DNA of 64,000 bases from Candidatus Atribacteria bacterium (GTDB lineage: Bacteria > Atribacterota > Phoenicimicrobiia > Phoenicimicrobiales > Stramentimicrobiaceae), in contig JAGYIZ010000003.1 of assembly GCA_018402425.1 (NCBI GenBank), positions 1 through 64,000 of the forward strand. Direction: 5' to 3'. The translations under genes were made by a program, and so were the position numbers. The first letter of the stretch is position 1; each line of letters begins with the position of its first letter. Below, piece after piece: positions 1-64,000 of the stretch. The notes below the pieces were generated by a model. That model ran no database searches and was not told the origin of the DNA. It saw only the letters and a program-made list of their open reading frames with translations.

Positions 1-9
1 CACTTTTGC

Positions 10-552
10 TTATTCCTGAGTAACGATTTTCTCTCCTTTTTCTATTGCTTTTTTGTTTAATTCAACTAATTTCTCTGATTTTTTCCCCAGGGTTTCCTCT
101 AATGCCCGGAATATTGTTTCTTTGTTTACACTTTTTCTTGCCGCTAAATAGGTGCCAAGGGCAACCATGTTGGCTACTCTTAAATTTCCCAATTCATTGG
201 CAATCTCGTTAGCAGAAACCTTAAATACCTTTACATCATTACGTTTAACATCCTGGGATATTAAAGATTCATTTAATATGATTGTACCACCTTTTTCAAC
301 CTCGGGTTCAAATTTATCCAAAGAAGGCTTATTCATAGCAATTAAGGTCATAGGATTGGGAACCACAGGTGATGCCACTTCATCAGAAGAAACAATAACC
401 GTACAGTTAGCTGTACCACCACGCATTTCCGGTCCATATGAAGGCATCCAGGCTACTTTTTTCCCTTCCAACATTCCTGCATAAGCAATAAGACGTCCCA
501 TCAGGAGGACACCCTGACCGCCAAATCCTGCTATTATAATTTCATCTAACAT
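10..552 (-). CDS. korC: 2-oxoacid:ferredoxin oxidoreductase, gamma subunit (first set)
   Basis: This is the small gamma domain of a four-subunit CoA-acylating 2-oxoacid:ferredoxin oxidoreductase, which decarboxylates a 2-oxoacid to acyl-CoA and reduces ferredoxin in the cytoplasm. GFGGQG at residues 9-14 and the SYGPEMRGG motif near residue 40 are the family hallmarks, and 180 aa is the usual length. The ATG directly follows the beta-subunit stop codon and has a strong GGAGGAGG site 8 nt upstream, which fixes the start. It is the last gene of the operon visible before the window edge. Its position behind phosphotransbutyrylase and butyrate kinase suggests a branched-chain 2-oxoacid substrate (VorC-like), but the sequence alone does not settle specificity. 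Confidence 0.93.
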
Positions 553-1299
553 TTAGGATACCTCCTCCGAATTTTTAAACTCTCCTAACGGATAATAGGG
601 TATCATGTTTTTGTCCAGCCATTCATTGGCTTCTTGGGGACTTAATCCCCAATTGGTAGGACATGTGGACAATACCTCTACCAGTGAAAAGCCCTTGCCG
701 TCTATCTGGAATTGGAAAGCTTTTTTGATTGCCTTTTTGGCCTTTATGATATAGGATGGTTTGGTTAAAGCTACCCTGGAAATATAACTAGGTGTATTTA
801 AAGTAGAAAGCAATTCACACATTCGAATGGGCATTCCCATAGTTTTTGAGTCACGTCCATAGGGTGAAGTCTGGGTAATTTGTCCCTCCAGTGTGGTGGG
901 AGCCATCTGTCCGCCAGTCATTCCATAGATAGCATTATTTACAAATATAACCGTAATTTTTTCACCTCTATTGGCAGCATGTATTATTTCGGCTGTCCCG
1001 ATAGAAGCTAAATCACCATCACCCTGATAAGAAAAGACAATATTATCCGGTTTAGCCCTCTTAATACCGGTTGCCGTAGCAGGTGCTCTTCCATGTGCTG
1101 CACAGATCATATCACAATCAAAAAATAAATAGGCAAACACAGAACAACCTACCGGAGCAATCCCAATTGTATCTTCTCTAATATTGAATTCATCCAATAC
1201 CTCAGCAATCAGCCGATGAATAATGCCATGATGACAACCCGGACAATAAGTAAAAGGTATATCAACTAAAGATTTTGGTCTGGAAAACACTTTATTCAT
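553..1299 (-). CDS. korB: 2-oxoacid:ferredoxin oxidoreductase, TPP-binding beta subunit (first set)
   Basis: The beta subunit binds thiamine diphosphate and carries the catalytic half of the oxidoreductase. CPGCHHG at residues 19-25, the GDGD magnesium/TPP motif at 93-96 and [11 protein letters not shown] from residue 121 are visible. At 248 aa it has normal length. The ATG follows a TTTGGAGGTG ribosome site. It sits between the alpha and gamma genes in the order D-A-B-C. The partner proteins make 2-oxoisovalerate or related branched 2-oxoacids the likely substrates, by inference from context; 2-oxoglutarate or indolepyruvate cannot be excluded. Confidence 0.93.
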
Positions 1300-1368
1300 A
1301 AAACTCTTTTCACCTCCAAATTTTTTTATCCACAGAAACTTTGTTAGCTTGAGAAAATATTTATTTTT

Positions 1369-2424
1369 TTACTTTAATATTTTTTTAACTTCCTGCAATA
1401 TCTCTGTCGGAGATATCACAACACCACCGGTTCTACCGTAAAAACTTACTTTGGTTTTACCTTCCACGGCCAGCTTTACGTCTTCAAGCATCTGTCCTAA
1501 GCTCATTTCGCTCACCAGGATGTGTTTTACCTTATCAGCATACTGGTTAATAATTTTATAAGGAAATGGATATAGTGTTATTGGCCTTATCAATCCTATG
1601 TTGATTCCTTCTTGTTTGGCTTTTTGAATAGTTGTTCTGGCAACCCTGGCTACTGTGCCATAGGCAACAATAATGATATCCGGGTTGTCCATATTTATCA
1701 ACTCATATTCAACCTCATCTTGCATTTTCTCAAATTTCTTGCCAATTTTAGCAACCAATTTTTCCAGTTCATAGGGATCCAGGTTAAAGGGAACTACTTT
1801 TCTAGGTTCCCTACCTTTGCAGGAACCCAAAGCCCAGTCTTCTTTTGAAGGTAAATCCGCATTCTTTTTTTCTCTAAATTCAACAGGTTCCATCATTTGT
1901 CCTAATAATCCATCTCCTAATACCATGGCGGGATTCCTATATTTATCTGCCAGATCAAATGCTTTGATAGTTAAATCGACCAATTCCTGTACTGAGGAAG
2001 GTGCCAGGACAATTAAGTGATAATCACCATGGCCTCCTCCTTTGGTAGCTTGAAAATAATCTTGCTGGGCTGGTTGAATCGAACCCAAACCAGGGCCGCC
2101 TCTCTGCATATTAACAACCAAGCATGGCAACTCAGCACAGGCAATATAGGAAATTCCCTCCTGTTTAAGGCTGATTCCCGGACTGGATGATGAAGTCATT
2201 ACTCTGCCACCTGTTGCTGCTGTACCATAAACCATATTGATAGCTGCAATTTCACTTTCCGCCTGAATAAAAGCAGCTCCTTCTATTTTTAGCAATCTTT
2301 TTGCCATATAGGCAGTTAGCTCACTCTGAGGAGTTATGGGATAGCCAAAATAATAACGACAGCCGGCATGAATTGCAGCTTCACCGATTGCCTCATTACC
2401 TTTCATTAATACTTTTTCTGCCAT
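1369..2424 (-). CDS. korA: 2-oxoacid:ferredoxin oxidoreductase, alpha subunit (VorB/KorA-like, first set)
   Basis: The alpha chain contains the pyrimidine-binding domain of the pyruvate-oxidoreductase family, followed by the C-terminal transketolase-like domain. It opens with GNEAIGEAAIHAGCRYYFGYPITPQSE-type sequence (residues about 9-35), with the conserved YPITP at the substrate/TPP interface, and ends with the SEMSLGQM motif. It lacks the fused gamma domain found in two-subunit enzymes, matching the separate korC gene. Length (351 aa) is standard. It lies 44 nt downstream of the ferredoxin gene and 69 nt upstream of korB. It is a paralogue of the alpha subunit at 49.9-51.0 kb, so the genome carries two enzymes with probably different 2-oxoacid specificity. 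Confidence 0.93.
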   Translation of the reverse strand: MAEKVLMKGNEAIGEAAIHAGCRYYFGYPITPQSELTAYMAKRLLKIEGAAFIQAESEIAAINMVYGTAATGGRVMTSSSSPGISLKQEGISYIACAELPCLVVNMQRGGPGLGSIQPAQQDYFQATKGGGHGDYHLIVLAPSSVQELVDLTIKAFDLADKYRNPAMVLGDGLLGQMMEPVEFREKKNADLPSKEDWALGSCKGREPRKVVPFNLDPYELEKLVAKIGKKFEKMQDEVEYELINMDNPDIIIVAYGTVARVARTTIQKAKQEGINIGLIRPITLYPFPYKIINQYADKVKHILVSEMSLGQMLEDVKLAVEGKTKVSFYGRTGGVVISPTEILQEVKKILK

Positions 2425-2467
2425 TGATAATCCTCCTTATTTTCTTAAAGTCCAAAATATTGTTTTA

Positions 2468-2671
2468 TTACTTATAAACTTCGATAGCTACATCCGGGCA
2501 AGTCATAGCACAAAAGGCGCACCCGGTACATTTCTCTGGATTTATCTGCTCAACCGGATGATAGCTTTTTTTATTAAAAGACTTGGACATAACTAAAATA
2601 TTCTGGGGACATACCAGTGTACACAATTCACAACCTTTACACTTTTCACGGTCAATCACAACTTTCGCCAT
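2468..2671 (-). CDS. korD: 2-oxoacid:ferredoxin oxidoreductase, delta (2x[4Fe-4S]) subunit
   Basis: This 67-residue ferredoxin-like subunit passes electrons from the TPP site to soluble ferredoxin. Two complete CxxCxxCxxxC motifs are visible (Cys11, 14, 17, 21 and Cys48, 51, 54, 58), enough for two [4Fe-4S] clusters. The gene leads the D-A-B-C set and lies 45 nt downstream of a P-loop ATPase gene, in the same direction as the acyl-kinase genes. A free ferredoxin would look similar, but the tight linkage to korABC makes the subunit role the best reading. Confidence 0.92.
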   Translation of the reverse strand: MAKVVIDREKCKGCELCTLVCPQNILVMSKSFNKKSYHPVEQINPEKCTGCAFCAMTCPDVAIEVYK

Positions 2672-2716
2672 AGAAAAACCTCCTTATTAATATTTTGAGT
2701 TTCTACCAAAAATTCT

Positions 2717-3397
2717 CTATTTATTTTTTTCGTCCCAAGGTAATTTCATATATCGCTGTAATACAAAAATAGGTTCTTCAAATTGATGTTTATCAATTTT
2801 CTCATATATTGTTTGCTCAATAGCTAAATATTTGACAGGTAAGTTTATTTGTTTTGATACATCTTTTACAATTTTGTGTCCTCTGGTAATCAATTCCAAA
2901 TCTGTTTGTGAGCCCAGGTTTGGGTTGCTTATTAATCCATTAATTTTCAAACGAGAGGAAATTTCAATCTCCCGTAGCATCGTTAGAATTTCAGCACTGT
3001 TTTTAGTAAAAGGCCGATAGGGATTAATGACCAAATTCATCTGATAACCAGTATCTTTTAAGACAGTATAAAAGCTGGCCAATGATTTAGCGCCAACATC
3101 GTCCCCTCCCACATCAAGTAATAATAATCGGTCGGAATCCTGTATTGTTCCTTTTATCTCAGGGGAAATCAGAGGTATATCAGCCATAGCAAATTTGCCG
3201 GGCGGTGCAACTACTTTAATGCCCAGTTCTTTTAGTTTCTCCCTCATTTCCCTGGAACGGAAATAAGGATTTACAATATCTAAATCTACAATTACAACCT
3301 TCTCTTTTTTCTTTATTGCTTTTATAGATTGATTTATGGCTAACTCTGTCTTCCCACTACCAAAGCTTCCAGTATAAATAACAATGTCATCCTTCAA
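2717..3397 (-). CDS. P-loop ATPase of the MinD/CobQ-like (SIMIBI) class in the kor/buk operon
   Basis: A 226-residue nucleotide-binding protein with Walker A GSFGSGKT at residues 10-17, a DLDIVNPYFRSRE segment near residue 40 where deviant-Walker ATPases bind substrate or partner, and a DVGGDDVGA switch-like motif around residue 95. No membrane segment or metal-binding cluster is visible. Its ATG overlaps the stop of the second butyrate kinase (ATGA), and it is followed by korD, so it is translationally coupled into the 2-oxoacid pathway. I do not know its function. A chaperone or assembly factor for the ferredoxin-linked oxidoreductase, or a regulatory ATPase, would fit the context; cobyrinate synthase annotations for such proteins are unlikely here. 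Confidence 0.8.
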   Translation of the reverse strand: MKDDIVIYTGSFGSGKTELAINQSIKAIKKKEKVVIVDLDIVNPYFRSREMREKLKELGIKVVAPPGKFAMADIPLISPEIKGTIQDSDRLLLLDVGGDDVGAKSLASFYTVLKDTGYQMNLVINPYRPFTKNSAEILTMLREIEISSRLKINGLISNPNLGSQTDLELITRGHKIVKDVSKQINLPVKYLAIEQTIYEKIDKHQFEEPIFVLQRYMKLPWDEKNK

Positions 3398-4465
3398 TAG
3401 ACTTTTTCCTCCTCCTCTCCCAAAAGAACCCTAAGGGCTCCCTGACATAATGAAAGCATTTCTTCTTCACCAGGGTAAACCATAACCAATGAAATAAAAC
3501 TAACCCGGTCTTTTATCATCTCGACAAATTTATTGGAATGAGAAATCCCACCGGTTAAAACAATCGCATCAACATTTCCTTTGAGAACAGTTGCTCCTTC
3601 TCCAATTTCTTTGGCAATCTGGTAGGCCATTGCCTCTAATATTAATTTGATTTATTATCACCTTTCTCAACTTTTTCAGTACTCTTTCAACATTATTGGT
3701 ATTCAGATAGGCAACCAATCCTCCTTTTCCCTTGATCATTGTCATAACATCATTTTGGCTATATTTTCCGGAAAAACACAATTTTGCCAGGTCTCCTACC
3801 GGTACTGTACCGCTTCTTTCCGGCGAAAAAGGACCTTCACCATTTAAGGCATTATTAACATCGATTACTTTCCCTTTATTATGAACCCCGACAGATATTC
3901 CTCCACCCATATGTACCATGATTAGATTGGAATCCTGATATGTTTTCCCCAAATCTTGTGCCGCCTTGCGGGCAACTGCCTTTTGATTTAAGGCATGAAA
4001 AATACTTTTTCTTGGTAACTCTGGAATTCCTGATATTCGGGCAATATCTTCCATTTCATCAACAACTACCGGATCAACAATATAAGCTGGTATAGATTTT
4101 TTCTGAGCAATCTTATAGGCTAAAACAGCACCCAAATTTGAGGCATGTTCGCCATATATTCCTTTTTTCAGATGATTCAACATCTTCTGATTAACCCGAT
4201 ATGTACCGCTTTTTAAGGGTTTTAATAAACCTCCTCTACCTACAACGGCATTGATACTACCCAGGTCGATCTTTTGTTTTTCTAAAAAATCAAGTATGAC
4301 ATTTAACCTAAATTCGTATTGGTCAATAATATTCTTAAACAAAGATAGTGACTGACTGGAATGAGAAATTGTTTCCTGAAATAGTATTTCCTCGTTTTTA
4401 AAAAACGATAATTTCGTGGAGGTTGATCCTGGGTTAATTACCAGAATATAATAATTATTATTCAA
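3394..4465 (-). pseudogene. buk: second butyrate kinase, broken by frameshift (probable sequence error)
   Basis: The ASKHA-fold acyl kinase converts an acyl phosphate plus ADP to acid plus ATP. The N-terminal part (from 4465) starts with NPGSTSTKLSFF and contains HMGGGISVG. The reading frame is lost between about 3690 and 3630 and resumes as AMAYQIAKEIGEGATVLKG, running to 3394. Restoring one A in the AAAAAG run and one A in the CAAATT run gives VEKGDNKSKLILEAMAYQ, typical of the family, so two homopolymer undercalls explain the break better than decay. A true pseudogene is possible because an intact buk paralogue lies at 5462-6565. The gene sits between ptb and the P-loop ATPase, overlapping the latter by 4 nt. 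Confidence 0.8.
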
Positions 4466-4492
4466 AAATATCTCCTCCCTATATCAATATTT

Positions 4493-5404
4493 TCAGCCAT
4501 TATTATGAATACTCATTAAAATTCCCAGAGCAATAGACCTTACCTTGGATATAGCAGTATCAGAACGGGAAACAAGAACTACTGGTGAATTGGTTCCCAA
4601 TAATACCCCTGCCGGTTCAGCATTAGCTAGATAAACCAAACTTTTGGCAAAGATATTTCCGGATTCAATTTCAGGGACCAAAACAGCATCCACCTCACCG
4701 CTTACCTGGGACTGAATGCCTTTGTGTAATGCTGCTTTTTTGGATATGGCATTATCGAAAGCCAACGGCCCATCCACAATACCACCGGTAATCTGGCCTC
4801 TCTCAACCATTTTTGATAAACAGGCTGCATCAATGGTTGCCTGCATATTGGGATTAACCAATTCAACTGCTGCTAAAATTGCTATTTTTGGTTCTTTGAT
4901 TTCCAGGGAATGACAAAATTCAATAACATTTTGAAGAATTTGTGCTTTTTGCTCTAAATTTGGTGCAATATTCATTGCCCCGTCTGTCATAGTAAGAAGC
5001 CTGTCATAATTTTTTAATTTCAGGATATAAGCGTGGCTCAATAAACGTTGTGTCCTTAGTCCAATTTCTTTGTCTAAAACCGCCTTTAATATTCGGGCAG
5101 TTCCCAGCATTCCTTTCATTAATAAATCTGCCTTCTTTTCACTAACAAGCTTAACTGCAGCCCTGGCTGCTTCGGTCTTATCTTTTTGGTTAATAAATTC
5201 ATAATTTTTGGTATCAATATTTAATTTTTTACATACCGAAATGGTCTCTTCTTTATCTCCAACCAGGATGCCATTAACCAAACCTTCCTGCCTGGCCTTT
5301 TCTACTGCTGTCATAACATCCTCGGCTTGTGAAACTGCAACAGATAATCTTTTTGGTCCATATTGACAGGCTCTCTCTATAACTTCATCAAACGTTTTTA
5401 ACAT
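4493..5404 (-). CDS. ptb: phosphate butyryltransferase (phosphotransacylase)
   Basis: Transfers the acyl group of butyryl-CoA or branched acyl-CoA to phosphate, making the acyl phosphate used by the neighbouring kinases. The 303-residue protein has the phosphate acetyl/butyryl transferase fold, with LLMKGMLGTARILKAVLD, MTDGAMNIAPNL and the terminal LLGTNSPVVLVSRSDTA, all typical of Ptb rather than the longer Pta. It lies between two buk genes, 28 nt from the downstream one, in an operon that ends in a 2-oxoacid oxidoreductase. In Bacillus the ptb-buk pair is part of branched-chain 2-oxoacid degradation. The substrate here is therefore inferred to be isobutyryl-, isovaleryl- or 2-methylbutyryl-CoA. 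Confidence 0.93.
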   Translation of the reverse strand: MLKTFDEVIERACQYGPKRLSVAVSQAEDVMTAVEKARQEGLVNGILVGDKEETISVCKKLNIDTKNYEFINQKDKTEAARAAVKLVSEKKADLLMKGMLGTARILKAVLDKEIGLRTQRLLSHAYILKLKNYDRLLTMTDGAMNIAPNLEQKAQILQNVIEFCHSLEIKEPKIAILAAVELVNPNMQATIDAACLSKMVERGQITGGIVDGPLAFDNAISKKAALHKGIQSQVSGEVDAVLVPEIESGNIFAKSLVYLANAEPAGVLLGTNSPVVLVSRSDTAISKVRSIALGILMSIHNNG

Positions 5405-5461
5405 TTAAATTCACCTCACCTGTATATTTGAAAAAGATAGCTTGTCTTTTGATAAATAATT

Positions 5462-6565
5462 CTAAACATTGTATTCTTTAGCATTTTCTTCTCCGGTAAG
5501 TACTCGAATAGCACCCAAAGCCAGTGCCTTCATTTCTTCACTACCCGGATAAGTTATTATAGGTGCAATAAATTCAACTCTTTCTTTTATCCAATTAACG
5601 AAAGTTTTACCCAGTGCACCCTTATGGCCTGCTCCATTTCCGGTTATTACAATATAATCAACTTTTCCCTTGAGAACAGTTGCCATTTCCCCAATACATT
5701 TAGCAATTTGGTATGCCATTGCCTTATAGATTAATTCAGCCTTTTTATCAGCTTTTGATATTGCCTTTTCTACCTCCAATGTATTATTAGTACCAAGATA
5801 AGCTACAATACCTCCGCCTCCCATAATTTTTTTATGCATTTCTTTTAATGAATACTGTCCTGAATAACAACTATTAATAAGTGCCTGTATTGGCAAACTA
5901 CCGGTACGCTCGGACGAAAATGGCCCTTCGCCACTAGCATTATTTACATCAATCATTTTTCCATTCTGATGAGCGCTTACCGTTATTCCGCCTCCTAAAT
6001 GAACCACTATTAGATTTATGGTTTCATAAGGTTTCCCAATTTCTTTAGCCAGTCTTTTAGCAGCAGCCTTGACGCTAAGTGCATGTGACAGACTTTCTCT
6101 TTCGATTTCCGGCATTCCGGAAATCCTTGCTATGGGTTCAAGTTCATCTACCGCTACAGGATCAACTATAAATGAAGGTACATTGATTTTCTGAGCAAGC
6201 TCATAAGCAATCTGCGCTCCTAAATTCGAGGCATGCTCTATCCGGGGTCTTTCTCTTAGCTCATCTAACATTAATTGGTTTATTTTATAGGTTCCACTCT
6301 GTAGAGGACTTAGAACTCCTCCTCGTCCAACAATAACATCAAATTCCTGAATATTTATTTTATTTTCATCTAAAAGTCGGAGGATAACATTTTCTCTAAA
6401 TTTATTTTGTTCAATCAGGTGCTTATATTTTTTAAGCTCGTCTGCACTATGACGTACTGTTTCAAAAAAAACTTCTTTTTCATCCTCATAAACTGCTATA
6501 GCTGTAGATGTAGAACCGGGGTTGATGACTAATACTTTATAATATTTCTTTTCTCCATTATTCAT
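5462..6565 (-). CDS. buk: butyrate kinase
   Basis: Acyl kinase making ATP from butyryl phosphate or branched acyl phosphate. It shows INPGSTSTAIAVY near the N-terminus, HLGGGITVSAH, the GEGPFSSERTGSLP phosphate-binding segment and a C-terminal ITGNGAGHKGA motif, with about 367 aa. A GTG at 6574 is in frame, but it lies inside an AAGGTGG Shine-Dalgarno sequence correctly spaced for the ATG at 6565, so I choose the ATG. It is the first gene of the operon; a -24/-12 sigma-54 promoter is visible about 40 nt upstream. Its gene neighbours ptb, a second buk and korDABC point to acid production from 2-oxoacids. Confidence 0.94.
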   Translation of the reverse strand: MNNGEKKYYKVLVINPGSTSTAIAVYEDEKEVFFETVRHSADELKKYKHLIEQNKFRENVILRLLDENKINIQEFDVIVGRGGVLSPLQSGTYKINQLMLDELRERPRIEHASNLGAQIAYELAQKINVPSFIVDPVAVDELEPIARISGMPEIERESLSHALSVKAAAKRLAKEIGKPYETINLIVVHLGGGITVSAHQNGKMIDVNNASGEGPFSSERTGSLPIQALINSCYSGQYSLKEMHKKIMGGGGIVAYLGTNNTLEVEKAISKADKKAELIYKAMAYQIAKCIGEMATVLKGKVDYIVITGNGAGHKGALGKTFVNWIKERVEFIAPIITYPGSEEMKALALGAIRVLTGEENAKEYNV

Positions 6566-6604
6566 AGTTACCACCTTACCTTGTTTATCTAATATATATT
6601 TATA

Positions 6605-6620
6605 AGCATTTTTTGTGCCA
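6605..6620 (-). promoter_or_regulatory. sigma-54 (-24/-12) promoter for the buk-ptb-kor operon
   Basis: On the minus strand the sequence reads TGGCACAAAAAATGCT. The GG and GC doublets are exactly 10 nt apart, as sigma-54 requires, and the -24 element is a perfect TGGCAC. The -12 element departs from TTGCA at one or two positions. Transcription would start near 6594, leaving a leader of about 28 nt before the buk ATG. The upstream gene encodes a GAFTGA-type sigma-54 activator, which supports the call. Confidence 0.8.
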
Positions 6621-6645
6621 TAAAATCAATAACTGGAAATGATGA

Positions 6646-6680
6646 AATAAAAAAAGACCTCACTTTATAGGAAGGCCTTT
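6646..6680 (-). terminator. intrinsic terminator behind the sigma-54 activator gene
   Basis: The minus strand forms an 8-bp stem (AAAGGCCT with AGGTCTTT, one G-U pair) around a 12-nt loop, followed by a run of seven T. It ends the transcript that comes from the activator gene and so separates it from the buk operon, which needs the promoter just downstream. Confidence 0.75.
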
Positions 6681-6783
6681 AATAATGGGCTTTTTGTTGA
6701 AAATTGTAGCAATTTGGTTTATTGATTATATATTAACATTTTATTCTAATAAGCAAAAAAACTATAATAATAATTAATATACA

Positions 6784-6797
6784 TGCATAATAATGCA
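6784..6797. promoter_or_regulatory. candidate upstream activator site (TGCAT-N4-ATGCA dyad)
   Basis: A short perfect dyad, TGCAT-AATA-ATGCA, lies about 165-190 bp upstream of the sigma-54 promoter, the usual distance for an enhancer bound by an activator of this class. A related TGCAAAAATGTGCA segment adjoins it. The remainder of the 6681-6958 gap is AT-rich with nothing else I can name. The assignment rests on position and symmetry only. Confidence 0.35.
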
Positions 6798-6958
6798 CAT
6801 TTTTGCAACTTTTATCATTCACTGCAACGATAACTTGTTCTCACTGATAATACTGAATTTACCTACCTGTATTCTTTTGTTGTACTTAATTTAATATTTC
6901 CTATTAGTGCAAATATTTTTCTGCTTAAAAAACAGCATTATATTCTTATTATTTGTTT

Positions 6959-8440
6959 TTAACGGTATACTGTCTTAATCTGATTTAAATTCATATAGTT
7001 TTTAATATGATATTTTTTCATTTTATAATACAATGTCCTAATGCTTATACCTAAATAATTGGCAGTTTTTTGACAATCTCCATTGAATGATCTTAATATT
7101 TTTATTATTGCACCTTTTTCAGTTTCTCTTTTAAGAGCCTTTAACCCCATGTTACCTTTTTCAGTATATTTGGAATCATTTTCAACAACCGGTTTTTCTT
7201 CATATTGTGCTTCCTGTCTGGTTAAACTGATAAATTCAGGAATATGATTTGGTCCTAGAATGCTTTCATTTAATTTCATATTAATAACAGCTCTTTCGAT
7301 AACATTTTCTAACTCCCGGATATTTCCTGGCCAGGAATAATTTAATAATATTTTTATAACTTCTGGTGATACATCCTTGATGTTCCGCCCAAACTCCTGA
7401 TTACATTTTCTAATAATGTTGGCTACCAATGGCGCAATATCTTCTTTTCTGTTTCTTAAAGGTGGTATAAATATAGGAATGACGTATAACCTATAATAAA
7501 GGTCTTCTCTGAAATGACCATTTTTAACCGCATTTTCCAAATTTATGTTAGTCGCTGAAATAATCCGTACATCTATATTGATAGGCTCATTTCCACCAAC
7601 TCTAACGATTTCCTTTTCCTGCAATACTCTCAATAGTTTGGCCTGTAAATTCATGCTCATCATCCCTATTTCATCCAAAAATATAGTTCCTCTATCAGCT
7701 TCTTCAAAAAGTCCCTTTCTACCTTTTTTACTTGCTCCGGTAAAAGCTCCGCTTTCATAACCAAAAAGCTCACTCTCCAAAAGAGTTTCCGTCAAAGCAG
7801 AGCAGTTGACCCGTATAAACTGTCTATTTTTTCTGTCACTATGATTATGAATGGCATGGGCAAAAAGCTCTTTCCCTGTTCCGCTCTCACCGTGTAACAG
7901 TACTGTAGCAGGTGTAATTGCTGCTTTGATTGCCTGCTCCTTAGCAATAATCATTGCCCTGCTTTTGCCAACTATATCATCAAAGGTATATTTGGCTTCC
8001 AGGTGACGCACCCTTTTTTTTACTAGCTTTAATTCTTCTGTCAAATTTCTTATTTCCGATAAATCATGGATCACTGCAACACTACCTTTTAATTCTCCAT
8101 CTACAATTACGGGAGAAACATTTACTAAAACTTCTTTCTTGTTAGGACCAACTTTCATTCTAACACCATGTACAGACTGCTTGGTCCTTAATACTTTCAT
8201 ATGCATACTCTCTCCCTCAGCTATATCGATATTAGAGGATTCCCCAAGCACATCCTGTTCTGTTAATCCGATTAGCCTGGTATAAGCATCATTGACTAAA
8301 GTATGAATCCCTTTTTCGTTGACAACTGAAATAGCATCATCGGTAGAATTTATAATTGCCTTTAGAGTACTTAATATCTCTTTTTGTTTCTTTATTACCA
8401 GAAGAAGTTCTTTGTTAATTATGCCATTCTTACTTTTCAT
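6959..8440 (-). CDS. sigma-54-dependent activator with PAS sensor (BkdR-like)
   Basis: An enhancer-binding protein with, in order, a PAS domain (about residues 25-125), an AAA+ ATPase core and a Fis-type helix-turn-helix at the C-terminus. GESGTGKE (Walker A), GAFTGA (the sigma-54 contact loop) and TIFLDEIG (Walker B) are all present, so it should be active in open-complex formation. The frame extends to 8512, but the ATG at 8440 is preceded by AAAGGA and overlaps the recN stop by 11 nt, so I take that start (493 aa). A sigma-54 promoter lies just beyond its terminator, in front of buk. In Bacillus subtilis a homologous regulator, BkdR, controls ptb-buk-bkd. The PAS ligand is unknown. Confidence 0.9.
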   Translation of the reverse strand: MKSKNGIINKELLLVIKKQKEILSTLKAIINSTDDAISVVNEKGIHTLVNDAYTRLIGLTEQDVLGESSNIDIAEGESMHMKVLRTKQSVHGVRMKVGPNKKEVLVNVSPVIVDGELKGSVAVIHDLSEIRNLTEELKLVKKRVRHLEAKYTFDDIVGKSRAMIIAKEQAIKAAITPATVLLHGESGTGKELFAHAIHNHSDRKNRQFIRVNCSALTETLLESELFGYESGAFTGASKKGRKGLFEEADRGTIFLDEIGMMSMNLQAKLLRVLQEKEIVRVGGNEPINIDVRIISATNINLENAVKNGHFREDLYYRLYVIPIFIPPLRNRKEDIAPLVANIIRKCNQEFGRNIKDVSPEVIKILLNYSWPGNIRELENVIERAVINMKLNESILGPNHIPEFISLTRQEAQYEEKPVVENDSKYTEKGNMGLKALKRETEKGAIIKILRSFNGDCQKTANYLGISIRTLYYKMKKYHIKNYMNLNQIKTVYR

Positions 8441-10172
8441 CTTTAAAAGGTTCCTTTCTAAAAAGCATTTCTCTGGCATGTTCAAGGCTGATTGAACCAT
8501 ACTGCTCACCATCCAGCATCCTTGCTATTTCGTCCAGTTGTTCATTTCCAACTAGCCTTTTTAACTGTATACATGTTTTATTATTATGAACATATTTACT
8601 GATATAAAGATGTAAATTTGCTCTACAAGCGATTTGAGGTAAGTGTGTTACAGCAATAACCTGGTGATTATGGGAAATTTTTGATAATTTAGTGGCAATA
8701 ACCTCTCCCAGGCGAGCGCCCACACCGCTATCTATTTCATCAAATATCATAGTGGGTATTTTATCTGCCTTACTTAAGATTGATTTGAGTCCCAGCATTA
8801 TTCTGGAAACCTCACCTCCCGAAATAATATCGGCAAGTGGTTTTTCTTTTTCACCTGCATTAGAGGCAATAAAAAACTCAATCAGGTCAATTCCCCCAGC
8901 TGTAATCTTAAATGACTTATCTTTTATTTTTATTCCGTTCTCGTCTTCTTTTTGCTTTATTTGAATTTTAAAATTACAATTTTTCATGTTTAATTCATTC
9001 AATTCTTTAACAATATCTTTTTCTAACATCCTGGCAATGAAATTGCGCTGTTTGCTTAATTCTAAAGACAGGTCTGCTAACTTTTTTTCATATTCTTCCT
9101 TTTCCATTTTTAATGTTTCAATCTTTTCCTGGTTATCTTCAATACTGTTTAACTGTTTTTGTAATGTATCTCTGTAAAATAAAATATCAGTTAACTTTGA
9201 ACCATATTTCTGCTTAAGATGATTTATTAAACTAAGTCGATCTTCAAATTCCTGTAATTGTTGGGAATCAAAATCAATGCTATCTTTATATTCAATAATT
9301 TGATCTGAAATATCCTCTACTTTGAATTGTGTTTCTGTTAGCTGTTCTCTGAAATGGTCAATCTTTTTATCCAAATTTGCTATGGAGTTAAAATGGCCAA
9401 TCAAACGAACAAGGCTATCCCGCAAAGAAGGCTCTCCTTCTTCTCCTCCTTCATACAAAGCAAGAGAAGCCATTTCCATAATTTCTTTTATTCTTACGGT
9501 ATGGCGGATAATGTTTATCTTTTCTTCCAGTTCCTGGTCCTCATTTTCTCTTAATTTTGCATTATCAATTTCCTGGAGCTGGAATGATAAATAGTCTTTT
9601 TTTGATAAATTTTCAGCCCGATTTTTTAAAAGTTGATTTAATAAATTAGTTTTTGACTGCCACTGGGAAAAAATGTTATGCAGTTGTAATTTTTTCTGAA
9701 GAAATGATTGACCACCCAGATTGTCTACAAAATCAATATGGCTTTCGGGATTTAATAAAGACTGATGGCTATGTTGCCCGTGCAAGTCAATCAAAAGATT
9801 TCCAATTTCCTGAAGGGAAGACAATGTTACCAAATGATTATTGATCCAACATTTATTTTTCTTTTTCCGGTGAACCTGCCTCCTGATTACCAATTGCCGA
9901 TCCTCTGCCAGGAGATCAATTGTTTTCTCAAGTGTTTTTAGTTGGTTTTGAGGCAATAATTCTAGATTAAATAGTCCCTCTACTTCTAAAAACTCTGCAT
10001 TACTTTTTATCAGACTGCTATTAGCCGTACTTCCTAATATGACATTTATAGCCTCGATAATGATGGACTTCCCTGCCCCTGTTTCCCCGGTAATTACATT
10101 GAGCCCTTTCTCAAATTCAATATTCAGTTCATCAATCAGAGCAAAATTATTTATTTTTAGATAAAAAAGCAT
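8430..10172 (-). CDS. recN: DNA repair protein RecN
   Basis: An SMC-like ATPase that acts at double-strand breaks. The N-terminal Walker A GETGAGKS occupies residues 29-36, a long coiled coil covers the middle, and the C-terminal half has the ISGGEVSRIML signature and the IFDEIDSGVGARLGE Walker B region. 580 aa is the normal length. It is 48 nt downstream of nadK and overlaps the next gene by 11 nt, so the sigma-54 activator is co-transcribed with a repair gene. The nadK-recN pairing is common in Firmicutes and related phyla. Confidence 0.95.
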   Translation of the reverse strand: MLFYLKINNFALIDELNIEFEKGLNVITGETGAGKSIIIEAINVILGSTANSSLIKSNAEFLEVEGLFNLELLPQNQLKTLEKTIDLLAEDRQLVIRRQVHRKKKNKCWINNHLVTLSSLQEIGNLLIDLHGQHSHQSLLNPESHIDFVDNLGGQSFLQKKLQLHNIFSQWQSKTNLLNQLLKNRAENLSKKDYLSFQLQEIDNAKLRENEDQELEEKINIIRHTVRIKEIMEMASLALYEGGEEGEPSLRDSLVRLIGHFNSIANLDKKIDHFREQLTETQFKVEDISDQIIEYKDSIDFDSQQLQEFEDRLSLINHLKQKYGSKLTDILFYRDTLQKQLNSIEDNQEKIETLKMEKEEYEKKLADLSLELSKQRNFIARMLEKDIVKELNELNMKNCNFKIQIKQKEDENGIKIKDKSFKITAGGIDLIEFFIASNAGEKEKPLADIISGGEVSRIMLGLKSILSKADKIPTMIFDEIDSGVGARLGEVIATKLSKISHNHQVIAVTHLPQIACRANLHLYISKYVHNNKTCIQLKRLVGNEQLDEIARMLDGEQYGSISLEHAREMLFRKEPFKDEK

Positions 10173-10219
10173 GGGTAGGTACCACCAATCATCTTTATAT
10201 CACTCATTTTTATCAAAAT

Positions 10220-11092
10220 TCAAGAGATAACTCTTCCGCTCCATTTCAACTTTTTTCTCAAAACTCCATAAAAACTTTTTTCCGGAAATGTCACCAGTTT
10301 AGTTTTATATTTTGATTCTTGAATTACAATGATATCATTTTCTTCTAAATCAAAGCCTTGCTGGCCATCAACTGTTAACATTACATCCTTAGCTTTAGAT
10401 AATACAATAATTTTCAAGATGTCTTTATGATTAATAACTAACGATCGAGCAGAAAGTGTGTGTGGACAAATAGGAGTAATAACCATTGTTTTTATGCTAG
10501 GATACACGATTGGGCCTCCGGCAGAAAGAGAATAAGCAGTTGATCCTGTTGATGTCGAAATAACCAACCCATCAGCAGTATAATGAATTACATATTCTTC
10601 ATTAATATATGTTTCTAAATGAATTAACCTGGCAAACAATTTTTTTGCCACTACTATATCGTTAAGACAATAAAATTGTTTTATATTTTCATCTTTTCTC
10701 ATTATATGTCCGGATAGCATCATTCTTTCTTCAATCTTGTAAGCACCTTCCAAGATGTAGTTTAGGTATTTACTTAATCCATGTATTCCTATCTGAGTTA
10801 AAAAACCTAATCCACCCAGATTTATTCCGCATATAGGAACCCCGTTAACTGCCACTAAACGGGCAGCTCTTAATAATGTTCCGTCACCTCCTAGAGAAAA
10901 AACCATATCTACATTTTTATATGGTGATGATAAAATATTCACTTTATCCGGGTCATCAAGATGCTTTGCAATCTTCTTTGAAACTAGGACTTCAATATTC
11001 TTTTCCCTTAAATCATTAATTAATTTTTGGGTTATTTCTAGAAACTTATCTTTTTCATCATTCACTATTAACCCAACTCTTTTTATTTCCAT
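10220..11092 (-). CDS. nadK: NAD kinase
   Basis: Phosphorylates NAD to NADP in the cytoplasm. The GGDGTLLRAARL motif (about residues 68-79), NLGGLGFLT and the DGLVISTSTGSTAYSLSAGGPIV stretch are the catalytic and NAD-binding signatures of the family; 290 aa is typical. It lies 10 nt downstream of the preceding small membrane protein gene and 48 nt upstream of recN. An NADP supply fits the NADP-linked glutamate dehydrogenase and NfnAB further along the window, although this gene is near-universal. Confidence 0.95.
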   Translation of the reverse strand: MEIKRVGLIVNDEKDKFLEITQKLINDLREKNIEVLVSKKIAKHLDDPDKVNILSSPYKNVDMVFSLGGDGTLLRAARLVAVNGVPICGINLGGLGFLTQIGIHGLSKYLNYILEGAYKIEERMMLSGHIMRKDENIKQFYCLNDIVVAKKLFARLIHLETYINEEYVIHYTADGLVISTSTGSTAYSLSAGGPIVYPSIKTMVITPICPHTLSARSLVINHKDILKIIVLSKAKDVMLTVDGQQGFDLEENDIIVIQESKYKTKLVTFPEKSFYGVLRKKLKWSGRVIS

Positions 11093-11102
11093 TACTTGCT
11101 CC

Positions 11103-11645
11103 TCAGTTTATGAAATACATAGCCAACATTGCCAACAAAGCACCTAAAAGAAAATATATGGCATTTTCAATCCATTTGGAATGGAAATGAGGCAGTAAAA
11201 ATTTTACCTCGGAAAATTTTTTATGTTCCATATCAAAAAGTATAATACCATATGTTTGATAAGCTAAATAATACTCTAATAATTGTCTCCTGGTATCTCT
11301 GTTGGTAATATAACTATTTTTCCGACCACTTTTAACTTCTACAATATATTTTCGACCACCTTTTTTTACCAAAAAATCGGTTCTTATTAGATAACGATGG
11401 CTTGTTCTCCCAGTTTGTATAATTAAAGGTCTGCTCTGTTGTTTTTCTATAATCTGAAAACCATTTCTCTTAAGCCATTTTTCGGCCTTTTTCTCTGCTC
11501 GCTTACTAGTTACTGACCTCTTTTTGGCTTTCCTATTATTTATAAAGTCTCTTGTTTTCAGAAATAGAATGAGGGATAAGAGCCCTCCTAACAGAAAAAT
11601 GATAATTACTAAATATAGATTATGATTAATATCTAAAAAACCCAA
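11103..11645 (-). CDS. membrane-anchored PD-(D/E)XK nuclease-like protein
   Basis: A basic protein with one hydrophobic segment near the N-terminus, one at the very C-terminus, and between them a GxxAE-like helix (RAEKKAEKWLKRNGF), a TDFLV strand and an EVKSGR motif, the layout of a PD-(D/E)XK nuclease core of the UPF0102/NERD kind. The frame continues to an ATG at 11726 inside tlyA. I prefer the TTG at 11645 because AGGAG lies 8 nt upstream and no overlap is then needed (181 aa). Its place between tlyA and nadK-recN hints at DNA metabolism, but an enzymatic role is unproven and the family is not one I can name. Confidence 0.65.
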   Translation of the reverse strand: MGFLDINHNLYLVIIIFLLGGLLSLILFLKTRDFINNRKAKKRSVTSKRAEKKAEKWLKRNGFQIIEKQQSRPLIIQTGRTSHRYLIRTDFLVKKGGRKYIVEVKSGRKNSYITNRDTRRQLLEYYLAYQTYGIILFDMEHKKFSEVKFLLPHFHSKWIENAIYFLLGALLAMLAMYFIN

Positions 11646-11688
11646 TGAAAACACTCCTGAAAAGGAGTTGATATCGCTGCCATAATTA

Positions 11689-12504
11689 TTAATTTTTTTT
11701 AAAAAAATATTGATGGGCCTCAGCAACCGTGTTGTTTATTAAATTTAGGTCAATAGAAAACTTATTTTCTCTATTTTTAATTAGATAAATCAAATATTCA
11801 ATATTTCCCGGAGAATTTTTTATAGGTGAAAATGTAATATCCATAAAATTAAAATCATTTTTTAGATTACTAACTAACCTGGTTATAGTTTCTTGATGAA
11901 CATTAGGATCATCGACAATTCCACCCTTTTTTACATTTTCTCTTCCAGCTTCAAATTGTGGTTTTACCAATGCAATAACTTTTCCATCCGGGTTTAATAA
12001 TCCTTTCAGTACTGGCAATACTTTTTCTAAGGAAATAAAGGAAACATCGATAGTTGCCAAGTCAAATTGAAAATCAAATTGATTTTCATCCAGATATCTT
12101 ATATTTGTTCTCTCCATATTGACGATTCGTTCATCATGACGCAGGGTCCAGTCAAGCTGTCCATAGCCAACATCAATACAATAAACCTTTTTAGCACCTT
12201 GTTGTAGCAAACAATCGGTAAACCCTCCAGTTGAAGCACCAACGTCAATTACAGTCATATCCTTTACTGAAAGATTAAATTCTTTTAAGGCCTTTTCCAG
12301 TTTTAGGCCACCTCTGCTTATATATTGATTATCATCTTTTTCAATTATTAGCTCACTGTCAATATTGCATCTAGTGCCCACTTTATTTATCTTTTCACCA
12401 TTAACAAGTACTTTATTGGCCATAATATATCTCTTTGCTTTTTCTCTGGAATCTATTATTTTTCTATCTACTAACAATTTATCTAAACGTTCTTTTTTTA
12501 TCAT
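11689..12504 (-). CDS. tlyA: TlyA family rRNA (cytidine-2'-O)-methyltransferase
   Basis: An S4 RNA-binding domain (residues about 3-65, RLDKLLVDRKIIDSREKAKRYIM-type sequence) precedes an FtsJ/RrmJ-like SAM-dependent methyltransferase with VIDVGASTGGFTDCLLQ as the SAM-binding loop. Members methylate cytidines of 16S and sometimes 23S rRNA; some were called hemolysins. 271 aa matches the family. It is the first of the tlyA-nadK-recN series that is conserved in Firmicutes. The dispersed repeat at 12524 lies just upstream of its start. Confidence 0.92.
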   Translation of the reverse strand: MIKKERLDKLLVDRKIIDSREKAKRYIMANKVLVNGEKINKVGTRCNIDSELIIEKDDNQYISRGGLKLEKALKEFNLSVKDMTVIDVGASTGGFTDCLLQQGAKKVYCIDVGYGQLDWTLRHDERIVNMERTNIRYLDENQFDFQFDLATIDVSFISLEKVLPVLKGLLNPDGKVIALVKPQFEAGRENVKKGGIVDDPNVHQETITRLVSNLKNDFNFMDITFSPIKNSPGNIEYLIYLIKNRENKFSIDLNLINNTVAEAHQYFFKKN

Positions 12505-12523
12505 ATTATATCAATAACAACAA

Positions 12524-12552
12524 ATACCGCACCACCAAGCGGGTGGCTTTAC
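12524..12552 (+). repeat. partial copy of the dispersed hairpin repeat
   Basis: ATACCGCACC followed by AAGCGGGTGGCTTTA matches the first part of the repeat at 27021; the hairpin GCACC...GCGGGTGG is degenerate here and the rest of the element is not recognisable. It sits in the 129-nt gap between the tlyA start and the end of the GerMN gene. Confidence 0.55.
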
Positions 12553-12633
12553 CATTCCTCTTTTTTTTAGGTTTTTATGATTTTGGGTAAAATATTTCAA
12601 GTAGTATATCTATTTTCTTTCTTTATAGTAAAA

Positions 12634-13230
12634 TTATTTTTTTAGCCATTGCTCATCTCTTTCCAAAGGAACACTAGTATCTACATGACCCACTAAAGTT
12701 TCACCGCTATTGCCATCGACTAGGAACTGCACTTTATCAATATCAGGAAAAGATGTCAGGGTCATTACAATAGAATAAATAGTTAACAATTCCCCCGTGC
12801 TACCACCGGGATGGTCTTCAATTATCTCAGAAGAAAAATCAATATAAGCAATTCTATCACTAACATATAAAGCATTAACCTTGGTAGTTTGAGGAATAGT
12901 AGGATAAAGGCTATTATTTTTGGGACCTTTGATTAGTTCCACTATCGACTGCTTTGCTGAGTAATCTGTCGGTTTAATCTTCCTGGATTCAGGTACAAGG
13001 TATTGTGCATTTTCATCAGAAAAATAAAGGGTTATTTCAAGTTCTTCAATTTCACTAACCACTTCTTCCTCTTCTATCTCTTCCGGAATTCCTTCCCTAA
13101 TTGGCTTCTCCTGCCAGAGGGGTATGATAAATTTTTGTACTAAAAATACAATAACAAATAATAAAAATATTAGTATAATTAAGTTAAAAATAGATTTAAA
13201 GAAATTATTTTTCTTTTTTCTTCGTGCCAT
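12634..13230 (-). CDS. membrane-anchored GerMN-domain protein
   Basis: A short basic cytoplasmic tail (MARRKKKNNFFK), one transmembrane segment at about residues 13-35, an acidic linker rich in Glu, and a C-terminal GerMN (sporulation/germination) domain, recognisable by LYFSDENAQYLVPE, QSIVELIKGP, YIDFSSE and VQFLVDGNSGETLVGH. Such domains occur in envelope proteins of spore formers and non-spore formers. It lies 13 nt downstream of a cell-wall amidase gene and is probably co-transcribed with it, so a role in peptidoglycan remodelling is the likeliest reading. Nothing else in the window indicates sporulation. Confidence 0.8.
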   Translation of the reverse strand: MARRKKKNNFFKSIFNLIILIFLLFVIVFLVQKFIIPLWQEKPIREGIPEEIEEEEVVSEIEELEITLYFSDENAQYLVPESRKIKPTDYSAKQSIVELIKGPKNNSLYPTIPQTTKVNALYVSDRIAYIDFSSEIIEDHPGGSTGELLTIYSIVMTLTSFPDIDKVQFLVDGNSGETLVGHVDTSVPLERDEQWLKK

Positions 13231-13243
13231 CTCAGCCCTCTAT

Positions 13244-14782
13244 TTAAATGTTCTCAGGCATATTTTTTAAATAATCTTTAACTGATTGACTAAGTGCCTG
13301 GGCTATTTTTTCTCGAAATTCTGATGTCTTCAGTAATTTTTCCTCATTCGGATTACAAATAAAGCCAACTTCAACCAATACGGCTGCCATGTTTACTCCC
13401 TTCAAAACGATAAATGGAGCCTGCTTTACACCTCTATTCCCCAATCCTGTCTGCTGAACCAATCTTTTTTGAACCATATCAGCCAAGTCAAGGCTAAAAT
13501 CTATACTGGCACTTTCTGACAGATCACCAAGAATTATATCTAGTATATCATCTCCGGAATTGTAAAACTCACTAGCTTTATTCTCCCGGTCAGCTACATC
13601 TTTTGCAGATGCATCAGTATGACGGGAATTCAAAACATAAGTTTCCACTCCCTTTGCAGTTGGTGAACCTTTTTGAAATACGGAATTTATATGGATGCTA
13701 ATAAATACATCAGCTTCTTTTTGCAAAGCCATTAAAGGTCTACTTTCTAGCGATACATCAACATCTTTCTCTCTTGTCAAATATATGCTAAATCCTTCAT
13801 TTTGTAATATTCTTTTCAGTTTTAAAGCTATATCCAATACAACATCTTTCTCTTTCAGTCCGCTCGGCCCGATTGCTCCAGGCTGTGAACCTCCATGTCC
13901 CGGATCAATAACAACTACATATTTATCGTTTTCCTTAACGGCTGCGGCTTCAGTTTCTGGCAATGTTTCTTCCCTAACTTCAGGTGGAAATGAAGATTCA
14001 GCAGCAGAACCTGCTTGCTCTTGAGACATATAGATGTCCAGGACAATACGCTGAGGTGAAGATAATTCAAAAACATCATATTCATTCATATTCTTTAGGT
14101 CAGCTACAACTCGAACAGTATCCTGATTAAATTGACCTGTTCTAACCCGGCTTACCAATAAATTATCTATCAAAACTTCTTTTTGTTCGGATTCCAATTG
14201 ACTGATAGAAGCATCTATATCGATAACAATTCTTTCAGGGTCATTTAAAGTCAAAACATTGTAGGCAGTTTTTTCTGATAAGTCTAGTACAATGCGAGTC
14301 TTATCAGGATGAGTATAATTTCTAATGCCAGTAATAAGAGGCCTTTTCCGATTAATATTAAGTTGATTTGATTCTTTATCCAAATCTGCTTCTAGGTCAG
14401 TTAATAGGGAAATAACTTCTAATGGGAGCATAACTCTGTTTTGAATGATACTTGGAGCATTTTCTATTGTTATATCTTTACCGTTAACCTCAGCCTCGGG
14501 AACATCCATAACTACGCTTACTTCTCTATCGCTCATGATGATATTTAATAATTTTAAGGCAGGAAACCAAGTAATTCTTCCACCCAGGGCTTCGACAATG
14601 TCTCGTGCCGGAAGAAATATCCGTCCATTATTTATATGTGGGGGCACTTCTGTATTCAGTAGATTGCCATCCAGAAATACCGATACTTCTTCCTGCTGTG
14701 CCAGACAGAAAATATTTGAAATAAATATTGATATAATTAAAAATAAAATAACAAAGTTGATTATCCTTTTTTTGCCTAACAA
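13244..14782 (-). CDS. N-acetylmuramoyl-L-alanine amidase (AmiC-like) with copper-amine-oxidase-like N-domain
   Basis: A secreted peptidoglycan hydrolase that removes stem peptides. A signal peptide (to about residue 29, ending CLA) is followed by a copper amine oxidase-like domain (about 34-140), an AMIN domain (about 155-255) and the Amidase_3 zinc domain from about 288. VVIDPGHGGSQPGAIG, the ensuing GLKEKD, SIHINS and VEVGFICN supply the metal ligands and catalytic glutamate. The start is a TTG preceded by GGAGG 10 nt upstream; it overlaps the end of the AI-2E gene by 7 nt. The EnvC-like protein encoded at 29.3-30.5 kb could be its activator, as EnvC is for AmiA/AmiB in Escherichia coli. 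Confidence 0.92.
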   Translation of the reverse strand: MLGKKRIINFVILFLIISIFISNIFCLAQQEEVSVFLDGNLLNTEVPPHINNGRIFLPARDIVEALGGRITWFPALKLLNIIMSDREVSVVMDVPEAEVNGKDITIENAPSIIQNRVMLPLEVISLLTDLEADLDKESNQLNINRKRPLITGIRNYTHPDKTRIVLDLSEKTAYNVLTLNDPERIVIDIDASISQLESEQKEVLIDNLLVSRVRTGQFNQDTVRVVADLKNMNEYDVFELSSPQRIVLDIYMSQEQAGSAAESSFPPEVREETLPETEAAAVKENDKYVVVIDPGHGGSQPGAIGPSGLKEKDVVLDIALKLKRILQNEGFSIYLTREKDVDVSLESRPLMALQKEADVFISIHINSVFQKGSPTAKGVETYVLNSRHTDASAKDVADRENKASEFYNSGDDILDIILGDLSESASIDFSLDLADMVQKRLVQQTGLGNRGVKQAPFIVLKGVNMAAVLVEVGFICNPNEEKLLKTSEFREKIAQALSQSVKDYLKNMPENI

Positions 14783-15814
14783 GTTTTTTTATCCTCCTGG
14801 ACTAAAGATCGATACATAATGACTTTTAAGGTAGCAGCAAGAGGTACTGCGAATAATATGCCCAAAAAACCAAGAAGACCTCCAAAAACCAATATAGAGA
14901 AAATTACTGTAAGGGGGTGTAAGCCCAATTCCTTACCAGAATTTTCGGTTATGTCATTAATGATCAGTTTATACCACAAAAATTGTAACTAATATAATAA
15001 CAGACCAGGGTTTCCCTAAAACAAATAGTAGAGACAGCACCCATCCGACAATCGGTCCAAGGTATGGAATAAAATTCAGTATACCTGAAACTAATCCAAT
15101 TATAAGGTAAAATTTAATGTTTAGCAGATATAATCCAGTAGTTATTAAAGTACCCACAATAAAACAGACAACTAGGCGACCTCGTATAAAATTGCTCAGG
15201 ATTCTATCAATTTCAATTACTATTTCACGGAAATTATCCTTATTTTTCTCTGACACAAAAATCAATAGATTGTCTTTAAAAAGGTCAATATCTATTAAGA
15301 GGTAATAAAGAATAATCGGAACTATGATGACTCCAAAACCGAATTTAGTGACAAAGGAGGATAGTTCAAATATTATTGTTCTGGAAAAAGTCAATAATCC
15401 TCTTTGTATCTCCGAAAAAATATCTTGTAAAAATAGTTCTAAGTTATTCGGATCAGTGGTAATCCTTTCAAAAAAAGGTTCAAAAGATAATAGTAGATTT
15501 TGATATCCTGATAATAAGCCTGGAATTTCGCGATATAATAAATTTAACTCATTGATTGTATTGGGAATTAGAAAAAATATAACCAATACAGCAAAGGCAA
15601 TAACAATTGCAAAAATTAGCAGAATCGCAATCGATTTTGATATTACTTTTCGAAGCAGGAAACGATACAGTGGACCAAAAAAATAGGCCAAAAACAAAGC
15701 CAGGCTAAAATAAATTAGAATCCATCCTAAACGGTTAGCAATATAGCAAAAAATAACTATTCCGATTAAAAATTGCATTAAGAATTTAGTTTGTTTATCT
15801 TTGACAAAATCCAA
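14776..15814 (-). pseudogene. AI-2E (PerM) family permease, frame broken near the C-terminus
   Basis: A multi-pass membrane protein. The first 281 residues carry several hydrophobic segments and end at ILVTIFVV; the family C-terminus (GLHPLTVIFSILVFGGLLGFLG) continues in another frame from 14979 to 14776. In this stretch the protein reads DITENSGKELGLHPL where relatives have a PK-x-x-GK-x-GLHPL motif. Lengthening the CC and GG runs would restore a PKILGKELGLHPL-like sequence, so several homopolymer undercalls near 14930-14980 are likely. A genuine disruption cannot be excluded. The substrate is unknown; members have been linked to AI-2 export or Na+/H+ exchange. Confidence 0.78.
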
Positions 15815-15976
15815 TCTTTTTTCTTCCTATTTTTATAGTTTGTTAAGAATTTATTTACTTAATATCTTTTATATCAAATAAATATCTAATAATCAATTAC
15901 AACTTGTGGTTTACTGCAAATTTTGTTAAAAATAATATCAATATCTAGAATTAATACAATAATTGTTCTAAAAATA

Positions 15977-16000
15977 AAACCCGATTTGATATTCGGGTTT
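15977..16000 (-). terminator. intrinsic terminator of the tmRNA gene
   Basis: An 8-bp stem AAACCCGA/TCGGGTTT with an 8-nt loop, 9 nt beyond the tmRNA 3' end and followed on the minus strand by TTATTTTT. The rest of the 15815-16008 gap is AT-rich with nothing else I recognise. Confidence 0.8.
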
Positions 16001-16008
16001 TTATATTA

Positions 16009-16361
16009 TGGTGGAGGCGGCGAGAATCGAACTCGCGTCCAGAGAACCATTGACAAGAAATACTACGAGCGTAGTCTATGCTTTATAATTCACATCACTT
16101 AACTCCCATAGACAGGATTTAGGTGATGCTAACTCCTATATTTCTCTGTATCATTCGGAGTAGATGATACAGATAGCCTGTTTTGTGTTACACCCATAAA
16201 GAACTTACAGGCACAAGTTCCTTACAGACGAGCAGCTATTAAGCTGCTAAAGCCAATTCGTTATCGTTGGCAATTAATGTTTTTCCCCGTTTTTTACGAG
16301 GACAAGGAACCTCGACTCGCATTTCTTACCTCTGCTTTCCCTGTCGATACCTATCGCCCCC
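16009..16361 (-). ncRNA. ssrA: tmRNA (SsrA), one-piece
   Basis: Transfer-messenger RNA, which rescues stalled ribosomes and tags the nascent chain for degradation. The 5' end GGGGGCGATAGGTATCGACA and the 3' end TCGAACTCGCGTC-complementary T-arm closing with CGCCTCCACCA form a tRNA-Ala-like acceptor with encoded CCA. The internal open frame at 16239-16271 reads ANDNELALAA and stop, close to the Escherichia coli tag ANDENYALAA. Length is 353 nt, standard. It directly follows smpB, whose stop codon lies inside the tmRNA 5' end. SmpB is its obligatory protein partner. Confidence 0.97.
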
Positions 16362-16830
16362 ATTTATTATACTTTAATTCTCTCTCAGTGTCTCTCTGTA
16401 TCGCCTTCTGGGTAAGATCTCTTCTTTTGTCAAAAAGCTTTTTCCCTTTTGCCAGTCCAATCTCTATTTTTGCATACCCATTCTTAAAATACAATCTTAA
16501 AGGAATCAGCGTAAACCCCTTTTGTTCAATTTTTCCTTTTAGTTTGACTAATTGCTTCTTTTGTAAAAGAAGCTTTCTGTCCCTTTTTGGCTCTAGATTA
16601 AATCGATTTCCAAACTTATAGGGGCTAATATGCATATTAACAATATAGAGTTCCATACCCTTAAATTGGGCATAGCTCTCTTTAATGCTAACCTGATTAT
16701 TTCTAATTGATTTTACTTCAGTTCCCTTTAAAATAAGGCCGGCTTCGTAAGTTTCCAGAATATGATAATCGTGCCTTGCCTTGCGATTAACCGAGATAAT
16801 CTGATATTTTTCCAAATCTTTTTCGGGCAT
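16351..16830 (-). CDS. smpB: SsrA-binding protein SmpB
   Basis: Small basic RNA-binding protein that delivers tmRNA to stalled ribosomes. Conserved segments include NRKARHDYHILETYEAGLILKGTEVKSIR near the N-terminus, a middle INPLHISPYKFGN-like part (here VNMHISPYKFGN) and a basic C-terminal tail (LAKGKKLFDKRRDLTQKAIQRD). 159 aa is normal. The final codons and the TAG stop overlap the tmRNA gene by 11 nt, so the smpB frame reads into the tmRNA acceptor stem. A promoter-like sequence for tmRNA is embedded in the end of this gene. Confidence 0.96.
   Translation of the reverse strand: MPEKDLEKYQIISVNRKARHDYHILETYEAGLILKGTEVKSIRNNQVSIKESYAQFKGMELYIVNMHISPYKFGNRFNLEPKRDRKLLLQKKQLVKLKGKIEQKGFTLIPLRLYFKNGYAKIEIGLAKGKKLFDKRRDLTQKAIQRDTERELKYNKWGR
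16366..16394 (-). promoter_or_regulatory. candidate tmRNA promoter inside the smpB 3' end
   Basis: On the minus strand GAGACA (4 of 6 to the -35 consensus) and a perfect TATAAT are 17 nt apart. The -10 box ends 4 nt before the mature tmRNA 5' end, so initiation would fall at or within a few bases of it. The -10 match is strong, the -35 moderate, and the distance to the RNA start is on the short side. Confidence 0.45.
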
Positions 16831-16939
16831 TTCTTTTATCCTAACAACTGTTTATATTATAACATATCATTTCTATTTTAACAATTTATAATAATTAATA
16901 ATAATTAAAGATACTAAAACACATTTGCTAAATCATGAA

Positions 16940-17965
16940 TCAATTGGATGCTCTGCGCAAACGATCCATAATAGCCCTTCCCATCCCTTTATCCTCAAAA
17001 TTCTCAGAAATAATAATATCACATCTTTGTTCATCCAATAACCTGAGCTGGGCATATAAATTATGAGCACATGTTTCTAAATCATCTGCATTGCCTATAA
17101 TCTTAACTAAAAAATCGCTAAATCTATCAGAATTCTCTTTGCTGGCAATAATTCCTACTTTGTTACCTTCTTTTTTGTACTCCGAAGCAGCAGTCAATAT
17201 ATTTTTAACCATTATTTCATTCTTTCCCTCTGCCAGTATTAATCTTGCTTTTGGTGCATAATGTTTTTTCAGCATGCCAGGAGATTTTTGTACAGCTTCA
17301 TTTTCATTGGCAATGATAATCTTTGATGTTATCTTTTTAATACTTTCAAGAGTAGTACCGCCTAAGCGTAATATTTTTAACGGTAACTCTGTAACGTCAA
17401 CTACAGTAGATTCAACTCCTACAGTGGTTTCGCCACTATCGATAATTATATCTACCTTTCCTTTTAAATCATCTATAACATGTTGGGCATTTGTAGGGCT
17501 AACATGAGTAAATAAATTAGCACTAGGAGCCACAATAGGTTTTTTGGCCTCTCTTATTAGAGCTTGTGCCACCGGATGTCCCGGCACACGTATTGCTACG
17601 GTATCCAATCCTGATGTTACTATGTCAGATATTTTTTTACTCTTTTTCATCACCATTGTCAAAGGTCCAGGCCAAAACATTTGACCTAATTTCCTTGCGA
17701 TAGGAGGCAATTCTTCAACTAAATCCATTGCATCTTCCAAGCAATTAATATGCACAATAAGAGGATCATATAATGGTCTATCTTTAGCTAAAAATATCTT
17801 TTTTATCGCCTCTTCGTTCAAGGCATCAGCTCCTAATCCATATACTGTTTCAGTAGGGAAAGCAACTATTTTCCCTTCCCTGATTGCCTGACCGGCTTCC
17901 TTTAATTTGCTCATATCAATATTGAGTGATTCAATTTTGATTATTTTTGTTTTTATTTTTACCAT
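16940..17965 (-). CDS. threonylcarbamoyl-AMP synthase (Sua5/YwlC/YrdC family)
   Basis: Makes threonylcarbamoyl-AMP from threonine, bicarbonate and ATP for the t6A37 modification of ANN-decoding tRNAs. The YrdC domain (about residues 15-210) shows GKIVAFPTETVYGLGADA, KDRPLYDPLIVH, VAIRVPGHP and APSANLF; a C-terminal Sua5 domain (about 225-340), which begins after the SPGMLKKHYAPKA linker, makes it the long form. 341 aa is usual for that form. It is flanked by smpB and a tRNA-Glu gene, with no sign of tight operon coupling. Confidence 0.94.
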   Translation of the reverse strand: MVKIKTKIIKIESLNIDMSKLKEAGQAIREGKIVAFPTETVYGLGADALNEEAIKKIFLAKDRPLYDPLIVHINCLEDAMDLVEELPPIARKLGQMFWPGPLTMVMKKSKKISDIVTSGLDTVAIRVPGHPVAQALIREAKKPIVAPSANLFTHVSPTNAQHVIDDLKGKVDIIIDSGETTVGVESTVVDVTELPLKILRLGGTTLESIKKITSKIIIANENEAVQKSPGMLKKHYAPKARLILAEGKNEIMVKNILTAASEYKKEGNKVGIIASKENSDRFSDFLVKIIGNADDLETCAHNLYAQLRLLDEQRCDIIISENFEDKGMGRAIMDRLRRASN

Positions 17966-17995
17966 TTAATTGTAGCCCTTTTATGTCCTCATGCT

Positions 17996-18022
17996 AAAAA
18001 GAGCAGGAAACCTGCCCTTTTT
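17996..18022 (-). terminator. intrinsic terminator downstream of tRNA-Glu
   Basis: GGGCAGG-TTT-CCTGCTC on the minus strand, flanked by five A and followed by a T5 run, forms a compact hairpin 24 nt past the tRNA 3' end and upstream of the sua5 start. It is nearly symmetrical and could work both ways. Confidence 0.8.
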
Positions 18023-18045
18023 AGCATTATTTTTTTAATCGATTT

Positions 18046-18120
18046 TGGTGGCGCAAGGGGGAATTGAACCCCCGTTTGCTGATTGAGAGCCAGCTGAATT
18101 AACCACTATTCGATTGCGCC
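18046..18120 (-). tRNA. tRNA-Glu (CTC anticodon)
   Basis: The minus strand folds into a complete cloverleaf. The acceptor is GGCGCAA/TTGCGCC, the D-arm GAAT/ATTC has GG in the loop, the anticodon stem is GCTGG/TCAGC, and the T-arm is GGGGG/CCCCC with loop TTCAATT. The anticodon loop CTCTCAA puts CTC at 18085-18087, decoding GAG. CCA is encoded. It stands alone between the opp operon and sua5. A tRNA-Glu(TTC), which would be the main isoacceptor, is not in the window. Confidence 0.93.
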
Positions 18121-18155
18121 TTTATTTTTGCTTTTTTACCAGCACTATTTTACTT

Positions 18156-18161
18156 ATTATA
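18156..18161 (-). promoter_or_regulatory. candidate -10 box of the tRNA-Glu promoter
   Basis: A perfect TATAAT on the minus strand, about 35 nt upstream of the tRNA 5' end. The only -35 candidate at 17 nt, TGCAAG, is poor. The surrounding 18121-18322 gap also contains a weak hairpin (18294-18312) just after oppF, without a clear T run. Confidence 0.35.
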
Positions 18162-18322
18162 TCCAAAAAACGCAACAACTTGCAGATTGCAAATTGATGA
18201 TAAAACATTATTTTTTACGTTTTAATAGTGTATCACAAATCAGAATTGCTCTCAACCAGAATTAAATCTATTTATTGTTTTTTATTAATTTTTAGAAATC
18301 AAATATTTCTGATAATACTTTT

Positions 18323-19273
18323 TTAAGTATACAAATGACATGCTACGAAATGATTATCTTCTATCTCTTTTAAGACAGGAGTGCTATTCTCGCATATTGC
18401 ACCGAGCTTTCTTACACAGCGTGTATGGAAGCGACAACCTGTTGGTGGATCAACTGGACTGGGTATTTCACCACTTAGAATTATTTTTTTACTCCGATCC
18501 TTAGCATCTATTCTGGGGATTATTGAAAATAGTGCTTCAGTATACGGATGAAGTGGTTTATTAAAAACGCTCATTGTTTCCCCGTATTCCATTATTTTTC
18601 CCAAATACATAATGGCAATTTTCTCAGTAAAAATTCTTGCCAAAATCAAATCATGAGTAATAAATATATAAGTTAGATTTAATTTTTTCTTTAATTCCAT
18701 CAATAGATTTAATATTTCTGCCTGTACTGAAACATCCAGGGAAGAAGTAGGCTCATCCAGTACAACAAATTCCGGATTTAGTATTAATGCTCTTGCTATT
18801 GCTACTCGTTGTCTCTGACCACCTGATAATTCATAAGAATAACGATAAAGATGTTCTCTGCCCATTCCTACCAAATTTAAGAAATTCTCCACTTTTTCTA
18901 TCATTTCATGTTCACTCTTAACCATATTATGAGTTTTTAAACCACTACCTATGATGTCTTTTATTTTTCTTCTGGGATGCAAAGAGGCATAGGGGTCTTG
19001 AAAGACAATTTGCATTTTTTTACGAATACTTTTATTAATCTTTTTATCTTTGGTAATTTCTCTATCTTCAAAAAAAACTGATCCTGAAGTAGGTTCAATT
19101 AATCGAAGCATTATCCTCCCCAAGGTTGTTTTTCCTGAACCAGATTCACCAACCAAGCCAAAAATATCTCCTTTATTTACTGAAATAGAAGTCCCGTCTA
19201 CTGCCTTAACGAATTTTTTATTCTTCCAGGGATAATATTTTTTTACATCCTTTAATTGAATTATTTTATTCAT
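18323..19273 (-). CDS. oppF: oligopeptide/dipeptide ABC transporter ATPase OppF/DppF
   Basis: Second ATPase of a peptide importer. It shows Walker A GESGSGKT near residue 43, signature YELSGGQRQRVAIARAL, Walker B LILNPEFVVLDEPTSSLD, and the C-terminal oligopeptide/dipeptide transporter domain with the PPTGCRFHTRC cysteine motif that can hold an iron-sulphur cluster or structural metal. 316 aa is typical. It is the last gene of the dipeptidase-oppABCDF operon, 17 nt after oppD. Confidence 0.94.
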   Translation of the reverse strand: MNKIIQLKDVKKYYPWKNKKFVKAVDGTSISVNKGDIFGLVGESGSGKTTLGRIMLRLIEPTSGSVFFEDREITKDKKINKSIRKKMQIVFQDPYASLHPRRKIKDIIGSGLKTHNMVKSEHEMIEKVENFLNLVGMGREHLYRYSYELSGGQRQRVAIARALILNPEFVVLDEPTSSLDVSVQAEILNLLMELKKKLNLTYIFITHDLILARIFTEKIAIMYLGKIMEYGETMSVFNKPLHPYTEALFSIIPRIDAKDRSKKIILSGEIPSPVDPPTGCRFHTRCVRKLGAICENSTPVLKEIEDNHFVACHLYT

Positions 19274-19290
19274 TGGCTTTCCTATTTAGA

Positions 19291-20262
19291 TTATTTTTGA
19301 CCATCATATAAATAACAACTAACAAGATGATTCTTTTCTACTTCTAACATCTGTGGTTTTTTTTGTTTGCATACCGATTTAGCAAAAGTACAACGAGGAT
19401 GAAACCGACATCCTGAAGGAGGATTAACCAAATCAGGGACACTTCCCTTTATTTCCTGCAATTTTGTTCTTTTTTCAGAAGGTATAGCATTAATTAACCC
19501 CCTGGTATAAGGGTGTTTGGGATTATCTATAATATGCTTTAGTTCCCCTATTTCCACCATATCACCAGCGTACATTACCCCTACCCGTTCACATGTTTCT
19601 GCTACAACAGAAAGGTCATGGGTAATAAGCAAAATTGTCGTATTATATTTTACCACTAAATCTTTAAGAAGATTTAAAACCTGTGCCTGAATAGAGACAT
19701 CCAGGGCAGTTGTCGGTTCATCTGCAATTAATAATGAAGGCTTAGTGGATAACATCATGGCAATCATTACTCTTTGAGCCATTCCTCCTGACAATTGATG
19801 GGGATATTGTCGGGCAATTTTTTCCGGTTCAGGTATATTAACTTCTTTTAACAATTCAATAGTTCTTTTCTCTGCCTCATTTTTAGTAATATCAATATTT
19901 GCTATGAGGGCTTCAGAAATTTGTTCACCATTGTTTATTACCGGATTTAATGCTGCAATGGGATATTGCATTATCATTGTGATTTCCTTGCCTCTAATAT
20001 CTTTTCTGATTTCTTCCTTACTCATTTTCAATATATCTATGCCTTTAAAAATGATTTCTCCTTTTTCTATTCTTCCAGGATTTTGTACTAAATTAAGAAT
20101 TGCAGAGGCAGTAACACTTTTTCCGCATCCTGTTTCTCCTACCAAACCAAAAAATTCACCTTTATTAATCCTCAAATTAACACCATTAAGCGCCCTAACG
20201 ACACCTCTATAAGTGTAAAAATTAATCTCTAAATCTTTTACTTCTAACAATAATTCTTGCAC
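19291..20262 (-). CDS. oppD: oligopeptide/dipeptide ABC transporter ATPase OppD/DppD
   Basis: First ATPase of the peptide importer. GETGCGKS (Walker A, about residue 41), HQLSGGMAQRVMIAMML (signature) and LLIADEPTTALDV (Walker B) are visible, plus the C-terminal PPSGCRFHPRCTFAKSVC motif. 323 aa is normal. It lies 2 nt after oppC and forms a heterodimer with OppF. The MQELLLEVKDLEINF opening is standard for the family, supporting the start. Confidence 0.94.
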   Translation of the reverse strand: MQELLLEVKDLEINFYTYRGVVRALNGVNLRINKGEFFGLVGETGCGKSVTASAILNLVQNPGRIEKGEIIFKGIDILKMSKEEIRKDIRGKEITMIMQYPIAALNPVINNGEQISEALIANIDITKNEAEKRTIELLKEVNIPEPEKIARQYPHQLSGGMAQRVMIAMMLSTKPSLLIADEPTTALDVSIQAQVLNLLKDLVVKYNTTILLITHDLSVVAETCERVGVMYAGDMVEIGELKHIIDNPKHPYTRGLINAIPSEKRTKLQEIKGSVPDLVNPPSGCRFHPRCTFAKSVCKQKKPQMLEVEKNHLVSCYLYDGQK

Positions 20263-20264
20263 AG

Positions 20265-21173
20265 TTATCCCTGCCCTCTTCTAAGATGTGGGTCAGAAAT
20301 ATCTCGTATTCCATCCCCTAATAAATTAAAGGCAAAAACTGTTAATAGAATAGCAAAGCCCGGAAAAGTAGGAACCCACCATTGGTTTATTAAAAAATTT
20401 CTTCCTGAACTTATCATCAAACCCCAATCCGGAGTAGGGGGCTGTGCTCCCAGACCCAAGAAACTCATTCCAGCGGCAATACGAATAATATTACCCATAT
20501 CCAGGGTAGCTCGAACTATAAGTGTAGAAAAACACAGGGGCAATATGTTAAAAATTATTATTTTTAAATTAGAACTCCCCAAAGCCCTCTCTGCTTCAAT
20601 AAAAGTTCTTTCTTTGATACTTAAAGTTTGTCCTCTTGCCAATCTTGCATAAACAGGCCACATGGTCAGAGCAATAGCTATCATTGTATTTCTAAGACTT
20701 GGACCTAATGCAGTCCCTATAGCCATAGCCAGCACAAGACGAGGAAAGGCCATAAAAATATCTGCCATTCTCATAATAATTTCATCAATCCATCCTCCGA
20801 AATAACCGGCTATAAGTCCAAGCAAAATACCCAGAGGCAGATCTATGGCCAAAACAATTAACATAATTTTTAAAGCTACGCCTGCACCATATATTATCCT
20901 TGAAAGGATATCTCTTCCCAGCTCATCTGTACCCAATAAATGTTCTTTTGATGGAGATGACAACCTATTATCAAGATGCATTTCTAAGGGGTTATAAGGA
21001 GCAATAATAGGTGCAAATATGGCTACACATACTAACAGCAATATTATGATTAAACCAATGGTAGTCAAGGGACTTCTTTTTATGAGAAACAGCGATTCTT
21101 TAATATCAGAAATCTCTGATGAATGCTTTTTTTTCCATGAGTCTAACTTTTTATGTAAATTATTACTATTCAA
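20265..21173 (-). CDS. oppC: peptide ABC transporter permease OppC/DppC
   Basis: Membrane subunit with an N-terminal OppC_N region, a first transmembrane segment (about residues 36-56), a periplasmic loop with LLGTDELGRDILSRIIYGA, and the binding-protein-dependent transport domain with the EAA-like loop EAERALGSSNLKIIIFNILPL. 302 aa fits the family. It is 15 nt after oppB and 2 nt before oppD. Confidence 0.94.
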   Translation of the reverse strand: MNSNNLHKKLDSWKKKHSSEISDIKESLFLIKRSPLTTIGLIIILLLVCVAIFAPIIAPYNPLEMHLDNRLSSPSKEHLLGTDELGRDILSRIIYGAGVALKIMLIVLAIDLPLGILLGLIAGYFGGWIDEIIMRMADIFMAFPRLVLAMAIGTALGPSLRNTMIAIALTMWPVYARLARGQTLSIKERTFIEAERALGSSNLKIIIFNILPLCFSTLIVRATLDMGNIIRIAAGMSFLGLGAQPPTPDWGLMISSGRNFLINQWWVPTFPGFAILLTVFAFNLLGDGIRDISDPHLRRGQG

Positions 21174-21188
21174 ACTATTTACCCCTTG

Positions 21189-22193
21189 TTAATATTTAAT
21201 CCTGGGATCCAATGCCGCATAAAGCAAATCAACAATTAGATTGCTTAGTGCATAGGCAATTGCAATTAAGGTAACTGAACCTATTACGGCATTTAAATCA
21301 AGAGATAAAAAAGAATTTACTGCATATCTGCCCAAACCTGGATACCCGAATACTGTTTCAGTCAAAACAGAGCCTTCTAAAAGATAGCCGAAAGATATAC
21401 CTATCATGGTGACCACAGGAATTAAGGCATTCTTGAAGGCGTGCCTATAGATGACTACTTTTTCCTTTAAACCTTTTACTCGAGCGGTTCTTATATATTC
21501 CTCATTTAGAACTTCAAGCATTGAAGACCTGGTTACTCTACATATATATGCCATTTGTATCCAACCTAACACCAGGCCTGGACCAATTAAATGATGAAAT
21601 GCATCCCAGAAAATTATATAATCTCTTGCTATTAGGCTATCAATAAGGTATAAACCGGTTACTAATTGTGGGGGAGATATGCCGGAAGATAATCTTCCTC
21701 CGGCAGGTATTAATTTTAGATGATAATACAATACCAAAATAAACAGCAAGCTTAACCAGAAAGCGGGCATAGATATTCCTGTTAAAGAAAATACTCTGCT
21801 TATACTATCAGGTAATTGGTTTCTTTTTACAGCTGAAATTACCCCGATAGGAATTCCAAAAATAATTGCAATAATTAAAGCAAAAATTGCCAGCTCCAAA
21901 GTAGCAGGAAAATAAACTCTCATATCTTCTGCTACCATCTTTTGAGTTCTGAGTGATATTCCAAAATCCCAATTTATTATTCCTTTAAGATAACGACTAT
22001 ATTGTTGGCCAAGCGGTAAATCCAGACCTAACTCTCTTTCCATCTTTTCTATTAATTCCTGAGGTGCATTTTCACCAAGAATTGCCCCTACCGGGTCAGC
22101 AGGTATAACATGGGACAGAAAAAATGTAACTGTTACTACTCCGAAAATAACAATAAAGAATAATAATAATCTTTTCATTAAATATTTCAACAT
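21189..22193 (-). CDS. oppB: peptide ABC transporter permease OppB/DppB
   Basis: The partner membrane subunit. The N-terminal transmembrane segment (LLLFFIVIFGVVTVTFFLSHV) and the PADPVGAILG motif are followed by the permease domain ending in DLLYAALDPRIKY, the standard C-terminus of this family. The EAA loop reads YIRTARVKGLKEKVVIYRHAFKNALIPV. 334 aa is normal. It is separated from oppA by 148 nt that contain a long perfect hairpin, unlike the tight spacing among the rest of the operon. Confidence 0.94.
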   Translation of the reverse strand: MLKYLMKRLLLFFIVIFGVVTVTFFLSHVIPADPVGAILGENAPQELIEKMERELGLDLPLGQQYSRYLKGIINWDFGISLRTQKMVAEDMRVYFPATLELAIFALIIAIIFGIPIGVISAVKRNQLPDSISRVFSLTGISMPAFWLSLLFILVLYYHLKLIPAGGRLSSGISPPQLVTGLYLIDSLIARDYIIFWDAFHHLIGPGLVLGWIQMAYICRVTRSSMLEVLNEEYIRTARVKGLKEKVVIYRHAFKNALIPVVTMIGISFGYLLEGSVLTETVFGYPGLGRYAVNSFLSLDLNAVIGSVTLIAIAYALSNLIVDLLYAALDPRIKY

Positions 22194-22255
22194 ATTGGTT
22201 ACAATTCCATTCTAAATTGTATGCTTTCTTCAAAAAGAAATATTTCTTTCATTTT

Positions 22256-22315
22256 ATAATTGAGCTATGCCGCATATACTTCCATATTTACACATAAGCG
22301 GCATAGCTCAATTAT
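22256..22315 (-). promoter_or_regulatory. 18-bp perfect hairpin between oppA and oppB
   Basis: ATAATTGAGCTATGCCGC at 22256-22273 is exactly repeated inverted at 22298-22315 around a 24-nt loop. On the minus strand it is followed by ATAAAATG, not a T run, so it looks less like an intrinsic terminator than like an mRNA 3'-end stabiliser or partial attenuator that lets oppA be expressed above the permease genes. Confidence 0.7.
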
Positions 22316-22341
22316 TTATCTCTTTTAACTTAAGATGTTAA

Positions 22342-23901
22342 TTATTTTAGAGTAATCAGTTCCCAAGGAGTCTGTGTTAATTCATTTAAAATAAAGTTTC
22401 CTACTTCTTTATTCAATCCCAATTGAATACTCATTTGATACAATGGTTCAAATACACTTTCCTTTTGCCATTTCTTCTGTAACTCTATATAGACTTTTTC
22501 TCTCTCTTCTCTATCCTGGATAAAGGCTGCTTCTTCAACCATATCAGTCATAGCAGGGTTGGCATAAGCATTTCTCCAGGCTAATTGTTTTACAGTTGCA
22601 TCATCTCCTATAGTTCTACTATGTGCAAATGGCTTGGCGTTTGCGTCAGGATCAGCATAATCAGCACCCCATCTGGCAATAACCATGTCTAATCCCTGTT
22701 TTCTATATTTACCCAATAAAGTAGTATAAGCTATTACTTCTAAATTAGTCTTTATCCCAATTTGATCTAGATATGCTTTTACTACAGTTCCTTCAGTGGA
22801 TAGGAAATCAGGAACAGTTAATGTTGTTTCAAAACCATCAGGATATCCTGCTTCTTTCAATAATTCTTTAGCTCTATCGGGATTATATGGGAATTCATCT
22901 CCATCATAATAAGCAAACATTCCTTCAGGAACAAAACTGTGAAGCGGTGTAGATCCGCCACCTACTGCCTTAATTATTGCATCATTATCTATGGCTGACT
23001 TAATAGCATTTCTTACTAAAATATTATCCGTTGGAGTAAGTTGGCCATTCATTGCCAAATAAATCAATTTAAATTGAGGCTTAGCTACTACATAAAGGTC
23101 TTCCTCTTCTTCTATGTCCGGAATCTGGTCATTGTCAAGATTCCAGGCAAGATCAATAGAACCGCCCTTAAGCTGTAGAAGCTGGCTGGAAGATTCCGGA
23201 ATATCCACAATTACGATTTTATCTAATTCCGGTTTTGGTCCCCAGTAATCTTCATTACGTTCAAAAACTAAAGATTGGTTTCTTTCCCAACTGACTAACT
23301 TGAATGGACCACTTCCTGCTGAGCTTTCTGATAAATAAGCCATTCCCATATCATCTTCCTTAACATTGCTTTCGGTTACTTCAGGATCAACTGTTCCGGT
23401 AACTGAATACGTCATACAGGCAAGAACCAGGGTTGGAGAATAGGCTTTATCCATTGTTATCTTAACTTTATTATCAATTGCTTCAATAGAATCTTCTGTT
23501 ATCCCAAATTGAGTAATAACCCAGGAAGGTGCTTGTGCCAACTTGGCAACCCTTTTTAAAGAATATGCTACTGCTTCAGCATCTACGGGATTACCATTAG
23601 AAAATTTTGCACTATCTCTAATAGTGAAAGTTACCGTATTGCCATCAAATTCCCATGATTCTGCAATGCCAGCTTCAATCTCAGAAGCAGAACCGGGTTT
23701 AAATCTGACTAACTTATCATAAACATTATCTAATATCCAACTCCCTTCAAATTCATAGGCCTTAGCCGGATCCAAAGATACAATTGGACTTGTATCCATT
23801 CCGATTATTAAAGTTTTTTCCTGGGCAACCCCGGTAGTAAAGCTTAAAGTTACCAGTAAGGTTATAGTAAAGATTAAAATTAAATTATTCTTTTTAAACA
23901 T
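22342..23901 (-). CDS. oppA: peptide-binding protein of ABC transporter (SBP_bac_5 family)
   Basis: Extracytoplasmic peptide or nickel-type binding protein. A signal peptide (residues 1 to about 26, MFKKNNLILIFTITLLVTLS...TGVAQ) precedes the mature chain, and there is no lipobox cysteine, so it is probably soluble in a periplasm. The SBP_bac_5 body has YEFEGSWILDNVYDKLVRF near the N-terminus and GWG-type repeats; 519 aa is typical. AAGGAGGG lies 7 nt upstream of the ATG, and a second AGGAGGTGATAT lies 54 nt upstream. It follows an M19 dipeptidase gene in the same operon, so imported peptides are the likely ligand. Confidence 0.93.
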   Translation of the reverse strand: MFKKNNLILIFTITLLVTLSFTTGVAQEKTLIIGMDTSPIVSLDPAKAYEFEGSWILDNVYDKLVRFKPGSASEIEAGIAESWEFDGNTVTFTIRDSAKFSNGNPVDAEAVAYSLKRVAKLAQAPSWVITQFGITEDSIEAIDNKVKITMDKAYSPTLVLACMTYSVTGTVDPEVTESNVKEDDMGMAYLSESSAGSGPFKLVSWERNQSLVFERNEDYWGPKPELDKIVIVDIPESSSQLLQLKGGSIDLAWNLDNDQIPDIEEEEDLYVVAKPQFKLIYLAMNGQLTPTDNILVRNAIKSAIDNDAIIKAVGGGSTPLHSFVPEGMFAYYDGDEFPYNPDRAKELLKEAGYPDGFETTLTVPDFLSTEGTVVKAYLDQIGIKTNLEVIAYTTLLGKYRKQGLDMVIARWGADYADPDANAKPFAHSRTIGDDATVKQLAWRNAYANPAMTDMVEEAAFIQDREEREKVYIELQKKWQKESVFEPLYQMSIQLGLNKEVGNFILNELTQTPWELITLK

Positions 23902-23954
23902 AAATATACCCTCCTTAAATATTTCATATTTGAAAAAGCAAATGTCTTAAAAAA

Positions 23955-23966
23955 ATATCACCTCCT
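23955..23966 (-). promoter_or_regulatory. distal Shine-Dalgarno-like element upstream of oppA
   Basis: AGGAGGTGATAT on the minus strand is almost fully complementary to the 16S rRNA 3' end but has no start codon at working distance; the oppA ATG lies 54 nt further on behind its own AAGGAGGG. The same element occurs upstream of the TAXI binding-protein gene. It could be a ribosome standby or mRNA-protecting (STAB-SD-like) site. Confidence 0.45.
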
Positions 23967-23982
23967 ATTTTTTTTAGGAACA

Positions 23983-24981
23983 TTATCCTACTACTTTTTT
24001 AAATACCCTCAGCCAATTTTCTCCTAATATTTTTTTAATGTCCTTAGTTTTATACCCCTGATTAAGCAACTCTTCTGTTATGTTAGGTACTTTATCAGTT
24101 CCTTCTAATCCCAAAGGTAATTTTTTGGTACCATCAAAGTCAGAGCCTAGCCCTACATAGTCCAAACCGACTATTTTTACCAGGTGATTAATATGTTCTA
24201 CTACATCCTTTATGGTAGATTCCCTTTTTTTATTAATTAAAAAATCATTTACATAAGTCACACCAATCAACCCATTTTTATCGGCAATAGCTTTAATTTG
24301 TTCATCTTTTAAATTTCTTAGATGAGGGCAGAGGGCATAACAATTGGAATGAGAGGCAACAATGGGAGATTTGCTTTTTTTAACAACATCCCAAAAACAT
24401 GATTCTGAAAGATGTGAGACATCAATCAACATTCCTATATTGTTCATTTCTTCTACTACTTTAATTCCAAACTCAGTTAATCTACTACCAGTCCGAGACT
24501 CACCAGCTCCATCAGCTATCTGATTTCTTTGATTCCAGGTAAGAGTCAAAAGCCTGACCCCTAACCTATACAACATTCTCAATACTCCCAAATCTCCCTC
24601 CAAGGCTTCTCCACCTTCAATAGAGAGTATGGCAGCAATCTTATCCGCATCAATAGTATTTTTTATCTGTTCATAATTAGTTGCTATAGATATTTCTTGC
24701 TTATTTTTTTCAATCTGCTGATAAATGCAATCAATAAGCTGTAAGGTCCTTTTCAATGAGGCATTTGGTTTGTATGCTTCTTCTATAAACGCTGCAAAAA
24801 ATTGGACATTGACTCCCCCCTCTTTCATCCTGGGGATATCGAGATGACCAATACTAGATTTTTCACCTAAGCCTCTATTTTTATTTATTATGCTTAAAAT
24901 TGTGTCACAATGGCCATCAAATATTGTTACTTTTTGGTTTATTTTTTTTGCCAGAGAACTATTTCTATTATTTTTAGTCAA
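23983..24981 (-). CDS. membrane dipeptidase (peptidase family M19)
   Basis: Zinc dipeptidase that splits dipeptides, including D-amino acid-containing ones. FDGHCDTI near residue 21 supplies the first metal ligands; IEGGEAL, DVSHLSE, ASHSN and GLGSDFDG provide the remaining ligands and substrate contacts. 332 aa matches the family. I see no signal peptide, so it is probably cytoplasmic. The chosen TTG at 24981 has only a weak AGAGA site, so the start is uncertain by a few residues. It precedes oppABCDF with 81 nt between, suggesting import and hydrolysis of short peptides by one operon. Confidence 0.9.
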   Translation of the reverse strand: MTKNNRNSSLAKKINQKVTIFDGHCDTILSIINKNRGLGEKSSIGHLDIPRMKEGGVNVQFFAAFIEEAYKPNASLKRTLQLIDCIYQQIEKNKQEISIATNYEQIKNTIDADKIAAILSIEGGEALEGDLGVLRMLYRLGVRLLTLTWNQRNQIADGAGESRTGSRLTEFGIKVVEEMNNIGMLIDVSHLSESCFWDVVKKSKSPIVASHSNCYALCPHLRNLKDEQIKAIADKNGLIGVTYVNDFLINKKRESTIKDVVEHINHLVKIVGLDYVGLGSDFDGTKKLPLGLEGTDKVPNITEELLNQGYKTKDIKKILGENWLRVFKKVVG

Positions 24982-25088
24982 TTTTGTGGATATCTCTTTC
25001 TTGAATATATTTTTATTACATTTTGCAAGTTAATCGAGCAGAAATTATTTTAACCATATTAATATAAAGCATGAATTAGTGAAAAACA

Positions 25089-25125
25089 AATCATATCACT
25101 AACGAATAATGAACAATGATATCAC
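25089..25125 (-). promoter_or_regulatory. paired 11-bp direct sites in the dipeptidase-opp leader
   Basis: AATCATATCAC (25089-25099) and AATGATATCAC (25115-25125) differ at one base and start 26 bp apart, just downstream of the expected transcription start. Spacing of about two and a half helical turns suggests a repressor operator, but no cognate regulator is evident. Confidence 0.3.
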
Positions 25126-25135
25126 AATTATTTTG

Positions 25136-25165
25136 ATTATAGCACCTTCAAGAACAACATATCAA
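25136..25165 (-). promoter_or_regulatory. sigma-70-type promoter of the dipeptidase-opp operon
   Basis: TTGATA (5 of 6) and TATAAT (6 of 6) with an 18-nt spacer on the minus strand. Transcription would start near 25129, giving a leader of about 150 nt. This accounts for the middle of the 320-nt gap between the dipeptidase and tRNA-Gln; the rest holds a terminator and AT-rich sequence. Confidence 0.6.
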
Positions 25166-25258
25166 ATAATATTTTTTTCAGCATTTTTTTATTTTCTATT
25201 TTTAAAGTATAGATAAGAAGTACAACTAGACAACTTTTTTATAATATTTTTCTGTCTA

Positions 25259-25297
25259 ATAAAAAAAGACTTCTTTAAAAAAAGAAGTCTTTTTTTG
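25259..25297 (-). terminator. intrinsic terminator downstream of tRNA-Gln
   Basis: An A7-GACTTCTTT arm pairs perfectly with AAAGAAGTC-T7, giving a 16-bp stem and a T run on either strand, 5 nt beyond the tRNA 3' end. Confidence 0.85.
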
Positions 25298-25301
25298 AAT
25301 A

Positions 25302-25375
25302 TGGCTGAGGGAGGTGGGCTCGAACCACCGTTCCCAGATCCAGAGTCTGGTGTCCTACCACTAGACGATCCCTCA
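25302..25375 (-). tRNA. tRNA-Gln (CTG anticodon)
   Basis: The cloverleaf has acceptor TGAGGGA/TCCCTCA, D-arm GTCTAGTGGTAGGAC, anticodon stem CCAGA/TCTGG with loop CTCTGGA, and T-arm GTGGTTCGAGCCCAC. The anticodon CTG at 25341-25343 decodes CAG. Discriminator G and an encoded CCA follow. The TGAGGGATCGTCTAG opening and the ACACCAGACTCTG segment are typical for tRNA-Gln. It is a single-gene unit between gltX and the dipeptidase operon. Confidence 0.93.
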
Positions 25376-25399
25376 ATCTTTTACATTGTCAACATTAAT

Positions 25400-25427
25400 A
25401 TTTTACAACATATTTCGTATAGGTCAA
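25400..25427 (-). promoter_or_regulatory. candidate tRNA-Gln promoter
   Basis: TTGACC and TAAAAT are 16 nt apart on the minus strand and end 24 nt before the tRNA 5' end, placing the start a few bases downstream in the short leader. Confidence 0.5.
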
Positions 25428-25473
25428 ATAATTATTCATAAATTTCCTGCTATTTTATTATTTGCTTTTATTT

Positions 25474-26940
25474 TTATGTTAATTTTTTTACTGTTCGCTC
25501 TAAACACCGAATGTTTTGTTCTTTTCCCAATACCTCCATCAAGGCGAATAAACTTGGTCCCACTTTTTTACCTGAAAGAGAGACTCTAGTAGGATGAATA
25601 ATCTGCTTCCCTTTTAAATCCATTTCCCCGGCAATATCTCTTACCACCTGCTCAATATTTTCTTCTGTCCATTGGTTTAATTGACTCAATCTATTTGCCA
25701 ACTCACCCAACGTTTCTTTGACACCTTCCTGCTCAAGTACCTTAGCAGCATCATCTTCAACCTTAAAATTATCGCTAAAAAAATAATCTGCATATTCTAA
25801 AAATTGCCTGAAATTCCTTACCCTGCTTTTCATAAGAGAAACTACTTTTTTTAACCACTTAAATTGTTCATCACTTATCGAGCTATCCATAAAATCAACT
25901 TCCTGCAAATATGGCAATAACATTTTGGCATATTTTTCTTCAGGCATGTTTTTTAAATATTCACCATTAAACCAATTTAATTTTTCCATATCAAATATAG
26001 CCGAATGACTGGATACTTTATCCAAGGTAAAGCCTTTAACTAGTTTATCAATGGAAAATAATTCCTGGTTGGTTCCTGATGACCAACCCAAATGGGCAAT
26101 ATAATTTACAACTGCTTCGGGTAGGAAACCCATTCTTTTATATTCCATAACCGATGTTGCCCCATGACGTTTACTCAATCGCGTGTTATCCGGTCCCATA
26201 ATCATAGGTATATGGGCAAAATCCGGAATATCTTCTTCTAATGCCTGGTAAATAACAATTTGCTTGGGTGTATTTGAAATATGATCATCACCACGCATAA
26301 CTAATGATATTTTCATTAAAATATCATCAATAACTACGGCAAAATTATAGGTCGGAATTCCATCTGACTTAATAATGACAAAATCCGTGAGAAGTCGGCT
26401 ATCAAAATCCATTTTCCCTTTTATCAAATCATTTACAACAATTTGATCCCCAGGCATTTTCAGCCGTATTGCCGGTTTTCTGCCTTCTTCTTCGAATTTT
26501 CTTTTTTCGGATTCAGTTAAATTCAGACATTTCCGGTCATACAAAGCATTTCCACCCTTAGCTAATTGCCTTTTACGCCTCTCTTCCAATTCATCAGCAG
26601 TACAGTAACAGTAATATGCCTTACCATCTGCTAAAAGCTTAGCAGTATACTTTTGGTAGATATGAAGCCTTTGCATTTGGAAATAAGGACCATATTCTCC
26701 ACCTTTCTCAGGCCCTTCATCCCAATCAAGACCAAGCCATTTCATGCCATCCAAGATAGCGTTAACAGCCTCCGGCGTTGACCTCAATTTGTCCGTATCT
26801 TCGATTCTCAAAATAAATGTGCCACCATAATGTCTGGCATAAAGCCAATTAAATAATGCTGTTCTTGCTCCCCCGATATGTAAATATCCTGTTGGACTAG
26901 GAGCAAATCTTACCCGTATTTTTTTATTATTACTTTCCAT
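25474..26940 (-). CDS. gltX: glutamate--tRNA ligase
   Basis: Class I aminoacyl-tRNA synthetase charging tRNA-Glu and, in organisms without GlnRS, also tRNA-Gln. FAPSPTGYLHIGGARTALFNW contains the HIGH-type motif (residues about 18-21), LSKRHG is the KMSKS-type motif, and CYC with YDRKC in between marks the zinc-binding insertion. 488 aa is normal. The first residues before the Rossmann strand (MESNNKKIRVRFAPSPTG) support the start. It lies upstream of a lone tRNA-Gln; whether the enzyme is discriminating cannot be read by eye. Confidence 0.95.
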   Translation of the reverse strand: MESNNKKIRVRFAPSPTGYLHIGGARTALFNWLYARHYGGTFILRIEDTDKLRSTPEAVNAILDGMKWLGLDWDEGPEKGGEYGPYFQMQRLHIYQKYTAKLLADGKAYYCYCTADELEERRKRQLAKGGNALYDRKCLNLTESEKRKFEEEGRKPAIRLKMPGDQIVVNDLIKGKMDFDSRLLTDFVIIKSDGIPTYNFAVVIDDILMKISLVMRGDDHISNTPKQIVIYQALEEDIPDFAHIPMIMGPDNTRLSKRHGATSVMEYKRMGFLPEAVVNYIAHLGWSSGTNQELFSIDKLVKGFTLDKVSSHSAIFDMEKLNWFNGEYLKNMPEEKYAKMLLPYLQEVDFMDSSISDEQFKWLKKVVSLMKSRVRNFRQFLEYADYFFSDNFKVEDDAAKVLEQEGVKETLGELANRLSQLNQWTEENIEQVVRDIAGEMDLKGKQIIHPTRVSLSGKKVGPSLFALMEVLGKEQNIRCLERTVKKLT

Positions 26941-27020
26941 GCTTCCTCCAAAGATGATATTTGGTTAAACTAACTTTTTTACATTTAATCTAAAACATAT
27001 TCCATATATTGCTCTAATAA

Positions 27021-27115
27021 ATATCGCACCCGCAAAGCGGGTGGCTTTAAGAACCTCTAAAGAAGTTTAACTTTTTATCACTTTTTAGCTCTTTTTCTTT
27101 CGATTTTTTATTTAT
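27021..27115 (+). repeat. dispersed hairpin repeat, full copy 1
   Basis: Begins ATATCGCACCCGC, forms the hairpin CACCCGC-AAA-GCGGGTG, continues GGCTTTAAGAACC and ends in CTTTTTAGCTCTTTTTC then TCGATTTTTTATTTA. A near-identical copy in opposite orientation lies at 58977-59070 and a partial copy at 12524. It fills the gap between gltX and the deacetylase gene. No coding potential is seen. A small non-autonomous mobile element is the likeliest nature. Confidence 0.7.
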
Positions 27116-27117
27116 AT

Positions 27118-28059
27118 TTATTCCAGTAATTCCTCTAATTTTACAATTTCAACCCCTTCTGCCTCTAATATTATATCTAATTCATTCAATACATCAATAG
27201 TGTTGCAGTAGGGATGTCCTATTGCGATAGCGCTTCCATTTCTTATAGCAAACTCCTTCAATAAGCTAACCTGGTTGCGTATATAATCTACATCCTGTTC
27301 ATTATCAAGAAAAACAGAACGGAAGGCAGTCTTAATTCCCAGTTCCTTACTCAATTTATAGCCAACAGAATCAGGACTGGTCATACTATCAATAAAAAAT
27401 ATATCTCTTCCCTTAATTTCATCTAATACAATCCTCATAATTTCTTTATTTTCAGTTACTTTTGAGCCCATGTGATTATTAACACCATCCGCCTCCGGAA
27501 ATTCAAGCAAATTGGCTAGCATTTTATTTCTTATCTCTTCCTCATTCATGGTAGAAAAGATTGCACCCTTACCTGGATTAACATTTGAATTATGAGGTTC
27601 CATAGGTAAATGTAATAAGACAGTCATTCCCTTCTCTTTTGCCATTTTTGCAACAAGTTGTGAATCAGAAAGAAAAGGCAAAACGGAAATAGCAACAGGA
27701 AAATTCAGATTTAAAATACGTTCAGCAATTTCTTGCTGATAGCCTAGATCATCTATGATAATTGCTACTTTTGGATTACCGCCTATACTTATTCTTCTAT
27801 CCTTCGTAAATTTATGAAATAATTGTGACTCTTCATCTTTTTTACTGAATATTTCATACAAAAACGGTACTTCTTTATCTTGAATATCTTCTTCTTTTAC
27901 CTTTGTTTCTTCAGAAATAACCCCTGGTCCGAGTGGTTTTCCATTCACCTTATTATTACTATCTAGATGTACAAATATCCCCAATAATAATAAGAGAATC
28001 GCCGATAGCAGTATTGAAAAAGTGTAATTCCATAGTTTTTTATCCATCTTATCTCTCAT
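27118..28059 (-). CDS. divergent polysaccharide deacetylase family protein
   Basis: Protein of the divergent polysaccharide deacetylase family (YibQ type). One N-terminal membrane anchor (about residues 10-26) is followed by the barrel domain with KVAIIIDDLGYQ, PFLSDS, LLHLPMEP, NNHMGSKVT, FFIDSMTSPDS and AIAIGHPY. 313 aa is usual. The ATG is directly adjacent to the ctpA stop, indicating translational coupling. The order envC-ctpA-deacetylase also occurs in Proteobacteria. The biochemical activity of this family is not established; a cell-envelope role is inferred. Confidence 0.88.
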   Translation of the reverse strand: MRDKMDKKLWNYTFSILLSAILLLLLGIFVHLDSNNKVNGKPLGPGVISEETKVKEEDIQDKEVPFLYEIFSKKDEESQLFHKFTKDRRISIGGNPKVAIIIDDLGYQQEIAERILNLNFPVAISVLPFLSDSQLVAKMAKEKGMTVLLHLPMEPHNSNVNPGKGAIFSTMNEEEIRNKMLANLLEFPEADGVNNHMGSKVTENKEIMRIVLDEIKGRDIFFIDSMTSPDSVGYKLSKELGIKTAFRSVFLDNEQDVDYIRNQVSLLKEFAIRNGSAIAIGHPYCNTIDVLNELDIILEAEGVEIVKLEELLE

Positions 28060-29238
28060 CTAATTTTTATTTACAGTCTCTCTCTTTAATAATAAATCTA
28101 CCGCTGCCTCGAGCTGAATATCATCTTCGACTTCTTTATCAATCGGAATGATAATATCGGGTTCAATACCAACATTATTAATAACCCGGCCATTTGGTGT
28201 ATAGTACTCAGAAGTTGAAACAATAACAGCAGAATCATCTGATAATGAATAGACTTGCTGAACCAATCCCTTGCCAAAAGTGGTTTCTCCTAATATTGTA
28301 CCTCTATTCATATCCTGTATAGCTCCAGCAACAATTTCAGAAGCACTGGCACTTCCAATATTGACCAATAACACAAGTGGCCAATCTGGATATTGATTAC
28401 CATAAGAATCGTAATCTCTTATTACATTATTTCTGCTATTTATTCTGACAATATTTCCATCCTTAATAAATTGGCTGGCTACTTCTATTGCAGATTCCAG
28501 AAGTCCACCGGGATTATTTCTCAAGTCAACGATAATTCCTTCTAATGATTCTTTTTCAAAATCATTTAAAGCTTCCTTCAACTCGCTATCTGTATTAGCA
28601 TTAAAGGTTGAAATTCGAATATAGCCAATCTTATCATCTTCCATTATTCTTTCCTTTACCGCTTCTATGGTAATTGTATCCCTGATAATTTCAATCTCTA
28701 ACAATTCCTCTTTATTCTCTCTTTCAATGGTTAAAGTTACTGTGGTGCCTTTTTCTCCACGCAGTATATTGACAGCCTCATCTAGAGTCATGCCCTTGGT
28801 TGTTTCACCATCAATTTCCATAATATTATCTCCTGTTTTGACACCAGCTTGGTACGCAGGAGTATCTTCTATGGGAGAAATCACTGTTAACTGTTCATCT
28901 ACAATAGTTATAGTAATACCCAAACCATCAAAATGACCCATAAAAAGGTTCTCCTGTTCCCTTTGAAAACTTATCGGGTCCAAATAACGTGAATAAGGAT
29001 CATCAAGCTCTGATAACATCCCCTTTATTGCTCCTTGAGCTAAATTTTTAACATCAATATTCTTTTCAATATATTCACTTCTAATAATACTAATTGCCTC
29101 GAAAAAAGGCTCTAAATCATTAAAAATGCTATCAGTCTGGCTTTCCGCTTTATTATTATATAAGGGGGCTATAAAAAATACACCAGCCAATATAATAATC
29201 ATTACTACATAAATTAATTTTCTCAAACTTTTTTTCAT
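28060..29238 (-). CDS. ctpA: carboxyl-terminal processing protease CtpA (S41 family)
   Basis: Exported serine protease. An N-terminal signal anchor (LIYVVMIIILAGVFFIAPLY) is followed by the S41 N-domain, a PDZ domain (about residues 95-175, FDGLGITITI to IVRGEKGTTV-like sequence) and the protease domain with NIGSASASEIVAGA (nucleophile serine) and GETTFGKGLVQ (catalytic lysine). 392 aa fits. It sits between the EnvC-like gene and the deacetylase, as in many diderms, and may process envelope proteins. Confidence 0.94.
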   Translation of the reverse strand: MKKSLRKLIYVVMIIILAGVFFIAPLYNNKAESQTDSIFNDLEPFFEAISIIRSEYIEKNIDVKNLAQGAIKGMLSELDDPYSRYLDPISFQREQENLFMGHFDGLGITITIVDEQLTVISPIEDTPAYQAGVKTGDNIMEIDGETTKGMTLDEAVNILRGEKGTTVTLTIERENKEELLEIEIIRDTITIEAVKERIMEDDKIGYIRISTFNANTDSELKEALNDFEKESLEGIIVDLRNNPGGLLESAIEVASQFIKDGNIVRINSRNNVIRDYDSYGNQYPDWPLVLLVNIGSASASEIVAGAIQDMNRGTILGETTFGKGLVQQVYSLSDDSAVIVSTSEYYTPNGRVINNVGIEPDIIIPIDKEVEDDIQLEAAVDLLLKRETVNKN

Positions 29239-29304
29239 ATCACAAAACCACCTAATTCTTATCTATATTCGTTAAATAAATTATTTGTACTTTTCAATCT
29301 AATC

Positions 29305-30540
29305 CTATAGCCAGTCAAATGGATTAACCGGTTTACCCTCAACTCTGACTTCAAAATGTAATCTAGGTGTTGGCACACCTCCACTGGTACCTACTTGTCC
29401 TATTATCTGCCCTTTTGCCACTTGTTCATTCATCTTAATCAATACTTTGGAAAGATGGGCATATAAAGTTACTACATTACCTCCATGGTCTAAAATAATA
29501 ATTTCTCCATATCCTTTAACATTTCCGATATAAATAACTGTTCCGAAAGAAGCTCCTCGAATTGCTTCACCCAGTGGTGCACTTATATCAATACCGGAAT
29601 TGAATACATAGGTATTTAATTCCGGCTGCTTTTGTTGTCCATAATTGGAAATAATTGAACCCTTTAGAGGCAGTTGAAATATTCCTTTTTTTGGCTGTAA
29701 AGTTGGCTCTGTTCTTGCAGCTTCAGCCCCCGGCTGCTTTGACTGGGCCTGCTGTTGAGCCTGCTTGGCTTTTTCTCTCTCCTGACAAGCCAATTCAATA
29801 ATTTCCATTATCTGGGCTGAAGATTTTTCTAATTCTTCCAATATGGCTAACTGCTTTTTCTTTTCTTCTTCTATCTTGGCTATATATTTATTTTTTGCTT
29901 CTGCCGATATTTCGATATTTTCTTTTTCTTTTGCAATCTCCTGTTCAAGCAATTTAGTAATTTCTTTTTTATTTTCCAAGCTGTCTTTCTGTTTTTTTAC
30001 AAATTCAACTTGTTCTTTGACTTGTTTTATAATATCCGCATCATCTTTCAATATACATGCCAAATAACGATACCTGTTTAAAACTGTGAAAATCCTTGCT
30101 TTCTAATAGGACAGACAGATATGTTATATTATTATATTTATAAAACTTTTCAATCTGTTTTTTAAAATAATCAACTGTAAGTCCAATTTGTTTTGTTCTA
30201 TTTCCAGCTCTTCTTCGAGCTTTTCTATCTGTTTTAAGGTATTGTTATAACTTGTTTTTGCTACCTGGAGTTCTTTTTCCGCTGTATCCAGTAGTTTCTC
30301 TATCTTTTCCAGGGTTTTTCATAATCAGTCTCTTCTTGCTTTAACCGCTCTAATTCCTGTTCAATAGCTTTTTCCGCTGTTCAATCTGATTCAATTTTTC
30401 CTCTTGCTCCTCTCGATACTGATAGGTTGATCGGCAGCATTCCCCTTTTCAATATGCCAGAAAAAGCTAAGGATAAAAATTATTATAATTAAAAAAATTA
30501 ATATATGTTTTTTTTCTCTTATATCAAAATATTTTTTCAT
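29305..30540 (-). pseudogene. envC: EnvC-like murein hydrolase activator, reading frame broken several times
   Basis: The gene starts with an ATG overlapping the ftsX stop (ATGA) and encodes a signal anchor (MKKYFDIREKKHILIFLIII), a long coiled coil and a C-terminal LytM/M23 domain ending at 29305. Between 30540 and 30060 the frame shifts at least six times. Each break lies in or next to a short homopolymer (for example A6 read as A5, C3 as C2, T5 as T4), and refilling these gives an uninterrupted coiled coil through YKYNNITYLSVLLESKDFHSF to RYRYLACILKDD. The LytM domain has Asn where the first zinc His should be (FNSGIDI) and Arg for the first His of HxH (PRLHFEVR), so it should be a non-catalytic activator, as EnvC is. 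Confidence 0.82.
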
Positions 30541-31424
30541 AATTCTTCATACCTTATTTTTCTGAGAGAAATCATGCTTCCGAAAATTCCAATAAAAACT
30601 CCTGATAATATAATTATTACTGCAATTCTTATTAGAATAATCTGATCTGAGGAAATGTTTAGAAAAGGAAGAATTATTCTAATCTTTTCCATATAATAAA
30701 GATAGCCTTTAATAAGTACAATAACCGCTAGAAAAGATGAAAACAATCCTTTTAAAAAACCCTCTATAATAAAAGGCCAACGAATAAACCAACTAGTAGC
30801 TCCAACCAATGACATTATTTCTATCTCCTCATGCCTTGAATGGACACTTATTTTAATTACACTGACCATAATTAATACTGAAATAAAAATTAATAAAGAT
30901 ATTATTGCTAATCCAGTATTTCGTACAAAATCAAAAACTAATATCAAATTTTTGGTTAATTGACCACCATAATTTACTTCTTCAATTCCTTTATATTGAT
31001 TTAATTGAAAGGCAATTTCTTCTAAAAAGTCTGTTTCAGTCACTAGAATTTCAATAGAAGCAGGCAAGGGATTTTCCGGAATACCAGCCAACATATCTTC
31101 ATGTTCAGATAAATCCTCTCTCAGCCTTTGAAAAGCTTCTTCTTTAGATATATATCGTACATCCTTAACTCCTTGCAACTCACTTGTGTCTTGAACTAAT
31201 TTGTTAATATCTTCTTCCGAAATATCATCTTTCAAATAAGCAATTGCTACCAATTGTGATTCTATTTCATTCAGAAAAAGATTAATATTAAGAGATATAA
31301 GAAGAAACATACCAACAATTATCAATGTAGCAGTTAAGCTTATTATAGTAGCAAAACTCATTATTCCATTTTTTTTGGTACTCAGGAAAGCCTCTTTGAT
31401 ATAAAAAAACATATTTCTTAGCAT
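30537..31424 (-). CDS. ftsX: cell division protein FtsX
   Basis: Membrane partner of FtsE. Four transmembrane segments are visible: one near residues 20-45 and three in the last 130 residues, with an extracytoplasmic domain in between (LKDDISEEDINKLVQDTSELQGVKDVRYISKEEAF). The C-terminal FtsX/MacB permease part contains SRHEEIEIMSLVGAT. 295 aa is normal. It is 2 nt after ftsE and overlaps the EnvC-like gene by 4 nt. The FtsEX complex drives EnvC-type activators that switch on amidases at the septum. Confidence 0.94.
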   Translation of the reverse strand: MLRNMFFYIKEAFLSTKKNGIMSFATIISLTATLIIVGMFLLISLNINLFLNEIESQLVAIAYLKDDISEEDINKLVQDTSELQGVKDVRYISKEEAFQRLREDLSEHEDMLAGIPENPLPASIEILVTETDFLEEIAFQLNQYKGIEEVNYGGQLTKNLILVFDFVRNTGLAIISLLIFISVLIMVSVIKISVHSRHEEIEIMSLVGATSWFIRWPFIIEGFLKGLFSSFLAVIVLIKGYLYYMEKIRIILPFLNISSDQIILIRIAVIIILSGVFIGIFGSMISLRKIRYEEL

Positions 31425-31426
31425 TA

Positions 31427-32104
31427 CTATGAATAGATTCCTTTCTGAGTATCAGAAGCAACTTCACCACGCTCTATTCTAACCACCCGTTTTTGTGCTT
31501 TATCTACCATCAACTTATCATGTGAAGCCATAATTACCGTTGTGCCCCAAATATTAATTTTAAACAACAATTTCATAATATCCCAAGATGTTTCCGGGTC
31601 TAAATTACCCGTTGGTTCATCAGTCAACAATATCAGGGGATGGCTAACAACAGCCCTCGCTATACAAAGTTTTTGTTGTTCACCTCCTGAAAGCAAATGA
31701 GGATTTGTATTTTTTTTATGATAAAGCCCGATAATATTTAGAATATTATTAACTTCTTGCCTTATAATTGCATTTTTAGTACCTACTACCCGTAAGCTAA
31801 ATGCTACATTCTCAAATACATTTCGGTCGTAAAGAAGCTTAAAATCTTGAAATACAACACCAATTTCTCTTCTTAAATATGGAACTAATGAAGTCTTTAA
31901 TCTAGCCAAATTAACACCGTCAACAATAACTTGTCCTTTAGATGGAAGCATGCCACGATAAATTAATTTTAAGAAAGTTGTTTTACCGGCTCCCGTAGGC
32001 CCGACTAGAAAAACAAATTCTCCTTTCTTAATATGAATATTCACATCCCATAAAGCATGAATCTTATTGGGAAAAGTTTTAAAAACATGAAACATTCGAA
32101 TCAA
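31427..32104 (-). CDS. ftsE: cell division ATP-binding protein FtsE
   Basis: ATPase of the FtsEX complex. GPTGAGKTT (Walker A, about residue 35), LLSGGEQQKLCIARAV (signature) and LLTDEPTGNLDPE (Walker B) are present; 225 aa is typical. The TTG at 32104 gives the family opening MIRMFHVFKTFPN and overlaps the restored csaB stop (TTGA), so I prefer it to the ATG at 32095. The next gene is ftsX, 2 nt away. Confidence 0.95.
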   Translation of the reverse strand: MIRMFHVFKTFPNKIHALWDVNIHIKKGEFVFLVGPTGAGKTTFLKLIYRGMLPSKGQVIVDGVNLARLKTSLVPYLRREIGVVFQDFKLLYDRNVFENVAFSLRVVGTKNAIIRQEVNNILNIIGLYHKKNTNPHLLSGGEQQKLCIARAVVSHPLILLTDEPTGNLDPETSWDIMKLLFKINIWGTTVIMASHDKLMVDKAQKRVVRIERGEVASDTQKGIYS

Positions 32105-33278
32105 TTATTTGTCAATTCCTTTCTAAGACATTTTTGCGCAATAAATTGATAGAAAAGCTGAACATTAGAAAATGCTTCCCGTTCAAATTGTTCTTTTTTT
32201 ACTTTCAAATTAGACTGAATCATCTCTCGGTTTGCTTCTATATATTTTAACTTATTATCAACATTTTTACAGTTAATTGGTTTAGATTTATCAATAATTC
32301 AGGAAGTTCAAGCGAATGAACATAATATTTTACCTTAGGATCATAGTCTATCGCAATAAAAGGCTTGTTTGCTATAGTAGCAAAAATAATCGAATGAAGC
32401 CTCATGCCAATCATTAGTGAAAAATTCGAAATAAGGGATAATATTTCATCAGGATGCAATTCTTCTTCAATACATTTTGCTGTTGAAAACCTCATTTTTT
32501 TTATAATATCTTTCATAAGAGGCAAGTCAGTTCGAACCTGAAATGGAATAAAAAATAAATTTGCCTGGTATTTCTCAATTAAATGATCTGATATCTCAGC
32601 ATATTTTATTATTTTACTTTCATAATCCATCCCTACCTCTTTACAATTTCTAATTACCATAGCTATGTTCATGTTTTTGACTGCTGTTCCCTGGGAATGC
32701 TCCAGGCTATATTTATCCTTGATTGCTTCGGGGACTTCTTTTCTCTTCAATAAAAAAGCGGTGTCAGCATTTACGATAATTGGTTTATTTTTTTTAACAC
32801 CCAATTTTTCCAGGAATATTTTAGATTGTTTATCCCTAACCATAATTATATTTGCACGGTTTAAAACCCATTTAATCAATTTTTTATTGATATTCTTTTG
32901 TACCGGTCCAATCCCCTGACCATAAATAACACTAGGAATATTAAACATACTGGCAAGAAAAAGTAGGCTCAAATAATATAATATACTGAAACCCTTCCCG
33001 CTAGCGTCCTGCAACAGTCCTCCGCCACCGCTAATAAAGACACTTGACTTTTTCATTCGGGAAATAATCAAGATAGGATTTAATCTGTAAACAGCATCTA
33101 CCTGATAAAGTAATTTTGTTTTTTCAGGATCTTGCGAAAGAACTACAATTTTATCTTTAGAGGTAGTTTTTGAGAATTCCTGTATCATTGACATCAAAAT
33201 GGCTTCATCTCCACAATTTCCAAAGCCAAAATATCCGGAAATCATAATAGGCTTAAGACTGCTCATTTTTTTTGCCAT
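32101..33278 (-). pseudogene. csaB: polysaccharide pyruvyl transferase CsaB, frame broken near the C-terminus
   Basis: CsaB adds pyruvyl groups to wall polysaccharide, an anchor for S-layer (SLH) proteins. The first 343 residues show ISGYFGFGNCGDEAIL, SGGGGLLQD, GQGIGPV, and the SLMIGMRLHSIIFATIANKPFIAIDYDPK motif. The frame stops at 32247 after NQLTV, but one more A in the GTAAAAATG run gives NVDNKLKYIEANREMI and an open frame to 32101, where the stop overlaps the ftsE start. I take it as one intact gene with a one-base undercall. The ATG at 33278 has AGGA 9 nt upstream and overlaps the DUF5693 gene. Confidence 0.85.
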
Positions 33279-35319
33279 CTGACTTTGTCCTAAAATTCTT
33301 AAAGAAAATATATATAATTAAAGTTAGCACGATACTTAATAATAACCCTAACCAATAGCCATGAAATGTTCTTAGTAATGAAAAGGAAAGAGAAGTATGT
33401 ACATGACAAAATGTATTTACTATGGTAACAGGGGCTACTGTTCCCATAATTACAATAGGGAGCTTCAAATAATGAAGACCCAAAAAATTCATAGCAATCG
33501 CCAGGGAAAGCAAAGGATAGCCAATTAAAAATTCCTTGCTTCTTGGTCTGGCAACCAGGAATGTTTCTAGAAACATTCTCATCTTTTCTTCTATATCCGG
33601 TACCGGCAAAAAAGAAAAATTTCCTGAGCGTACAATATAGATTACTCCAAAGACCAAAAAGATAAATACTAAAAAAGCATGTTCAAATAAAATCGGCTTT
33701 TTAAAATCTTCAATCAAGAGCCTTTTATCTTCTTTGCTCATCCACCATAAATAAAATGTTACTAAAATTAAAGGGAAAATATAGGCAATTTTTATTCCAC
33801 TAAACAGTTGAATGGCCAGGATAAATTGATAATGTGTTAATAATGCTCCAATGATTAATCCACCGATTAGTGAAATCATCATAATCCTGGTAATGCCAGT
33901 AAATATATTTTTAAATAATTCCAAATAGGGACGGGAAACTAAATCCAAATTAGGTAAAGCCTTATCTCTATTTATAGGTACCTGTAAAAAATAATTCTTG
34001 TTCATTATAATTGCCAGTGTGGGAAATATTAAAGCACTGGCCAGGGCAAGAATTTTCATTAAGAATATTTCCCCGGCTAATTTATCAATGATAAACAAAA
34101 ATATTAAACTAACTATGAATAATATTAGTTCATGTCTTTTAGAAATATTTAAAAATTCCATTAACAGCAGTATTCCGGCCGATATAATTCCCAAGCCAAT
34201 GATATAAATAAATATGGGTGACACTTGATAAGTTGGGAATAAACTGGCTTTACCTATCGAGTAATTATTACGAACAAGTTCATTTTTTATGCTTTCAATA
34301 TAATCAAGATTGTATTGAACTAAATCCCCTTCATGTATTTTTAAAAAAGGATTCAGATAGAAAAGACGAATATTTCTTTCTTGTGCTGCCCTGGTCCACC
34401 TATCAATGGCTGTATTCATGGTAATCTTTTCCATTTCTTCTTTAGTAATGCTGTGCACTCTTACTGCCAATTGACTAATTTTAGATGCTATGGTGTGAAT
34501 ACCTTTTTGGGAAGTAAATTCAATCATACCAAAGGGATAATTATTCTCTTGCAAAAACTGTGCTGTCTCAGAAAGCATTTTTATAGAGGGATAGCCAACG
34601 GCTTCTTCTTCATCAAATATAATAAGAGAAATATTTACCAATCCTCCTATGGTTTCTAATTTTTGTCGAACAATTTCCGGTGCTACCTTCGGAGAATTTT
34701 TAGGCCTTAAAATAACATTGAATCCAAGGGCTTGAATTCTGGCAATATCTTCTTCTGAAAATCCTAAACCTAATTTGACTAATTCCTCTTCATCTCCATG
34801 CAATACCAAGCTAAAAGTTTCTCCATTATTAAACGTATACTCTTGAACCATATTTTCAGCAAGATATTGCTGGAAATAATTTTTTATCCTTTCAAACAAA
34901 GAATAATCCTTACACATAACTAGAAGCTCTCCGGGAAAGACATATTCTGAGTCAGAAATAACAATGTCCTGAATATAGTTCAAGCTTGTCAAATCATTGG
35001 TTTTTAAAAATGCTATTTTACCTTGAAAGGATAATGTTTCAATCGTATCTTCATGGACCGCAATGCTGGATATTCCCTTTAGCTGTAGTTGTTTAAGCAA
35101 TTCATTTTCATCATAGCTATCTTTAAGAGCTAATTCTCTTACCTTGTTCAAACTCATTGCCAAATCTACTTGCTTAAAATCATTTTCTAATTTAGAGCGT
35201 TGAATGCCCACTATTACTGACAAGATAAGAGCAATTAAAATAAAAAAAATAAATATATTTTTAGAACTAATTTTCACTAGCTTTTTACCTCGATTATAAT
35301 CTGAAAATATAGCTAACAT
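33253..35319 (-). CDS. DUF5693 family polytopic membrane protein
   Basis: A 688-residue protein with one N-terminal membrane segment (FIFFILIALILSVIVGIQ), an extracytoplasmic domain of about 330 residues with repeated ELALKDSYDENELLKQLQLKGISS-like and GMIEFTSQKG segments, and about eight to ten C-terminal membrane helices. It belongs to the DUF5693 family, whose genes commonly stand next to csaB; the function is unknown. The frame opens at an ATG with no clear ribosome site, while GTG at 35277 is preceded by GAGGT 9 nt away, so the shorter form may be the true product. It overlaps csaB by 26 nt. A flippase or polymer-handling role in envelope assembly would be speculation. Confidence 0.82.
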   Translation of the reverse strand: MLAIFSDYNRGKKLVKISSKNIFIFFILIALILSVIVGIQRSKLENDFKQVDLAMSLNKVRELALKDSYDENELLKQLQLKGISSIAVHEDTIETLSFQGKIAFLKTNDLTSLNYIQDIVISDSEYVFPGELLVMCKDYSLFERIKNYFQQYLAENMVQEYTFNNGETFSLVLHGDEEELVKLGLGFSEEDIARIQALGFNVILRPKNSPKVAPEIVRQKLETIGGLVNISLIIFDEEEAVGYPSIKMLSETAQFLQENNYPFGMIEFTSQKGIHTIASKISQLAVRVHSITKEEMEKITMNTAIDRWTRAAQERNIRLFYLNPFLKIHEGDLVQYNLDYIESIKNELVRNNYSIGKASLFPTYQVSPIFIYIIGLGIISAGILLLMEFLNISKRHELILFIVSLIFLFIIDKLAGEIFLMKILALASALIFPTLAIIMNKNYFLQVPINRDKALPNLDLVSRPYLELFKNIFTGITRIMMISLIGGLIIGALLTHYQFILAIQLFSGIKIAYIFPLILVTFYLWWMSKEDKRLLIEDFKKPILFEHAFLVFIFLVFGVIYIVRSGNFSFLPVPDIEEKMRMFLETFLVARPRSKEFLIGYPLLSLAIAMNFLGLHYLKLPIVIMGTVAPVTIVNTFCHVHTSLSFSLLRTFHGYWLGLLLSIVLTLIIYIFFKNFRTKSDGKKNEQS

Positions 35320-35343
35320 TTTAGCACATCTGTATATAGTTGT

Positions 35344-35382
35344 AAAAATGCACCTCTACTAATATAGCATAAAGGTGCATTT
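35344..35382 (-). terminator. intrinsic terminator after the decarboxylase operon
   Basis: AAATGCACC and GGTGCATTT form a perfect 9-bp stem around a 19-nt loop, with TTTTT following on the minus strand, about 110 nt past the beta-subunit stop and just before the DUF5693 start. Confidence 0.75.
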
Positions 35383-35435
35383 ATTTCCCTGCTTTATTTT
35401 TGATGTAAACTATATAATTTTTATAGTTATTCTAT

Positions 35436-35461
35436 TTATAAATTCAAATTATAAATTCAAA
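35436..35461. repeat. two tandem copies of a 13-bp unit
   Basis: TTATAAATTCAAA is repeated exactly twice, head to tail, in the 3' untranslated region of the decarboxylase operon. No function is apparent. Confidence 0.5.
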
Positions 35462-35492
35462 TCATGATGCTGATTTGTCTAACCATTCATCT

Positions 35493-36614
35493 TTACTGTA
35501 AAAGTGTTAACATAACACCTGCGGCCACAGCGGTACCAATTACTCCGGCAACATTAGGTCCCATGGCATGCATTAATAGAAAATTTCGAGGGTTAGCGCG
35601 TTGACCTACAGTTTGAGCTACCCGAGCGGCCATCGGCACAGCTGATACTCCAGCAGCTCCAATTAAGGGATTAATCTTACCACCTGATAATTTATACATT
35701 ATCTGTCCAAACATAACCCCTCCAAATGTACCAAAAGCAAAAGCTACCAATCCCAGAGAAATAATCTTTATAGTTTCAACAGTCAGAAAATACTCAGCCT
35801 GCATAGTAGCACCAACACAGGTGCCTAGAAAAATTGTTACAATATTAATTAGTTCATTTTGAGCAGTATTGGATAACCGATTGACCACCATGCTTTCCCG
35901 AAACAAATTTCCCAACATCATAATACCGATAATAGGAACTGAAGCTGGCAATATTAAACCGACAAAAACAGTGCTAATAATTGGAAATAATATTTTTTCA
36001 GCTTTAGAAACAGGTCGTAATTGCTTCATGACAATTTTTCTCTGTTCTTTGGTAGTAAACATTTTCATAATCGGCGGTTGAATCAAAGGAACCAAAGACA
36101 TGTAAGAGTAAGCAGCTACTGCTATAGCGCCTAAAATATGCGGTGATAATTTAGAAGCAAGATAAATAGAAGTTGGTCCATCAGCTCCACCGATAATAGC
36201 AATAGCAGCCGCTTCTTGTAAGCTAAACCCTATTAAAACAGCTCCTATTAATGCAACAGAAACACCTAATTGCGCTGCGGCTCCCAAAAGAAATGTAGCC
36301 GGGTTAGCTAATAAAGGTCCAAAATCTGTCATTGCTCCAATCCCCATAAATATTAGAATGGGGAAAAGCTCATGTCGAATACCAAAGGAAAGTATTTGTA
36401 AAAAGCCTCCTTCTTCCATTAATCCGGTAAAAGGAAGGTTTACCAAAATAGCGCCAAAAGCAATTGGTAAAAGCAATAACGGCTCATATTTTTTTACTAT
36501 TGCAAGATAAAGAAGCATTCCCCCTACCAGCAACATAATAATACTTTCCACAGTAAGGCCGGTAAATCCCGATATCCTGATAATAGAAAATAGCGAGTTA
36601 ATAAAATTCATCAT
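35493..36614 (-). CDS. mmdB: sodium-translocating decarboxylase, beta subunit (MmdB/OadB/GcdB)
   Basis: The integral membrane subunit that decarboxylates carboxybiotin and exports Na+. About nine hydrophobic segments are visible, with the conserved [29 protein letters not shown] (carrying the key Asp of the Na+ path) and the C-terminal [20 protein letters not shown]. 373 aa is the family length. It is 17 nt after the biotin carrier gene. Neighbouring methylmalonyl-CoA mutase and epimerase genes make methylmalonyl-CoA, rather than oxaloacetate or glutaconyl-CoA, the likely substrate. Confidence 0.93.
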
Positions 36615-36631
36615 TTTCTCCTTTCTGATAG

Positions 36632-37048
36632 CTACCCGATAACCAACAGCGTATCATCAGTTTCAACCATATCATTAACTGAAACAGATAATTTTTTAAC
36701 CTTTCCACTGGTATTGGCAATAATTTCATTTTCCATTTTCATTGCCTCCAATATCAATACTGTATCTCCCTCATTAACGCTATCTCCTTCTGATACATTA
36801 ATTTTAAGAACCTTGCCTGGCATTGGAGACTGTATTTCCTCACCCGCTACACTGCCTTGAGCAGTAGACGGTTTTGTTTCTGTTTTTGGTGCTGCCTTAA
36901 CTTCAGGTTTTTTTGGTGTTTCTTTTTGCTCGGGTTGCTTACCCTGAGCTACTGATGGGGATGATGTAGAAGATTCTTTTTCTTCAGTTATTTCTTCTAC
37001 TTCTACCATATATTCCTGGCCATTAACTTTTATTTTGAATTGTTTCAT
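36632..37048 (-). CDS. mmdC: biotin carboxyl carrier subunit of the decarboxylase (MmdC-like)
   Basis: An N-terminal segment ([20 protein letters not shown]) is joined by a Pro/Ala/Lys/Thr-rich flexible linker (about residues 25-68) to a C-terminal biotinyl domain (about 70-138) with EAMKMENEI, whose Lys is biotinylated. It shuttles carboxyl groups from MmdA to MmdB. 138 aa is normal. It lies 4 nt after the delta subunit gene. Confidence 0.94.
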
Positions 37049-37052
37049 TATT

Positions 37053-37463
37053 TTAAAATCCTCCTCTTTTTCTGGAACTTATTGAAATCCTACTCGACAT
37101 AAGGTTTTGTTTTCCGGCTATAGTCCATGGACTTGCCCCGGCTGGAACGCTCCTGTTAATACTAATAATCTTTATTTTTTTCATAGAAACTTCCATATAA
37201 CTGGATAGAGCAGCAGAAATAACTGCAACTAATTCCTCTTTATATTCATCATCTTTCTTTATCTCCTTACTTTCCGCTTTTTCAGTAGTTAGTTTCCCCT
37301 TATCTGGAATCATTATTTTTTCTTCTTTGACTTGTTTCTTTGAAGTCAGCTTTATAACCTCTCGCAGTCCTATCATCAACAAGGCAAGTAAAGACAAAAT
37401 AACAAAAACTAGAATTACAACTGTGATAGCTATTTTAATAGCACCCTCAAGTCCAATATACAT
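37053..37463 (-). CDS. mmdD: OadG-family small membrane subunit (MmdD-like)
   Basis: One N-terminal transmembrane helix (AIKIAITVVILVFVILSLLALLMIGL, about residues 8-33), a charged Lys/Glu linker, and a C-terminal ELVAVISAALSSYMEV segment as in delta/gamma subunits of Na+ decarboxylases. It tethers the peripheral carboxyltransferase and biotin carrier to the membrane subunit. 136 aa is typical. It is located between mmdA and the biotin carrier. Confidence 0.88.
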   Translation of the reverse strand: MYIGLEGAIKIAITVVILVFVILSLLALLMIGLREVIKLTSKKQVKEEKIMIPDKGKLTTEKAESKEIKKDDEYKEELVAVISAALSSYMEVSMKKIKIISINRSVPAGASPWTIAGKQNLMSSRISISSRKRGGF

Positions 37464-37533
37464 ATTCCGTACCCCTTCTTTTTAATTAGAAGAAATTTAT
37501 TACTTAATTCCTCTTAGTTATTCTTTACAGCAA

Positions 37534-39116
37534 TTATACCGGAAGATTTCCATGTTTTTTCCCTGGTAAGCTTTCTCTTTTTGTAGATAACATCTCAAAG
37601 GCTGTTATCAATCTAGGCCTGGTCTCTCTAGGATCAATTATCATGTCTACATAACCTCTTTTAGCGGCTTCATAAGGGTTAGAAAATCTTTCTGCGTATT
37701 CGTCTATTTTTTGTTGGCGGAACTTTTCTGGGTCCTCTGCTTTCTCAATTTCTTTTCTAAAGATAATATTTGCAGCGCCCTGGGAACCCATTACTGCAAG
37801 CTCAGCAGTCGGCCATGCTATAACCTGATCTGCTCTTAACTCTTTACCACACATAGCCAAATAGGCCCCTCCGTAAGACTTACGTGTCACAACTGTTATC
37901 TTAGGAACTGTCGCTTCAGAATAGGCATATAATAACTTTGCACCATGTCGAATAATTCCACCATATTCCTGAGTAGTACCAGGTAAAAATCCGGGAACAT
38001 CAACCAAAGTTAAAATGGGTATATTAAAAGCATCACAAAACCGAACAAAGCGAGCAGCTTTATCAGAGGCATTAATGTCAAGACAGCCGGCAAGCACTTT
38101 AGGTTGATTGGCAATAATTCCAATACTCTGTCCTTTTAATCTGGCAAAACCGGTAATCATATTCCGAGCAAAATGTTCATGTGCTTCAAAAAAATCACCA
38201 TCATCAACAATATATTTAATTATATCTTTCATCTCATATGGTTTATTGGGGTCAGTTGGAACAATATTTAACAATGCCTCTTCCATGCGATTTGGATCAT
38301 CCTGGGTTTCCAAAATGGGAGGATTTTCCATGTTATTAGAAGGCATGTAGCCAATCATTTTCCGAACAGATTGAAATACCTCCTGCTCATTTTCAGCTGC
38401 AAAATGGGCAACACCACTCTTTTGATTATGTGTCATTGCGCCACCTAATTTTTCAGAGGAAACATCTTCACCTGTAACGGCTTTAATAACACTGGGTCCG
38501 GTGATGTGCATAATTCCTATTTTCTTTACCATAAAAACAAAATCCATAATGGCAGGTGAGTAAACTGCCCCCCCAGCAGTAGGTCCAACAACTACTGATA
38601 TCTGAGGAATTACTCCTGAAGCAATTGTGTTTCTATAAAATATTTCACCATATCCACTAAGAGAATCAACACCTTCCTGTATTCGTGCTCCTCCTGAATC
38701 ATTGATACCAATAACCGGCGCCCCCATCTTCATAGCCATATCCATTATCTTGCAGATTTTTTTGGAATGCATTTCTCCTAAAGAACCACCAATAACTGTA
38801 AAATCCTGGGAAAATACATATACTAAACGCCCATCAATGGTACCATAGCCCGTCACAACACCTTCTCCGGGCACTTCTTTCCAGCCATACCAAAATTTGT
38901 ACAACGATGCTCAACAAAGATATCCAGTTCATTAAAACTATCTTTATCCAATAACAAGTCTATTCTTTCTCTAGCTGTCAACTTACCTTTATCATGCTGT
39001 GCCTGAATTCTTTTTTTGCCGCCACCTGCTAATACTTTCTCTTTTTTTTCTTGCAGCTTTTTCATCAAATCATTGATTGATTGTTCCATTAAGCTTTCCA
39101 CCTCTCTTTTATTCAT
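37534..39116 (-). pseudogene. mmdA: methylmalonyl-CoA decarboxylase alpha (carboxyltransferase) subunit, one frameshift
   Basis: The carboxyltransferase moves the carboxyl group of methylmalonyl-CoA to biotin. The first 80 residues ([29 protein letters not shown]) run from 39116; the frame is lost at 38880 and continues in the next one from [11 protein letters not shown] to 37534 with SGGARIQEG, GPTAGGAVYSP, DVPGFLPGTTQEYGGIIRHGAK and KSYGGAYLAM. One additional A in GGAAAGAAG restores [14 protein letters not shown] exactly. I therefore call it one gene of about 527 aa, with a probable one-base undercall. Context with mutase and epimerase supports methylmalonyl-CoA or propionyl-CoA as the substrate. 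Confidence 0.88.
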
Positions 39117-39218
39117 TTTTAATATAAATATTTATTAATATTAAGACAAATGTTAGTAATTAAGCCTAGTCGTTTACTTAATAATAAAGATATTAAATAT
39201 GTTCTTTTGTTTTTTGTA

Positions 39219-39632
39219 TCAAGCTTTTTGTGATTTATGTTCACATAATTCCACTAAAATACCATTGGTGCTTTTAGGATGCAAAAAGGCGATTCGAGCT
39301 CCACCGGCTCCATAACGAGGTTCTTTATCAATTAATCGAACACCTTTTTTCTGTAAATTTTTCAACATAACATCTAAATCTTCAACTTCAAAAGCAATAT
39401 GATGGATACCTTCTCCTTTCTTTTCAATATATTTGGCAATATTTCCGTCAGGAGAGGTTGATTCCAGTAATTCTATTTCACTTTCCCCAACCGGTAAAAA
39501 GGCAACCTTAACATTCTGTTCTTTCACCTCTTCCTCTCCGGAGCATTTCATTCCCAAAACATCCTTAAAAATATGAAGCGATTCCTCCAGATTATTTACA
39601 GCAACTCCGATATGGTCAATTTTCTTAAACAA
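39219..39632 (-). CDS. mce: methylmalonyl-CoA epimerase
   Basis: Interconverts (R)- and (S)-methylmalonyl-CoA. A vicinal-oxygen-chelate protein of 137 aa with the metal-binding FKKIDHIGVAVNNLEES at the N-terminus, the middle LPVGESEIELLE strand, GEGIHHIAFEVEDL, and a final FLHPKSTNGILVELCEH. It is 2 nt downstream of meaB and about 100 nt upstream of mmdA, linking mutase and decarboxylase. Confidence 0.95.
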   Translation of the reverse strand: MFKKIDHIGVAVNNLEESLHIFKDVLGMKCSGEEEVKEQNVKVAFLPVGESEIELLESTSPDGNIAKYIEKKGEGIHHIAFEVEDLDVMLKNLQKKGVRLIDKEPRYGAGGARIAFLHPKSTNGILVELCEHKSQKA

Positions 39633-39634
39633 TG

Positions 39635-40591
39635 TTATTCACCCTCCTTAAATAGGTTTTCTTTAAAAATTGCAGATAGCTTTTTTACTGCATTGTAAGG
39701 ATTGTCATTCTGTTTTAGGACTCTTTCTACCTCTTTCTCCAACCTTTCCTCACTAATAAACTGAAAAAACATTTCTCGCCAGCTCTCTTGAAAGAGGTCA
39801 AATATTTCTTTTCTGGTCCTATTCTTCCTTCTTAAAAACATTTCTCCGCTTTCTTTCAGATAATCAGTACATTTTTCTACTTCTTTCCATAGAACATCAA
39901 TTCCAATATTCTCAGTCCCTACTGTTTTGAGGATAGGAGGATGCCACTTCTCTTCTTTTTCAATTAGATGTAACATCATTTCAATTTCAGCAATTAATTT
40001 ATCACTACCATCCCGATCTGATTTATTGACAACAAATATATCTCCTATTTCCATAATTCCCGCTTTAATAACCTGAATATCGTCTCCCATCCCCGGCATC
40101 ACTACCAACAAGACAACATCTGATACTTTAATAACATCAATTTCCGACTGTCCAACGCCTACAGTTTCTATAAAAATAAAGTCTTTCCCCATGGCATCCA
40201 TAATCTTGACAACTGCCTGAGTTGATCGGGACAATCCGCCTAAGTGACCACGAGCACCAACACTTCGAATAAAGACATCTTTGTCTGTTGTTAAATCCTG
40301 CATCCTTATTCGATCACCCAGTATAGCTCCTCCGGAAAAAGGACTGCTTGGATCTATGGCAATAATACCAACTTTTTTATTCATTTTCCTTAAATGCTTT
40401 GTCAGTTTATCAGTTATTGTACTCTTACCTGAACCGGGAGGTCCTGTTATACCTACAACAATAGCTTTGCCGCAATACTGATGTAATTCTTTCAAAAATG
40501 GTTGTGCATTTTGAAAATCATTTTCAACCATAGTTATTAATTTAGCAACTGCCCTACTATCACCATTTCGTATTTTTTCAGTTAAACTCAT
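39635..40591 (-). CDS. meaB: methylmalonyl-CoA mutase GTPase chaperone MeaB
   Basis: G3E-family GTPase that protects and reloads the adenosylcobalamin cofactor of the mutase. GPPGSGKST (Walker A, about residue 53), DPSSPFSGGAILGDRIRM, FIETVGVGQSEIDV and NKSD are all present. 318 aa is usual. The gene lies 24 nt after the B12-binding mutase subunit and just before the epimerase gene. Confidence 0.95.
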   Translation of the reverse strand: MSLTEKIRNGDSRAVAKLITMVENDFQNAQPFLKELHQYCGKAIVVGITGPPGSGKSTITDKLTKHLRKMNKKVGIIAIDPSSPFSGGAILGDRIRMQDLTTDKDVFIRSVGARGHLGGLSRSTQAVVKIMDAMGKDFIFIETVGVGQSEIDVIKVSDVVLLVVMPGMGDDIQVIKAGIMEIGDIFVVNKSDRDGSDKLIAEIEMMLHLIEKEEKWHPPILKTVGTENIGIDVLWKEVEKCTDYLKESGEMFLRRKNRTRKEIFDLFQESWREMFFQFISEERLEKEVERVLKQNDNPYNAVKKLSAIFKENLFKEGE

Positions 40592-40615
40592 ATAAGATTT
40601 CCTTTTATCCCTAAA

Positions 40616-41017
40616 TTAAGCAACAGCAACATTTGTTTTTATAAATTTAACGATTTTTTTAGTATCCGTACCTGGAGTAAATATCTCCTTTATACCCATT
40701 TTCTTTAATTCGGATATATCTTCAATAGGTATTATCCCGCCAGCAATAACCATAATATCAGTCATTTTTCTTTCTTCTAACATCTTAATTATTTTAGGAA
40801 ATATATACATATGTGCTCCGGATAGTATGCTAAGTCCAATTACATTTACATCTTCCTGAATTGCTGCTTCTATTATCTGTTCCGGTGTTTGTCTTAAACC
40901 GGTATAAATGACTTCCATTCCTGCATCTCGTAATGCTCTCGCTATTACTTTTGCTCCGCGGTCATGGCCATCTAAACCCGGTTTAGCAACCAAAACTCTG
41001 ATTCTTGATTTCTTCAT
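40616..41017 (-). CDS. mcmB: methylmalonyl-CoA mutase, cobalamin-binding subunit
   Basis: A stand-alone B12-binding domain of 133 aa: [23 protein letters not shown] contains the DxHxxG motif whose His ligates cobalt, with GLSILSGAH and VIAGGIIP further on. It pairs with the separate 558-aa catalytic chain 18 nt upstream. The two-polypeptide form is seen in archaea and many anaerobes, in contrast to fused mutases. Confidence 0.94.
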
Positions 41018-41035
41018 AGTTCACCTTCCTTGATA

Positions 41036-42712
41036 CTAAATCTTTATAGAATCCTTGTATTCACCAAAAATTTCTCTTAGTTGGTCACATATTTCTCCTA
41101 AGGTGGCATAGCCTTTAACGCAATCCATAATAAATGGCATCACGTTTTTATCCGAACTTGCTGCCTGTTTTAATAAATGCAGCGATTCTTTTACCTTAGA
41201 TTCGTCGCGGTTGTTTTTAACCTCTTCTAATTTTTTAATTTGTTGCTTTTCAATCTCCGGATTAACCTTAAGTAAATCCTTCATTGTTTCTTCTTCAGAT
41301 TCAAACTGGTTAACACCAACAATAATTCTTTTCTTATCTTCCACATCTTTCTGATATTGATAAGCACTATTTTGTATCTCTCTCTGGATAAAGCCTTTTT
41401 CAATCGCTTTTGGTGCACCACCCAATTTTTCAATTTGGTTAATATAGTCCATTACTGCATCTTCAATTTCTTTGGTCATTTTTTCAATATAATAAGAACC
41501 GGCTAAAGGGTCTACAGTCTCGGTTACACCACTTTCATGAGCGATAACCTGCTGTGTTCTCAATGCAATTCTTACTGCTTTTTGTGATGGCAAAGAAAGG
41601 GCCTCATCTCTTGAATTAGTGTGCAAGGACTGAGTCCCTCCAAGAACTGCTGCAAGTGCCTGTAAAGTAACTCTAATAATATTATTATCCGGTTGCTGGG
41701 CAGTTAGAGTACAACCAGCAGTCTGTGTATGGAAACGAAGCATTATAGATTTTGGATTCTTTGCACCAAAACGATCTCTCATAATTTTTGCCCACAATTT
41801 TCTTGCCGCCCTAAATTTTGCAACTTCTTCAAATAAGTCATTATGAGCATTAAAGAAAAAAGATAATCTGGGAGCAAATTTATCAACGTCCAAGCCTTTT
41901 TTTACTGCAGCGTCAACGTAGGCAATTCCATTGGCCAATGTAAAAGCAATTTCCTGTATTGCAGTAGAACCGGCTTCTCTAATATGATAACCACTTATAC
42001 TAATAGTATTCCATCTCGGTAATTCCTTGGAACAATAAGCAAAAATATCTGTAATTAGCCTCATGGATGGCAATGGTGGGAAAATATAAGTGCCTCTAGC
42101 AATATATTCTTTCAAAATGTCATTTTGAATTGTACCATTTAATTTAGCAGCAGAAACTCCCTGTTTTTCAGCTACCGCTATATACATGGCAAGTAAAACA
42201 GCTGCTGGAGCATTTATAGTCATAGAAGTGCTTACCTTTTCCAAGGGAATGCCTTCAAACAATATTTCCATATCCTTCAATGAATCAATTGCTACTCCTA
42301 CTTTCCCTACTTCTCCGTGGGACATTGAATGGTCAGAATCATAGCCGATTTGTGTTGGTAAATCAAAAGCAATACTCAAACCTGTTTGACCATTTTTTAG
42401 TAAATATTTATATCTTTTGTTTGATTCTTCGGCATCTCCAAAGCCGGCATATTGTCTCATAGTCCAAAATCTACCTCGGTACATTGTTGGTTGAACGCCT
42501 CTGGTATAAGGATAATCTCCCGGGTAACCTATCTCTTTCAGATAATCCAAATCCTCTAAATCCAAGGGATCATATAATCGCTTTACTTCTTTATTTGAAC
42601 CTGTCACGAATTGCTCTTTTCGTTCTGGAAATCTATCTAAAACCTTTTTTAGTGTCTTATCTGACCATTGTTCCCTGGCTTTTTTTATCTCTTTGTAATC
42701 CACGCCTTTCAT
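41036..42712 (-). CDS. mcmA: methylmalonyl-CoA mutase, catalytic large subunit
   Basis: The TIM-barrel chain that rearranges succinyl-CoA and (R)-methylmalonyl-CoA. [29 protein letters not shown] near residue 70, [36 protein letters not shown] and [19 protein letters not shown] are the family signatures, and the TMR-YAG segment favours methylmalonyl-CoA over ethylmalonyl-type mutases. 558 aa is normal for the unfused form. It opens the mcm-meaB-mce-mmd set. No cobalamin riboswitch fits in the 60 nt upstream. Confidence 0.95.
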
Positions 42713-42772
42713 CCCTCCTAATTTTTTTTATATAATAAGCATAAATTCAAGATTATAATTTAATAGTCTATT

Positions 42773-43594
42773 TTATTTTTCAGTTTCCATAAGGAGATCT
42801 TCCACTAATACATTAATTTTAATAATATTGATGCCAGTAATATAATCTAATTCCTTCTTTAAGTTTTCCTGTATTCTTTTAACGATATTAGGGATATTCT
42901 TCCCATATCGTAAAATAAGGTTCATTTGTATTAAAATACCCTCTTCAGTAATATTAATCTTCGTTTTTCCAACTCTGATTACTTCCTTAAAATCTTTTAT
43001 AGTAAAAAAGATGATATCCAGAATAGCGTTTTCAGAAATAAAGAGTTTACCAAAATAACTAAAAGGTGGTCGAACTACGGTTCTTTCTCCAATCTTTCGA
43101 TTTCCATATCTCTTTCTGTAGAAAATTTCTAAAGACTCCACCAAATTGATGGGAAATTTTCTCTGCACCTCTATCCCTGGTAGGGGAATTATATGAGTTC
43201 CTTCTCGAGACCGACTGGTTCTGGCAATTTGTATTTCCTTCTCGCTGGAAATATCTTCAATTTGAAATGTTTGGCTTACAGGTGGTAATTCCAATGTCTG
43301 AACAATCTTCTCGACCATGTCTTTAGAAGTACCCAGAACCATTATCTTTTTTGGATTGTCCTGTTTAATAACATCCCGTACAGACTGAGCATGTTCTTTT
43401 TCAAAAAAAATGGCTCTCCTGATTGCTTGTATTCTATTAGCTTCCTTCTTTGCCGACAAACCTGCTAATATCCTATCTTTTCTAATTAACAGACCATCAT
43501 CAATAATATATTCAATATGCTCTTTATGAGCAATTAATAAAGCTTTATGGCTTTTACCTGTTCCACTTCCCCCTACCAGGGCAATTACCTTCAT
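42773..43594 (-). CDS. P-loop NTPase fused to an Asp23/Gls24-like domain
   Basis: The N-terminal half has a Walker A GGSGTGKS (about residues 8-15), a YIIDDGLLIRKDRILAG strand and a second nucleotide-related MVLGTSKDMVEKI segment. After about residue 175 a VVRPPFSYFGKLFISENAILDIIFFTIKDFKEV section begins an Asp23/Gls24-like domain to the end, with the alternating hydrophobic strands and the KELDYITGINIIKINVLVEDL helix-strand typical of that fold. I do not know its role. It sits between gdhA and the mutase genes, 22 nt from gdhA, and is probably co-transcribed. A regulatory NTPase or kinase-like activity is possible but not shown. Confidence 0.75.
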   Translation of the reverse strand: MKVIALVGGSGTGKSHKALLIAHKEHIEYIIDDGLLIRKDRILAGLSAKKEANRIQAIRRAIFFEKEHAQSVRDVIKQDNPKKIMVLGTSKDMVEKIVQTLELPPVSQTFQIEDISSEKEIQIARTSRSREGTHIIPLPGIEVQRKFPINLVESLEIFYRKRYGNRKIGERTVVRPPFSYFGKLFISENAILDIIFFTIKDFKEVIRVGKTKINITEEGILIQMNLILRYGKNIPNIVKRIQENLKKELDYITGINIIKINVLVEDLLMETEK

Positions 43595-43615
43595 ATTATT
43601 TACTCTACCTCAATC

Positions 43616-44926
43616 CTACTTTTTTGTTTTTACCCATCCCCTGCCTTCTACTGCAAGGGCTACCCTCCTAACTGCAATAATATAAGCAGCATCTCGTGGA
43701 TAAAGTTTTTCTTTTTCCGCCAAATCAGCAACATCATTAAATGCATCAGTCATAATTTTTTCTAATTTTTCTAAAACTTCATCTTTTGGCCAATAATAAT
43801 TCATATTATTCTGCACTTGCTCAAAATAAGAAACCGTAACCCCTCCGGCATTACACAGAAAATCAGGGATAAGATATATATTTTTTTCTTTAATAACTTT
43901 ATCTGCGGCAGGTGTAGTGGGCGTGTTTGCTGCTTCTGCATATATTTTTACCTTATTAAAATCAATTTCATTAACATTATCAGCATGAACAGCTGAACCT
44001 AACGCTGCTGGTATTAAAACAGTTACCGGTTTTTTTAGCCAGGCATCTCCATCCTCTTGTTTCCAACCAAATGATTGAGCTTTTTTAGGATTGATTGTTC
44101 CAAATTTATCTAAAGTACCCGGAGCAAATAAATCTTCAGGTTTAATGCCATCTTCACAGCTGTAAGTATATGCCTTTTTATCATTAGCATCCCAACATGA
44201 CATGGCAATTACTTTACCGCCATACTCGACAAATTTTTCACAGCAATACTGGGCATTATTTCCTGCGCCTTGAATAGATGCAGTCGCATCTTTAAAGTCA
44301 ATATTCAAACGCTTCAATGCTTCCCTAACACAATAAATAACCCCATAGCCTGTTGCTTCCGTTCTACCTAATGATCCGCCGACACCGACTGATTTACCTG
44401 TTACAAATCCAGGTTTTCTACTCCTGGCGATAGTATCGTATTCATCCATTATCCATAACATATCCTGGGGATTGGTAGCTACATCAGGTGCAGGTACATC
44501 CATTTCAGGTCCCACAATATCGTATACCTTTCTTACCCAACCGCGACAAAGTTTTTCTGTTTCTCTGTCAGAAAGTTCCCTGGGATTACATACTACACCC
44601 CCCTTCCCTCCACCGAGGGGAATATTCACAACAGCACATTTCCAGGCCATCATCATAGCCAAAGCTCTGACCATATCAATAGTTTCATCCTCTGCAAACC
44701 TCAATCCACCTTTGGAAGGACCGCGTGCTGTGGAATGTTGAACCCGAAAACCGGTGAATGTTTTCGTAGTTCCATCATCCATTTCTACCGGTATTCTAAT
44801 TCTTATCTCCCGTTCAGCCTCTCTTAAAAACTCACGAATCGGTTCACTTAAACCACATTTTTCTGCATTAGAATCAAATTGCGATTGAACAATTTCGAAA
44901 GGATTCATTTTTTCATCTTTAGACAT
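43616..44926 (-). CDS. gdhA: glutamate dehydrogenase
   Basis: Oxidatively deaminates glutamate to 2-oxoglutarate with NAD(P). FTGFRVQHSTARGPSKGGLRF and MAWKCAVVNIPLGGGKGGV carry the substrate and catalytic Lys; PAPDVATNPQDMLWIMDEYD and the SVGGSLGRTEATGYGV / IQGAGNNAQYCCEKF dinucleotide-binding segments follow. 436 aa suits a hexameric class. It is 36 nt after nfnB and in one run with korDABC and ackA, so a catabolic direction delivering 2-oxoglutarate to Kor is inferred. The fingerprint IQGAGN rather than GxGxxG-Glu leaves the cofactor preference open. Confidence 0.94.
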   Translation of the reverse strand: MSKDEKMNPFEIVQSQFDSNAEKCGLSEPIREFLREAEREIRIRIPVEMDDGTTKTFTGFRVQHSTARGPSKGGLRFAEDETIDMVRALAMMMAWKCAVVNIPLGGGKGGVVCNPRELSDRETEKLCRGWVRKVYDIVGPEMDVPAPDVATNPQDMLWIMDEYDTIARSRKPGFVTGKSVGVGGSLGRTEATGYGVIYCVREALKRLNIDFKDATASIQGAGNNAQYCCEKFVEYGGKVIAMSCWDANDKKAYTYSCEDGIKPEDLFAPGTLDKFGTINPKKAQSFGWKQEDGDAWLKKPVTVLIPAALGSAVHADNVNEIDFNKVKIYAEAANTPTTPAADKVIKEKNIYLIPDFLCNAGGVTVSYFEQVQNNMNYYWPKDEVLEKLEKIMTDAFNDVADLAEKEKLYPRDAAYIIAVRRVALAVEGRGWVKTKK

Positions 44927-44962
44927 TTCAAACCTCCAAAATATTAATTAATCTTAATCTTA

Positions 44963-46393
44963 TCATTTTTTCTTTAAACTCTTTCCTGAAGATAGATAAG
45001 TAGCTATTGATCTAGCAGCCACTTTTCCGTCACCAACAGCCGATATAACAGTAGCCGCACCTCTTACTATATCCCCACCGGCAAAAATTCCTTCACAGGT
45101 TGTCATTCTTGTTTTTTCATCTATCTTAAAATATCCCCATTTGTTTACCTCAACTCCCTGCGCACTCTTGGCAATAATTGGGTTGGCCATGGTTCCAATG
45201 GCGTCAATCACCATATCTACTTCCAAAGTAAAATTGGATCCTTCGATAGGAATAGGTCTTCTTCGACCAGATTCATCTGGTTCTCCTAACTCCATTTTAA
45301 TACATTCCATGCCTGTTACTTTTCCTTCTTTATTCCCCAATACCCGGACAGGTAAAGTTAAAAAATTGAAAACAACTCCCTCTTCCTCGGCATGATGTAC
45401 TTCTTCTGCCCTAGCCGGAACTTCTTTTCTGGACCGACGATAAATGATATATGATTTTTCAGCACCAAGACGTAAGGCTGTCCGCGCAGAATCCATAGCA
45501 ACATTACCAGCTCCAATGGTGGCTGCCTTTCTGCCAATTTTTATCGGAGTATCATATTCAGGAAAAAGATAAGCTTTCATTAAATTAGAGCGAGTTAGAA
45601 ATTCGTTTGCTGAATAAACATCATTCATATTTTCGCCCTGAATGTTCATAAAACGAGGAGCACCTGCTCCATTTGCCAGAAATATTGCATCAAACTCCTT
45701 TTTTAAATCTTCTACACTGCCTGTAGCTCCAACAACATAATCAGTTATTACTTGAACTCCAATTTTTTTTATCTCATTGACCTCATATTCAACAATTGTT
45801 TTGGGAAGTCTGAATTCGGGAATACCATAGACCAGAACACCTCCAGGTTTATGCAGAGCTTCAAAAAGAGTCACATGGTAACCCATTTTAGCTAGATCAG
45901 CTGCACAACTTAAACCCGCCGGACCTGATCCTACCACAGCGACCTTTAAATCTTTTTTTGCAACACTGTCGGTTTTGCCATGAATATGATTTTTTCTAGC
46001 CCAATCAGCTACAAATCGTTCTAATCTTCCAATGGCTATAGGTTTACCAGTACTTTTTAAAACACATTCTTTCTGGCATTGCTCTTCCTGTGGGCATACT
46101 CTTCCGGTTACTGCCGGGAGGGCATCTGTCTTCAAAATTGTTAAATAGGCACTTTCAAAATCTTCTTCAACGATATACTTAATAAACAGCGGAATATTAA
46201 TTTCTGCTGGGCAACCTGTCATGCATTTCGGATTCTTACATTGCAAGCATCTTTGAGCCTCTTTAATGGCATCTTCTCTTGTATATCCTAATGGAACTTC
46301 CTTAAAATTGGCAATACGTTTGTTAGGAGATTGTTCCCTCATGGGAATTTGTTCTCGTTTCATTCTTTCTTTCACCGGTATCATATCAGCCAT
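44963..46393 (-). CDS. nfnB: NfnB / GltA-type FAD oxidoreductase (large subunit of NADH-dependent ferredoxin:NADP oxidoreductase)
   Basis: An N-terminal cysteine-rich domain (CLQCKNPKCMTGCP and GRVCPQEEQCQKEC) binds [4Fe-4S] clusters; AVVGSGPAGLSCAADLAKMGYHVTLFE binds FAD and TIGAGNVAMDSARTALRLGA binds NAD(P). An open frame reaches 46474, but the ATG at 46393 has AAGGAG 8 nt upstream and no large overlap, giving MADMIPVKERM and about 476 aa. It follows nfnA by 16 nt. NfnAB balances reduced ferredoxin, NADH and NADPH by electron bifurcation or confurcation. Homologues are often annotated as glutamate synthase small chain, which the context argues against. Confidence 0.92.
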   Translation of the reverse strand: MADMIPVKERMKREQIPMREQSPNKRIANFKEVPLGYTREDAIKEAQRCLQCKNPKCMTGCPAEINIPLFIKYIVEEDFESAYLTILKTDALPAVTGRVCPQEEQCQKECVLKSTGKPIAIGRLERFVADWARKNHIHGKTDSVAKKDLKVAVVGSGPAGLSCAADLAKMGYHVTLFEALHKPGGVLVYGIPEFRLPKTIVEYEVNEIKKIGVQVITDYVVGATGSVEDLKKEFDAIFLANGAGAPRFMNIQGENMNDVYSANEFLTRSNLMKAYLFPEYDTPIKIGRKAATIGAGNVAMDSARTALRLGAEKSYIIYRRSRKEVPARAEEVHHAEEEGVVFNFLTLPVRVLGNKEGKVTGMECIKMELGEPDESGRRRPIPIEGSNFTLEVDMVIDAIGTMANPIIAKSAQGVEVNKWGYFKIDEKTRMTTCEGIFAGGDIVRGAATVISAVGDGKVAARSIATYLSSGKSLKKK

Positions 46394-46409
46394 TATTTCT
46401 CTCCTTACA

Positions 46410-47243
46410 TTAACATTCTTCCTGATTCTTATGGTGATTCCAGGATTCTTTTTCTTCTTTCTTGTAGCGTCCAATCCTATTCATAAATCCATCCCAGTCA
46501 ACTAACTGTCCATCAAATTCCGGTCCATCAGTACAGACAAACTTGGTTTCTCCTCCTATGGATACTCTGCATGAACCACACATTCCTGTCCCATCAACCA
46601 TAATTGTATTTAGACTGACAATAGTATCAACGGAATAAGCCTTGGTTAAAGAGGTAGTAACTTTCATCATAATTGGTGGTCCAATTGTCCAAACTTTCTT
46701 AATATTATTATCATGGTCAAGTTTCTCTTTTAAGGCATCAGTTACAAAACCTTTTCTTCCATAACTTCCATCATCAGTAGTAATAATTAACTCATCTGAT
46801 ACCTGTCTTAACTCTTTTTCCATAATAATTAACTTTTTAGTTCTGGCTCCTATAATGGTAATAACCTTATTACCTGCTTTTTTTAAGTTACGGGCAATGG
46901 GATGAATACAGGCAATTCCCGTCCCTCCTCCAACCAAAACTACAGTTCCAAAATAGTCTATTTCAGATTTTTTGCCCAGTGGACCAATAAATGAATACAA
47001 ATAGTCCCCTTCTTTAAAGGAAGATAATTCATCAGTTGTCTTACCCACTATTTGAAAAACAATATATATTAATCCTTTTTCCCTGTCATAATCTGCAACA
47101 GTCAGTGGTATCCTTTCACCTTCCTCTCTTGTCATTAGGATAATAAACTGGCCAGGTTGTACAGTTCTTGCTATTTCCGGTGCTTTTATCCACATAGCAT
47201 AAATATCCTGGTAAAGTGTTTCTTTCTTAATAATCTGGTACAT
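46410..47243 (-). CDS. nfnA: NfnA / SudB-type flavin and [2Fe-2S] subunit
   Basis: Ferredoxin-NADP reductase-fold subunit of 277 aa. It has an FAD-binding barrel (RIPLTVADYD), an NAD-binding GGGTGIACIHPIARNLKKAGNKV segment, and a C-terminal MVDGTGMCGSCRV...FVCTDGPEFDG motif for the [2Fe-2S] cluster. It is 23 nt after ackA and 16 nt before nfnB. Dihydroorotate dehydrogenase electron-transfer subunits look similar, but the NfnB partner makes this reading firm. Confidence 0.92.
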   Translation of the reverse strand: MYQIIKKETLYQDIYAMWIKAPEIARTVQPGQFIILMTREEGERIPLTVADYDREKGLIYIVFQIVGKTTDELSSFKEGDYLYSFIGPLGKKSEIDYFGTVVLVGGGTGIACIHPIARNLKKAGNKVITIIGARTKKLIIMEKELRQVSDELIITTDDGSYGRKGFVTDALKEKLDHDNNIKKVWTIGPPIMMKVTTSLTKAYSVDTIVSLNTIMVDGTGMCGSCRVSIGGETKFVCTDGPEFDGQLVDWDGFMNRIGRYKKEEKESWNHHKNQEEC

Positions 47244-47266
47244 TTATTACCTCTTTTTTCTTAATC

Positions 47267-48475
47267 TTATTTTAATTTACTACATATTTCCATAGTATCA
47301 CGGGCAATCATTAATTCTTCATTGGTTGGTATAACCATTACTTTAACTTTTGAATTATCAGTACTTATAACTGTTTTGCTGCCTTTTGCATTATTATTTT
47401 TATTATCATCAATTTCTATGCCAAAACAAGTCAAGTCAGCACAAACATTTTTTCTTAGTTTAGGCGAATTTTCTCCTATACCTGCTGTAAAGACCAATAC
47501 ATCTAGACCATTCATCACTGCAGTATAAGCTCCAATATATTTTTTTAGTCCATAATGCAAAACATCCAGCGCTCTTTTTGCTTTTTTATCGCCTTTGCTG
47601 GCTTTCTCTTCCAAATCACGCTTATCACTTGATATTCCCTCTGATAATCCTATAAATCCGCTCTTTTTATATAAGATATTATTCATTTCTTCGGAATTCA
47701 GACCCTCTTTCTTCATTAAAAAAGGAATAACTGCAGGGTCAACATCACCACAGCGAGTTCCCATAATAACTCCTGATATTGTTCCAAAACCAAGACTGGT
47801 ATCAATAGATTTTCCATTTTTAACAGCAGTCAGACTGGAACCATTTCCAAGATGGCAGGTAATTACTTTTAATTCTTCCAGTTCTTTCCCTAACATTTCA
47901 GCTGCTTTTATGGCAACATATTTGTGAGAAGTACCATGGAAACCGTATTTTCTCACCCCATATTTTTCATAATAATGATAAGGCAATCCATAAAGATAGG
48001 CTTTCTCGGGAATCGTCTGATGAAAAGCAGTATCGAAAACTCCTACCTGAGGAGTATCCGGTAATAATTCCTGGCATACTTTTATTCCAAGTATATTAGG
48101 GGGGTTATGTAGTGGCGCTAATTCGATATATTTATTCAGGGTCTCCATTATATCTTGATTTATTAAAACAGATCCCGAATACTTCTCTCCACCATGAACA
48201 ACTCGATGACCAACAGCCGATATCTCTGAAATATCCTTGATAACACCATGATTATTATTCAATAAAGCATCTACCACCAATTCAATTCCTCTGCGGTGAT
48301 CAGGTATATCAATCTCTTTTTTCATAATATCTTTTCCAGTAGGGTAATGAGTAATCAATGACCCACTGATCCCGATCCTCTCTACTAAACCCTTCGCTAA
48401 TAATGATTCGTCGGTCATATCAAAAAGGCGATATTTTATTGAAGAACTACCACTATTAACTACTAATACCTTCAT
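47267..48475 (-). CDS. ackA: acetate kinase
   Basis: Makes ATP from acetyl (or propionyl) phosphate. MKVLVVNSGSSSIKYRLFDM, VGHRVVHGGEKYS, YGFHGTSHKYV, CHLGNGSSLTAVKNGKS and FTAGIGENSP are the complete set of signatures, at 402 aa. It lies between korDABC and nfnAB. No phosphotransacetylase gene is in the window. Because the surrounding pathway makes propionyl-CoA, propionate may be an additional substrate, but that is inference. Confidence 0.95.
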   Translation of the reverse strand: MKVLVVNSGSSSIKYRLFDMTDESLLAKGLVERIGISGSLITHYPTGKDIMKKEIDIPDHRRGIELVVDALLNNNHGVIKDISEISAVGHRVVHGGEKYSGSVLINQDIMETLNKYIELAPLHNPPNILGIKVCQELLPDTPQVGVFDTAFHQTIPEKAYLYGLPYHYYEKYGVRKYGFHGTSHKYVAIKAAEMLGKELEELKVITCHLGNGSSLTAVKNGKSIDTSLGFGTISGVIMGTRCGDVDPAVIPFLMKKEGLNSEEMNNILYKKSGFIGLSEGISSDKRDLEEKASKGDKKAKRALDVLHYGLKKYIGAYTAVMNGLDVLVFTAGIGENSPKLRKNVCADLTCFGIEIDDNKNNNAKGSKTVISTDNSKVKVMVIPTNEELMIARDTMEICSKLK

Positions 48476-48504
48476 TATAATTCCATCCCTCCAAATAATT
48501 TTTT

Positions 48505-49059
48505 CTATATTATTTTCAATTTTTCTCCTATTTTAAAACCATGTTCCAGGGCTTTTATATTTAACTCTTTTATCCTTGCAGGCATTCTGGCAGAAAGTGC
48601 TTTTTTTATTGCATCCCTGGTAACAATATCAGTTAATTGCACTATGATACCCAAAGATATAATATTAGTCACCAATTGATTACCAATCACTTTGATGGCA
48701 TCATCTGTAATAGGATGCTGGTATATTTTACCGGTAAAAGACGGCACTTTCAGCACATTAGTTGAATCTGCTAACAGAATTCCATCTTCACTTACATTTT
48801 TTATATATTTATCACAAGATTGTTGAGTTAAAGCCAGTAAAATATCGGACTTTATTACTTTTGGATAATCAATTTTTTCTTTGCTAATAATTACTTCTGA
48901 TCTACTTGCTCCTCCTCTGGCTTCCGGGCCATAGGATTGTGTCTGTACTACTTCAAAACCGTCATAAATACCGGCAGCCTCTGCCAAAATTATGCCAGCT
49001 AAAATCAATCCCTGTCCACCAGATCCACTTAAACAAATTTCTTTTCTTTCTTTATTCAT
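48505..49059 (-). CDS. korC: 2-oxoacid:ferredoxin oxidoreductase, gamma subunit (second set)
   Basis: Gamma subunit with CLSGSGGQGLILAG at the N-terminus and QSYGPEARGGASRSE, about 184 aa. The frame extends to 49086, but the ATG at 49059 follows GGAGGGGGAA and overlaps the korB stop by 8 nt, so I use it. It closes the gntR-korDABC set and precedes ackA by 30 nt. With glutamate dehydrogenase and methylmalonyl-CoA mutase in the same run, 2-oxoglutarate is the likely substrate. Confidence 0.92.
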   Translation of the reverse strand: MNKERKEICLSGSGGQGLILAGIILAEAAGIYDGFEVVQTQSYGPEARGGASRSEVIISKEKIDYPKVIKSDILLALTQQSCDKYIKNVSEDGILLADSTNVLKVPSFTGKIYQHPITDDAIKVIGNQLVTNIISLGIIVQLTDIVTRDAIKKALSARMPARIKELNIKALEHGFKIGEKLKII

Positions 49060-49879
49060 TTCCCCCTCCTTCTTGAGCAATGGCACAAACTTCTTTATAC
49101 TTATCAGTATATTCCGGTATACAAATGTCTAAAAATTCACCCATAGGAATTTTGTCTTTCTTTTCCTCAACAGATAATTTTTCCCATGTTTTTTTTGGTA
49201 CAGATATACTTTTTATCCACTCCATCATTTTAACAGGAGTCCTTAATTTATTCATCCTGCCATAAGAAATAGGACAATCTGAAATTATTTCAACAACTGA
49301 AAAACCTTTTTTACTTAACGCTTTTTTGATAAATCGTGTTCCTTGATTTGGGTTATAAATACTACTTCTTGCCACATATGAAGCACCTGCACTAGCGGCT
49401 AAAGCAGATAGATCAAAATTTTGATCAATATTTCCGTATGGTGCAGTAGAACCAAATTTTCCTGTGGGAGTCATTGGAGAATATTGTCCTCCGGTCATCC
49501 CGTATATCATATTGTTAATAATTACGGCAGTTATATCTATATTTCGACGTGCTGCGTGAATAAAATGATTACCACCTATAGCTGCACAGTCACCATCACC
49601 CATTACCGCTATTACTTTTAATTTGGGATTAGACATTTTAATGCCAGTTGCAAAAGGCAATGCTCTGCCATGCGTTGTATTCATAGTATTAAAGTCAACA
49701 TATCCGGTAATTCTACTGGAACAGCCAATTCCGGAAACCATTGCAACTTCATCCTTTTCCCAGCCTAAACTATCAATTGCCCGAATCAGGGCACCTAAAA
49801 CAATACCATTGCCACATCCCGGACACCAGATATGAGGAAACATCTCTTTTCTAATATATTTTTCAATAACATTCTTCAT
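49052..49879 (-). CDS. korB: 2-oxoacid:ferredoxin oxidoreductase, TPP-binding beta subunit (second set)
   Basis: Beta subunit with WCPGCGNGIVLGAL near residue 17, the GDGDCAAIGGNHFIHAARRN TPP/Mg motif and [14 protein letters not shown]. 275 aa is normal, a little longer than the first paralogue. Its ATG overlaps the alpha-subunit stop (ATGA). It is a 2-oxoglutarate-type (KorB) enzyme judged by context. Succinyl-CoA from it would feed the mutase encoded at 41.0-42.7 kb. Confidence 0.93.
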   Translation of the reverse strand: MKNVIEKYIRKEMFPHIWCPGCGNGIVLGALIRAIDSLGWEKDEVAMVSGIGCSSRITGYVDFNTMNTTHGRALPFATGIKMSNPKLKVIAVMGDGDCAAIGGNHFIHAARRNIDITAVIINNMIYGMTGGQYSPMTPTGKFGSTAPYGNIDQNFDLSALAASAGASYVARSSIYNPNQGTRFIKKALSKKGFSVVEIISDCPISYGRMNKLRTPVKMMEWIKSISVPKKTWEKLSVEEKKDKIPMGEFLDICIPEYTDKYKEVCAIAQEGGGNE

Positions 49880-51024
49880 TGACTCATTTCCTCCTCAATT
49901 TTTTCAAGGATTTCAATAGGATTTATCAAATCTCCATCAATCCGAGTATAAGATATAACGCGACTCTTACCCTGGGCTGCTCTTTGAACTTCTCTAACCA
50001 TCTGCCCTAAATTCATTTCCGGCACAACTATCAAGTCTACCTGGCTTGCTAATTGGTTAATTAAATCGTCATCAAAAGGCCATAAGGTTATTAATTTCAG
50101 TAGTCCTACTTTAATCCCTTTTTCTCTTGCTAATTTAACTGTTCTTTGTGCTGCCCTAGCAACAGAGCCGTAGGCTACTATTGCTATCTTTGCATCATCC
50201 AAAGAATATTCTTCTTTAATAACGATATCTTTTTTATTCAATTCCACCTTATTCGATAGTCTTCTTAAAAATTTATCAATCTCTTCAGCATCGGAAGTAG
50301 GGTAACCCTTTTCATTATGAACCAAGCCGGTTACGTGATATCGATAACCGCTACCAAAATCAGCCATAGGGGGCACCATGTCTTCATCCGCCTTAAAAGG
50401 CAGAAATTCATCTTTTTTTACATTAGTTTTTTTTCTATCTATAATTTCCAATTGCTCCCTGGAAGGAATATTTACTTTTTCACGCATATGTGCAATAACT
50501 TCATCTAATAATAACATAACCGGAGTACGATATTTCTCGCTAAAATTAACAGCTTTTACGGTTATTTCCAGTATTTCATTTACATCAGAGGGTGCAAGTG
50601 CAATCATGGGATGATCTCCATGGGTTCCCCAGCGTGCCTGCATCACATCCCCCTGGGAAGGTTTGGTCGGCAATCCGGTACTGGGGCCACCGCGTTGCGC
50701 ATTCACGATTACACATGGAATTTCACCTATTGCTGCAAAACCAATATTCTCCTGTTTTAAACAAATACCCGGACCCGAACTGGCTGTCATTGCCTTTAAT
50801 CCGGTTAATGAAGCCCCTATTACTGCTGCCATGCTGGCAATTTCGTCTTCCATCTGCATAAATTTTCCATCAATTTTTGGCAATCTTCTAGCCATTCCTT
50901 CAGCTATTTCCGAAGCAGGGGTAATCGGATAGCCGGCAAAGAAACGGATACCTGCCAAAAGAGCCCCTTCAACACAAGCTTCATTGCCCTGCAAAATTTT
51001 TACTATCTGCTTTTCATCACTCAT
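49876..51024 (-). CDS. korA: 2-oxoacid:ferredoxin oxidoreductase, alpha subunit (second set)
   Basis: Alpha subunit of about 382 aa with GNEACVEGALLAGIRFFAGYPITPASE, MTASSGPGICLKQENIGFAAIGEIPCVIVNAQRGGPSTG and VPEMNLGQM. TTG and two ATG codons overlap at the start; the second ATG is 7 nt from GGAGG and is used here, although the ATG at 51027 is nearly as good. The korD stop overlaps this region. The chain is about 30 residues longer than its paralogue at 1369-2424 because of an insertion near residues 190-240. Confidence 0.92.
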   Translation of the reverse strand: MSDEKQIVKILQGNEACVEGALLAGIRFFAGYPITPASEIAEGMARRLPKIDGKFMQMEDEIASMAAVIGASLTGLKAMTASSGPGICLKQENIGFAAIGEIPCVIVNAQRGGPSTGLPTKPSQGDVMQARWGTHGDHPMIALAPSDVNEILEITVKAVNFSEKYRTPVMLLLDEVIAHMREKVNIPSREQLEIIDRKKTNVKKDEFLPFKADEDMVPPMADFGSGYRYHVTGLVHNEKGYPTSDAEEIDKFLRRLSNKVELNKKDIVIKEEYSLDDAKIAIVAYGSVARAAQRTVKLAREKGIKVGLLKLITLWPFDDDLINQLASQVDLIVVPEMNLGQMVREVQRAAQGKSRVISYTRIDGDLINPIEILEKIEEEMSQ

Positions 51025-51026
51025 CA

Positions 51027-51302
51027 TCAATCCTCCAAACTTCCATCTTTCATATTATAGTTAGCAACTTTTTTTCTGTTCTCAACCCTAATTGCAAAAT
51101 CAGGACACCGCAGTTCACATAACATACACTGGATACAATCATCAATTTTTTCGGCAACAGGATAACCTTTTTCATTTGCTACAAGAACTTTTTTAGGGCA
51201 ATAGTTAATGCAGATCCCACACGATTTACACCATTCTTCATTGACAATGATCTTGGTTTCCTCATTCTGGTAGACCTTCATATTGTCTTTTTTTGTTACC
51301 AT
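51027..51302 (-). CDS. korD: 2-oxoacid:ferredoxin oxidoreductase, delta ([4Fe-4S]) subunit (second set)
   Basis: Ferredoxin-like subunit of 91 aa with CKSCGICINYCPKK and CIQCMLCELRCPD, i.e. two CxxCxxCxxxC cluster motifs. Compared with the first korD it has N- and C-terminal extensions of a dozen residues each. The ATG shares a base with the gntR stop (TAATG), so the regulator and the enzyme are one transcript. Confidence 0.92.
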   Translation of the reverse strand: MVTKKDNMKVYQNEETKIIVNEEWCKSCGICINYCPKKVLVANEKGYPVAEKIDDCIQCMLCELRCPDFAIRVENRKKVANYNMKDGSLED

Positions 51303-52288
51303 TATCTCACCTCTCTTTTTTTTATATCAAAAATTCTTTTTTTTAAAGTATCAATAGACCCTTTGTCAGGTATATACATGAATTCAATTAATGGAGTTGA
51401 TTCATTAATTAATTTCTGGACTTCTTTTTTTCTTCCGGGAGATACAATAAGGATATCGCGTTTGCCAATAAATTCTTTTAGTTTTTTGTTATCATGTGTT
51501 GTTATATAAGTAATACTTTTATATTTTATTCCGGCATATTTGATTGATTTGAAAACACGTTCAGCAAATTTTTGGGTCAAACAAACTAAACCTATTTTCA
51601 TTTCCGAAGAAGTAGCACGGGCGATATTTACCATAGTCTCAATTTGAGGGTCAAGTGCAATGGCAATTATATTCTTAGATTCATTTTTAAGAAATTCCTG
51701 TACCTCTTGGAAATGAAAAAAGGTTGTTACAACCAAATCCGCTGATTTTGTTTTAGCAATAAAATCCTCTGGATGATGATACATTTCATCAATTAGAATA
51801 GGAATTATGTGAATACCGGTACCTAATTCCAATTTTTTTGAAAAATAATATAATTGTTCTTGATTACACTCTACAAAAGCGATACTGACATTATTAAGCA
51901 AATGCTTTTTTTCCTGTAAACGTTGATTAACAAGATAAAGAAAGTCTTCAATTTGAATATTTAATTCCAGAGCTTTCTGGATAGCTAAATCAATATGTTT
52001 AATAAGAGGATTATTATTTTTTTGTAACAACAATGCTTTTGATTGATAACCGTCTGCAATAATAAAAGTTCCTTTCCCGGAAGTTGAAGAAATTATTTTT
52101 TCCCGGGCAAGCTCTTTATAAGCCATACTAACGGTATTCCGGCTAACACCTAGCTTGATTGACAACTCTCTTTCGGTAGGTAATTGGGTATTTTTTTCAA
52201 GTTGCCCTTCCATTATTAATTTTTTTAGGTATTCTTCTATTTGAAGGTAAAGAGGTATTCTACTATTCTTGTCAATCTTAATATCCAT
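51302..52288 (-). CDS. GntR-family transcriptional regulator with periplasmic-binding-like C-domain
   Basis: A winged helix-turn-helix of the GntR type (residues about 1-75, with IPLYLQIEEYLKKLIMEGQL, LPTERELSIKLGVSRNTVSMAYKEL and GKGTFI) is followed by a 250-residue C-terminal region with alternating strands (NVSIAFVECNQEQLYYFSKKLE, LVVTTFFHFQEVQEF, KIGLVCLTQKF, DILIVSPG), resembling a ligand-binding periplasmic-protein-like fold. 328 aa in all. It is the first gene of the korDABC-ackA-nfnAB-gdhA run, so it probably controls glutamate or 2-oxoacid use and its own expression. The effector is unknown. Confidence 0.85.
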   Translation of the reverse strand: MDIKIDKNSRIPLYLQIEEYLKKLIMEGQLEKNTQLPTERELSIKLGVSRNTVSMAYKELAREKIISSTSGKGTFIIADGYQSKALLLQKNNNPLIKHIDLAIQKALELNIQIEDFLYLVNQRLQEKKHLLNNVSIAFVECNQEQLYYFSKKLELGTGIHIIPILIDEMYHHPEDFIAKTKSADLVVTTFFHFQEVQEFLKNESKNIIAIALDPQIETMVNIARATSSEMKIGLVCLTQKFAERVFKSIKYAGIKYKSITYITTHDNKKLKEFIGKRDILIVSPGRKKEVQKLINESTPLIEFMYIPDKGSIDTLKKRIFDIKKREVR

Positions 52289-52323
52289 TATATATTTATA
52301 TATCCCTTTAAAATAGTATGATT

Positions 52324-52339
52324 GGACTAATTGACTAAT
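52324..52339. promoter_or_regulatory. candidate GntR operator (two GACTAAT repeats)
   Basis: GACTAAT occurs at 52325-52331 and again at 52333-52339, 8 bp apart, between the -10 box and the gntR start codon. A regulator bound here would block early transcription. Only position and repetition support the call. Confidence 0.3.
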
Positions 52340-52354
52340 GGATTAACCATTTAT

Positions 52355-52382
52355 AGAATACCATATCTCATTTTTTTGTCAA
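52355..52382 (-). promoter_or_regulatory. promoter of the gntR-korDABC run
   Basis: A perfect TTGACA and TATTCT (4 of 6) are 16 nt apart on the minus strand, about 70 nt upstream of the gntR ATG. The -35 box lies just after the TRAP permease stop. Confidence 0.6.
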
Positions 52383-52390
52383 CATTATTT

Positions 52391-54391
52391 TTACAAATCT
52401 AGCTCTTTTGGCTTAATCATTATCTGCATTATAAAAGTAATACCAATAATTCCTATTCCAGCTAGATTAAGTAATAGCTGGGACGGTATAACACAGAATG
52501 CGCCTACAAAAAGAAAACTTCTCTCAAGCATAGAAGTCTTCCGAAAGAAATAACCCTGTGTCGCCCCTGCAAGGCCTAGTGACATACCCAACGCCAGCAA
52601 GATGCCAAATCCCATTTTCGCAATATTTAAATCCGGCATAAAATTCCAGGCAATAATTTCCGGGTGATAAATAAACATAAAAGGAAGTAAGTAACCGGGC
52701 AAAGCGAGCTTGGTTGATTCCAATCCAACCTTAAAAGCCGGAGCCCTGGCAATGGCCGCTCCAGCAAAGACAGCCAGCATTACCGGTGGTGTAATATCAG
52801 CTAAAATACCATAGTAGAAAACAAATAAATGGGGAAGAATCAATGGGGAATTTTCGGTCATAAGTTTAATCAACGCCGGTGCAATCAAGGTTGCCATAAT
52901 TACATAGTTTGCAGTGGTTGGTACGCCCATTCCTAAAACCAGAGAAGATATAGAAGCCAGAAGTAAGGCAATGGGTAAAATCCCTCTGGATAAATTAAAG
53001 ACAATACCGGTAAACTTCAAGCCCAATCCTGACATTGTCGTGATCCCGACAATAATACCGGCAGCCGCACAAGCTACAGCAACAGTCGTTGCTGCCATTC
53101 CAGCATCAGTTATCGCTTCAATTAATTTTTTTGGTGTCATTCGCGTTTTAGCATTGAACATACTTATAATAAGTAAGACGACAACACTGGCAACAACTGA
53201 CTTTTGTGGGGAATATCCATCTATTAACAAATAAATCAGAATAAATATGGGAGCCAATAGTATCCATCCGATTTTTAACGTTTTAATTAAATTGGGCAAT
53301 TGTTCTCGAGTAAGCCCTACCAGTCCGATTTTAGCAGCCCTGAAATCAACGGCCATAAAAAGTGCCAGGTAATAGAAAAAAGCTGGCAATATAGCCGCTT
53401 TAGCTACCTCAATGTACGGAACCCCCAAAAATTCAGCCATAATAAAGGCAGCTGCTCCCATGATGGGGGGCATGATTTGTCCGCCGGTTGAGGCTACCGG
53501 TTCAACAGCACCGGCAAAGACTGGACTATATCCCACATTCTTCATTAAAGGAATTGTAAAACTACCTGTCGTAACAGTATTGGCGGTTGAACTTCCGGAT
53601 ATGGTGCCCATCATTCCGCTTGCTACAACCGCTGCTTTAGCTGGTCCTCCTCTGGTATAACCGGTTAATGCTGTTGCAAAATCAATGAAAAACTTACCAG
53701 CACCAGTCTTATTCAAAATAGCCCCAAAGAGAATAAAAAGGTAGACAAAATTGGCTGAAACACCCAACGGAGTCCCAAAAATACCAGCGTCTGTTAGAAA
53801 TAAATAATAAGCAACACGACTGATTGGGAAAGTACCATGGGAAAACCTTCCAGGCATATAAGGACCAAATACCAATGCATAAAGCAAAAAAAATAGGGCA
53901 ACAAACATCAAAGGCGGGCCCACTGCTCTCCTGGTAGCCTCTAGTGTAACTAAAATAAGTATAACACCTAGAATAACATCAGCAGTATTGGGGTTACCAG
54001 CTCTCCATACTAATTCATGTATATTGGTTAGAACATAAAAACAAAGTATAATGGCCAGACCGATAAAGATAAAATCATACCATTGAATTTTATCCCTTCT
54101 TGTGTGCTCTGATCGAGCAAATAAGGAAAAAGTCATTATTAAAATAAACATGAAATGAATAGAACGTTGAATCAAACTAAAGTATGCACCGAACCAGCCG
54201 GTATACATATGAAAAATAAACAAGCCGACGGATGCTATTAAAATTGGTATAAACCAGTGTCCCCGTAAATCTCTCTTTGCCTTTAATTCAATTTCTTCAG
54301 GATTTTTAACATTTGTAGTATTGTCAGCAGGATCTTCTTCCGGTAATGATTCTTTCTTATTAATATTTTCATCTATAGTTCTTTTATTCAC
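52391..54391 (-). CDS. TRAP transporter fused permease (4TM/12TM, TAXI type)
   Basis: Membrane component in which the small (DctQ-like) and large (DctM-like) subunits are one chain with about sixteen hydrophobic segments. The large part contains GMMGTISGSSTANTVTTGSFTIPLMK, GGQIMPPIMGAAAFIMAEFLGVPY and VLGMGVPTTANYVIMATL, typical of TAXI-TRAP fusions. The frame reaches a TTG at 54421, but GTG at 54391 lies 11 nt after AAGGAGG and is used here (666 aa). It overlaps the DUF1850 gene by 8 nt. Transport is driven by Na+ or H+; the substrate is discussed with the binding protein. Confidence 0.92.
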   Translation of the reverse strand: MNKRTIDENINKKESLPEEDPADNTTNVKNPEEIELKAKRDLRGHWFIPILIASVGLFIFHMYTGWFGAYFSLIQRSIHFMFILIMTFSLFARSEHTRRDKIQWYDFIFIGLAIILCFYVLTNIHELVWRAGNPNTADVILGVILILVTLEATRRAVGPPLMFVALFFLLYALVFGPYMPGRFSHGTFPISRVAYYLFLTDAGIFGTPLGVSANFVYLFILFGAILNKTGAGKFFIDFATALTGYTRGGPAKAAVVASGMMGTISGSSTANTVTTGSFTIPLMKNVGYSPVFAGAVEPVASTGGQIMPPIMGAAAFIMAEFLGVPYIEVAKAAILPAFFYYLALFMAVDFRAAKIGLVGLTREQLPNLIKTLKIGWILLAPIFILIYLLIDGYSPQKSVVASVVVLLIISMFNAKTRMTPKKLIEAITDAGMAATTVAVACAAAGIIVGITTMSGLGLKFTGIVFNLSRGILPIALLLASISSLVLGMGVPTTANYVIMATLIAPALIKLMTENSPLILPHLFVFYYGILADITPPVMLAVFAGAAIARAPAFKVGLESTKLALPGYLLPFMFIYHPEIIAWNFMPDLNIAKMGFGILLALGMSLGLAGATQGYFFRKTSMLERSFLFVGAFCVIPSQLLLNLAGIGIIGITFIMQIMIKPKELDL

Positions 54392-54920
54392 TCTTTTTAC
54401 GACCTCCTTTGTCCGTGACAATTATATCAATTGGTTCACCACTATCAGCAAGATTATTTAATAAATATTCTTGATTTTTAACCTTTAATATTTGTTCAAC
54501 TGTATAGGCGATTCTTAACGGTAGTTTTTTTATTTTTTGTTGTATTTTTATAACAACCATTTCTCCGTCAAAATAAATCTCTTTTGAGGGATGGCATTCC
54601 TGGCCTACTCCATACCAGGGATACCTTTCTTCCAATAAATAAAAATAACCCTCTTCCCCTATTTGAAATAGATCAATTATGGGATTTAAATCTCTGGAAT
54701 TGGTATATTCCAGGTAAAAATTGTCTTTAGGATAAACCTGAATGGACAACAAGGTTTCCTGGTTATCTCGATGAATAACTTCAAGAAAATATTTCACTTC
54801 CGAAGAACAGGCACTAATTCCTATACCTGCTAATAAAAACAAAAAAATAAACAGAAAAGTAAGAGACAGGGAAATTATATAAATTTCCCTGTCTCTTACT
54901 ACAGACTTTATTATTGGCAA
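54384..54920 (-). CDS. DUF1850 protein of the TAXI-TRAP operon (possible lipoprotein)
   Basis: Small exported protein found with TAXI TRAP permeases. A hydrophobic N-terminal segment (about residues 14-36) ends in GISAC, an acceptable lipobox, then the DUF1850 body follows with FYLEYTNSRDLNPIIDLFQ and YPWYGVGQECHPS. The frame opens at a TTG overlapping the binding-protein stop by 10 nt, and no good ribosome site is visible there. The 19-bp hairpin lies inside these first codons, so the real start may be further downstream. Its function is unknown; a link between binding protein and permease is plausible. Confidence 0.75.
   Translation of the reverse strand: MPIIKSVVRDREIYIISLSLTFLFIFLFLLAGIGISACSSEVKYFLEVIHRDNQETLLSIQVYPKDNFYLEYTNSRDLNPIIDLFQIGEEGYFYLLEERYPWYGVGQECHPSKEIYFDGEMVVIKIQQKIKKLPLRIAYTVEQILKVKNQEYLLNNLADSGEPIDIIVTDKGGRKKSE
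54858..54900 (-). promoter_or_regulatory. 19-bp perfect hairpin between TAXI binding protein and DUF1850/permease
   Basis: AGTAAGAGACAGGGAAATT at 54858-54876 is exactly inverted at 54882-54900 around ATATA. On the minus strand it starts 10 nt past the binding-protein stop and is followed by a T-rich stretch. It should act as a partial terminator or mRNA stabiliser favouring the binding protein. Confidence 0.75.
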
Positions 54921-55870
54921 GATTCTCCTAACCCCACTTCTGTAAAGTATTTAATTGCTCCTTGATGTAATGGGATAGCGGTCTTGACTCCATTTTCTGG
55001 CACCAACTGTTTGGCAGAAGGATGTACATTATACAATTCTTCTGCATTTTCAAATAAGGTTTTTGTTAAAAGATACGCTATCTCTTCATCAATTTCGGAA
55101 TTAATTACCACATCGTTACCAACTTGAACAGTCGGTACATCTTCATCTTGTCCCTTATACGTTCCGGCAGGAATTACTCCGCTTTTGTAATATCCATATT
55201 CCTCTGTCAATTTTTCAATAATATCTTCGTCAACCGGTACAAAATAGACATCCCTTACTGCAGTAACCTCCTGAACTGCGGAACCCGGGAAAGAAAAATT
55301 CCAGAAAAGGGCATCAATATTTCTATCCTTCATTGCTTGGGCAGCCTCCGGCTGCGAATAATAACTCACTCGCATGTCATCATAAGACAAACCTGCTGCT
55401 TCTATAATCAATCTGGCCATGGTTTCACATCCACTCCCGGGAGCATCAACTGAAACTTTTTTCCCTTCTAAATCCCGGACAGATTTGATATCAGGATCGA
55501 TACTTATAAAATGTTGTGGGGCAGGATACATGGAAAATAGCCCCTTAATAGGTTGCTTATCATCTTCAAATTGCACCTGACCATGATAGGCTTTATAAGC
55601 AACATCACCCATCGCCATTCCAATCTGAACTTGATTTCTTCCAACCAAACGACAGTTTTCTACCGAAGCTGCAGTTGATTCAGCCGTGGCTTCAATACCT
55701 TCATCTTCCAATAATTTAGTCCACAAGTCAGCCATGGCACCTCCCAGGGGATAATAAGTTCCTCCCGGACTACCTGTACCAAAAGTTATATAAGTTTGTG
55801 CTAAACCAAATCCAGAAAATACAGATACTATCAATACAACTGTAATAAAAATACCTATTAATTTTCTCAT
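54911..55870 (-). CDS. TAXI family TRAP transporter solute-binding protein
   Basis: Extracytoplasmic binding protein of 319 aa. A signal peptide (to about residue 24, GFGLAQ) with no lipobox is followed by the TAXI body: FGTGSPGGTYYPLGGAMADLW, AMGDVAYKAYHG, KVSVDAPGSGCETMARLI and DALFWNFSFPGSAVQEV. The absence of a lipid anchor indicates a periplasm. TAXI members characterised elsewhere bind glutamate or similar acids; given the neighbouring glutamate-use genes a glutamate or dicarboxylate ligand is my inference. AAGGAGG precedes the ATG, with a second such element 64 nt upstream. Confidence 0.93.
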   Translation of the reverse strand: MRKLIGIFITVVLIVSVFSGFGLAQTYITFGTGSPGGTYYPLGGAMADLWTKLLEDEGIEATAESTAASVENCRLVGRNQVQIGMAMGDVAYKAYHGQVQFEDDKQPIKGLFSMYPAPQHFISIDPDIKSVRDLEGKKVSVDAPGSGCETMARLIIEAAGLSYDDMRVSYYSQPEAAQAMKDRNIDALFWNFSFPGSAVQEVTAVRDVYFVPVDEDIIEKLTEEYGYYKSGVIPAGTYKGQDEDVPTVQVGNDVVINSEIDEEIAYLLTKTLFENAEELYNVHPSAKQLVPENGVKTAIPLHQGAIKYFTEVGLGESCQ

Positions 55871-55933
55871 ATTTTTCCTCCTTAAATTATTTCTTTTTTT
55901 TCATAAAATAAGCTTTTTACTATTTTATTTTTT

Positions 55934-55944
55934 ATATCACCTCC
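55934..55944 (-). promoter_or_regulatory. distal Shine-Dalgarno-like element upstream of the TAXI gene
   Basis: GGAGGTGATAT on the minus strand, 64 nt upstream of the ATG, matches the element upstream of oppA over 11 bases. The intervening leader has only a five-codon frame, so it does not serve an obvious start. See the oppA entry for the possible role. Confidence 0.45.
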
Positions 55945-55978
55945 ACTGCTTTTTTTCGGGGACGTCCAATATTATCTT

Positions 55979-56006
55979 CTTATATGCTATATTTATAGAA
56001 TATCAA
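55979..56006 (-). promoter_or_regulatory. candidate promoter of the TAXI-TRAP operon
   Basis: TTGATA (5 of 6) and TATAAG (5 of 6) with a 16-nt spacer on the minus strand; the -35 box overlaps the end of the KamA-like gene. A GGACGTCC palindrome (55960-55967) follows just past the expected start and could bind a regulator. Confidence 0.5.
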
Positions 56007-57832
56007 TAATAATACCAAATTGAATTATATTCCTCGATATCCTCTCCCCGATCCTTCAGTTCCTTTAGATAATCACTGATAATGATATCACGATAGACAT
56101 ATGGTTCTACCGGGGCAATGCCCTTTTCCCAGGGATGCCACAGATAGACCCTCTGGCCTTCCGGGGTAAAGGCAATTAATTCCCGGTCCTGCCAGGCTCG
56201 GACATGGTTCTTGCCTAAACGTGGTACATTAAATACCGGCTCATCGGTGCGGAAGATACCGGGCAAAAGACGAGCTTCTTCTTTGCGCTCTTGCCAGAGA
56301 CGGGCTACCGGAACCAGATAATCCTTGTGTTCCGCCTTCCCTTTGGGGTAAAAGGTATAATATGGATCCACTCCTGCCTTTTTCATGGCAATACGGGTAG
56401 AGCAATTCTGAAAACGACGGCTGGTCTCCAAGGTGTAGACTAATTGATTGTAAACATAGATACCCTTGTTTCTTATCTTACGTACTGCTTCGGTTAAATC
56501 AGGGGTAACCTCGGCAGCACTTTCAATATGGGTTACCAGGGCAACATTGCGCTTTCCTGGTTGGACATAACTTGCCAGAAGATCAGCCAGCCTGTTAGTT
56601 ATGCGGTAAGGTACGGTGACAAAAACACGGCTCCCCCAGCGAATATTGATAATCTGTTTTAGGGAACAGAGACGATCCATGATATATTTGACCAACTCAT
56701 CATCTAAGGCCAGTGGATCTCCGCCAGTCACCAGTACATCACGCATGGATGGATGGTCTGAGAACCAGGAAAGTGCCTGGTCAATCTTTTCTTTGGTTGG
56801 CATGCCCTCCGGTAACATGGGACCGGTAATTTCCCAGTTGCGCTGACAGTAAACACAGATCTGGGGACAGGTATCATAAGCCTTTAGTATTGATATCATA
56901 GGATAACGTCTGGTAATTAGCTCCTCTGGGGAGGTATCATGCTCACCCATAAAGTCAAAGTAGTATTTTCGTTCCTGTCGATGTTCCCACATTAAATTAA
57001 CATAATGTAGTGGTGGAATTACCTGGGAACGAACCTGATAATCGTATTTCCGGTCAGCACGGGAAAAATCAAACAGGGAAAGGTAATAAGGTGTAATACC
57101 AAAAGGAATACCATGCTGCAGGGAAAGCTCAATAGCCTTAATATCCTCATCTGTCAAGGGAATCAGTTCTTTCAAGGCCTTGAGATCCTGTTCATCTTTG
57201 AAGATGTGCTTGACATGCCACTGGTAATCATACCAGTCATCTTCACTCGCTGAGAAGTATTCTCTGATTTTTCGGACATTTTCTTTACGCTGAGCTATAA
57301 GGGATTCATCCAGTCCGGATGGATAACGATCCAGGAATTCATTTACCTTGTTATAGAGATGATCCAGGTAAACTGAACGGGCCTGACCGGCTTCCCTTCC
57401 TTTTATTTTCTGGAAATCAATCATTTTGATTCCGTCTTTTTCCAAAATAGGACCAAGCCAGCCACGTGCTACATCAGCCTTGCCAGCCATAGCCAATAAC
57501 AAATGTCTTATTTCCTGAAGAAAGCCTTCCGATATTCCGGATTCGGTTTCATCATTTGCCAGTTCCCATAGATACTGGAGTGTACTAAACCCGGCAATTT
57601 TTTCATTACGAAGAGAAATAAGATTTGTAAATATCTTGATTGCCTCTAAAGCGATACTATAATCCAGCTTATGAAGTGGTTTTTCTCCTTCCCGATAGGC
57701 CCACTCCAGATCTTTGCAAAAGTTAAAAAGTCGAGTTCTTGCTACATTGATATCACTACTATCAGTCAAGATTTCTAATACTTCGGGCATCACAGAGAAT
57801 AATTGGCTTTTCTGTTCATCTTTTATTTGCAT
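56003..57832 (-). CDS. long KamA-family radical SAM protein (aminomutase-like)
   Basis: Relative of lysine/glutamate 2,3-aminomutases, which move an alpha-amino group using SAM, a [4Fe-4S] cluster and PLP. The cluster motif CPQICVYC (CxxxCxxC) lies near residue 325, with DVLVTGGDPLALDDE after it. At 609 aa it is about 200 residues longer than KamA; the additional part is a helical N-terminal region with no domain I recognise. The KamA PLP motif PGGGGK is replaced by VPRLGKN, keeping a Lys. The gene is visibly richer in G and C than its neighbours, which may reflect transfer. Substrate unknown; it follows an RpiR regulator by 41 nt. Confidence 0.82.
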   Translation of the reverse strand: MQIKDEQKSQLFSVMPEVLEILTDSSDINVARTRLFNFCKDLEWAYREGEKPLHKLDYSIALEAIKIFTNLISLRNEKIAGFSTLQYLWELANDETESGISEGFLQEIRHLLLAMAGKADVARGWLGPILEKDGIKMIDFQKIKGREAGQARSVYLDHLYNKVNEFLDRYPSGLDESLIAQRKENVRKIREYFSASEDDWYDYQWHVKHIFKDEQDLKALKELIPLTDEDIKAIELSLQHGIPFGITPYYLSLFDFSRADRKYDYQVRSQVIPPLHYVNLMWEHRQERKYYFDFMGEHDTSPEELITRRYPMISILKAYDTCPQICVYCQRNWEITGPMLPEGMPTKEKIDQALSWFSDHPSMRDVLVTGGDPLALDDELVKYIMDRLCSLKQIINIRWGSRVFVTVPYRITNRLADLLASYVQPGKRNVALVTHIESAAEVTPDLTEAVRKIRNKGIYVYNQLVYTLETSRRFQNCSTRIAMKKAGVDPYYTFYPKGKAEHKDYLVPVARLWQERKEEARLLPGIFRTDEPVFNVPRLGKNHVRAWQDRELIAFTPEGQRVYLWHPWEKGIAPVEPYVYRDIIISDYLKELKDRGEDIEEYNSIWYYY

Positions 57833-57873
57833 TTTAAGACTCCTTTTTAAAATTATTTTATCTATAATATAAA

Positions 57874-58734
57874 CTAATAAAAAATATTATGCGTATCCCA
57901 CATTTCTTCTAATTCAGACAATTTTTTAATAGTTTGTTTGCCTTTTTTAATGCTTACAGCAGTAACAATGGCATTGATAATACTTAATGGAGCGGTGAAT
58001 GAATTGATAAATGAATTCAAGTCACTCCGTGCAATTAAGGAAACATCTGCCTTTTGTGAAATAGGAGAAACAATACTATCTGTAATTGTAGCGGTTTTTG
58101 CTCCTTTCTTATTGGCTATTTCTACTATTTCAACAGTTCTACGTGTATATCGGGGGAAACTAATGGCAATTAATAAATCTTTTTCATTAATACCGGCAAT
58201 TTGTTCAAATAAATCTTCCATTCCATAGGTAATACTCTTAGTATTCCTTAGAAATAAGCTTAAAGCCTGGTTAAAAAACAATGCCATTGAGGCAGCTGTC
58301 CGTAATCCGACAATATAAATTACTTCTGCATTTACAATATAGTTAATCAATTTTTCAAAAGATTCTGGAGAGACCTCATTGATTGTTTTTTCTAAATTAT
58401 CTAAATCTGATTGCAGGACTTGATATAATACATTTTTCCCTTTGTAAACATTATTAATTGACTTCTTTAATTGATTAACAGTCGTTAACTGCATTTTAAC
58501 AATATTTTGAAGCACTTTTTGTAGTCCGGGGTATCCATCATAGCCTAATATAGCTGCAAATCTAACAATAGTTGATTCGCTCACACCAACTTCTTTACCA
58601 AGTCTAGCAGCAGTTAAAAAAGCTGCTCTATCGTAATTATTAAGTAAATAATGGGCAGTCTTTTTTTGACTTGCGCTTAATTTGTGAAAATTTTTTTGAA
58701 TATTTTTTTGAAATGATAGATTGTTTTTAATCAT
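57874..58734 (-). CDS. RpiR-family transcriptional regulator (HTH plus SIS domain)
   Basis: An N-terminal HTH_6 domain (residues about 5-80, LSASQKKTAHYLLNNYDRAAFLTAARLGKEVGVSESTIVRFAAILGYDGYPGLQ) and a C-terminal SIS sugar-phosphate-type domain (from about 130, VIYIVGLRTAASMALFFNQ, DLLIAISFPRYTRRTVEIVEIANKKGAKTATITDS). 286 aa is usual. It lies upstream of the KamA-like gene in the same direction and may control it. RpiR proteins often sense sugar phosphates, but those near amino-acid genes can sense other ligands. Confidence 0.92.
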   Translation of the reverse strand: MIKNNLSFQKNIQKNFHKLSASQKKTAHYLLNNYDRAAFLTAARLGKEVGVSESTIVRFAAILGYDGYPGLQKVLQNIVKMQLTTVNQLKKSINNVYKGKNVLYQVLQSDLDNLEKTINEVSPESFEKLINYIVNAEVIYIVGLRTAASMALFFNQALSLFLRNTKSITYGMEDLFEQIAGINEKDLLIAISFPRYTRRTVEIVEIANKKGAKTATITDSIVSPISQKADVSLIARSDLNSFINSFTAPLSIINAIVTAVSIKKGKQTIKKLSELEEMWDTHNIFY

Positions 58735-58837
58735 AAGGTACAGAATAGCTCACTAAAGACATATGGTATATTATGCAATTAATCTTGCAATGATAATAAT
58801 ATGTTGAAATTTTTCCTGCTTTTATTATATAATAAAA

Positions 58838-58882
58838 AAATAAAATTACCAGAAGAAAATATATTTTCTGGTAATTTTATTT
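58838..58882 (-). terminator. hairpin terminator between fchA and the RpiR gene
   Basis: A 16-bp perfect stem (AAATAAAATTACCAGA with its inverse at 58867-58882) around 13 nt, with A/T-rich flanks that supply T tracts in both directions. Together with the repeat at 58977 it accounts for most of the 352-nt gap; the rest (58735-58837, 58883-58976) is AT-rich and shows nothing I can name. Confidence 0.65.
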
Positions 58883-58976
58883 AAATATAAAAAAGATTAA
58901 GATAAGCTAGATGACAATTTTTGCACCTGAAGTCCAAAGTTGGAAGTTATATTGCTTAAATATTATAGCTAAAGGT

Positions 58977-59070
58977 TAAATAAAAATCGAATGAAAAAGA
59001 GCTAAAAAGTGGTCAAAATTAAACCTCTTTTAGGGGTTCTTAAAGCCACACGCTATGCAGGTGCGATATT
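58977..59070 (-). repeat. dispersed hairpin repeat, full copy 2
   Basis: Read on the minus strand it begins ATATCGCACCTGCATAGCG, then GTGGCTTTAAGAACC, and ends CACTTTTTAGCTCTTTTTC, TCGATTTTTATTTA, matching the copy at 27021 over its whole length with scattered substitutions and small indels. The inner AACCCCTAAAAGAGGTTT forms a second hairpin. It lies just downstream of fchA. Confidence 0.7.
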
Positions 59071-59086
59071 TTACTTCTACTATCAA

Positions 59087-59743
59087 TCATACGTTAATTG
59101 TTTTGGATTTCTCTATATTTATATTTTTTTTTAATACTATCTCGACAGCATTGTCCTTTTTACCTCTGGCTAATCCAAGAAGATCTTCAATTTCATGGTT
59201 TAAGTTGCTTTTTACTTTTTCTTCCTGAATCATCGCTAAATTTATTTTAACATTTAGTATTGCACTATCAAAAGCAGCTTCAGCAAGTATGGCCCCTACC
59301 CCGGCATCACTGATTACATTCTTATTTCCCTTATTTGCAACTTCCTGGCAGATGTTCAGAACTTCTAAACTTTTTCTGGCCACTTCCAATGGCACATTGG
59401 CTGCTTCTATTAAGGCTATCTGCATTTTTTTTCTTCGGTCTTCTTTTTGCTCTTCCGTTTCCTTAGGCAATTTCATAATTGCCATGAACTGGTTAAACGC
59501 TTCAATATCTCTTTCCATTAGTTCCTCAAAATCAGCTCTTAATATCTCGCTTCTCTTTAATAATCTTTTAATATCATCTTCAACATGGATGTATTTTCTC
59601 TTTCCAATTGTTAGATTTCCGACCATAGATAATAATGCAGCGCCCATTGAACCAGTTAATGCTGCAACACTGCCTCCTCCCGGTGTCGGAGACTTGGAAG
59701 CTAATGTATCCAAAAAATTTTTTATCTTTTGATCTTTCAGCAT
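59087..59743 (-). CDS. fchA: cyclodeaminase/cyclohydrolase family protein (FchA-like)
   Basis: Helical protein of the formiminotetrahydrofolate cyclodeaminase fold, acting on 5-formimino- or 5,10-methenyl-tetrahydrofolate. LASKSPTPGGGSVAALTGSMGAALLSMVGNLTIG near residues 14-47 is the characteristic glycine-rich folate-binding segment; the rest is helical with AANVPLEVARKSLEVL and DAGVGAILAEAAFDSAILNVKINL. 218 aa is normal. It lies 23 nt after prfB. Whether it works in histidine/glycine fermentation or in C1 supply cannot be decided from this window. Confidence 0.9.
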   Translation of the reverse strand: MLKDQKIKNFLDTLASKSPTPGGGSVAALTGSMGAALLSMVGNLTIGKRKYIHVEDDIKRLLKRSEILRADFEELMERDIEAFNQFMAIMKLPKETEEQKEDRRKKMQIALIEAANVPLEVARKSLEVLNICQEVANKGNKNVISDAGVGAILAEAAFDSAILNVKINLAMIQEEKVKSNLNHEIEDLLGLARGKKDNAVEIVLKKNINIEKSKTINV

Positions 59744-59766
59744 AAATGTTTATCCCCCTATATATA

Positions 59767-60886
59767 TTATATTCCAGAAGACTTACTAAAACACCTCAGA
59801 TAAGCATCAACAAAAATCTGTATTTCTCCATCCATCACAGCCTGCACATTGCTGCTTTCGGCTTTTGTTCTATGATCTTTAACCATCTGGTATGGTTGAA
59901 ATACATAGGAACGTATTTGATTGCCCCAGGCAATTTCTTTCTTTTCACCGCTTATCTTCTCCATATCCTCTTCTTTTTTCTTCTGATAATGTTCAAATAA
60001 TTTTGCTTTCAATACTTTCATCGCAGTCAATCGGTTGCTATGCTGAGATCGTTCGTTCTGACATTGAACTACAATATTAGTGGGAAGATGTGTTATTCTG
60101 ACAGCTGAATCAGTTGTGTTTACATGCTGTCCTCCCGCACCAGTGGAACGATAAGTATCTATGCGCAAATCTGATTCATCAATATCAATCTCTATTTCAT
60201 CTTCAATTTCCGGTATAACATCTACGGAAGAAAAGGAAGTGTGCCTTCTTTTATTAGCATCAAATGGTGAAATACGAACTAAACGGTGTATCCCTTTTTC
60301 GGATTTCAATAATCCGAATCCATTTTTACCGCTTACAGTAAAAGTAACACTTTTAATTCCTGCCTCATCACCTGGTAAAAGATCAATGATTTCCGATTTA
60401 AAAGAATTTTTTTCCACCCACCTAAGATACATTCTTAAAAGCATTTCTGCCCAATCCTGTGACTCAGTACCACCGGCACCGGGATGAATGGATATAATAG
60501 CATTATTCTTATCATATTCACCAATGAAAAGCATGCTCCTTTCATGGCTATTTATTTCTCTTTCCAATACTTCAATTTTTTCTAATATCTCTTTCCAGAT
60601 CTCCGGGTTATCTTCCTGAGAATTCAGTTCATAAAGAACTTCTAACTCCTCAATTTTATCATTCAATACTTGAAAATCACCCACCATATTTTGTAAATCT
60701 TTTAGTTCTTTGGACACCTGGTTGGCTTTCAGCTGATCTTCCCAGAAAGAATTGGAGCTCATTATACTGGAGATTTCTTTAATTCTTTCTTCTTTCTGCT
60801 CTAATTCAAAGATGTCTCCTGAGTTCTTCTATTTTTCTTTTTAACTGGTTTATTCTGGCATTCAGCTCAACACTGGAAATATCCAT
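59767..60886 (-). CDS. prfB: peptide chain release factor 2, with programmed +1 frameshift
   Basis: RF2 terminates translation at UGA and UAA. The gene starts at ATG 60886 (MDISSVELNARINQ) and meets an in-frame TGA at 60806-60808 after 26 codons. The slippery CTT-TGA is preceded by AGGAGA, three bases before, as in the classic autoregulatory RF2 site; a +1 shift reads CTT then GAA and continues to 59767, about 372 aa. GAGGQHVNTTDSAVR carries the GGQ catalytic loop and ISPFDANKRRHTSF carries SPF, the UGA-recognition tripeptide. It lies 23 nt after secA. The frame break is thus regulatory, not an error. Confidence 0.95.
60806..60820 (-). promoter_or_regulatory. prfB programmed frameshift site
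   Basis: Minus-strand AGGAGA-CAT-CTT-TGA: an internal Shine-Dalgarno stimulator, the slippery CTT codon and the UGA whose slow decoding at low RF2 triggers the +1 shift. Confidence 0.92.
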
Positions 60887-60909
60887 ATATAAAACTCCTC
60901 ACTAATTTA

Positions 60910-63447
60910 TTATTTGTTCTTACCGCAACAATGTTTATATTTTTTTCCACTTCCACATGGACATGGGTCATTTCTCCCTATTTTCTTTTTCTTGCTCTTC
61001 TTATTAAGGGTCTTCCCCGACTTATCCTGTAATGTACTTTTACCATGAGATTCTTCTTCAGGGATAGCAATTTTTTCTCTATCATCAACGATTTCTGGTC
61101 TTTGCTTAATTTTTACTCGATAGATAAATTTGATACTATCCTCTTTTATGTTTTCAACCATATTATGAAACATATTATGGGCTTCAAAATGATACTCTGT
61201 AAGTGGGTCTTTTTGTCCATAAGCTCTCAATCCTATTCCTTGTTTTAAATCATCCAGTCTTTTTAGATGATCTTTCCATTCGCGATCAACAATACGGAGT
61301 AAGATCATTTTTTCTATTTGCCTCATTAAAGAAGAGGTAACTTCTGCTTCTTTATTTGAATATCCTTCTCTGACCTTTTTAAATAAATCATCCTGCAACT
61401 GTTCTACGGTTAAATTTGATATATCTGCCGGAAATTCTAAAGAAATACCAAATGTATCATAGAAATTATCTTTTAAAGCTGTTAAATTCCATTCTTCGGG
61501 ATATGTTTCTTTGTTTGTATATCTTTGAATCATGCTATCAATAGTATCTTCAAGCATATCCATAATAATATTTTTAACATCATCACTCAGTAGAACAGTT
61601 TTCCTCTGATCATAGATTATTTTTCGCTGATATTCCATTTCATTGTCAAACTCTAACAACTGTTTCCTGATTTCAAAATTTCTTGATTCAACTCTCTTTT
61701 GGGCTCCTTCTATTGAACGGGTAATAAAAGGATGTTCAATAGGGGTCCCTTCTTCTACACCTAATTTTTCCATAAAACCGGAAATACGGTCTGATCCAAA
61801 TAGACGCATCAGATCGTCTTGTAAGGAAAGAAAAAAGCGTGAAGAACCCGGATCACCCTGGCGACCGGATCTCCCTCTCAATTGGTTGTCTATCCGTCTA
61901 CTCTCATGCCTCTCTGTCCCTATAACATGTAAGCCACCTAGTTCTGCTACTCTCTCTCCTAAAACAATATCGGTTCCTCGTCCGGCCATATTGGTTGAGA
62001 TGGTTACTTTTCCTTTCTGACCGGCATCAGCAACGATTTCAGCTTCTTTCTCATGATTTTTGGCATTTAATATACTATGTTCAATTTTCTGCTGCTTAAG
62101 TAGTTTGCTGATTCTTTCAGATTTGTCAATCGAGACTGTTCCAACCAAAACAGGTCGTTTTTTTTGATTTAATTCTTTTATTTCCTGAACAACCGAATCA
62201 AACTTCTCTTTTTCAGTCCGGTAGATAATATCTGGATAACTATGTCTGATTAATGTTTTATTTGGAGGTATAACTACTACCGGCAAGTTATAAATTTCAA
62301 TAAATTCATCTTCTTCTGTTTTCGCAGTTCCGGTCATTCCGGCAAGTTTATTATATAACCGAAAAAAATTCTGGAAAGTAATAGTAGCCAGAGTCTGACT
62401 TTCTCGAGCAATTGCTACATTCTCTTTTGCTTCAATAGCCTGATGTAGCCCATCACTGTATCTTCTGCCAAACATCAAACGACCAGTGAATTCATCTACG
62501 ATAATAACCTCTCCATCTTTAACCACATAATCTACATCTCTTTTAAACAGTTTATGCGCTCGGAGGGCTTGAATAATATGGTGCTGAAAATTCATATTAT
62601 TTTGGGCATATAAATTATCAACACCAAGTAATTTTTCCATTTTGGTTACACCCTTTTCAGTTAGAAATACAGCCTTTTCTTTCTCATTAATCTTATAATC
62701 TGTTTCTTCCTTTAAATGATATACCAATTTATCAATTTGGAAATATTTTTTGGTAGATTCCTCGGTAGGCCCAGAAATAATGAGCGGCGTTCGGGCTTCA
62801 TCGACCAAAATACTATCTACCTCATCAATAATGGCAAAGTCATGTTTGCTTTGGACAATATCGTCAGCACTGATACTCATATTATCCCTCAGATAATCAA
62901 AGCCAAATTCATTATTAGTTCCATAAACAACATCCGACCGATAAGCCTCTTTTCTTTGTTCAGTATTCATATCATGCTGAACAAGTCCAACTTTCAATCC
63001 CAAAAATTCATAGACAGGCCCCATCCAAAAGCGGTCACGCTTTGCCAGATAATCATTCACAGTAACAATATGAACACTTTTACCCTGCAGTGCGTTCAGA
63101 TAAGCAGGTAGAGTAGCAACCAGGGTTTTACCTTCTCCAGTAGCCATCTCTGCTATTTTACCCTGGTAAAGAACAATCCCTCCGATAAGCTGAACATCAA
63201 AATGACGCATTTTTACTGTTCTCTTGGCAACTTCGCGAACTACGGCAAATGCTTCCGGCAATATTTCATCTGCTGTAATTCCTTTTTTTATCTTTTCCCG
63301 AAGAAGTTCAGTCTTTTTCTTTAAGTCGGCGTCACCCAAATTTGAAATTTCTTCTTCCAGCTCATTTATTTTTTCTACAAGCGGTTTTATTTTATTTAAT
63401 TCCCGGGTATTTGGGTCACCGAATATTTTTTTGGCAATATTAATCAT
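60910..63447 (-). CDS. secA: preprotein translocase ATPase SecA
   Basis: Motor ATPase that pushes preproteins through Sec[23 protein letters not shown] (Walker A, about residue 100), the [20 protein letters not shown] Walker B region, [13 protein letters not shown] and [30 protein letters not shown] are the standard motifs. The C-terminal [21 protein letters not shown] zinc finger (SecB/ribosome-binding) is intact. 845 aa is normal. It lies upstream of prfB, a common arrangement. Confidence 0.97.
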
Positions 63448-63507
63448 TTCTAAAACATCCCTTTCTCAACCACATCTACTATCTCAATATTTTAATAGCC
63501 TATATTG

Positions 63508-64000
63508 CTATAACAACCCGTCCTCTTCCATCATTGTCTTTTGAATAAGTATAACCAAGCCAATAAAAATCATAATATCTCCCACACTTAAAATAGAAGT
63601 TTCGGGAATTGGTTTGGGTAATGGAATAACATCACCCAAAAAAGCAAATAATGTTTTACTATCCTTTAGCGAATAAATCATGTTTTTCCCCTGCATAGAT
63701 AAAGTTGTAGCATTCATATATTGAGCTATCTGCTTAGTTATTAATACTGGCATTTTACCACCATTAACTATAATTACAAATGAATTCAATAAAACGCCTA
63801 AAGTAACATATTTAAAGCCGGGCAAGCTCATATTTTTGAAAGATGCAAATATTAATAAAAAATAAGAAACAATTAATATAATTGCACTATATTCCAGAAA
63901 AAGCGATAAATCCATCATTTCAAAAACCCATAACAATCCTCTTAATAAAAGGGCAGCTACAAATATGTGAACACCGTCTATAGAAACATGGGATAATCTT
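63508..64000 (-). CDS. DUF5317 family membrane protein, 5' end beyond the window
   Basis: Membrane protein with at least three hydrophobic segments and the conserved NGGKMPVLI, LGDVIPLPKPIPETSILSVGDIMIFIGLVILIQ motifs of DUF5317. The frame stays open without a stop from 63508 to the window edge, where it reads RLSHVSIDGVHIFVAALLLRGLLW, resembling the family N-terminus, so the start lies outside. The TTG at 63936 and the ATGs near 63918 are therefore unlikely to be the true start. Function unknown. It is followed by secA after 60 nt. Confidence 0.8.
   Translation of the reverse strand, partial: RLSHVSIDGVHIFVAALLLRGLLWVFEMMDLSLFLEYSAIILIVSYFLLIFASFKNMSLPGFKYVTLGVLLNSFVIIVNGGKMPVLITKQIAQYMNATTLSMQGKNMIYSLKDSKTLFAFLGDVIPLPKPIPETSILSVGDIMIFIGLVILIQKTMMEEDGLL

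Follow-up and report, generated by a model that had tools for sequence, protein, structure and literature searches.

An Atribacterota gene cluster that may couple oxidative glutamate fermentation to propionate with sodium pumping

Among the bacteria found most often in anoxic sediments rich in organic matter are the JS1 Atribacterota, known chiefly from their genomes, in which methylmalonyl-CoA genes have been described as a route of propionate degradation (PMC6281690, PMC6776118). A cluster from the genome of an uncultured Atribacterota bacterium raises the question of the direction in which such a pathway runs. In the 64,000-nucleotide stretch of DNA that we analysed (the window), 18 adjoining genes extend on the minus strand from 52.3 to 35.5 kb in the order gntR-korDABC-ackA-nfnAB-gdh-[P-loop/Asp23 gene]-mcmAB-meaB-epi-mmdADCB, with spacings of -65 to +102 bp between neighbours. 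We give a probability of roughly 0.68 to the reading that they form one GntR-controlled operon for the oxidative fermentation of glutamate to propionate with Na+ pumping.

Every gene named in the initial annotation lies on the minus strand where it had been placed and matches its family by hmmscan, but that list passed over a gene between gdh and mcmA, which encodes a 273-aa protein with a P-loop (GGSGTGKS) and an Asp23 C-terminal domain (Asp23P, 42773..43594; PF03780, 43 bits); the start of gntR is corrected here to 52288. This first gene (51302..52288; PF00392, 64 bits) encodes a GntR DNA-binding domain with a large C-terminal domain, occupies the same place in relatives, and gave a predicted model whose matches in a fold search were GntR DNA-binding domains. 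Just after a promoter-like TTGACA-16-TATTCT (52355-52382) lies a palindromic candidate GntR operator, TTAATCCATTAGTCAATTAGTCCAAT (52321..52346, minus strand), kept 5' of gntR in most relatives from two families; its pattern occurred as a single site per genome in 12 genomes, and the reversed-pattern control returned 0. Because the candidate operator is conserved, and single in each genome where it was found, the cluster is likely to be one regulated operon. Directly upstream on the same strand, a TAXI-TRAP transporter (52391..55870), comprising a fused membrane protein (52391-54421), a DUF1850 protein (54384-54920) and a TAXI binding protein (54911-55870), is a candidate uptake system for glutamate or a 2-oxoacid. 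It adjoins the cluster in four relatives from two families and is not beside it elsewhere. Control of the transporter by a shared operator was dropped as an idea, since the window holds no second site within 3 mismatches.

We inspected regions from 21 other genomes of the window's order, and in each of them the genes followed this arrangement, with fragments stopping at contig ends; it is common to two families and ten genera, and since it is kept across relatives the cluster is not a product of chance. KorA was found in 21 and the mutase in 23 of the order's 24 genomes, and the two occurred together in one (G026) of 26 genomes outside it. There the run reads gntR-korDABC-Asp23P-mcmAB-meaB-epi-mmdA, and because it keeps Kor and mutase without ackA-nfnAB-gdh, these two parts belong together. 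The initial annotation had singled out compact clustering as the unusual part, a claim that needs narrowing: kor-mcm-mmd runs also occur in Bacillota (one with gdh) and Spirochaetota, among them clusters in Clostridia and a kor-gdh-mcm-mmd cluster in Tepidanaerobacter. Our literature search returned no description of a gdh-kor-mcm-mmd operon, of which an earlier mention is possible.

The second half of the cluster encodes the steps between succinyl-CoA and propionyl-CoA. The mutase large chain mcmA (41036..42712; TIGR00641, 835 bits), its B12-binding small chain mcmB (40616..41017; TIGR00640, 182 bits) and the mutase-associated GTPase meaB (39635..40591; TIGR00750, 354 bits) all score over their cut-offs, and are followed by the methylmalonyl-CoA epimerase gene epi (39219..39632; TIGR03081, 169 bits). 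McmA active-site residues Y88 and R218 are invariant in seven relatives; the tyrosine position is Ile in 4r3u, a residue typical of 2-hydroxyisobutyryl-CoA mutase. All four decarboxylase subunits reported initially are present: the carboxyltransferase mmdA (37534..39116; TIGR01117, 809 + 85 bits), the OadG-type membrane anchor mmdD (37053..37463; PF04277, 29.7 bits, above cut-off), the biotin carrier mmdC with its EAMKM site (36632..37048; PF00364, 72 bits) and the Na+-translocating membrane subunit mmdB (35493..36614; TIGR01109, 488 bits). However, a one-base deletion, absent from eight aligned relatives with an intact gene, divides mmdA here into two ORFs (38853-39116 and 37534-38904); private to this assembly, the deletion is either an assembly error or a recent mutation. 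We counted this frameshift against the main reading, as we did the insufficiency of KorA alone for assigning specificity. In an alignment to 6iva, MmdB keeps the equivalents of OadB D203, S382 and N412, three Na+ ligands, and has Thr in place of S419; the roles of these OadB residues have been described (PMC7274780). The MmdC equivalog model gave 97 bits, under its cut-off of 200, and as MmdA, MmdC and KorB did not reach their NCBIfam equivalog cut-offs, these scores were not treated as decisive.

Between the two halves lie ackA, an acetate/propionate kinase gene (47267..48475; TIGR00016, 514 bits), nfnA (46410..47243; PRK06222, 415 bits), nfnB (44963..46474; TIGR01316, 604 bits) and the glutamate dehydrogenase gene gdh (43616..44926; GdhA_Arch, 454 bits; PDB 1gtm, E 2e-119). 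Read as a route, glutamate would be taken up, possibly through the upstream TAXI-TRAP system, and converted by Gdh to 2-oxoglutarate and NAD(P)H; KorDABC would then yield succinyl-CoA, CO2 and reduced ferredoxin. McmAB, protected by MeaB, would form (R)-methylmalonyl-CoA, the epimerase would convert this to the (S) form, and the biotin enzyme MmdADCB would release propionyl-CoA with export of Na+. A phosphotransacylase encoded elsewhere, together with AckA, would turn propionyl-CoA into propionate with formation of ATP, and NfnAB may balance NADH, NADPH and ferredoxin. Electrons would leave as H2, and the organism is therefore probably syntrophic.

The functions that this route would draw from outside the cluster are largely in place. 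A PTA/PTB-family enzyme is encoded in all 24 genomes of the order, with a strong Pta-like match in 17, the window's genome included, so that the enzymes from glutamate to propionyl-CoA, a phosphotransacylase and a kinase are all encoded in that genome. PduL, also considered as the phosphotransacylase of the window's family (f1), was dropped, being confined to family f2. An [FeFe]-hydrogenase, the H2-evolving outlet, occurs in the window's genome and in 8/10 of family f1; it was not found in most f2 genomes. With these enzymes present and the specificity residues fitting, the pathway proposed initially stands as the best-supported reading, though we infer its direction, as we do its substrate, actual Na+ pumping, co-expression of the genes and the action of AckA on propionyl phosphate.

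All steps of the pathway are reversible in principle, which counts against a fixed direction, and the operon may instead run in reverse, with propionyl-CoA carboxylated by Mmd, powered by the Na+ gradient, and carried through succinyl-CoA to 2-oxoglutarate by Kor, and then to glutamate or onward, in propionate oxidation or assimilation. Activation of propionate by AckA and phosphotransacylase is possible, papers on JS1 genomes attribute to them propionate degradation through methylmalonyl-CoA (PMC6281690, PMC6776118), and a related set of genes in Cloacimonadota was interpreted in 2026 as propionate-oxidising, with kor beside the epimerase and a Na+-dependent Mmd and with 2-oxoglutarate as the node (PMC13082233). 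That account places an aspartate aminotransferase after 2-oxoglutarate rather than an in-operon Gdh, and describes no GntR operon in the parts available (PMC13082233). In the Atribacterota cluster, however, the reverse route would end in glutamate, which is no catabolic product, and both the gdh gene within the run and the upstream TAXI transporter point toward amino-acid uptake. Carboxylation by Kor, moreover, requires low-potential ferredoxin.

The classical exit via succinate weighs further against the reverse direction. Classical syntrophic propionate oxidisers likewise use mutase, epimerase and carboxyltransferase, but need succinyl-CoA synthetase and succinate dehydrogenase. Succinyl-CoA synthetase had no match in the window's genome or in G041-G044, and neither it nor succinate dehydrogenase was matched in G042, listed as 100% complete, or in most of f1. 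Matches to the synthetase over cut-off came only from four f2 genomes (G028, G031, G032 and G035), with similar genes under cut-off in two f1 genomes (G045 and G048). The succinate dehydrogenase flavoprotein gave no PF02910 match in 8/10 f1 genomes, and the frames of ~530 aa in f2 were not told apart from aspartate oxidase. As both enzymes are absent, classical propionate oxidation is closed in most f1 genomes, and for this reason we prefer the direction from glutamate to propionate; we regard the reverse operation as unlikely.

The proposed fermentation of glutamate also depends on Kor accepting 2-oxoglutarate. The four subunits all carry domains of the 2-oxoglutarate:ferredoxin oxidoreductase family: the ferredoxin-like delta subunit korD (51027..51302; best match OGOR_delta, 60 bits, under cut-off), the alpha subunit korA (49876..51030; PRK08659, 589 bits, cut-off 411), the beta subunit korB (49052..49879; best match OorB PRK09628, 340 bits, cut-off 364) and the gamma subunit korC (48505..49086; PRK08537, 205 bits). 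The PDB chain nearest to KorA is 1yd7, followed by the 2-oxoglutarate synthase 8ys5, which KorB matches with E 3e-85. KorB has the motif GIGCSSR; mutase-linked KorB proteins carry GIGCS[SG]R, as does the 8ys5 enzyme, and KorB paralogues lack it. In a KorA tree, the mutase-linked proteins need one change, but with 54% support for the group and PDB anchors on very long branches, the tree was set aside as proof of specificity.

Alternatively, Kor may act mainly on another 2-oxoacid, such as 2-oxobutyrate or a branched-chain acid, with the Kor and mutase branches serving different amino acids and having regulation alone in common. Some relatives are promiscuous, StOFOR taking pyruvate, 2-oxobutyrate and 2-oxoglutarate (PMC5020499), and KorA and KorB fall under the OorA/OorB equivalog cut-offs. 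Even so, both score best with 2-oxoglutarate or general 2-oxoacid models and chains and lie nearer to the 2-oxoglutarate type than to the models for pyruvate, valine or aromatic substrates; they did not group with the pyruvate or aromatic enzymes. Kor is coupled to the mutase again, this time without gdh, in G026, Clostridia and Spirochaetota, which fits succinyl-CoA as the link, and a separate Kor paralogue lies beside a ptb gene in the window's genome. A different principal substrate is thus quite improbable.

The surroundings of the cluster suggest how it arose. In the window's order, the pathway genes sit within a secA-prfB-Asp23P-mmdA-mmdC-csaB-ftsEX backbone, which other Atribacterota families have without them: in f3-f6, secA-prfB-Asp23P-mmdA-mmdC-DUF5693-csaB is present, and kor, gdh, mutase and mmdB are missing from it. 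That backbone could be taken to mean that the locus is mostly inherited, mmdA, mmdC and Asp23P being always present and pathway genes having accumulated without tight functional coupling, but the insertion supplies precisely the steps that the pathway would otherwise lack, two families share the gene order and a single promoter/operator precedes the genes, so this account has very little to recommend it. Of 50 Atribacterota genomes, 42 encode Asp23P, whose gene lies directly 5' of mmdA in the other families, and a homologue lies beside gdh or nfnAB in Clostridia. A fold search with its predicted model (pTM 0.52) gave no match with E < 0.001, and a resemblance to cation-efflux C-terminal domains, a small-domain similarity alone, was dropped as functional evidence. 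What is new here is the probable route of assembly, with pathway genes inside an older backbone. More tentatively, the JS1 "propionate degradation" genes in this order could be a glutamate-fermentation operon built around ancestral secA-prfB-Asp23P-mmdA-mmdC-csaB, in which an old biotin carboxyltransferase became a Na+ pump by gain of mmdB and Asp23P is an unrecognised accessory protein or regulator.

Oxidative fermentation of glutamate to propionate is part of the physiology of some Synergistota, of Gelria and of Acidaminobacter. Such fermenters carry out the same conversion, from deamination through 2-oxoglutarate, succinyl-CoA, the B12 mutase and methylmalonyl-CoA decarboxylation, with H2 passing to a partner; by comparison, here a single run with a dedicated regulator holds every step except phosphotransacylase and hydrogenase. 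In Acidaminobacter, mcm-mmd lies apart from gdh and kor is not adjacent, whereas the Atribacterota locus holds them together. Tepidanaerobacter sp. EBM-38 likewise has one run, korDABC-gdh-mcmA-mcmB-meaB-epi-mmdA-mmdD-mmdC-mmdB (korA 53% and gdh 46% identical), but without gntR, ackA, nfnAB or Asp23P, the last of which lies elsewhere, beside nfnAB. Aminomonas shifts to propionate on glutamate when grown with a methanogen (PMC3035310). The Na+ methylmalonyl-CoA decarboxylase of Propionigenium and Veillonella is a biotin-dependent Na+ pump (PMC8473912), as is predicted here, where the Na+ ligands are conserved in the alignment, but there succinyl-CoA comes from succinate, and here we propose that it comes from 2-oxoglutarate.

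The locus illustrates the assembly of a catabolic pathway beside a pre-existing biotin enzyme, and it draws attention to Asp23P, an uncharacterised family of proteins that may be linked to the anaerobic metabolism of amino acids. If the operon runs from glutamate, JS1 cells would release propionate, together with ammonia and H2, as they break down protein. They would then be producers of propionate and not consumers, which would reverse their role in the food web of the sediment.

Open reading frame listing and hmmscan placed 18 genes of the proposed glutamate-to-propionate route on the minus strand between 52.3 and 35.5 kb, in the order gntR, korD, korA, korB, korC, ackA, nfnA, nfnB, gdh, Asp23P, mcmA, mcmB, meaB, epi, mmdA, mmdD, mmdC, mmdB. 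Every gene named in the initial annotation is present on this strand, but its list was not complete: it left out the 273-aa P-loop and Asp23 gene at 42773-43594 (Asp23P). Adjacent genes are spaced by -65 to +102 bp, and terminator-like sites across the region show no excess over shuffled sequences (15 vs 13.4). In this assembly mmdA is split by a one-base deletion near 38880 (38870-38885); eight aligned relatives are intact. The sole outstanding hairpin, strong, with 19 pairs and a T tail, lies outside the run at 54858-54900 (minus strand), at the junction of the upstream TAXI gene and DUF1850, and is possibly an attenuator that favours synthesis of the binding protein over that of the transporter. 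Among solved structures, 1us4/1us5, entered as a putative GluR0 ligand-binding core, are homologues of the TAXI protein. Also near the operon, 56003-57832 (minus strand) encodes a 609-aa KamA-family radical SAM protein, whose best equivalog, glutamate 2,3-aminomutase, scores 184 bits, far below the cut-off of 650.

KorA scored 589 bits with PRK08659, 430 with OorA, 323 with VorB, 112 with PorA and 85 with IorA; among solved structures it lies closest to 1yd7 and to the 2-oxoglutarate synthase 8ys5, followed by 6n2n, the Magnetococcus 2-oxoglutarate enzyme. Support in the KorA tree was not good. KorB scored 340 bits with OorB, against 243 for the same genome's paralogue, and all mutase-linked KorB proteins carry GIGCS[SG]R, the paralogues having GIGCWGK or GIGCSGW where read. 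In the mutase, Y88 and R218 are invariant, as in methylmalonyl-CoA mutases; the hydroxyisobutyryl-CoA mutase 4r3u differs in carrying Ile. Oxaloacetate decarboxylase has been demonstrated to bind Na+ through D203, S382 and N412 (PMC7274780), and alignment of MmdB to 6iva revealed that all three equivalents are conserved, as are N373 and G377, with S419 replaced by Thr. The glutamate dehydrogenase is closest to archaeal hexameric enzymes. These enzymes are ordinary, and the overall conversion is already known. Elsewhere in the window, at 3569-6574 (minus strand), a phosphate butyryltransferase gene (ptb) is flanked by two butyrate kinase genes; the genome's second korDABC (G000:C1:55818) also lies beside a ptb, and together these genes suggest a branched-chain 2-oxoacid module.

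The window lies within contig C61 of a 2.13-Mb genome (137 contigs, 78.6% complete), which we compared within a set of 50 Atribacterota genomes from seven families; its order, presumably the JS1 lineage, comprises two families, f1 (that of the window) and f2, with 24 genomes. The mutase was found in 23 of these 24 and in G026, a genome outside the order, and was absent from the remaining 25, a result limited, like all absences here, by incompleteness of metagenome-assembled genomes. Named relatives retrieved with the mutase were Atribacterota or Candidatus Atribacteria. KorA was found in 21/24 genomes of the order, the window's own and 20 others whose orthologues are 70–83% identical to it, and the G026 copy is 53% identical. 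Searching regions extracted from relatives with the window's proteins revealed identical gene order, Asp23P included, wherever contigs were long enough, fragments stopping at contig ends; DUF5693 and csaB follow mmdB there too. As variants, G038 lacks nfnAB between ackA and gdh (L087), the cluster ackA of G033 is internally shortened (L044, 7063-7488), and G026 has gntR-korDABC-Asp23P-mcmAB-meaB-epi-mmdA without ackA-nfnAB-gdh.

The operon form is well conserved and probably singly regulated. In the relatives, gntR is preceded by a shared -35/-10-like pair and then by sequence resembling GACTAATCCATTAGTCCATTAGTCCAAT, which contains a candidate operator, the 7-2-7 palindrome GACTAAT-CC-ATTAGTC plus one further half site; the equivalent position in G026 reads GGATTAGTCCATTAGTC. 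A relaxed 26-mer of this operator matched exactly once per genome in 12 genomes, directly upstream of gntR in most, and the reversed pattern, used as a control, gave zero matches. The match is on another contig in G044 and G047, and in G043 an operator-like site lies ~520 bp upstream of gntR, behind a repeat-rich insert. Such an insert separates gntR from the usual promoter and operator in genus g4 (L039, L040). The DNA-binding domain is recognisable in a structure model of GntR, and we infer that this protein autoregulates one operon through the candidate operator.

Scanning the mutase against 84,980 species genomes and annotating 80 loci showed that coupling of the Kor and mutase branches extends to at least three phyla, since korDABC adjoins mcmAB-meaB-epi-mmd in Tepidanaerobacter EBM-38 (gdh included), Romboutsia, Clostridium sp. 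CCUG 7971, Treponema and other Spirochaetota, and Candidatus Fermentithermobacillaceae has a gntR-korDABC-mcmA-epi form with a 40% identical gntR. gdh lies within the run in two of these phyla. Acidaminobacter hydrogenoformans has mcmAB-meaB-epi-mmd without adjacent kor. No published description of such an operon was found in the literature searched.

Other Atribacterota families offered clues to the origin of the locus. In f4–f6, which lack both the mutase and this Kor, homologues of Asp23P and mmdA are immediate neighbours, Asp23P first, at all ten loci inspected, as they are in one f3 genome. Longer f3–f6 regions (L236-L239) read secA-prfB-Asp23P-mmdA-mmdC-DUF5693-csaB-tagA-ftsE-ftsX-envC-ctpA, a backbone that these four families keep without the pathway genes and without mmdB, and the window has the same backbone over 28.4-63.4 kb (secA at 63.4 kb, prfB at 60.8 kb, csaB/ftsE/ftsX/envC/ctpA at 33-28 kb). 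The pathway genes thus interrupt this backbone in three blocks: firstly, from prfB to Asp23P, the stretch gntR to gdh together with the TRAP genes and others; secondly, mcmAB-meaB-epi between Asp23P and mmdA; thirdly, mmdB after mmdC. Because G026 has an intermediate gene set, the blocks were probably gained by insertion rather than lost in other families. Asp23P, for which a structure model was of moderate quality, is single-copy, present in 42/50 Atribacterota genomes and full length in 10/14 named genomes of other phyla. It adjoins gdh in Acidaminobacter, Romboutsia and Clostridium, and nfnAB in Tepidanaerobacter (L193, L194, L198, L199), a link that the Atribacterota backbone does not explain; in Spirochaetota it has other neighbours.

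Propionate degradation via the methylmalonyl-CoA pathway has been described for JS1 (PMC6281690, PMC6776118), and in Cloacimonadota, a 2026 study (PMC13082233) places kor with methylmalonyl-CoA genes and interprets this as propionate oxidation. Succinyl-CoA synthetase (TIGR01016) had no match in the window's genome, G041, G042 (100% complete), G043 or G044, and weak (<48 bits) or below-cut-off matches in the rest of f1; four f2 genomes have a genuine enzyme. The succinate dehydrogenase flavoprotein C-domain had no match in 8/10 f1 genomes, and class I fumarase is widespread in the genomes examined. The classical propionate-oxidation route via succinate thus appears closed in most of f1, where Kor is the visible exit from succinyl-CoA; repeated absence in complete genomes is unlikely to be accidental. 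All 24 genomes of the order encode PTA/PTB-family proteins, and 17 of them, the window's included, give a strong Pta-like match; [FeFe]-hydrogenase occurs in 8/10 f1 genomes, again including the window's. With its direction putative, the existence of this operon argues against reading f1 as propionate consumers.

Follow-up and report, generated by a model that had tools for sequence, protein, structure and literature searches.

The gene under study, encoded on the minus strand of a 64,000-nucleotide stretch of Atribacterota DNA (hereafter the window), specifies a long KamA-like radical SAM protein, for which we tentatively propose, at slightly less than even confidence, the role of a PLP-dependent 2,3-aminomutase of an acidic α-amino acid, most likely converting L-glutamate to β-glutamate (3-aminoglutarate). 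The protein belongs to a clade of KamA relatives of approximately 600 residues, named F600 in this analysis. The class of chemistry, that of PLP-dependent radical aminomutases, is well supported. F600 is not a new enzyme class, as by all structural signs its core is a known one; the pocket, the additional domain, and the clade are its own. The features of the gene, its product, and its neighborhood are collected in Table 1.

Table 1. Features of the F600 gene, its product, and the adjacent genes (positions in the window; LAM, lysine 2,3-aminomutase)
Feature	Positions	Strand	Basis
KamA-family radical SAM gene, F600	56003..57832	-	ORF; TIGR00238 311.1 bits; PF04055 34.7 bits
All-helical, family-specific N-terminal part, residues 1-182	57287..57832	-	AlphaFold
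Aminomutase core, residues 183-572	56117..57286	-	VIA-align to 2a5h_A
CPQICVYC, putative [4Fe-4S]/SAM site, residues 322-329 (C322, C326, C329)	56846..56869	-	Alignment, conservation
R331, equivalent of LAM R134	56840..56842	-	Pairwise alignment with 2a5h
K497, in place of LAM D293	56342..56344	-	MAFFT and hhalign agree
N535, probably in place of LAM D330	56228..56230	-	MAFFT column; hhalign disagrees
K541, likely equivalent of the PLP Schiff-base lysine K337	56210..56212	-	hhalign; gapped column in MAFFT
RpiR-type regulator (HTH_6 and SIS), just upstream	57874..58734	-	Domain match
TAXI-type TRAP solute-binding protein, just downstream	54911..55870	-	TIGR02122 300.9 bits; similarity to structurally solved TAXI proteins
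DUF1850 protein	54384..54920	-	PF08905
TRAP fused permease	52391..54421	-	TIGR02123 672.4 bits
GntR-type regulator	51302..52288	-	PF00392
2-Oxoacid:ferredoxin oxidoreductase (ferredoxin, alpha, beta, gamma) and acetate kinase; neighborhood only	47267..51302	-	Alpha and gamma by NCBIfam; rest read from translations

The gene is a single intact open reading frame with an ATG start and no internal stops, located in a genome assembly of 2.13 Mb (137 contigs, 78.6% complete). Its 609-residue product exceeds the cut-off of the KamA family model TIGR00238 (311.1 versus 199.2 bits, residues 188-540) and the gathering score of the radical SAM superfamily model PF04055 (34.7 versus 29.5 bits), in agreement with the first-pass annotation, which had described a KamA-like radical SAM protein of this length from the sequence alone. 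The scores for narrower subfamilies are all below their cut-offs. Glutamate 2,3-aminomutase (EAM; TIGR04368) ranks first among the substrate-named models with 183.9 bits, far below its cut-off of 650, and is followed by lysine 2,3-aminomutase (AblA; TIGR03820, 146.4 bits, cut-off 525.4), arginine 2,3-aminomutase (BlsG; TIGR04468, 128.7 bits, cut-off 600), the AblA-like 2 model TIGR03822 (103.5 bits, cut-off 396.25), and EpmB, the EF-P β-lysylation enzyme, with which F600 shares the KamA family (TIGR03821, 97.9 bits, cut-off 369.3). Among solved structures, a significant sequence match was obtained only to the lysine 2,3-aminomutase of Clostridium subterminale (2a5h).

β-Glutamate and β-lysine derivatives are osmolytes. 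The view that the protein is a lysine 2,3-aminomutase isoform or an enzyme of β-lysine osmolyte formation agrees with its membership in the KamA family, but is highly improbable: the TIGR03820 score is far below the cut-off, all 81 family rows with a residue at the D293 position have Lys instead of Asp there (see below), and the same genome encodes a separate true AblA (771.3 bits, cut-off 525.4), which makes another enzyme for lysine unnecessary.

The full-length AlphaFold model, built from an alignment of 53 family members (the window protein and 52 of the best 80 loci), has a pLDDT of 89.1 and a pTM of 0.88. In VIA-align, its core matches chain A of 2a5h with a Z score of 41.9 (rmsd 1.8 Å over 336 residues, 29% identity), while the runner-up entry has a Z score of 13.6. 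The N-terminal extension, earlier put at about 200 residues, amounts to approximately 185, since the TIGR00238 match begins at residue 188 and the superposition on lysine 2,3-aminomutase at residue 183. Residues 1-186 folded alone gave a pLDDT of 87.5. No Foldseek match to the N-terminal part was found in the PDB at E ≤ 0.001, and its top VIA-align Z score was 4.8, with the matches being mostly helical bundles; such a lack of PDB matches does not show a new fold. As a guess, the helical domain would probably serve in oligomerization or gating.

The cysteines of the CPQICVYC segment, reported by the first-pass annotation as a CxxxCxxC cluster site, align with C125, C129, and C132 of 2a5h and are invariant in all 82 family rows. 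The same holds for R331, the counterpart of LAM R134, which contacts the substrate carboxylate. K497, N535, and K541 are each invariant in the 81 rows with residues at these positions, the one exception being the truncated L077. In lysine 2,3-aminomutase, D293 and D330 read the side chain of lysine, and K337 is the PLP Schiff-base lysine. Two alignments were used to place the F600 residues relative to these three positions, namely, a MAFFT alignment of F600 with AblA, BlsG, and other KamA proteins and an hhalign profile-profile alignment of F600 against seven AblA and BlsG proteins. Both firmly place K497 at the position of D293.

The two alignments differ in the PLP loop, where the sequence VPRLGKN (residues 536-542) is indeed seen in place of PGGGGK, as had been pointed out. 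MAFFT aligns N535 with D330 but gaps the loop after it, so that K541 is not paired with the PLP lysine, whereas hhalign sets LGK on the GK of PGGGGK, with K541 on the PLP lysine and D330 falling in a gap. Both can hold, since a loop one residue shorter, N-V-P-x-L-G-K for D-A-P-G-G-G-G-K, would reconcile them. A Streptomyces KamA-like protein with DVPFVGK, a motif of the same spacing as NVPRLGK, has its Asp on D330 and its Lys on the PLP lysine in an HMM that includes BlsG rows; with an HMM lacking these rows, the match ends just before the Lys, and the local HMM alignments of three F600 rows end before the PLP loop. These alignments suggest that K541 is likely the PLP lysine and that N535 probably stands in place of D330. 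The PLP motif is thus altered, as claimed earlier, in that the loop is shortened; a loss of PLP use is not indicated, because K541 is invariant and lies on the PLP lysine by hhalign. The Streptomyces gene itself (L146, positions 1438-2871, motif VCDVPFVGK) is carried by a plasmid near peptide-ligase-related and SidA-family monooxygenase genes, possibly a natural-product pathway.

In sum of positions compared, F600 has in common with lysine 2,3-aminomutase the radical SAM core, the cluster cysteines, the places of R134 and the PLP lysine, and the fold over residues 183-572, and differs from it by K497 for D293, probably N535 for D330, PxLGK for PGGGGK, and the additional helical domain. Arginine 2,3-aminomutase likewise has a short PLP loop ending in GK, but the two BlsG rows retain Asp at the D293 position. 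The shortened loop, the large N-terminal domain, and a non-basic residue at the place of LAM R116 in the MAFFT rows shown, with an invariant Lys317 nearby, would suit another radical transformation of the PLP adduct, such as an elimination, a decarboxylation, or a lyase reaction without an amino shift. We consider this quite improbable in view of the close superposition of the model core on lysine 2,3-aminomutase and the retention of the cofactor residues that were checked. The new rearrangement suggested in the first-pass annotation is not shown, and the protein can be accounted for without it.

As the cluster, the carboxylate arginine, and the PLP lysine are conserved, a radical 2,3-aminomutase is the natural reading. 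In the proposed mechanism, C322, C326, and C329 would hold the [4Fe-4S] cluster, and SAM would be cleaved to yield the 5'-deoxyadenosyl radical. PLP would be carried by K541 and then passed to the amino group of the substrate, whose α-carboxylate would be held by R331 and whose side-chain carboxylate would be held by K497 and probably N535, replacing the two lysine-reading aspartates. The radical would then abstract the β hydrogen, and the amino group would migrate from C2 to C3. Replacement of the acidic side-chain readers by Lys and, probably, Asn points to an acidic substrate, and the earlier idea of β-amino-acid formation fits a pocket changed in this way. Glutamate as the substrate is suggested by the pocket sequence: a Lys/Asn pair in place of the lysine-reading Asp pair is reportedly present in the glutamate 2,3-aminomutase of C. 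difficile. Aspartate is unlikely, and glutamate the first choice, because an amino shift to C3 of aspartate regenerates aspartate. The β-glutamate so formed may serve as an osmolyte or be an intermediate in the breakdown of amino acids.

Several observations speak against glutamate. Besides the low TIGR04368 score, the 100/100 branch that separates F600 from the EAM-like row (see below), and the failure of hhalign to put N535 on D330, the nearest EAM-like protein (L147; 586.6 bits to TIGR04368, under the cut-off of 650) has Lys at the D293 place (YYIFNCK), as does F600, but Thr at the D330 place, so that only half of the Lys/Asn pair is seen in a relative. This protein was the sole match at E ≤ 1e-175 among 386 genomes of relatives. 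No match of at least 650 bits to TIGR04368 was obtained in the window genome, nine host genomes, 77 and 17 genomes of two phyla, the 386 relatives, and eight more genomes; these scans do not show an absence of EAM, since control genomes also gave no match over the cut-off. According to a 2005 review (PMC1224877), NMR evidence stands against a glutamate aminomutase in methanogens, for which another route was proposed, and not all enzymes of methanogen β-glutamate synthesis had been identified.

In a phylogeny calculated with AblA, BlsG, and one EAM-like row, F600 falls in a separate clade. This tree has 46 rows, among which F600 (16 rows) and a second long subfamily, F730 (eight rows), each form a group of their own, supported at 100/97 and 100/100, respectively. 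F600 and F730 together are split by a 100/100 branch from the other 22 rows, including AblA, BlsG, and the EAM-like row, a split at which the program warns of long branches meeting. One-to-one clustering of the window protein with a characterized aminomutase subfamily is thus seen neither in this tree nor in the subfamily scores. F730 proteins (about 730 residues) include a "KamA family protein" on a Parabacteroides plasmid and form the sister clade of F600, joined to it at 100/100. All eight F730 rows have Lys at the D293 place and an NLPxxGK motif, which counts in favor of the glutamate reading. A short segment around YPSGLD is common to both clades (PSGLD segment in 7/8 F730 rows, E values between 6e-7 and 2e-11), the eighth row, L152, being a cut-off frame of 467 residues. 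This segment was not detected in AblA or BlsG rows, and the EAM-like row gave an E value of 0.42. F730 differs from F600 by its greater length and its own motifs, and no characterized member of it was found in the literature searched. The F730 rows are L021, L137, and L148-L153, about 730-770 residues long and found also on Bacteroidales plasmids.

It is doubtful, if conceivable, that F600 and F730 are glutamate 2,3-aminomutases forming a second lineage, on a branch of its own, in anaerobic bacteria and archaea, the hosts of which make or degrade β-glutamate via a route lacking assigned genes. If the glutamate assignment is true, host genes labeled as lysine 2,3-aminomutase or KamA would make β-glutamate rather than β-lysine. 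Given its wide distribution and a substrate prediction open to testing, the subfamily could lead to the correction of annotations in which F600 is merged with lysine 2,3-aminomutase. For uncultured phyla such as Atribacterota, it provides an enzyme that can be assayed directly.

The genes surrounding F600 vary by lineage and include those of TAXI-TRAP transporters, branched-chain-type ABC uptake genes, and a protein of the Pfam AAT family. By raw counts, of the 35 loci flanked by 4 kb or more on both sides (the window included), 14 have a transporter-cluster gene within 8 kb and 21 have none. Nine of these 14 loci contain a binding protein or a permease, and the other five an ABC-ATPase-like gene only. 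Branched-chain-type ABC genes are found beside F600 in L034, L035, L044, L045, L047, L051, and L061, and TAXI-TRAP genes occur, among the nine loci, in L055 and the window. No same-strand neighbor is present within 200 bases of the F600 gene in 33 of 81 loci, 11 of the 33 being at the end of a stretch. No recurring gene for β-glutamate use was seen beside F600 in the comparison of neighboring genes across the F600 loci. Both findings count against the glutamate reading.

These variable neighbors, together with the position of F600 outside every characterized subfamily tested and its own invariant or nearly invariant motifs (FDFMxExDTSP, EEARLLPG, and PWEK), would also suit a radical SAM PLP aminomutase of another substrate. 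Candidates are 2-aminoadipate, glutamine, an amide, and an N-substituted amino acid; K497 and N535 would then hold a carbonyl group or a longer acid. We regard such a substrate as unlikely, the Lys/Asn exchange being the one reported for glutamate, which remains the simplest reading.

The link of the F600 gene to the TRAP transporter is loose, and no TRAP genes follow in L024 and L102. A 132-residue piece similar to the C-terminal part of the TRAP permease lies between the KamA-like and GntR genes in L026 (positions 10198-10593) and is perhaps a sign of transporter loss. The adjacent TAXI proteins were compared, by hand, with the glutamate-contacting residues of VcGluP (Y45, S75, Q93, E125, Y200, and M201 in PMC11574862) through an alignment to 8s4j, which, judging from the matching numbering, would be the VcGluP of that paper. 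On this numbering, Y45, S75, Q93, and E125, but not Y200 and M201, are conserved in the TAXI proteins next to the F600 genes of L031 and L055, and the four retained contacts speak for the glutamate reading. In the window, L023, and L028, the TAXI protein has the two contacts of the amino group changed, Q93 to Met and E125 to Ala. None of the five proteins retains both Y200 and M201, although L023 has Tyr at the first position. Glutamate uptake by the window TAXI protein was considered as support for the substrate and did not hold: as the main contacts Q93 and E125 are changed, the window transporter is not good evidence for glutamate, and the two changes count among the points against it.

The earlier description of a composition unlike that of the flanking genes agrees with our calculations. 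The GC content of the gene is 0.434, compared with 0.300-0.400 in 15 neighboring genes, its GC3 is 0.418 compared with 0.220-0.348, and its codon fit is the lowest among the 16 genes compared. The GC-rich part is the core, and the N-terminal part is less so (GC3 without Met and Trp codons of 0.435 and 0.314, respectively, and 0.393 for the whole gene). The EF-Tu gene of the same genome has a GC3 of 0.356, but the minus-strand frames of the ribosomal-protein/fusA region have 0.20-0.28, and thus expression alone is not shown to explain the rise in GC3.

Recent acquisition of the gene from a foreign source, which is independent of its function, could be read from this composition, if that was meant earlier, and from the contrast between its two parts. 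The comparison with other genomes makes such an origin very improbable. The codon bias recurs in weaker form in 7/9 orthologs (GC3 above the mean of the neighboring genes; the exceptions are L028 and L102), and the difference between core and N-terminal part recurs in 8/9. The upstream genes are the same in other Atribacterota, with gene clusters read as FTCD_C-like, prfB, and secA located upstream on the same strand in nine loci each. In L024 and L102, the gene is followed by those for a GntR regulator, oxoacid oxidoreductase, and acetate kinase (names read from translations). In a quick tree of 83 rows (without L077, a split gene), the window protein lies inside an 11-row group with support of 100, comprising itself, nine Atribacterota, and one contig labeled Nanoarchaeota; Chloroflexota adjoin this group (84). 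Recent horizontal gain was therefore set aside, since the gene order is conserved and the tree follows the phylum. The Nanoarchaeota-binned contig (L029), whose gene falls within the Atribacterota group, is probably misbinned.

Within the phylum, the full-length gene is present in 15 of the 25 genomes of three families (f1, f2, and f3; the window genome included), with the other 14 copies at 67-82% identity. Three more of these genomes have split or partial copies, the remaining seven gave no match, and no match was found in 25 genomes from four other families. The distribution, gene order, and tree indicate that the gene is old in this order and has been passed on mainly by vertical descent.

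A scan of one genome per species identified at least 567 loci encoding a relative, confirmed at E ≤ 1e-3, a threshold at which other KamA proteins may be among them; F600 itself probably has hundreds of members. The best 80 of the at least 567 loci show 46-80% identity, and their hosts belong to Atribacterota, Chloroflexota, Bipolaricaulota, Thermoproteota, Methanotrichaceae, Thermoplasmatota, Bacteroidota, and others. F600 genes thus occur in many anaerobic bacteria and archaea. MJ0634 of M. jannaschii is a possible F600 member, for which a literature search returned nothing. In the part of the literature that was searched, no description of the long F600 subfamily was found; a published tree built from GTDB genome sequences with the KEGG kamA assignment (PMC11337218) may contain F600 members.

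A genome bin labeled Bacillota carries tandem family members (L091, positions 491-2464 and 2487-4355). The F600 gene of L077/L018 (G012:C153) is split by a stop or a frameshift into frames of 456 and 159 residues. Finally, L162 (G000:C78, positions 9491-12703) has, downstream of a true AblA gene, a gene for a 614-residue protein with an ATP-grasp part and a C-terminal GNAT-like part, as read from its translation, which is perhaps a fused form of the β-lysine acetyltransferase.
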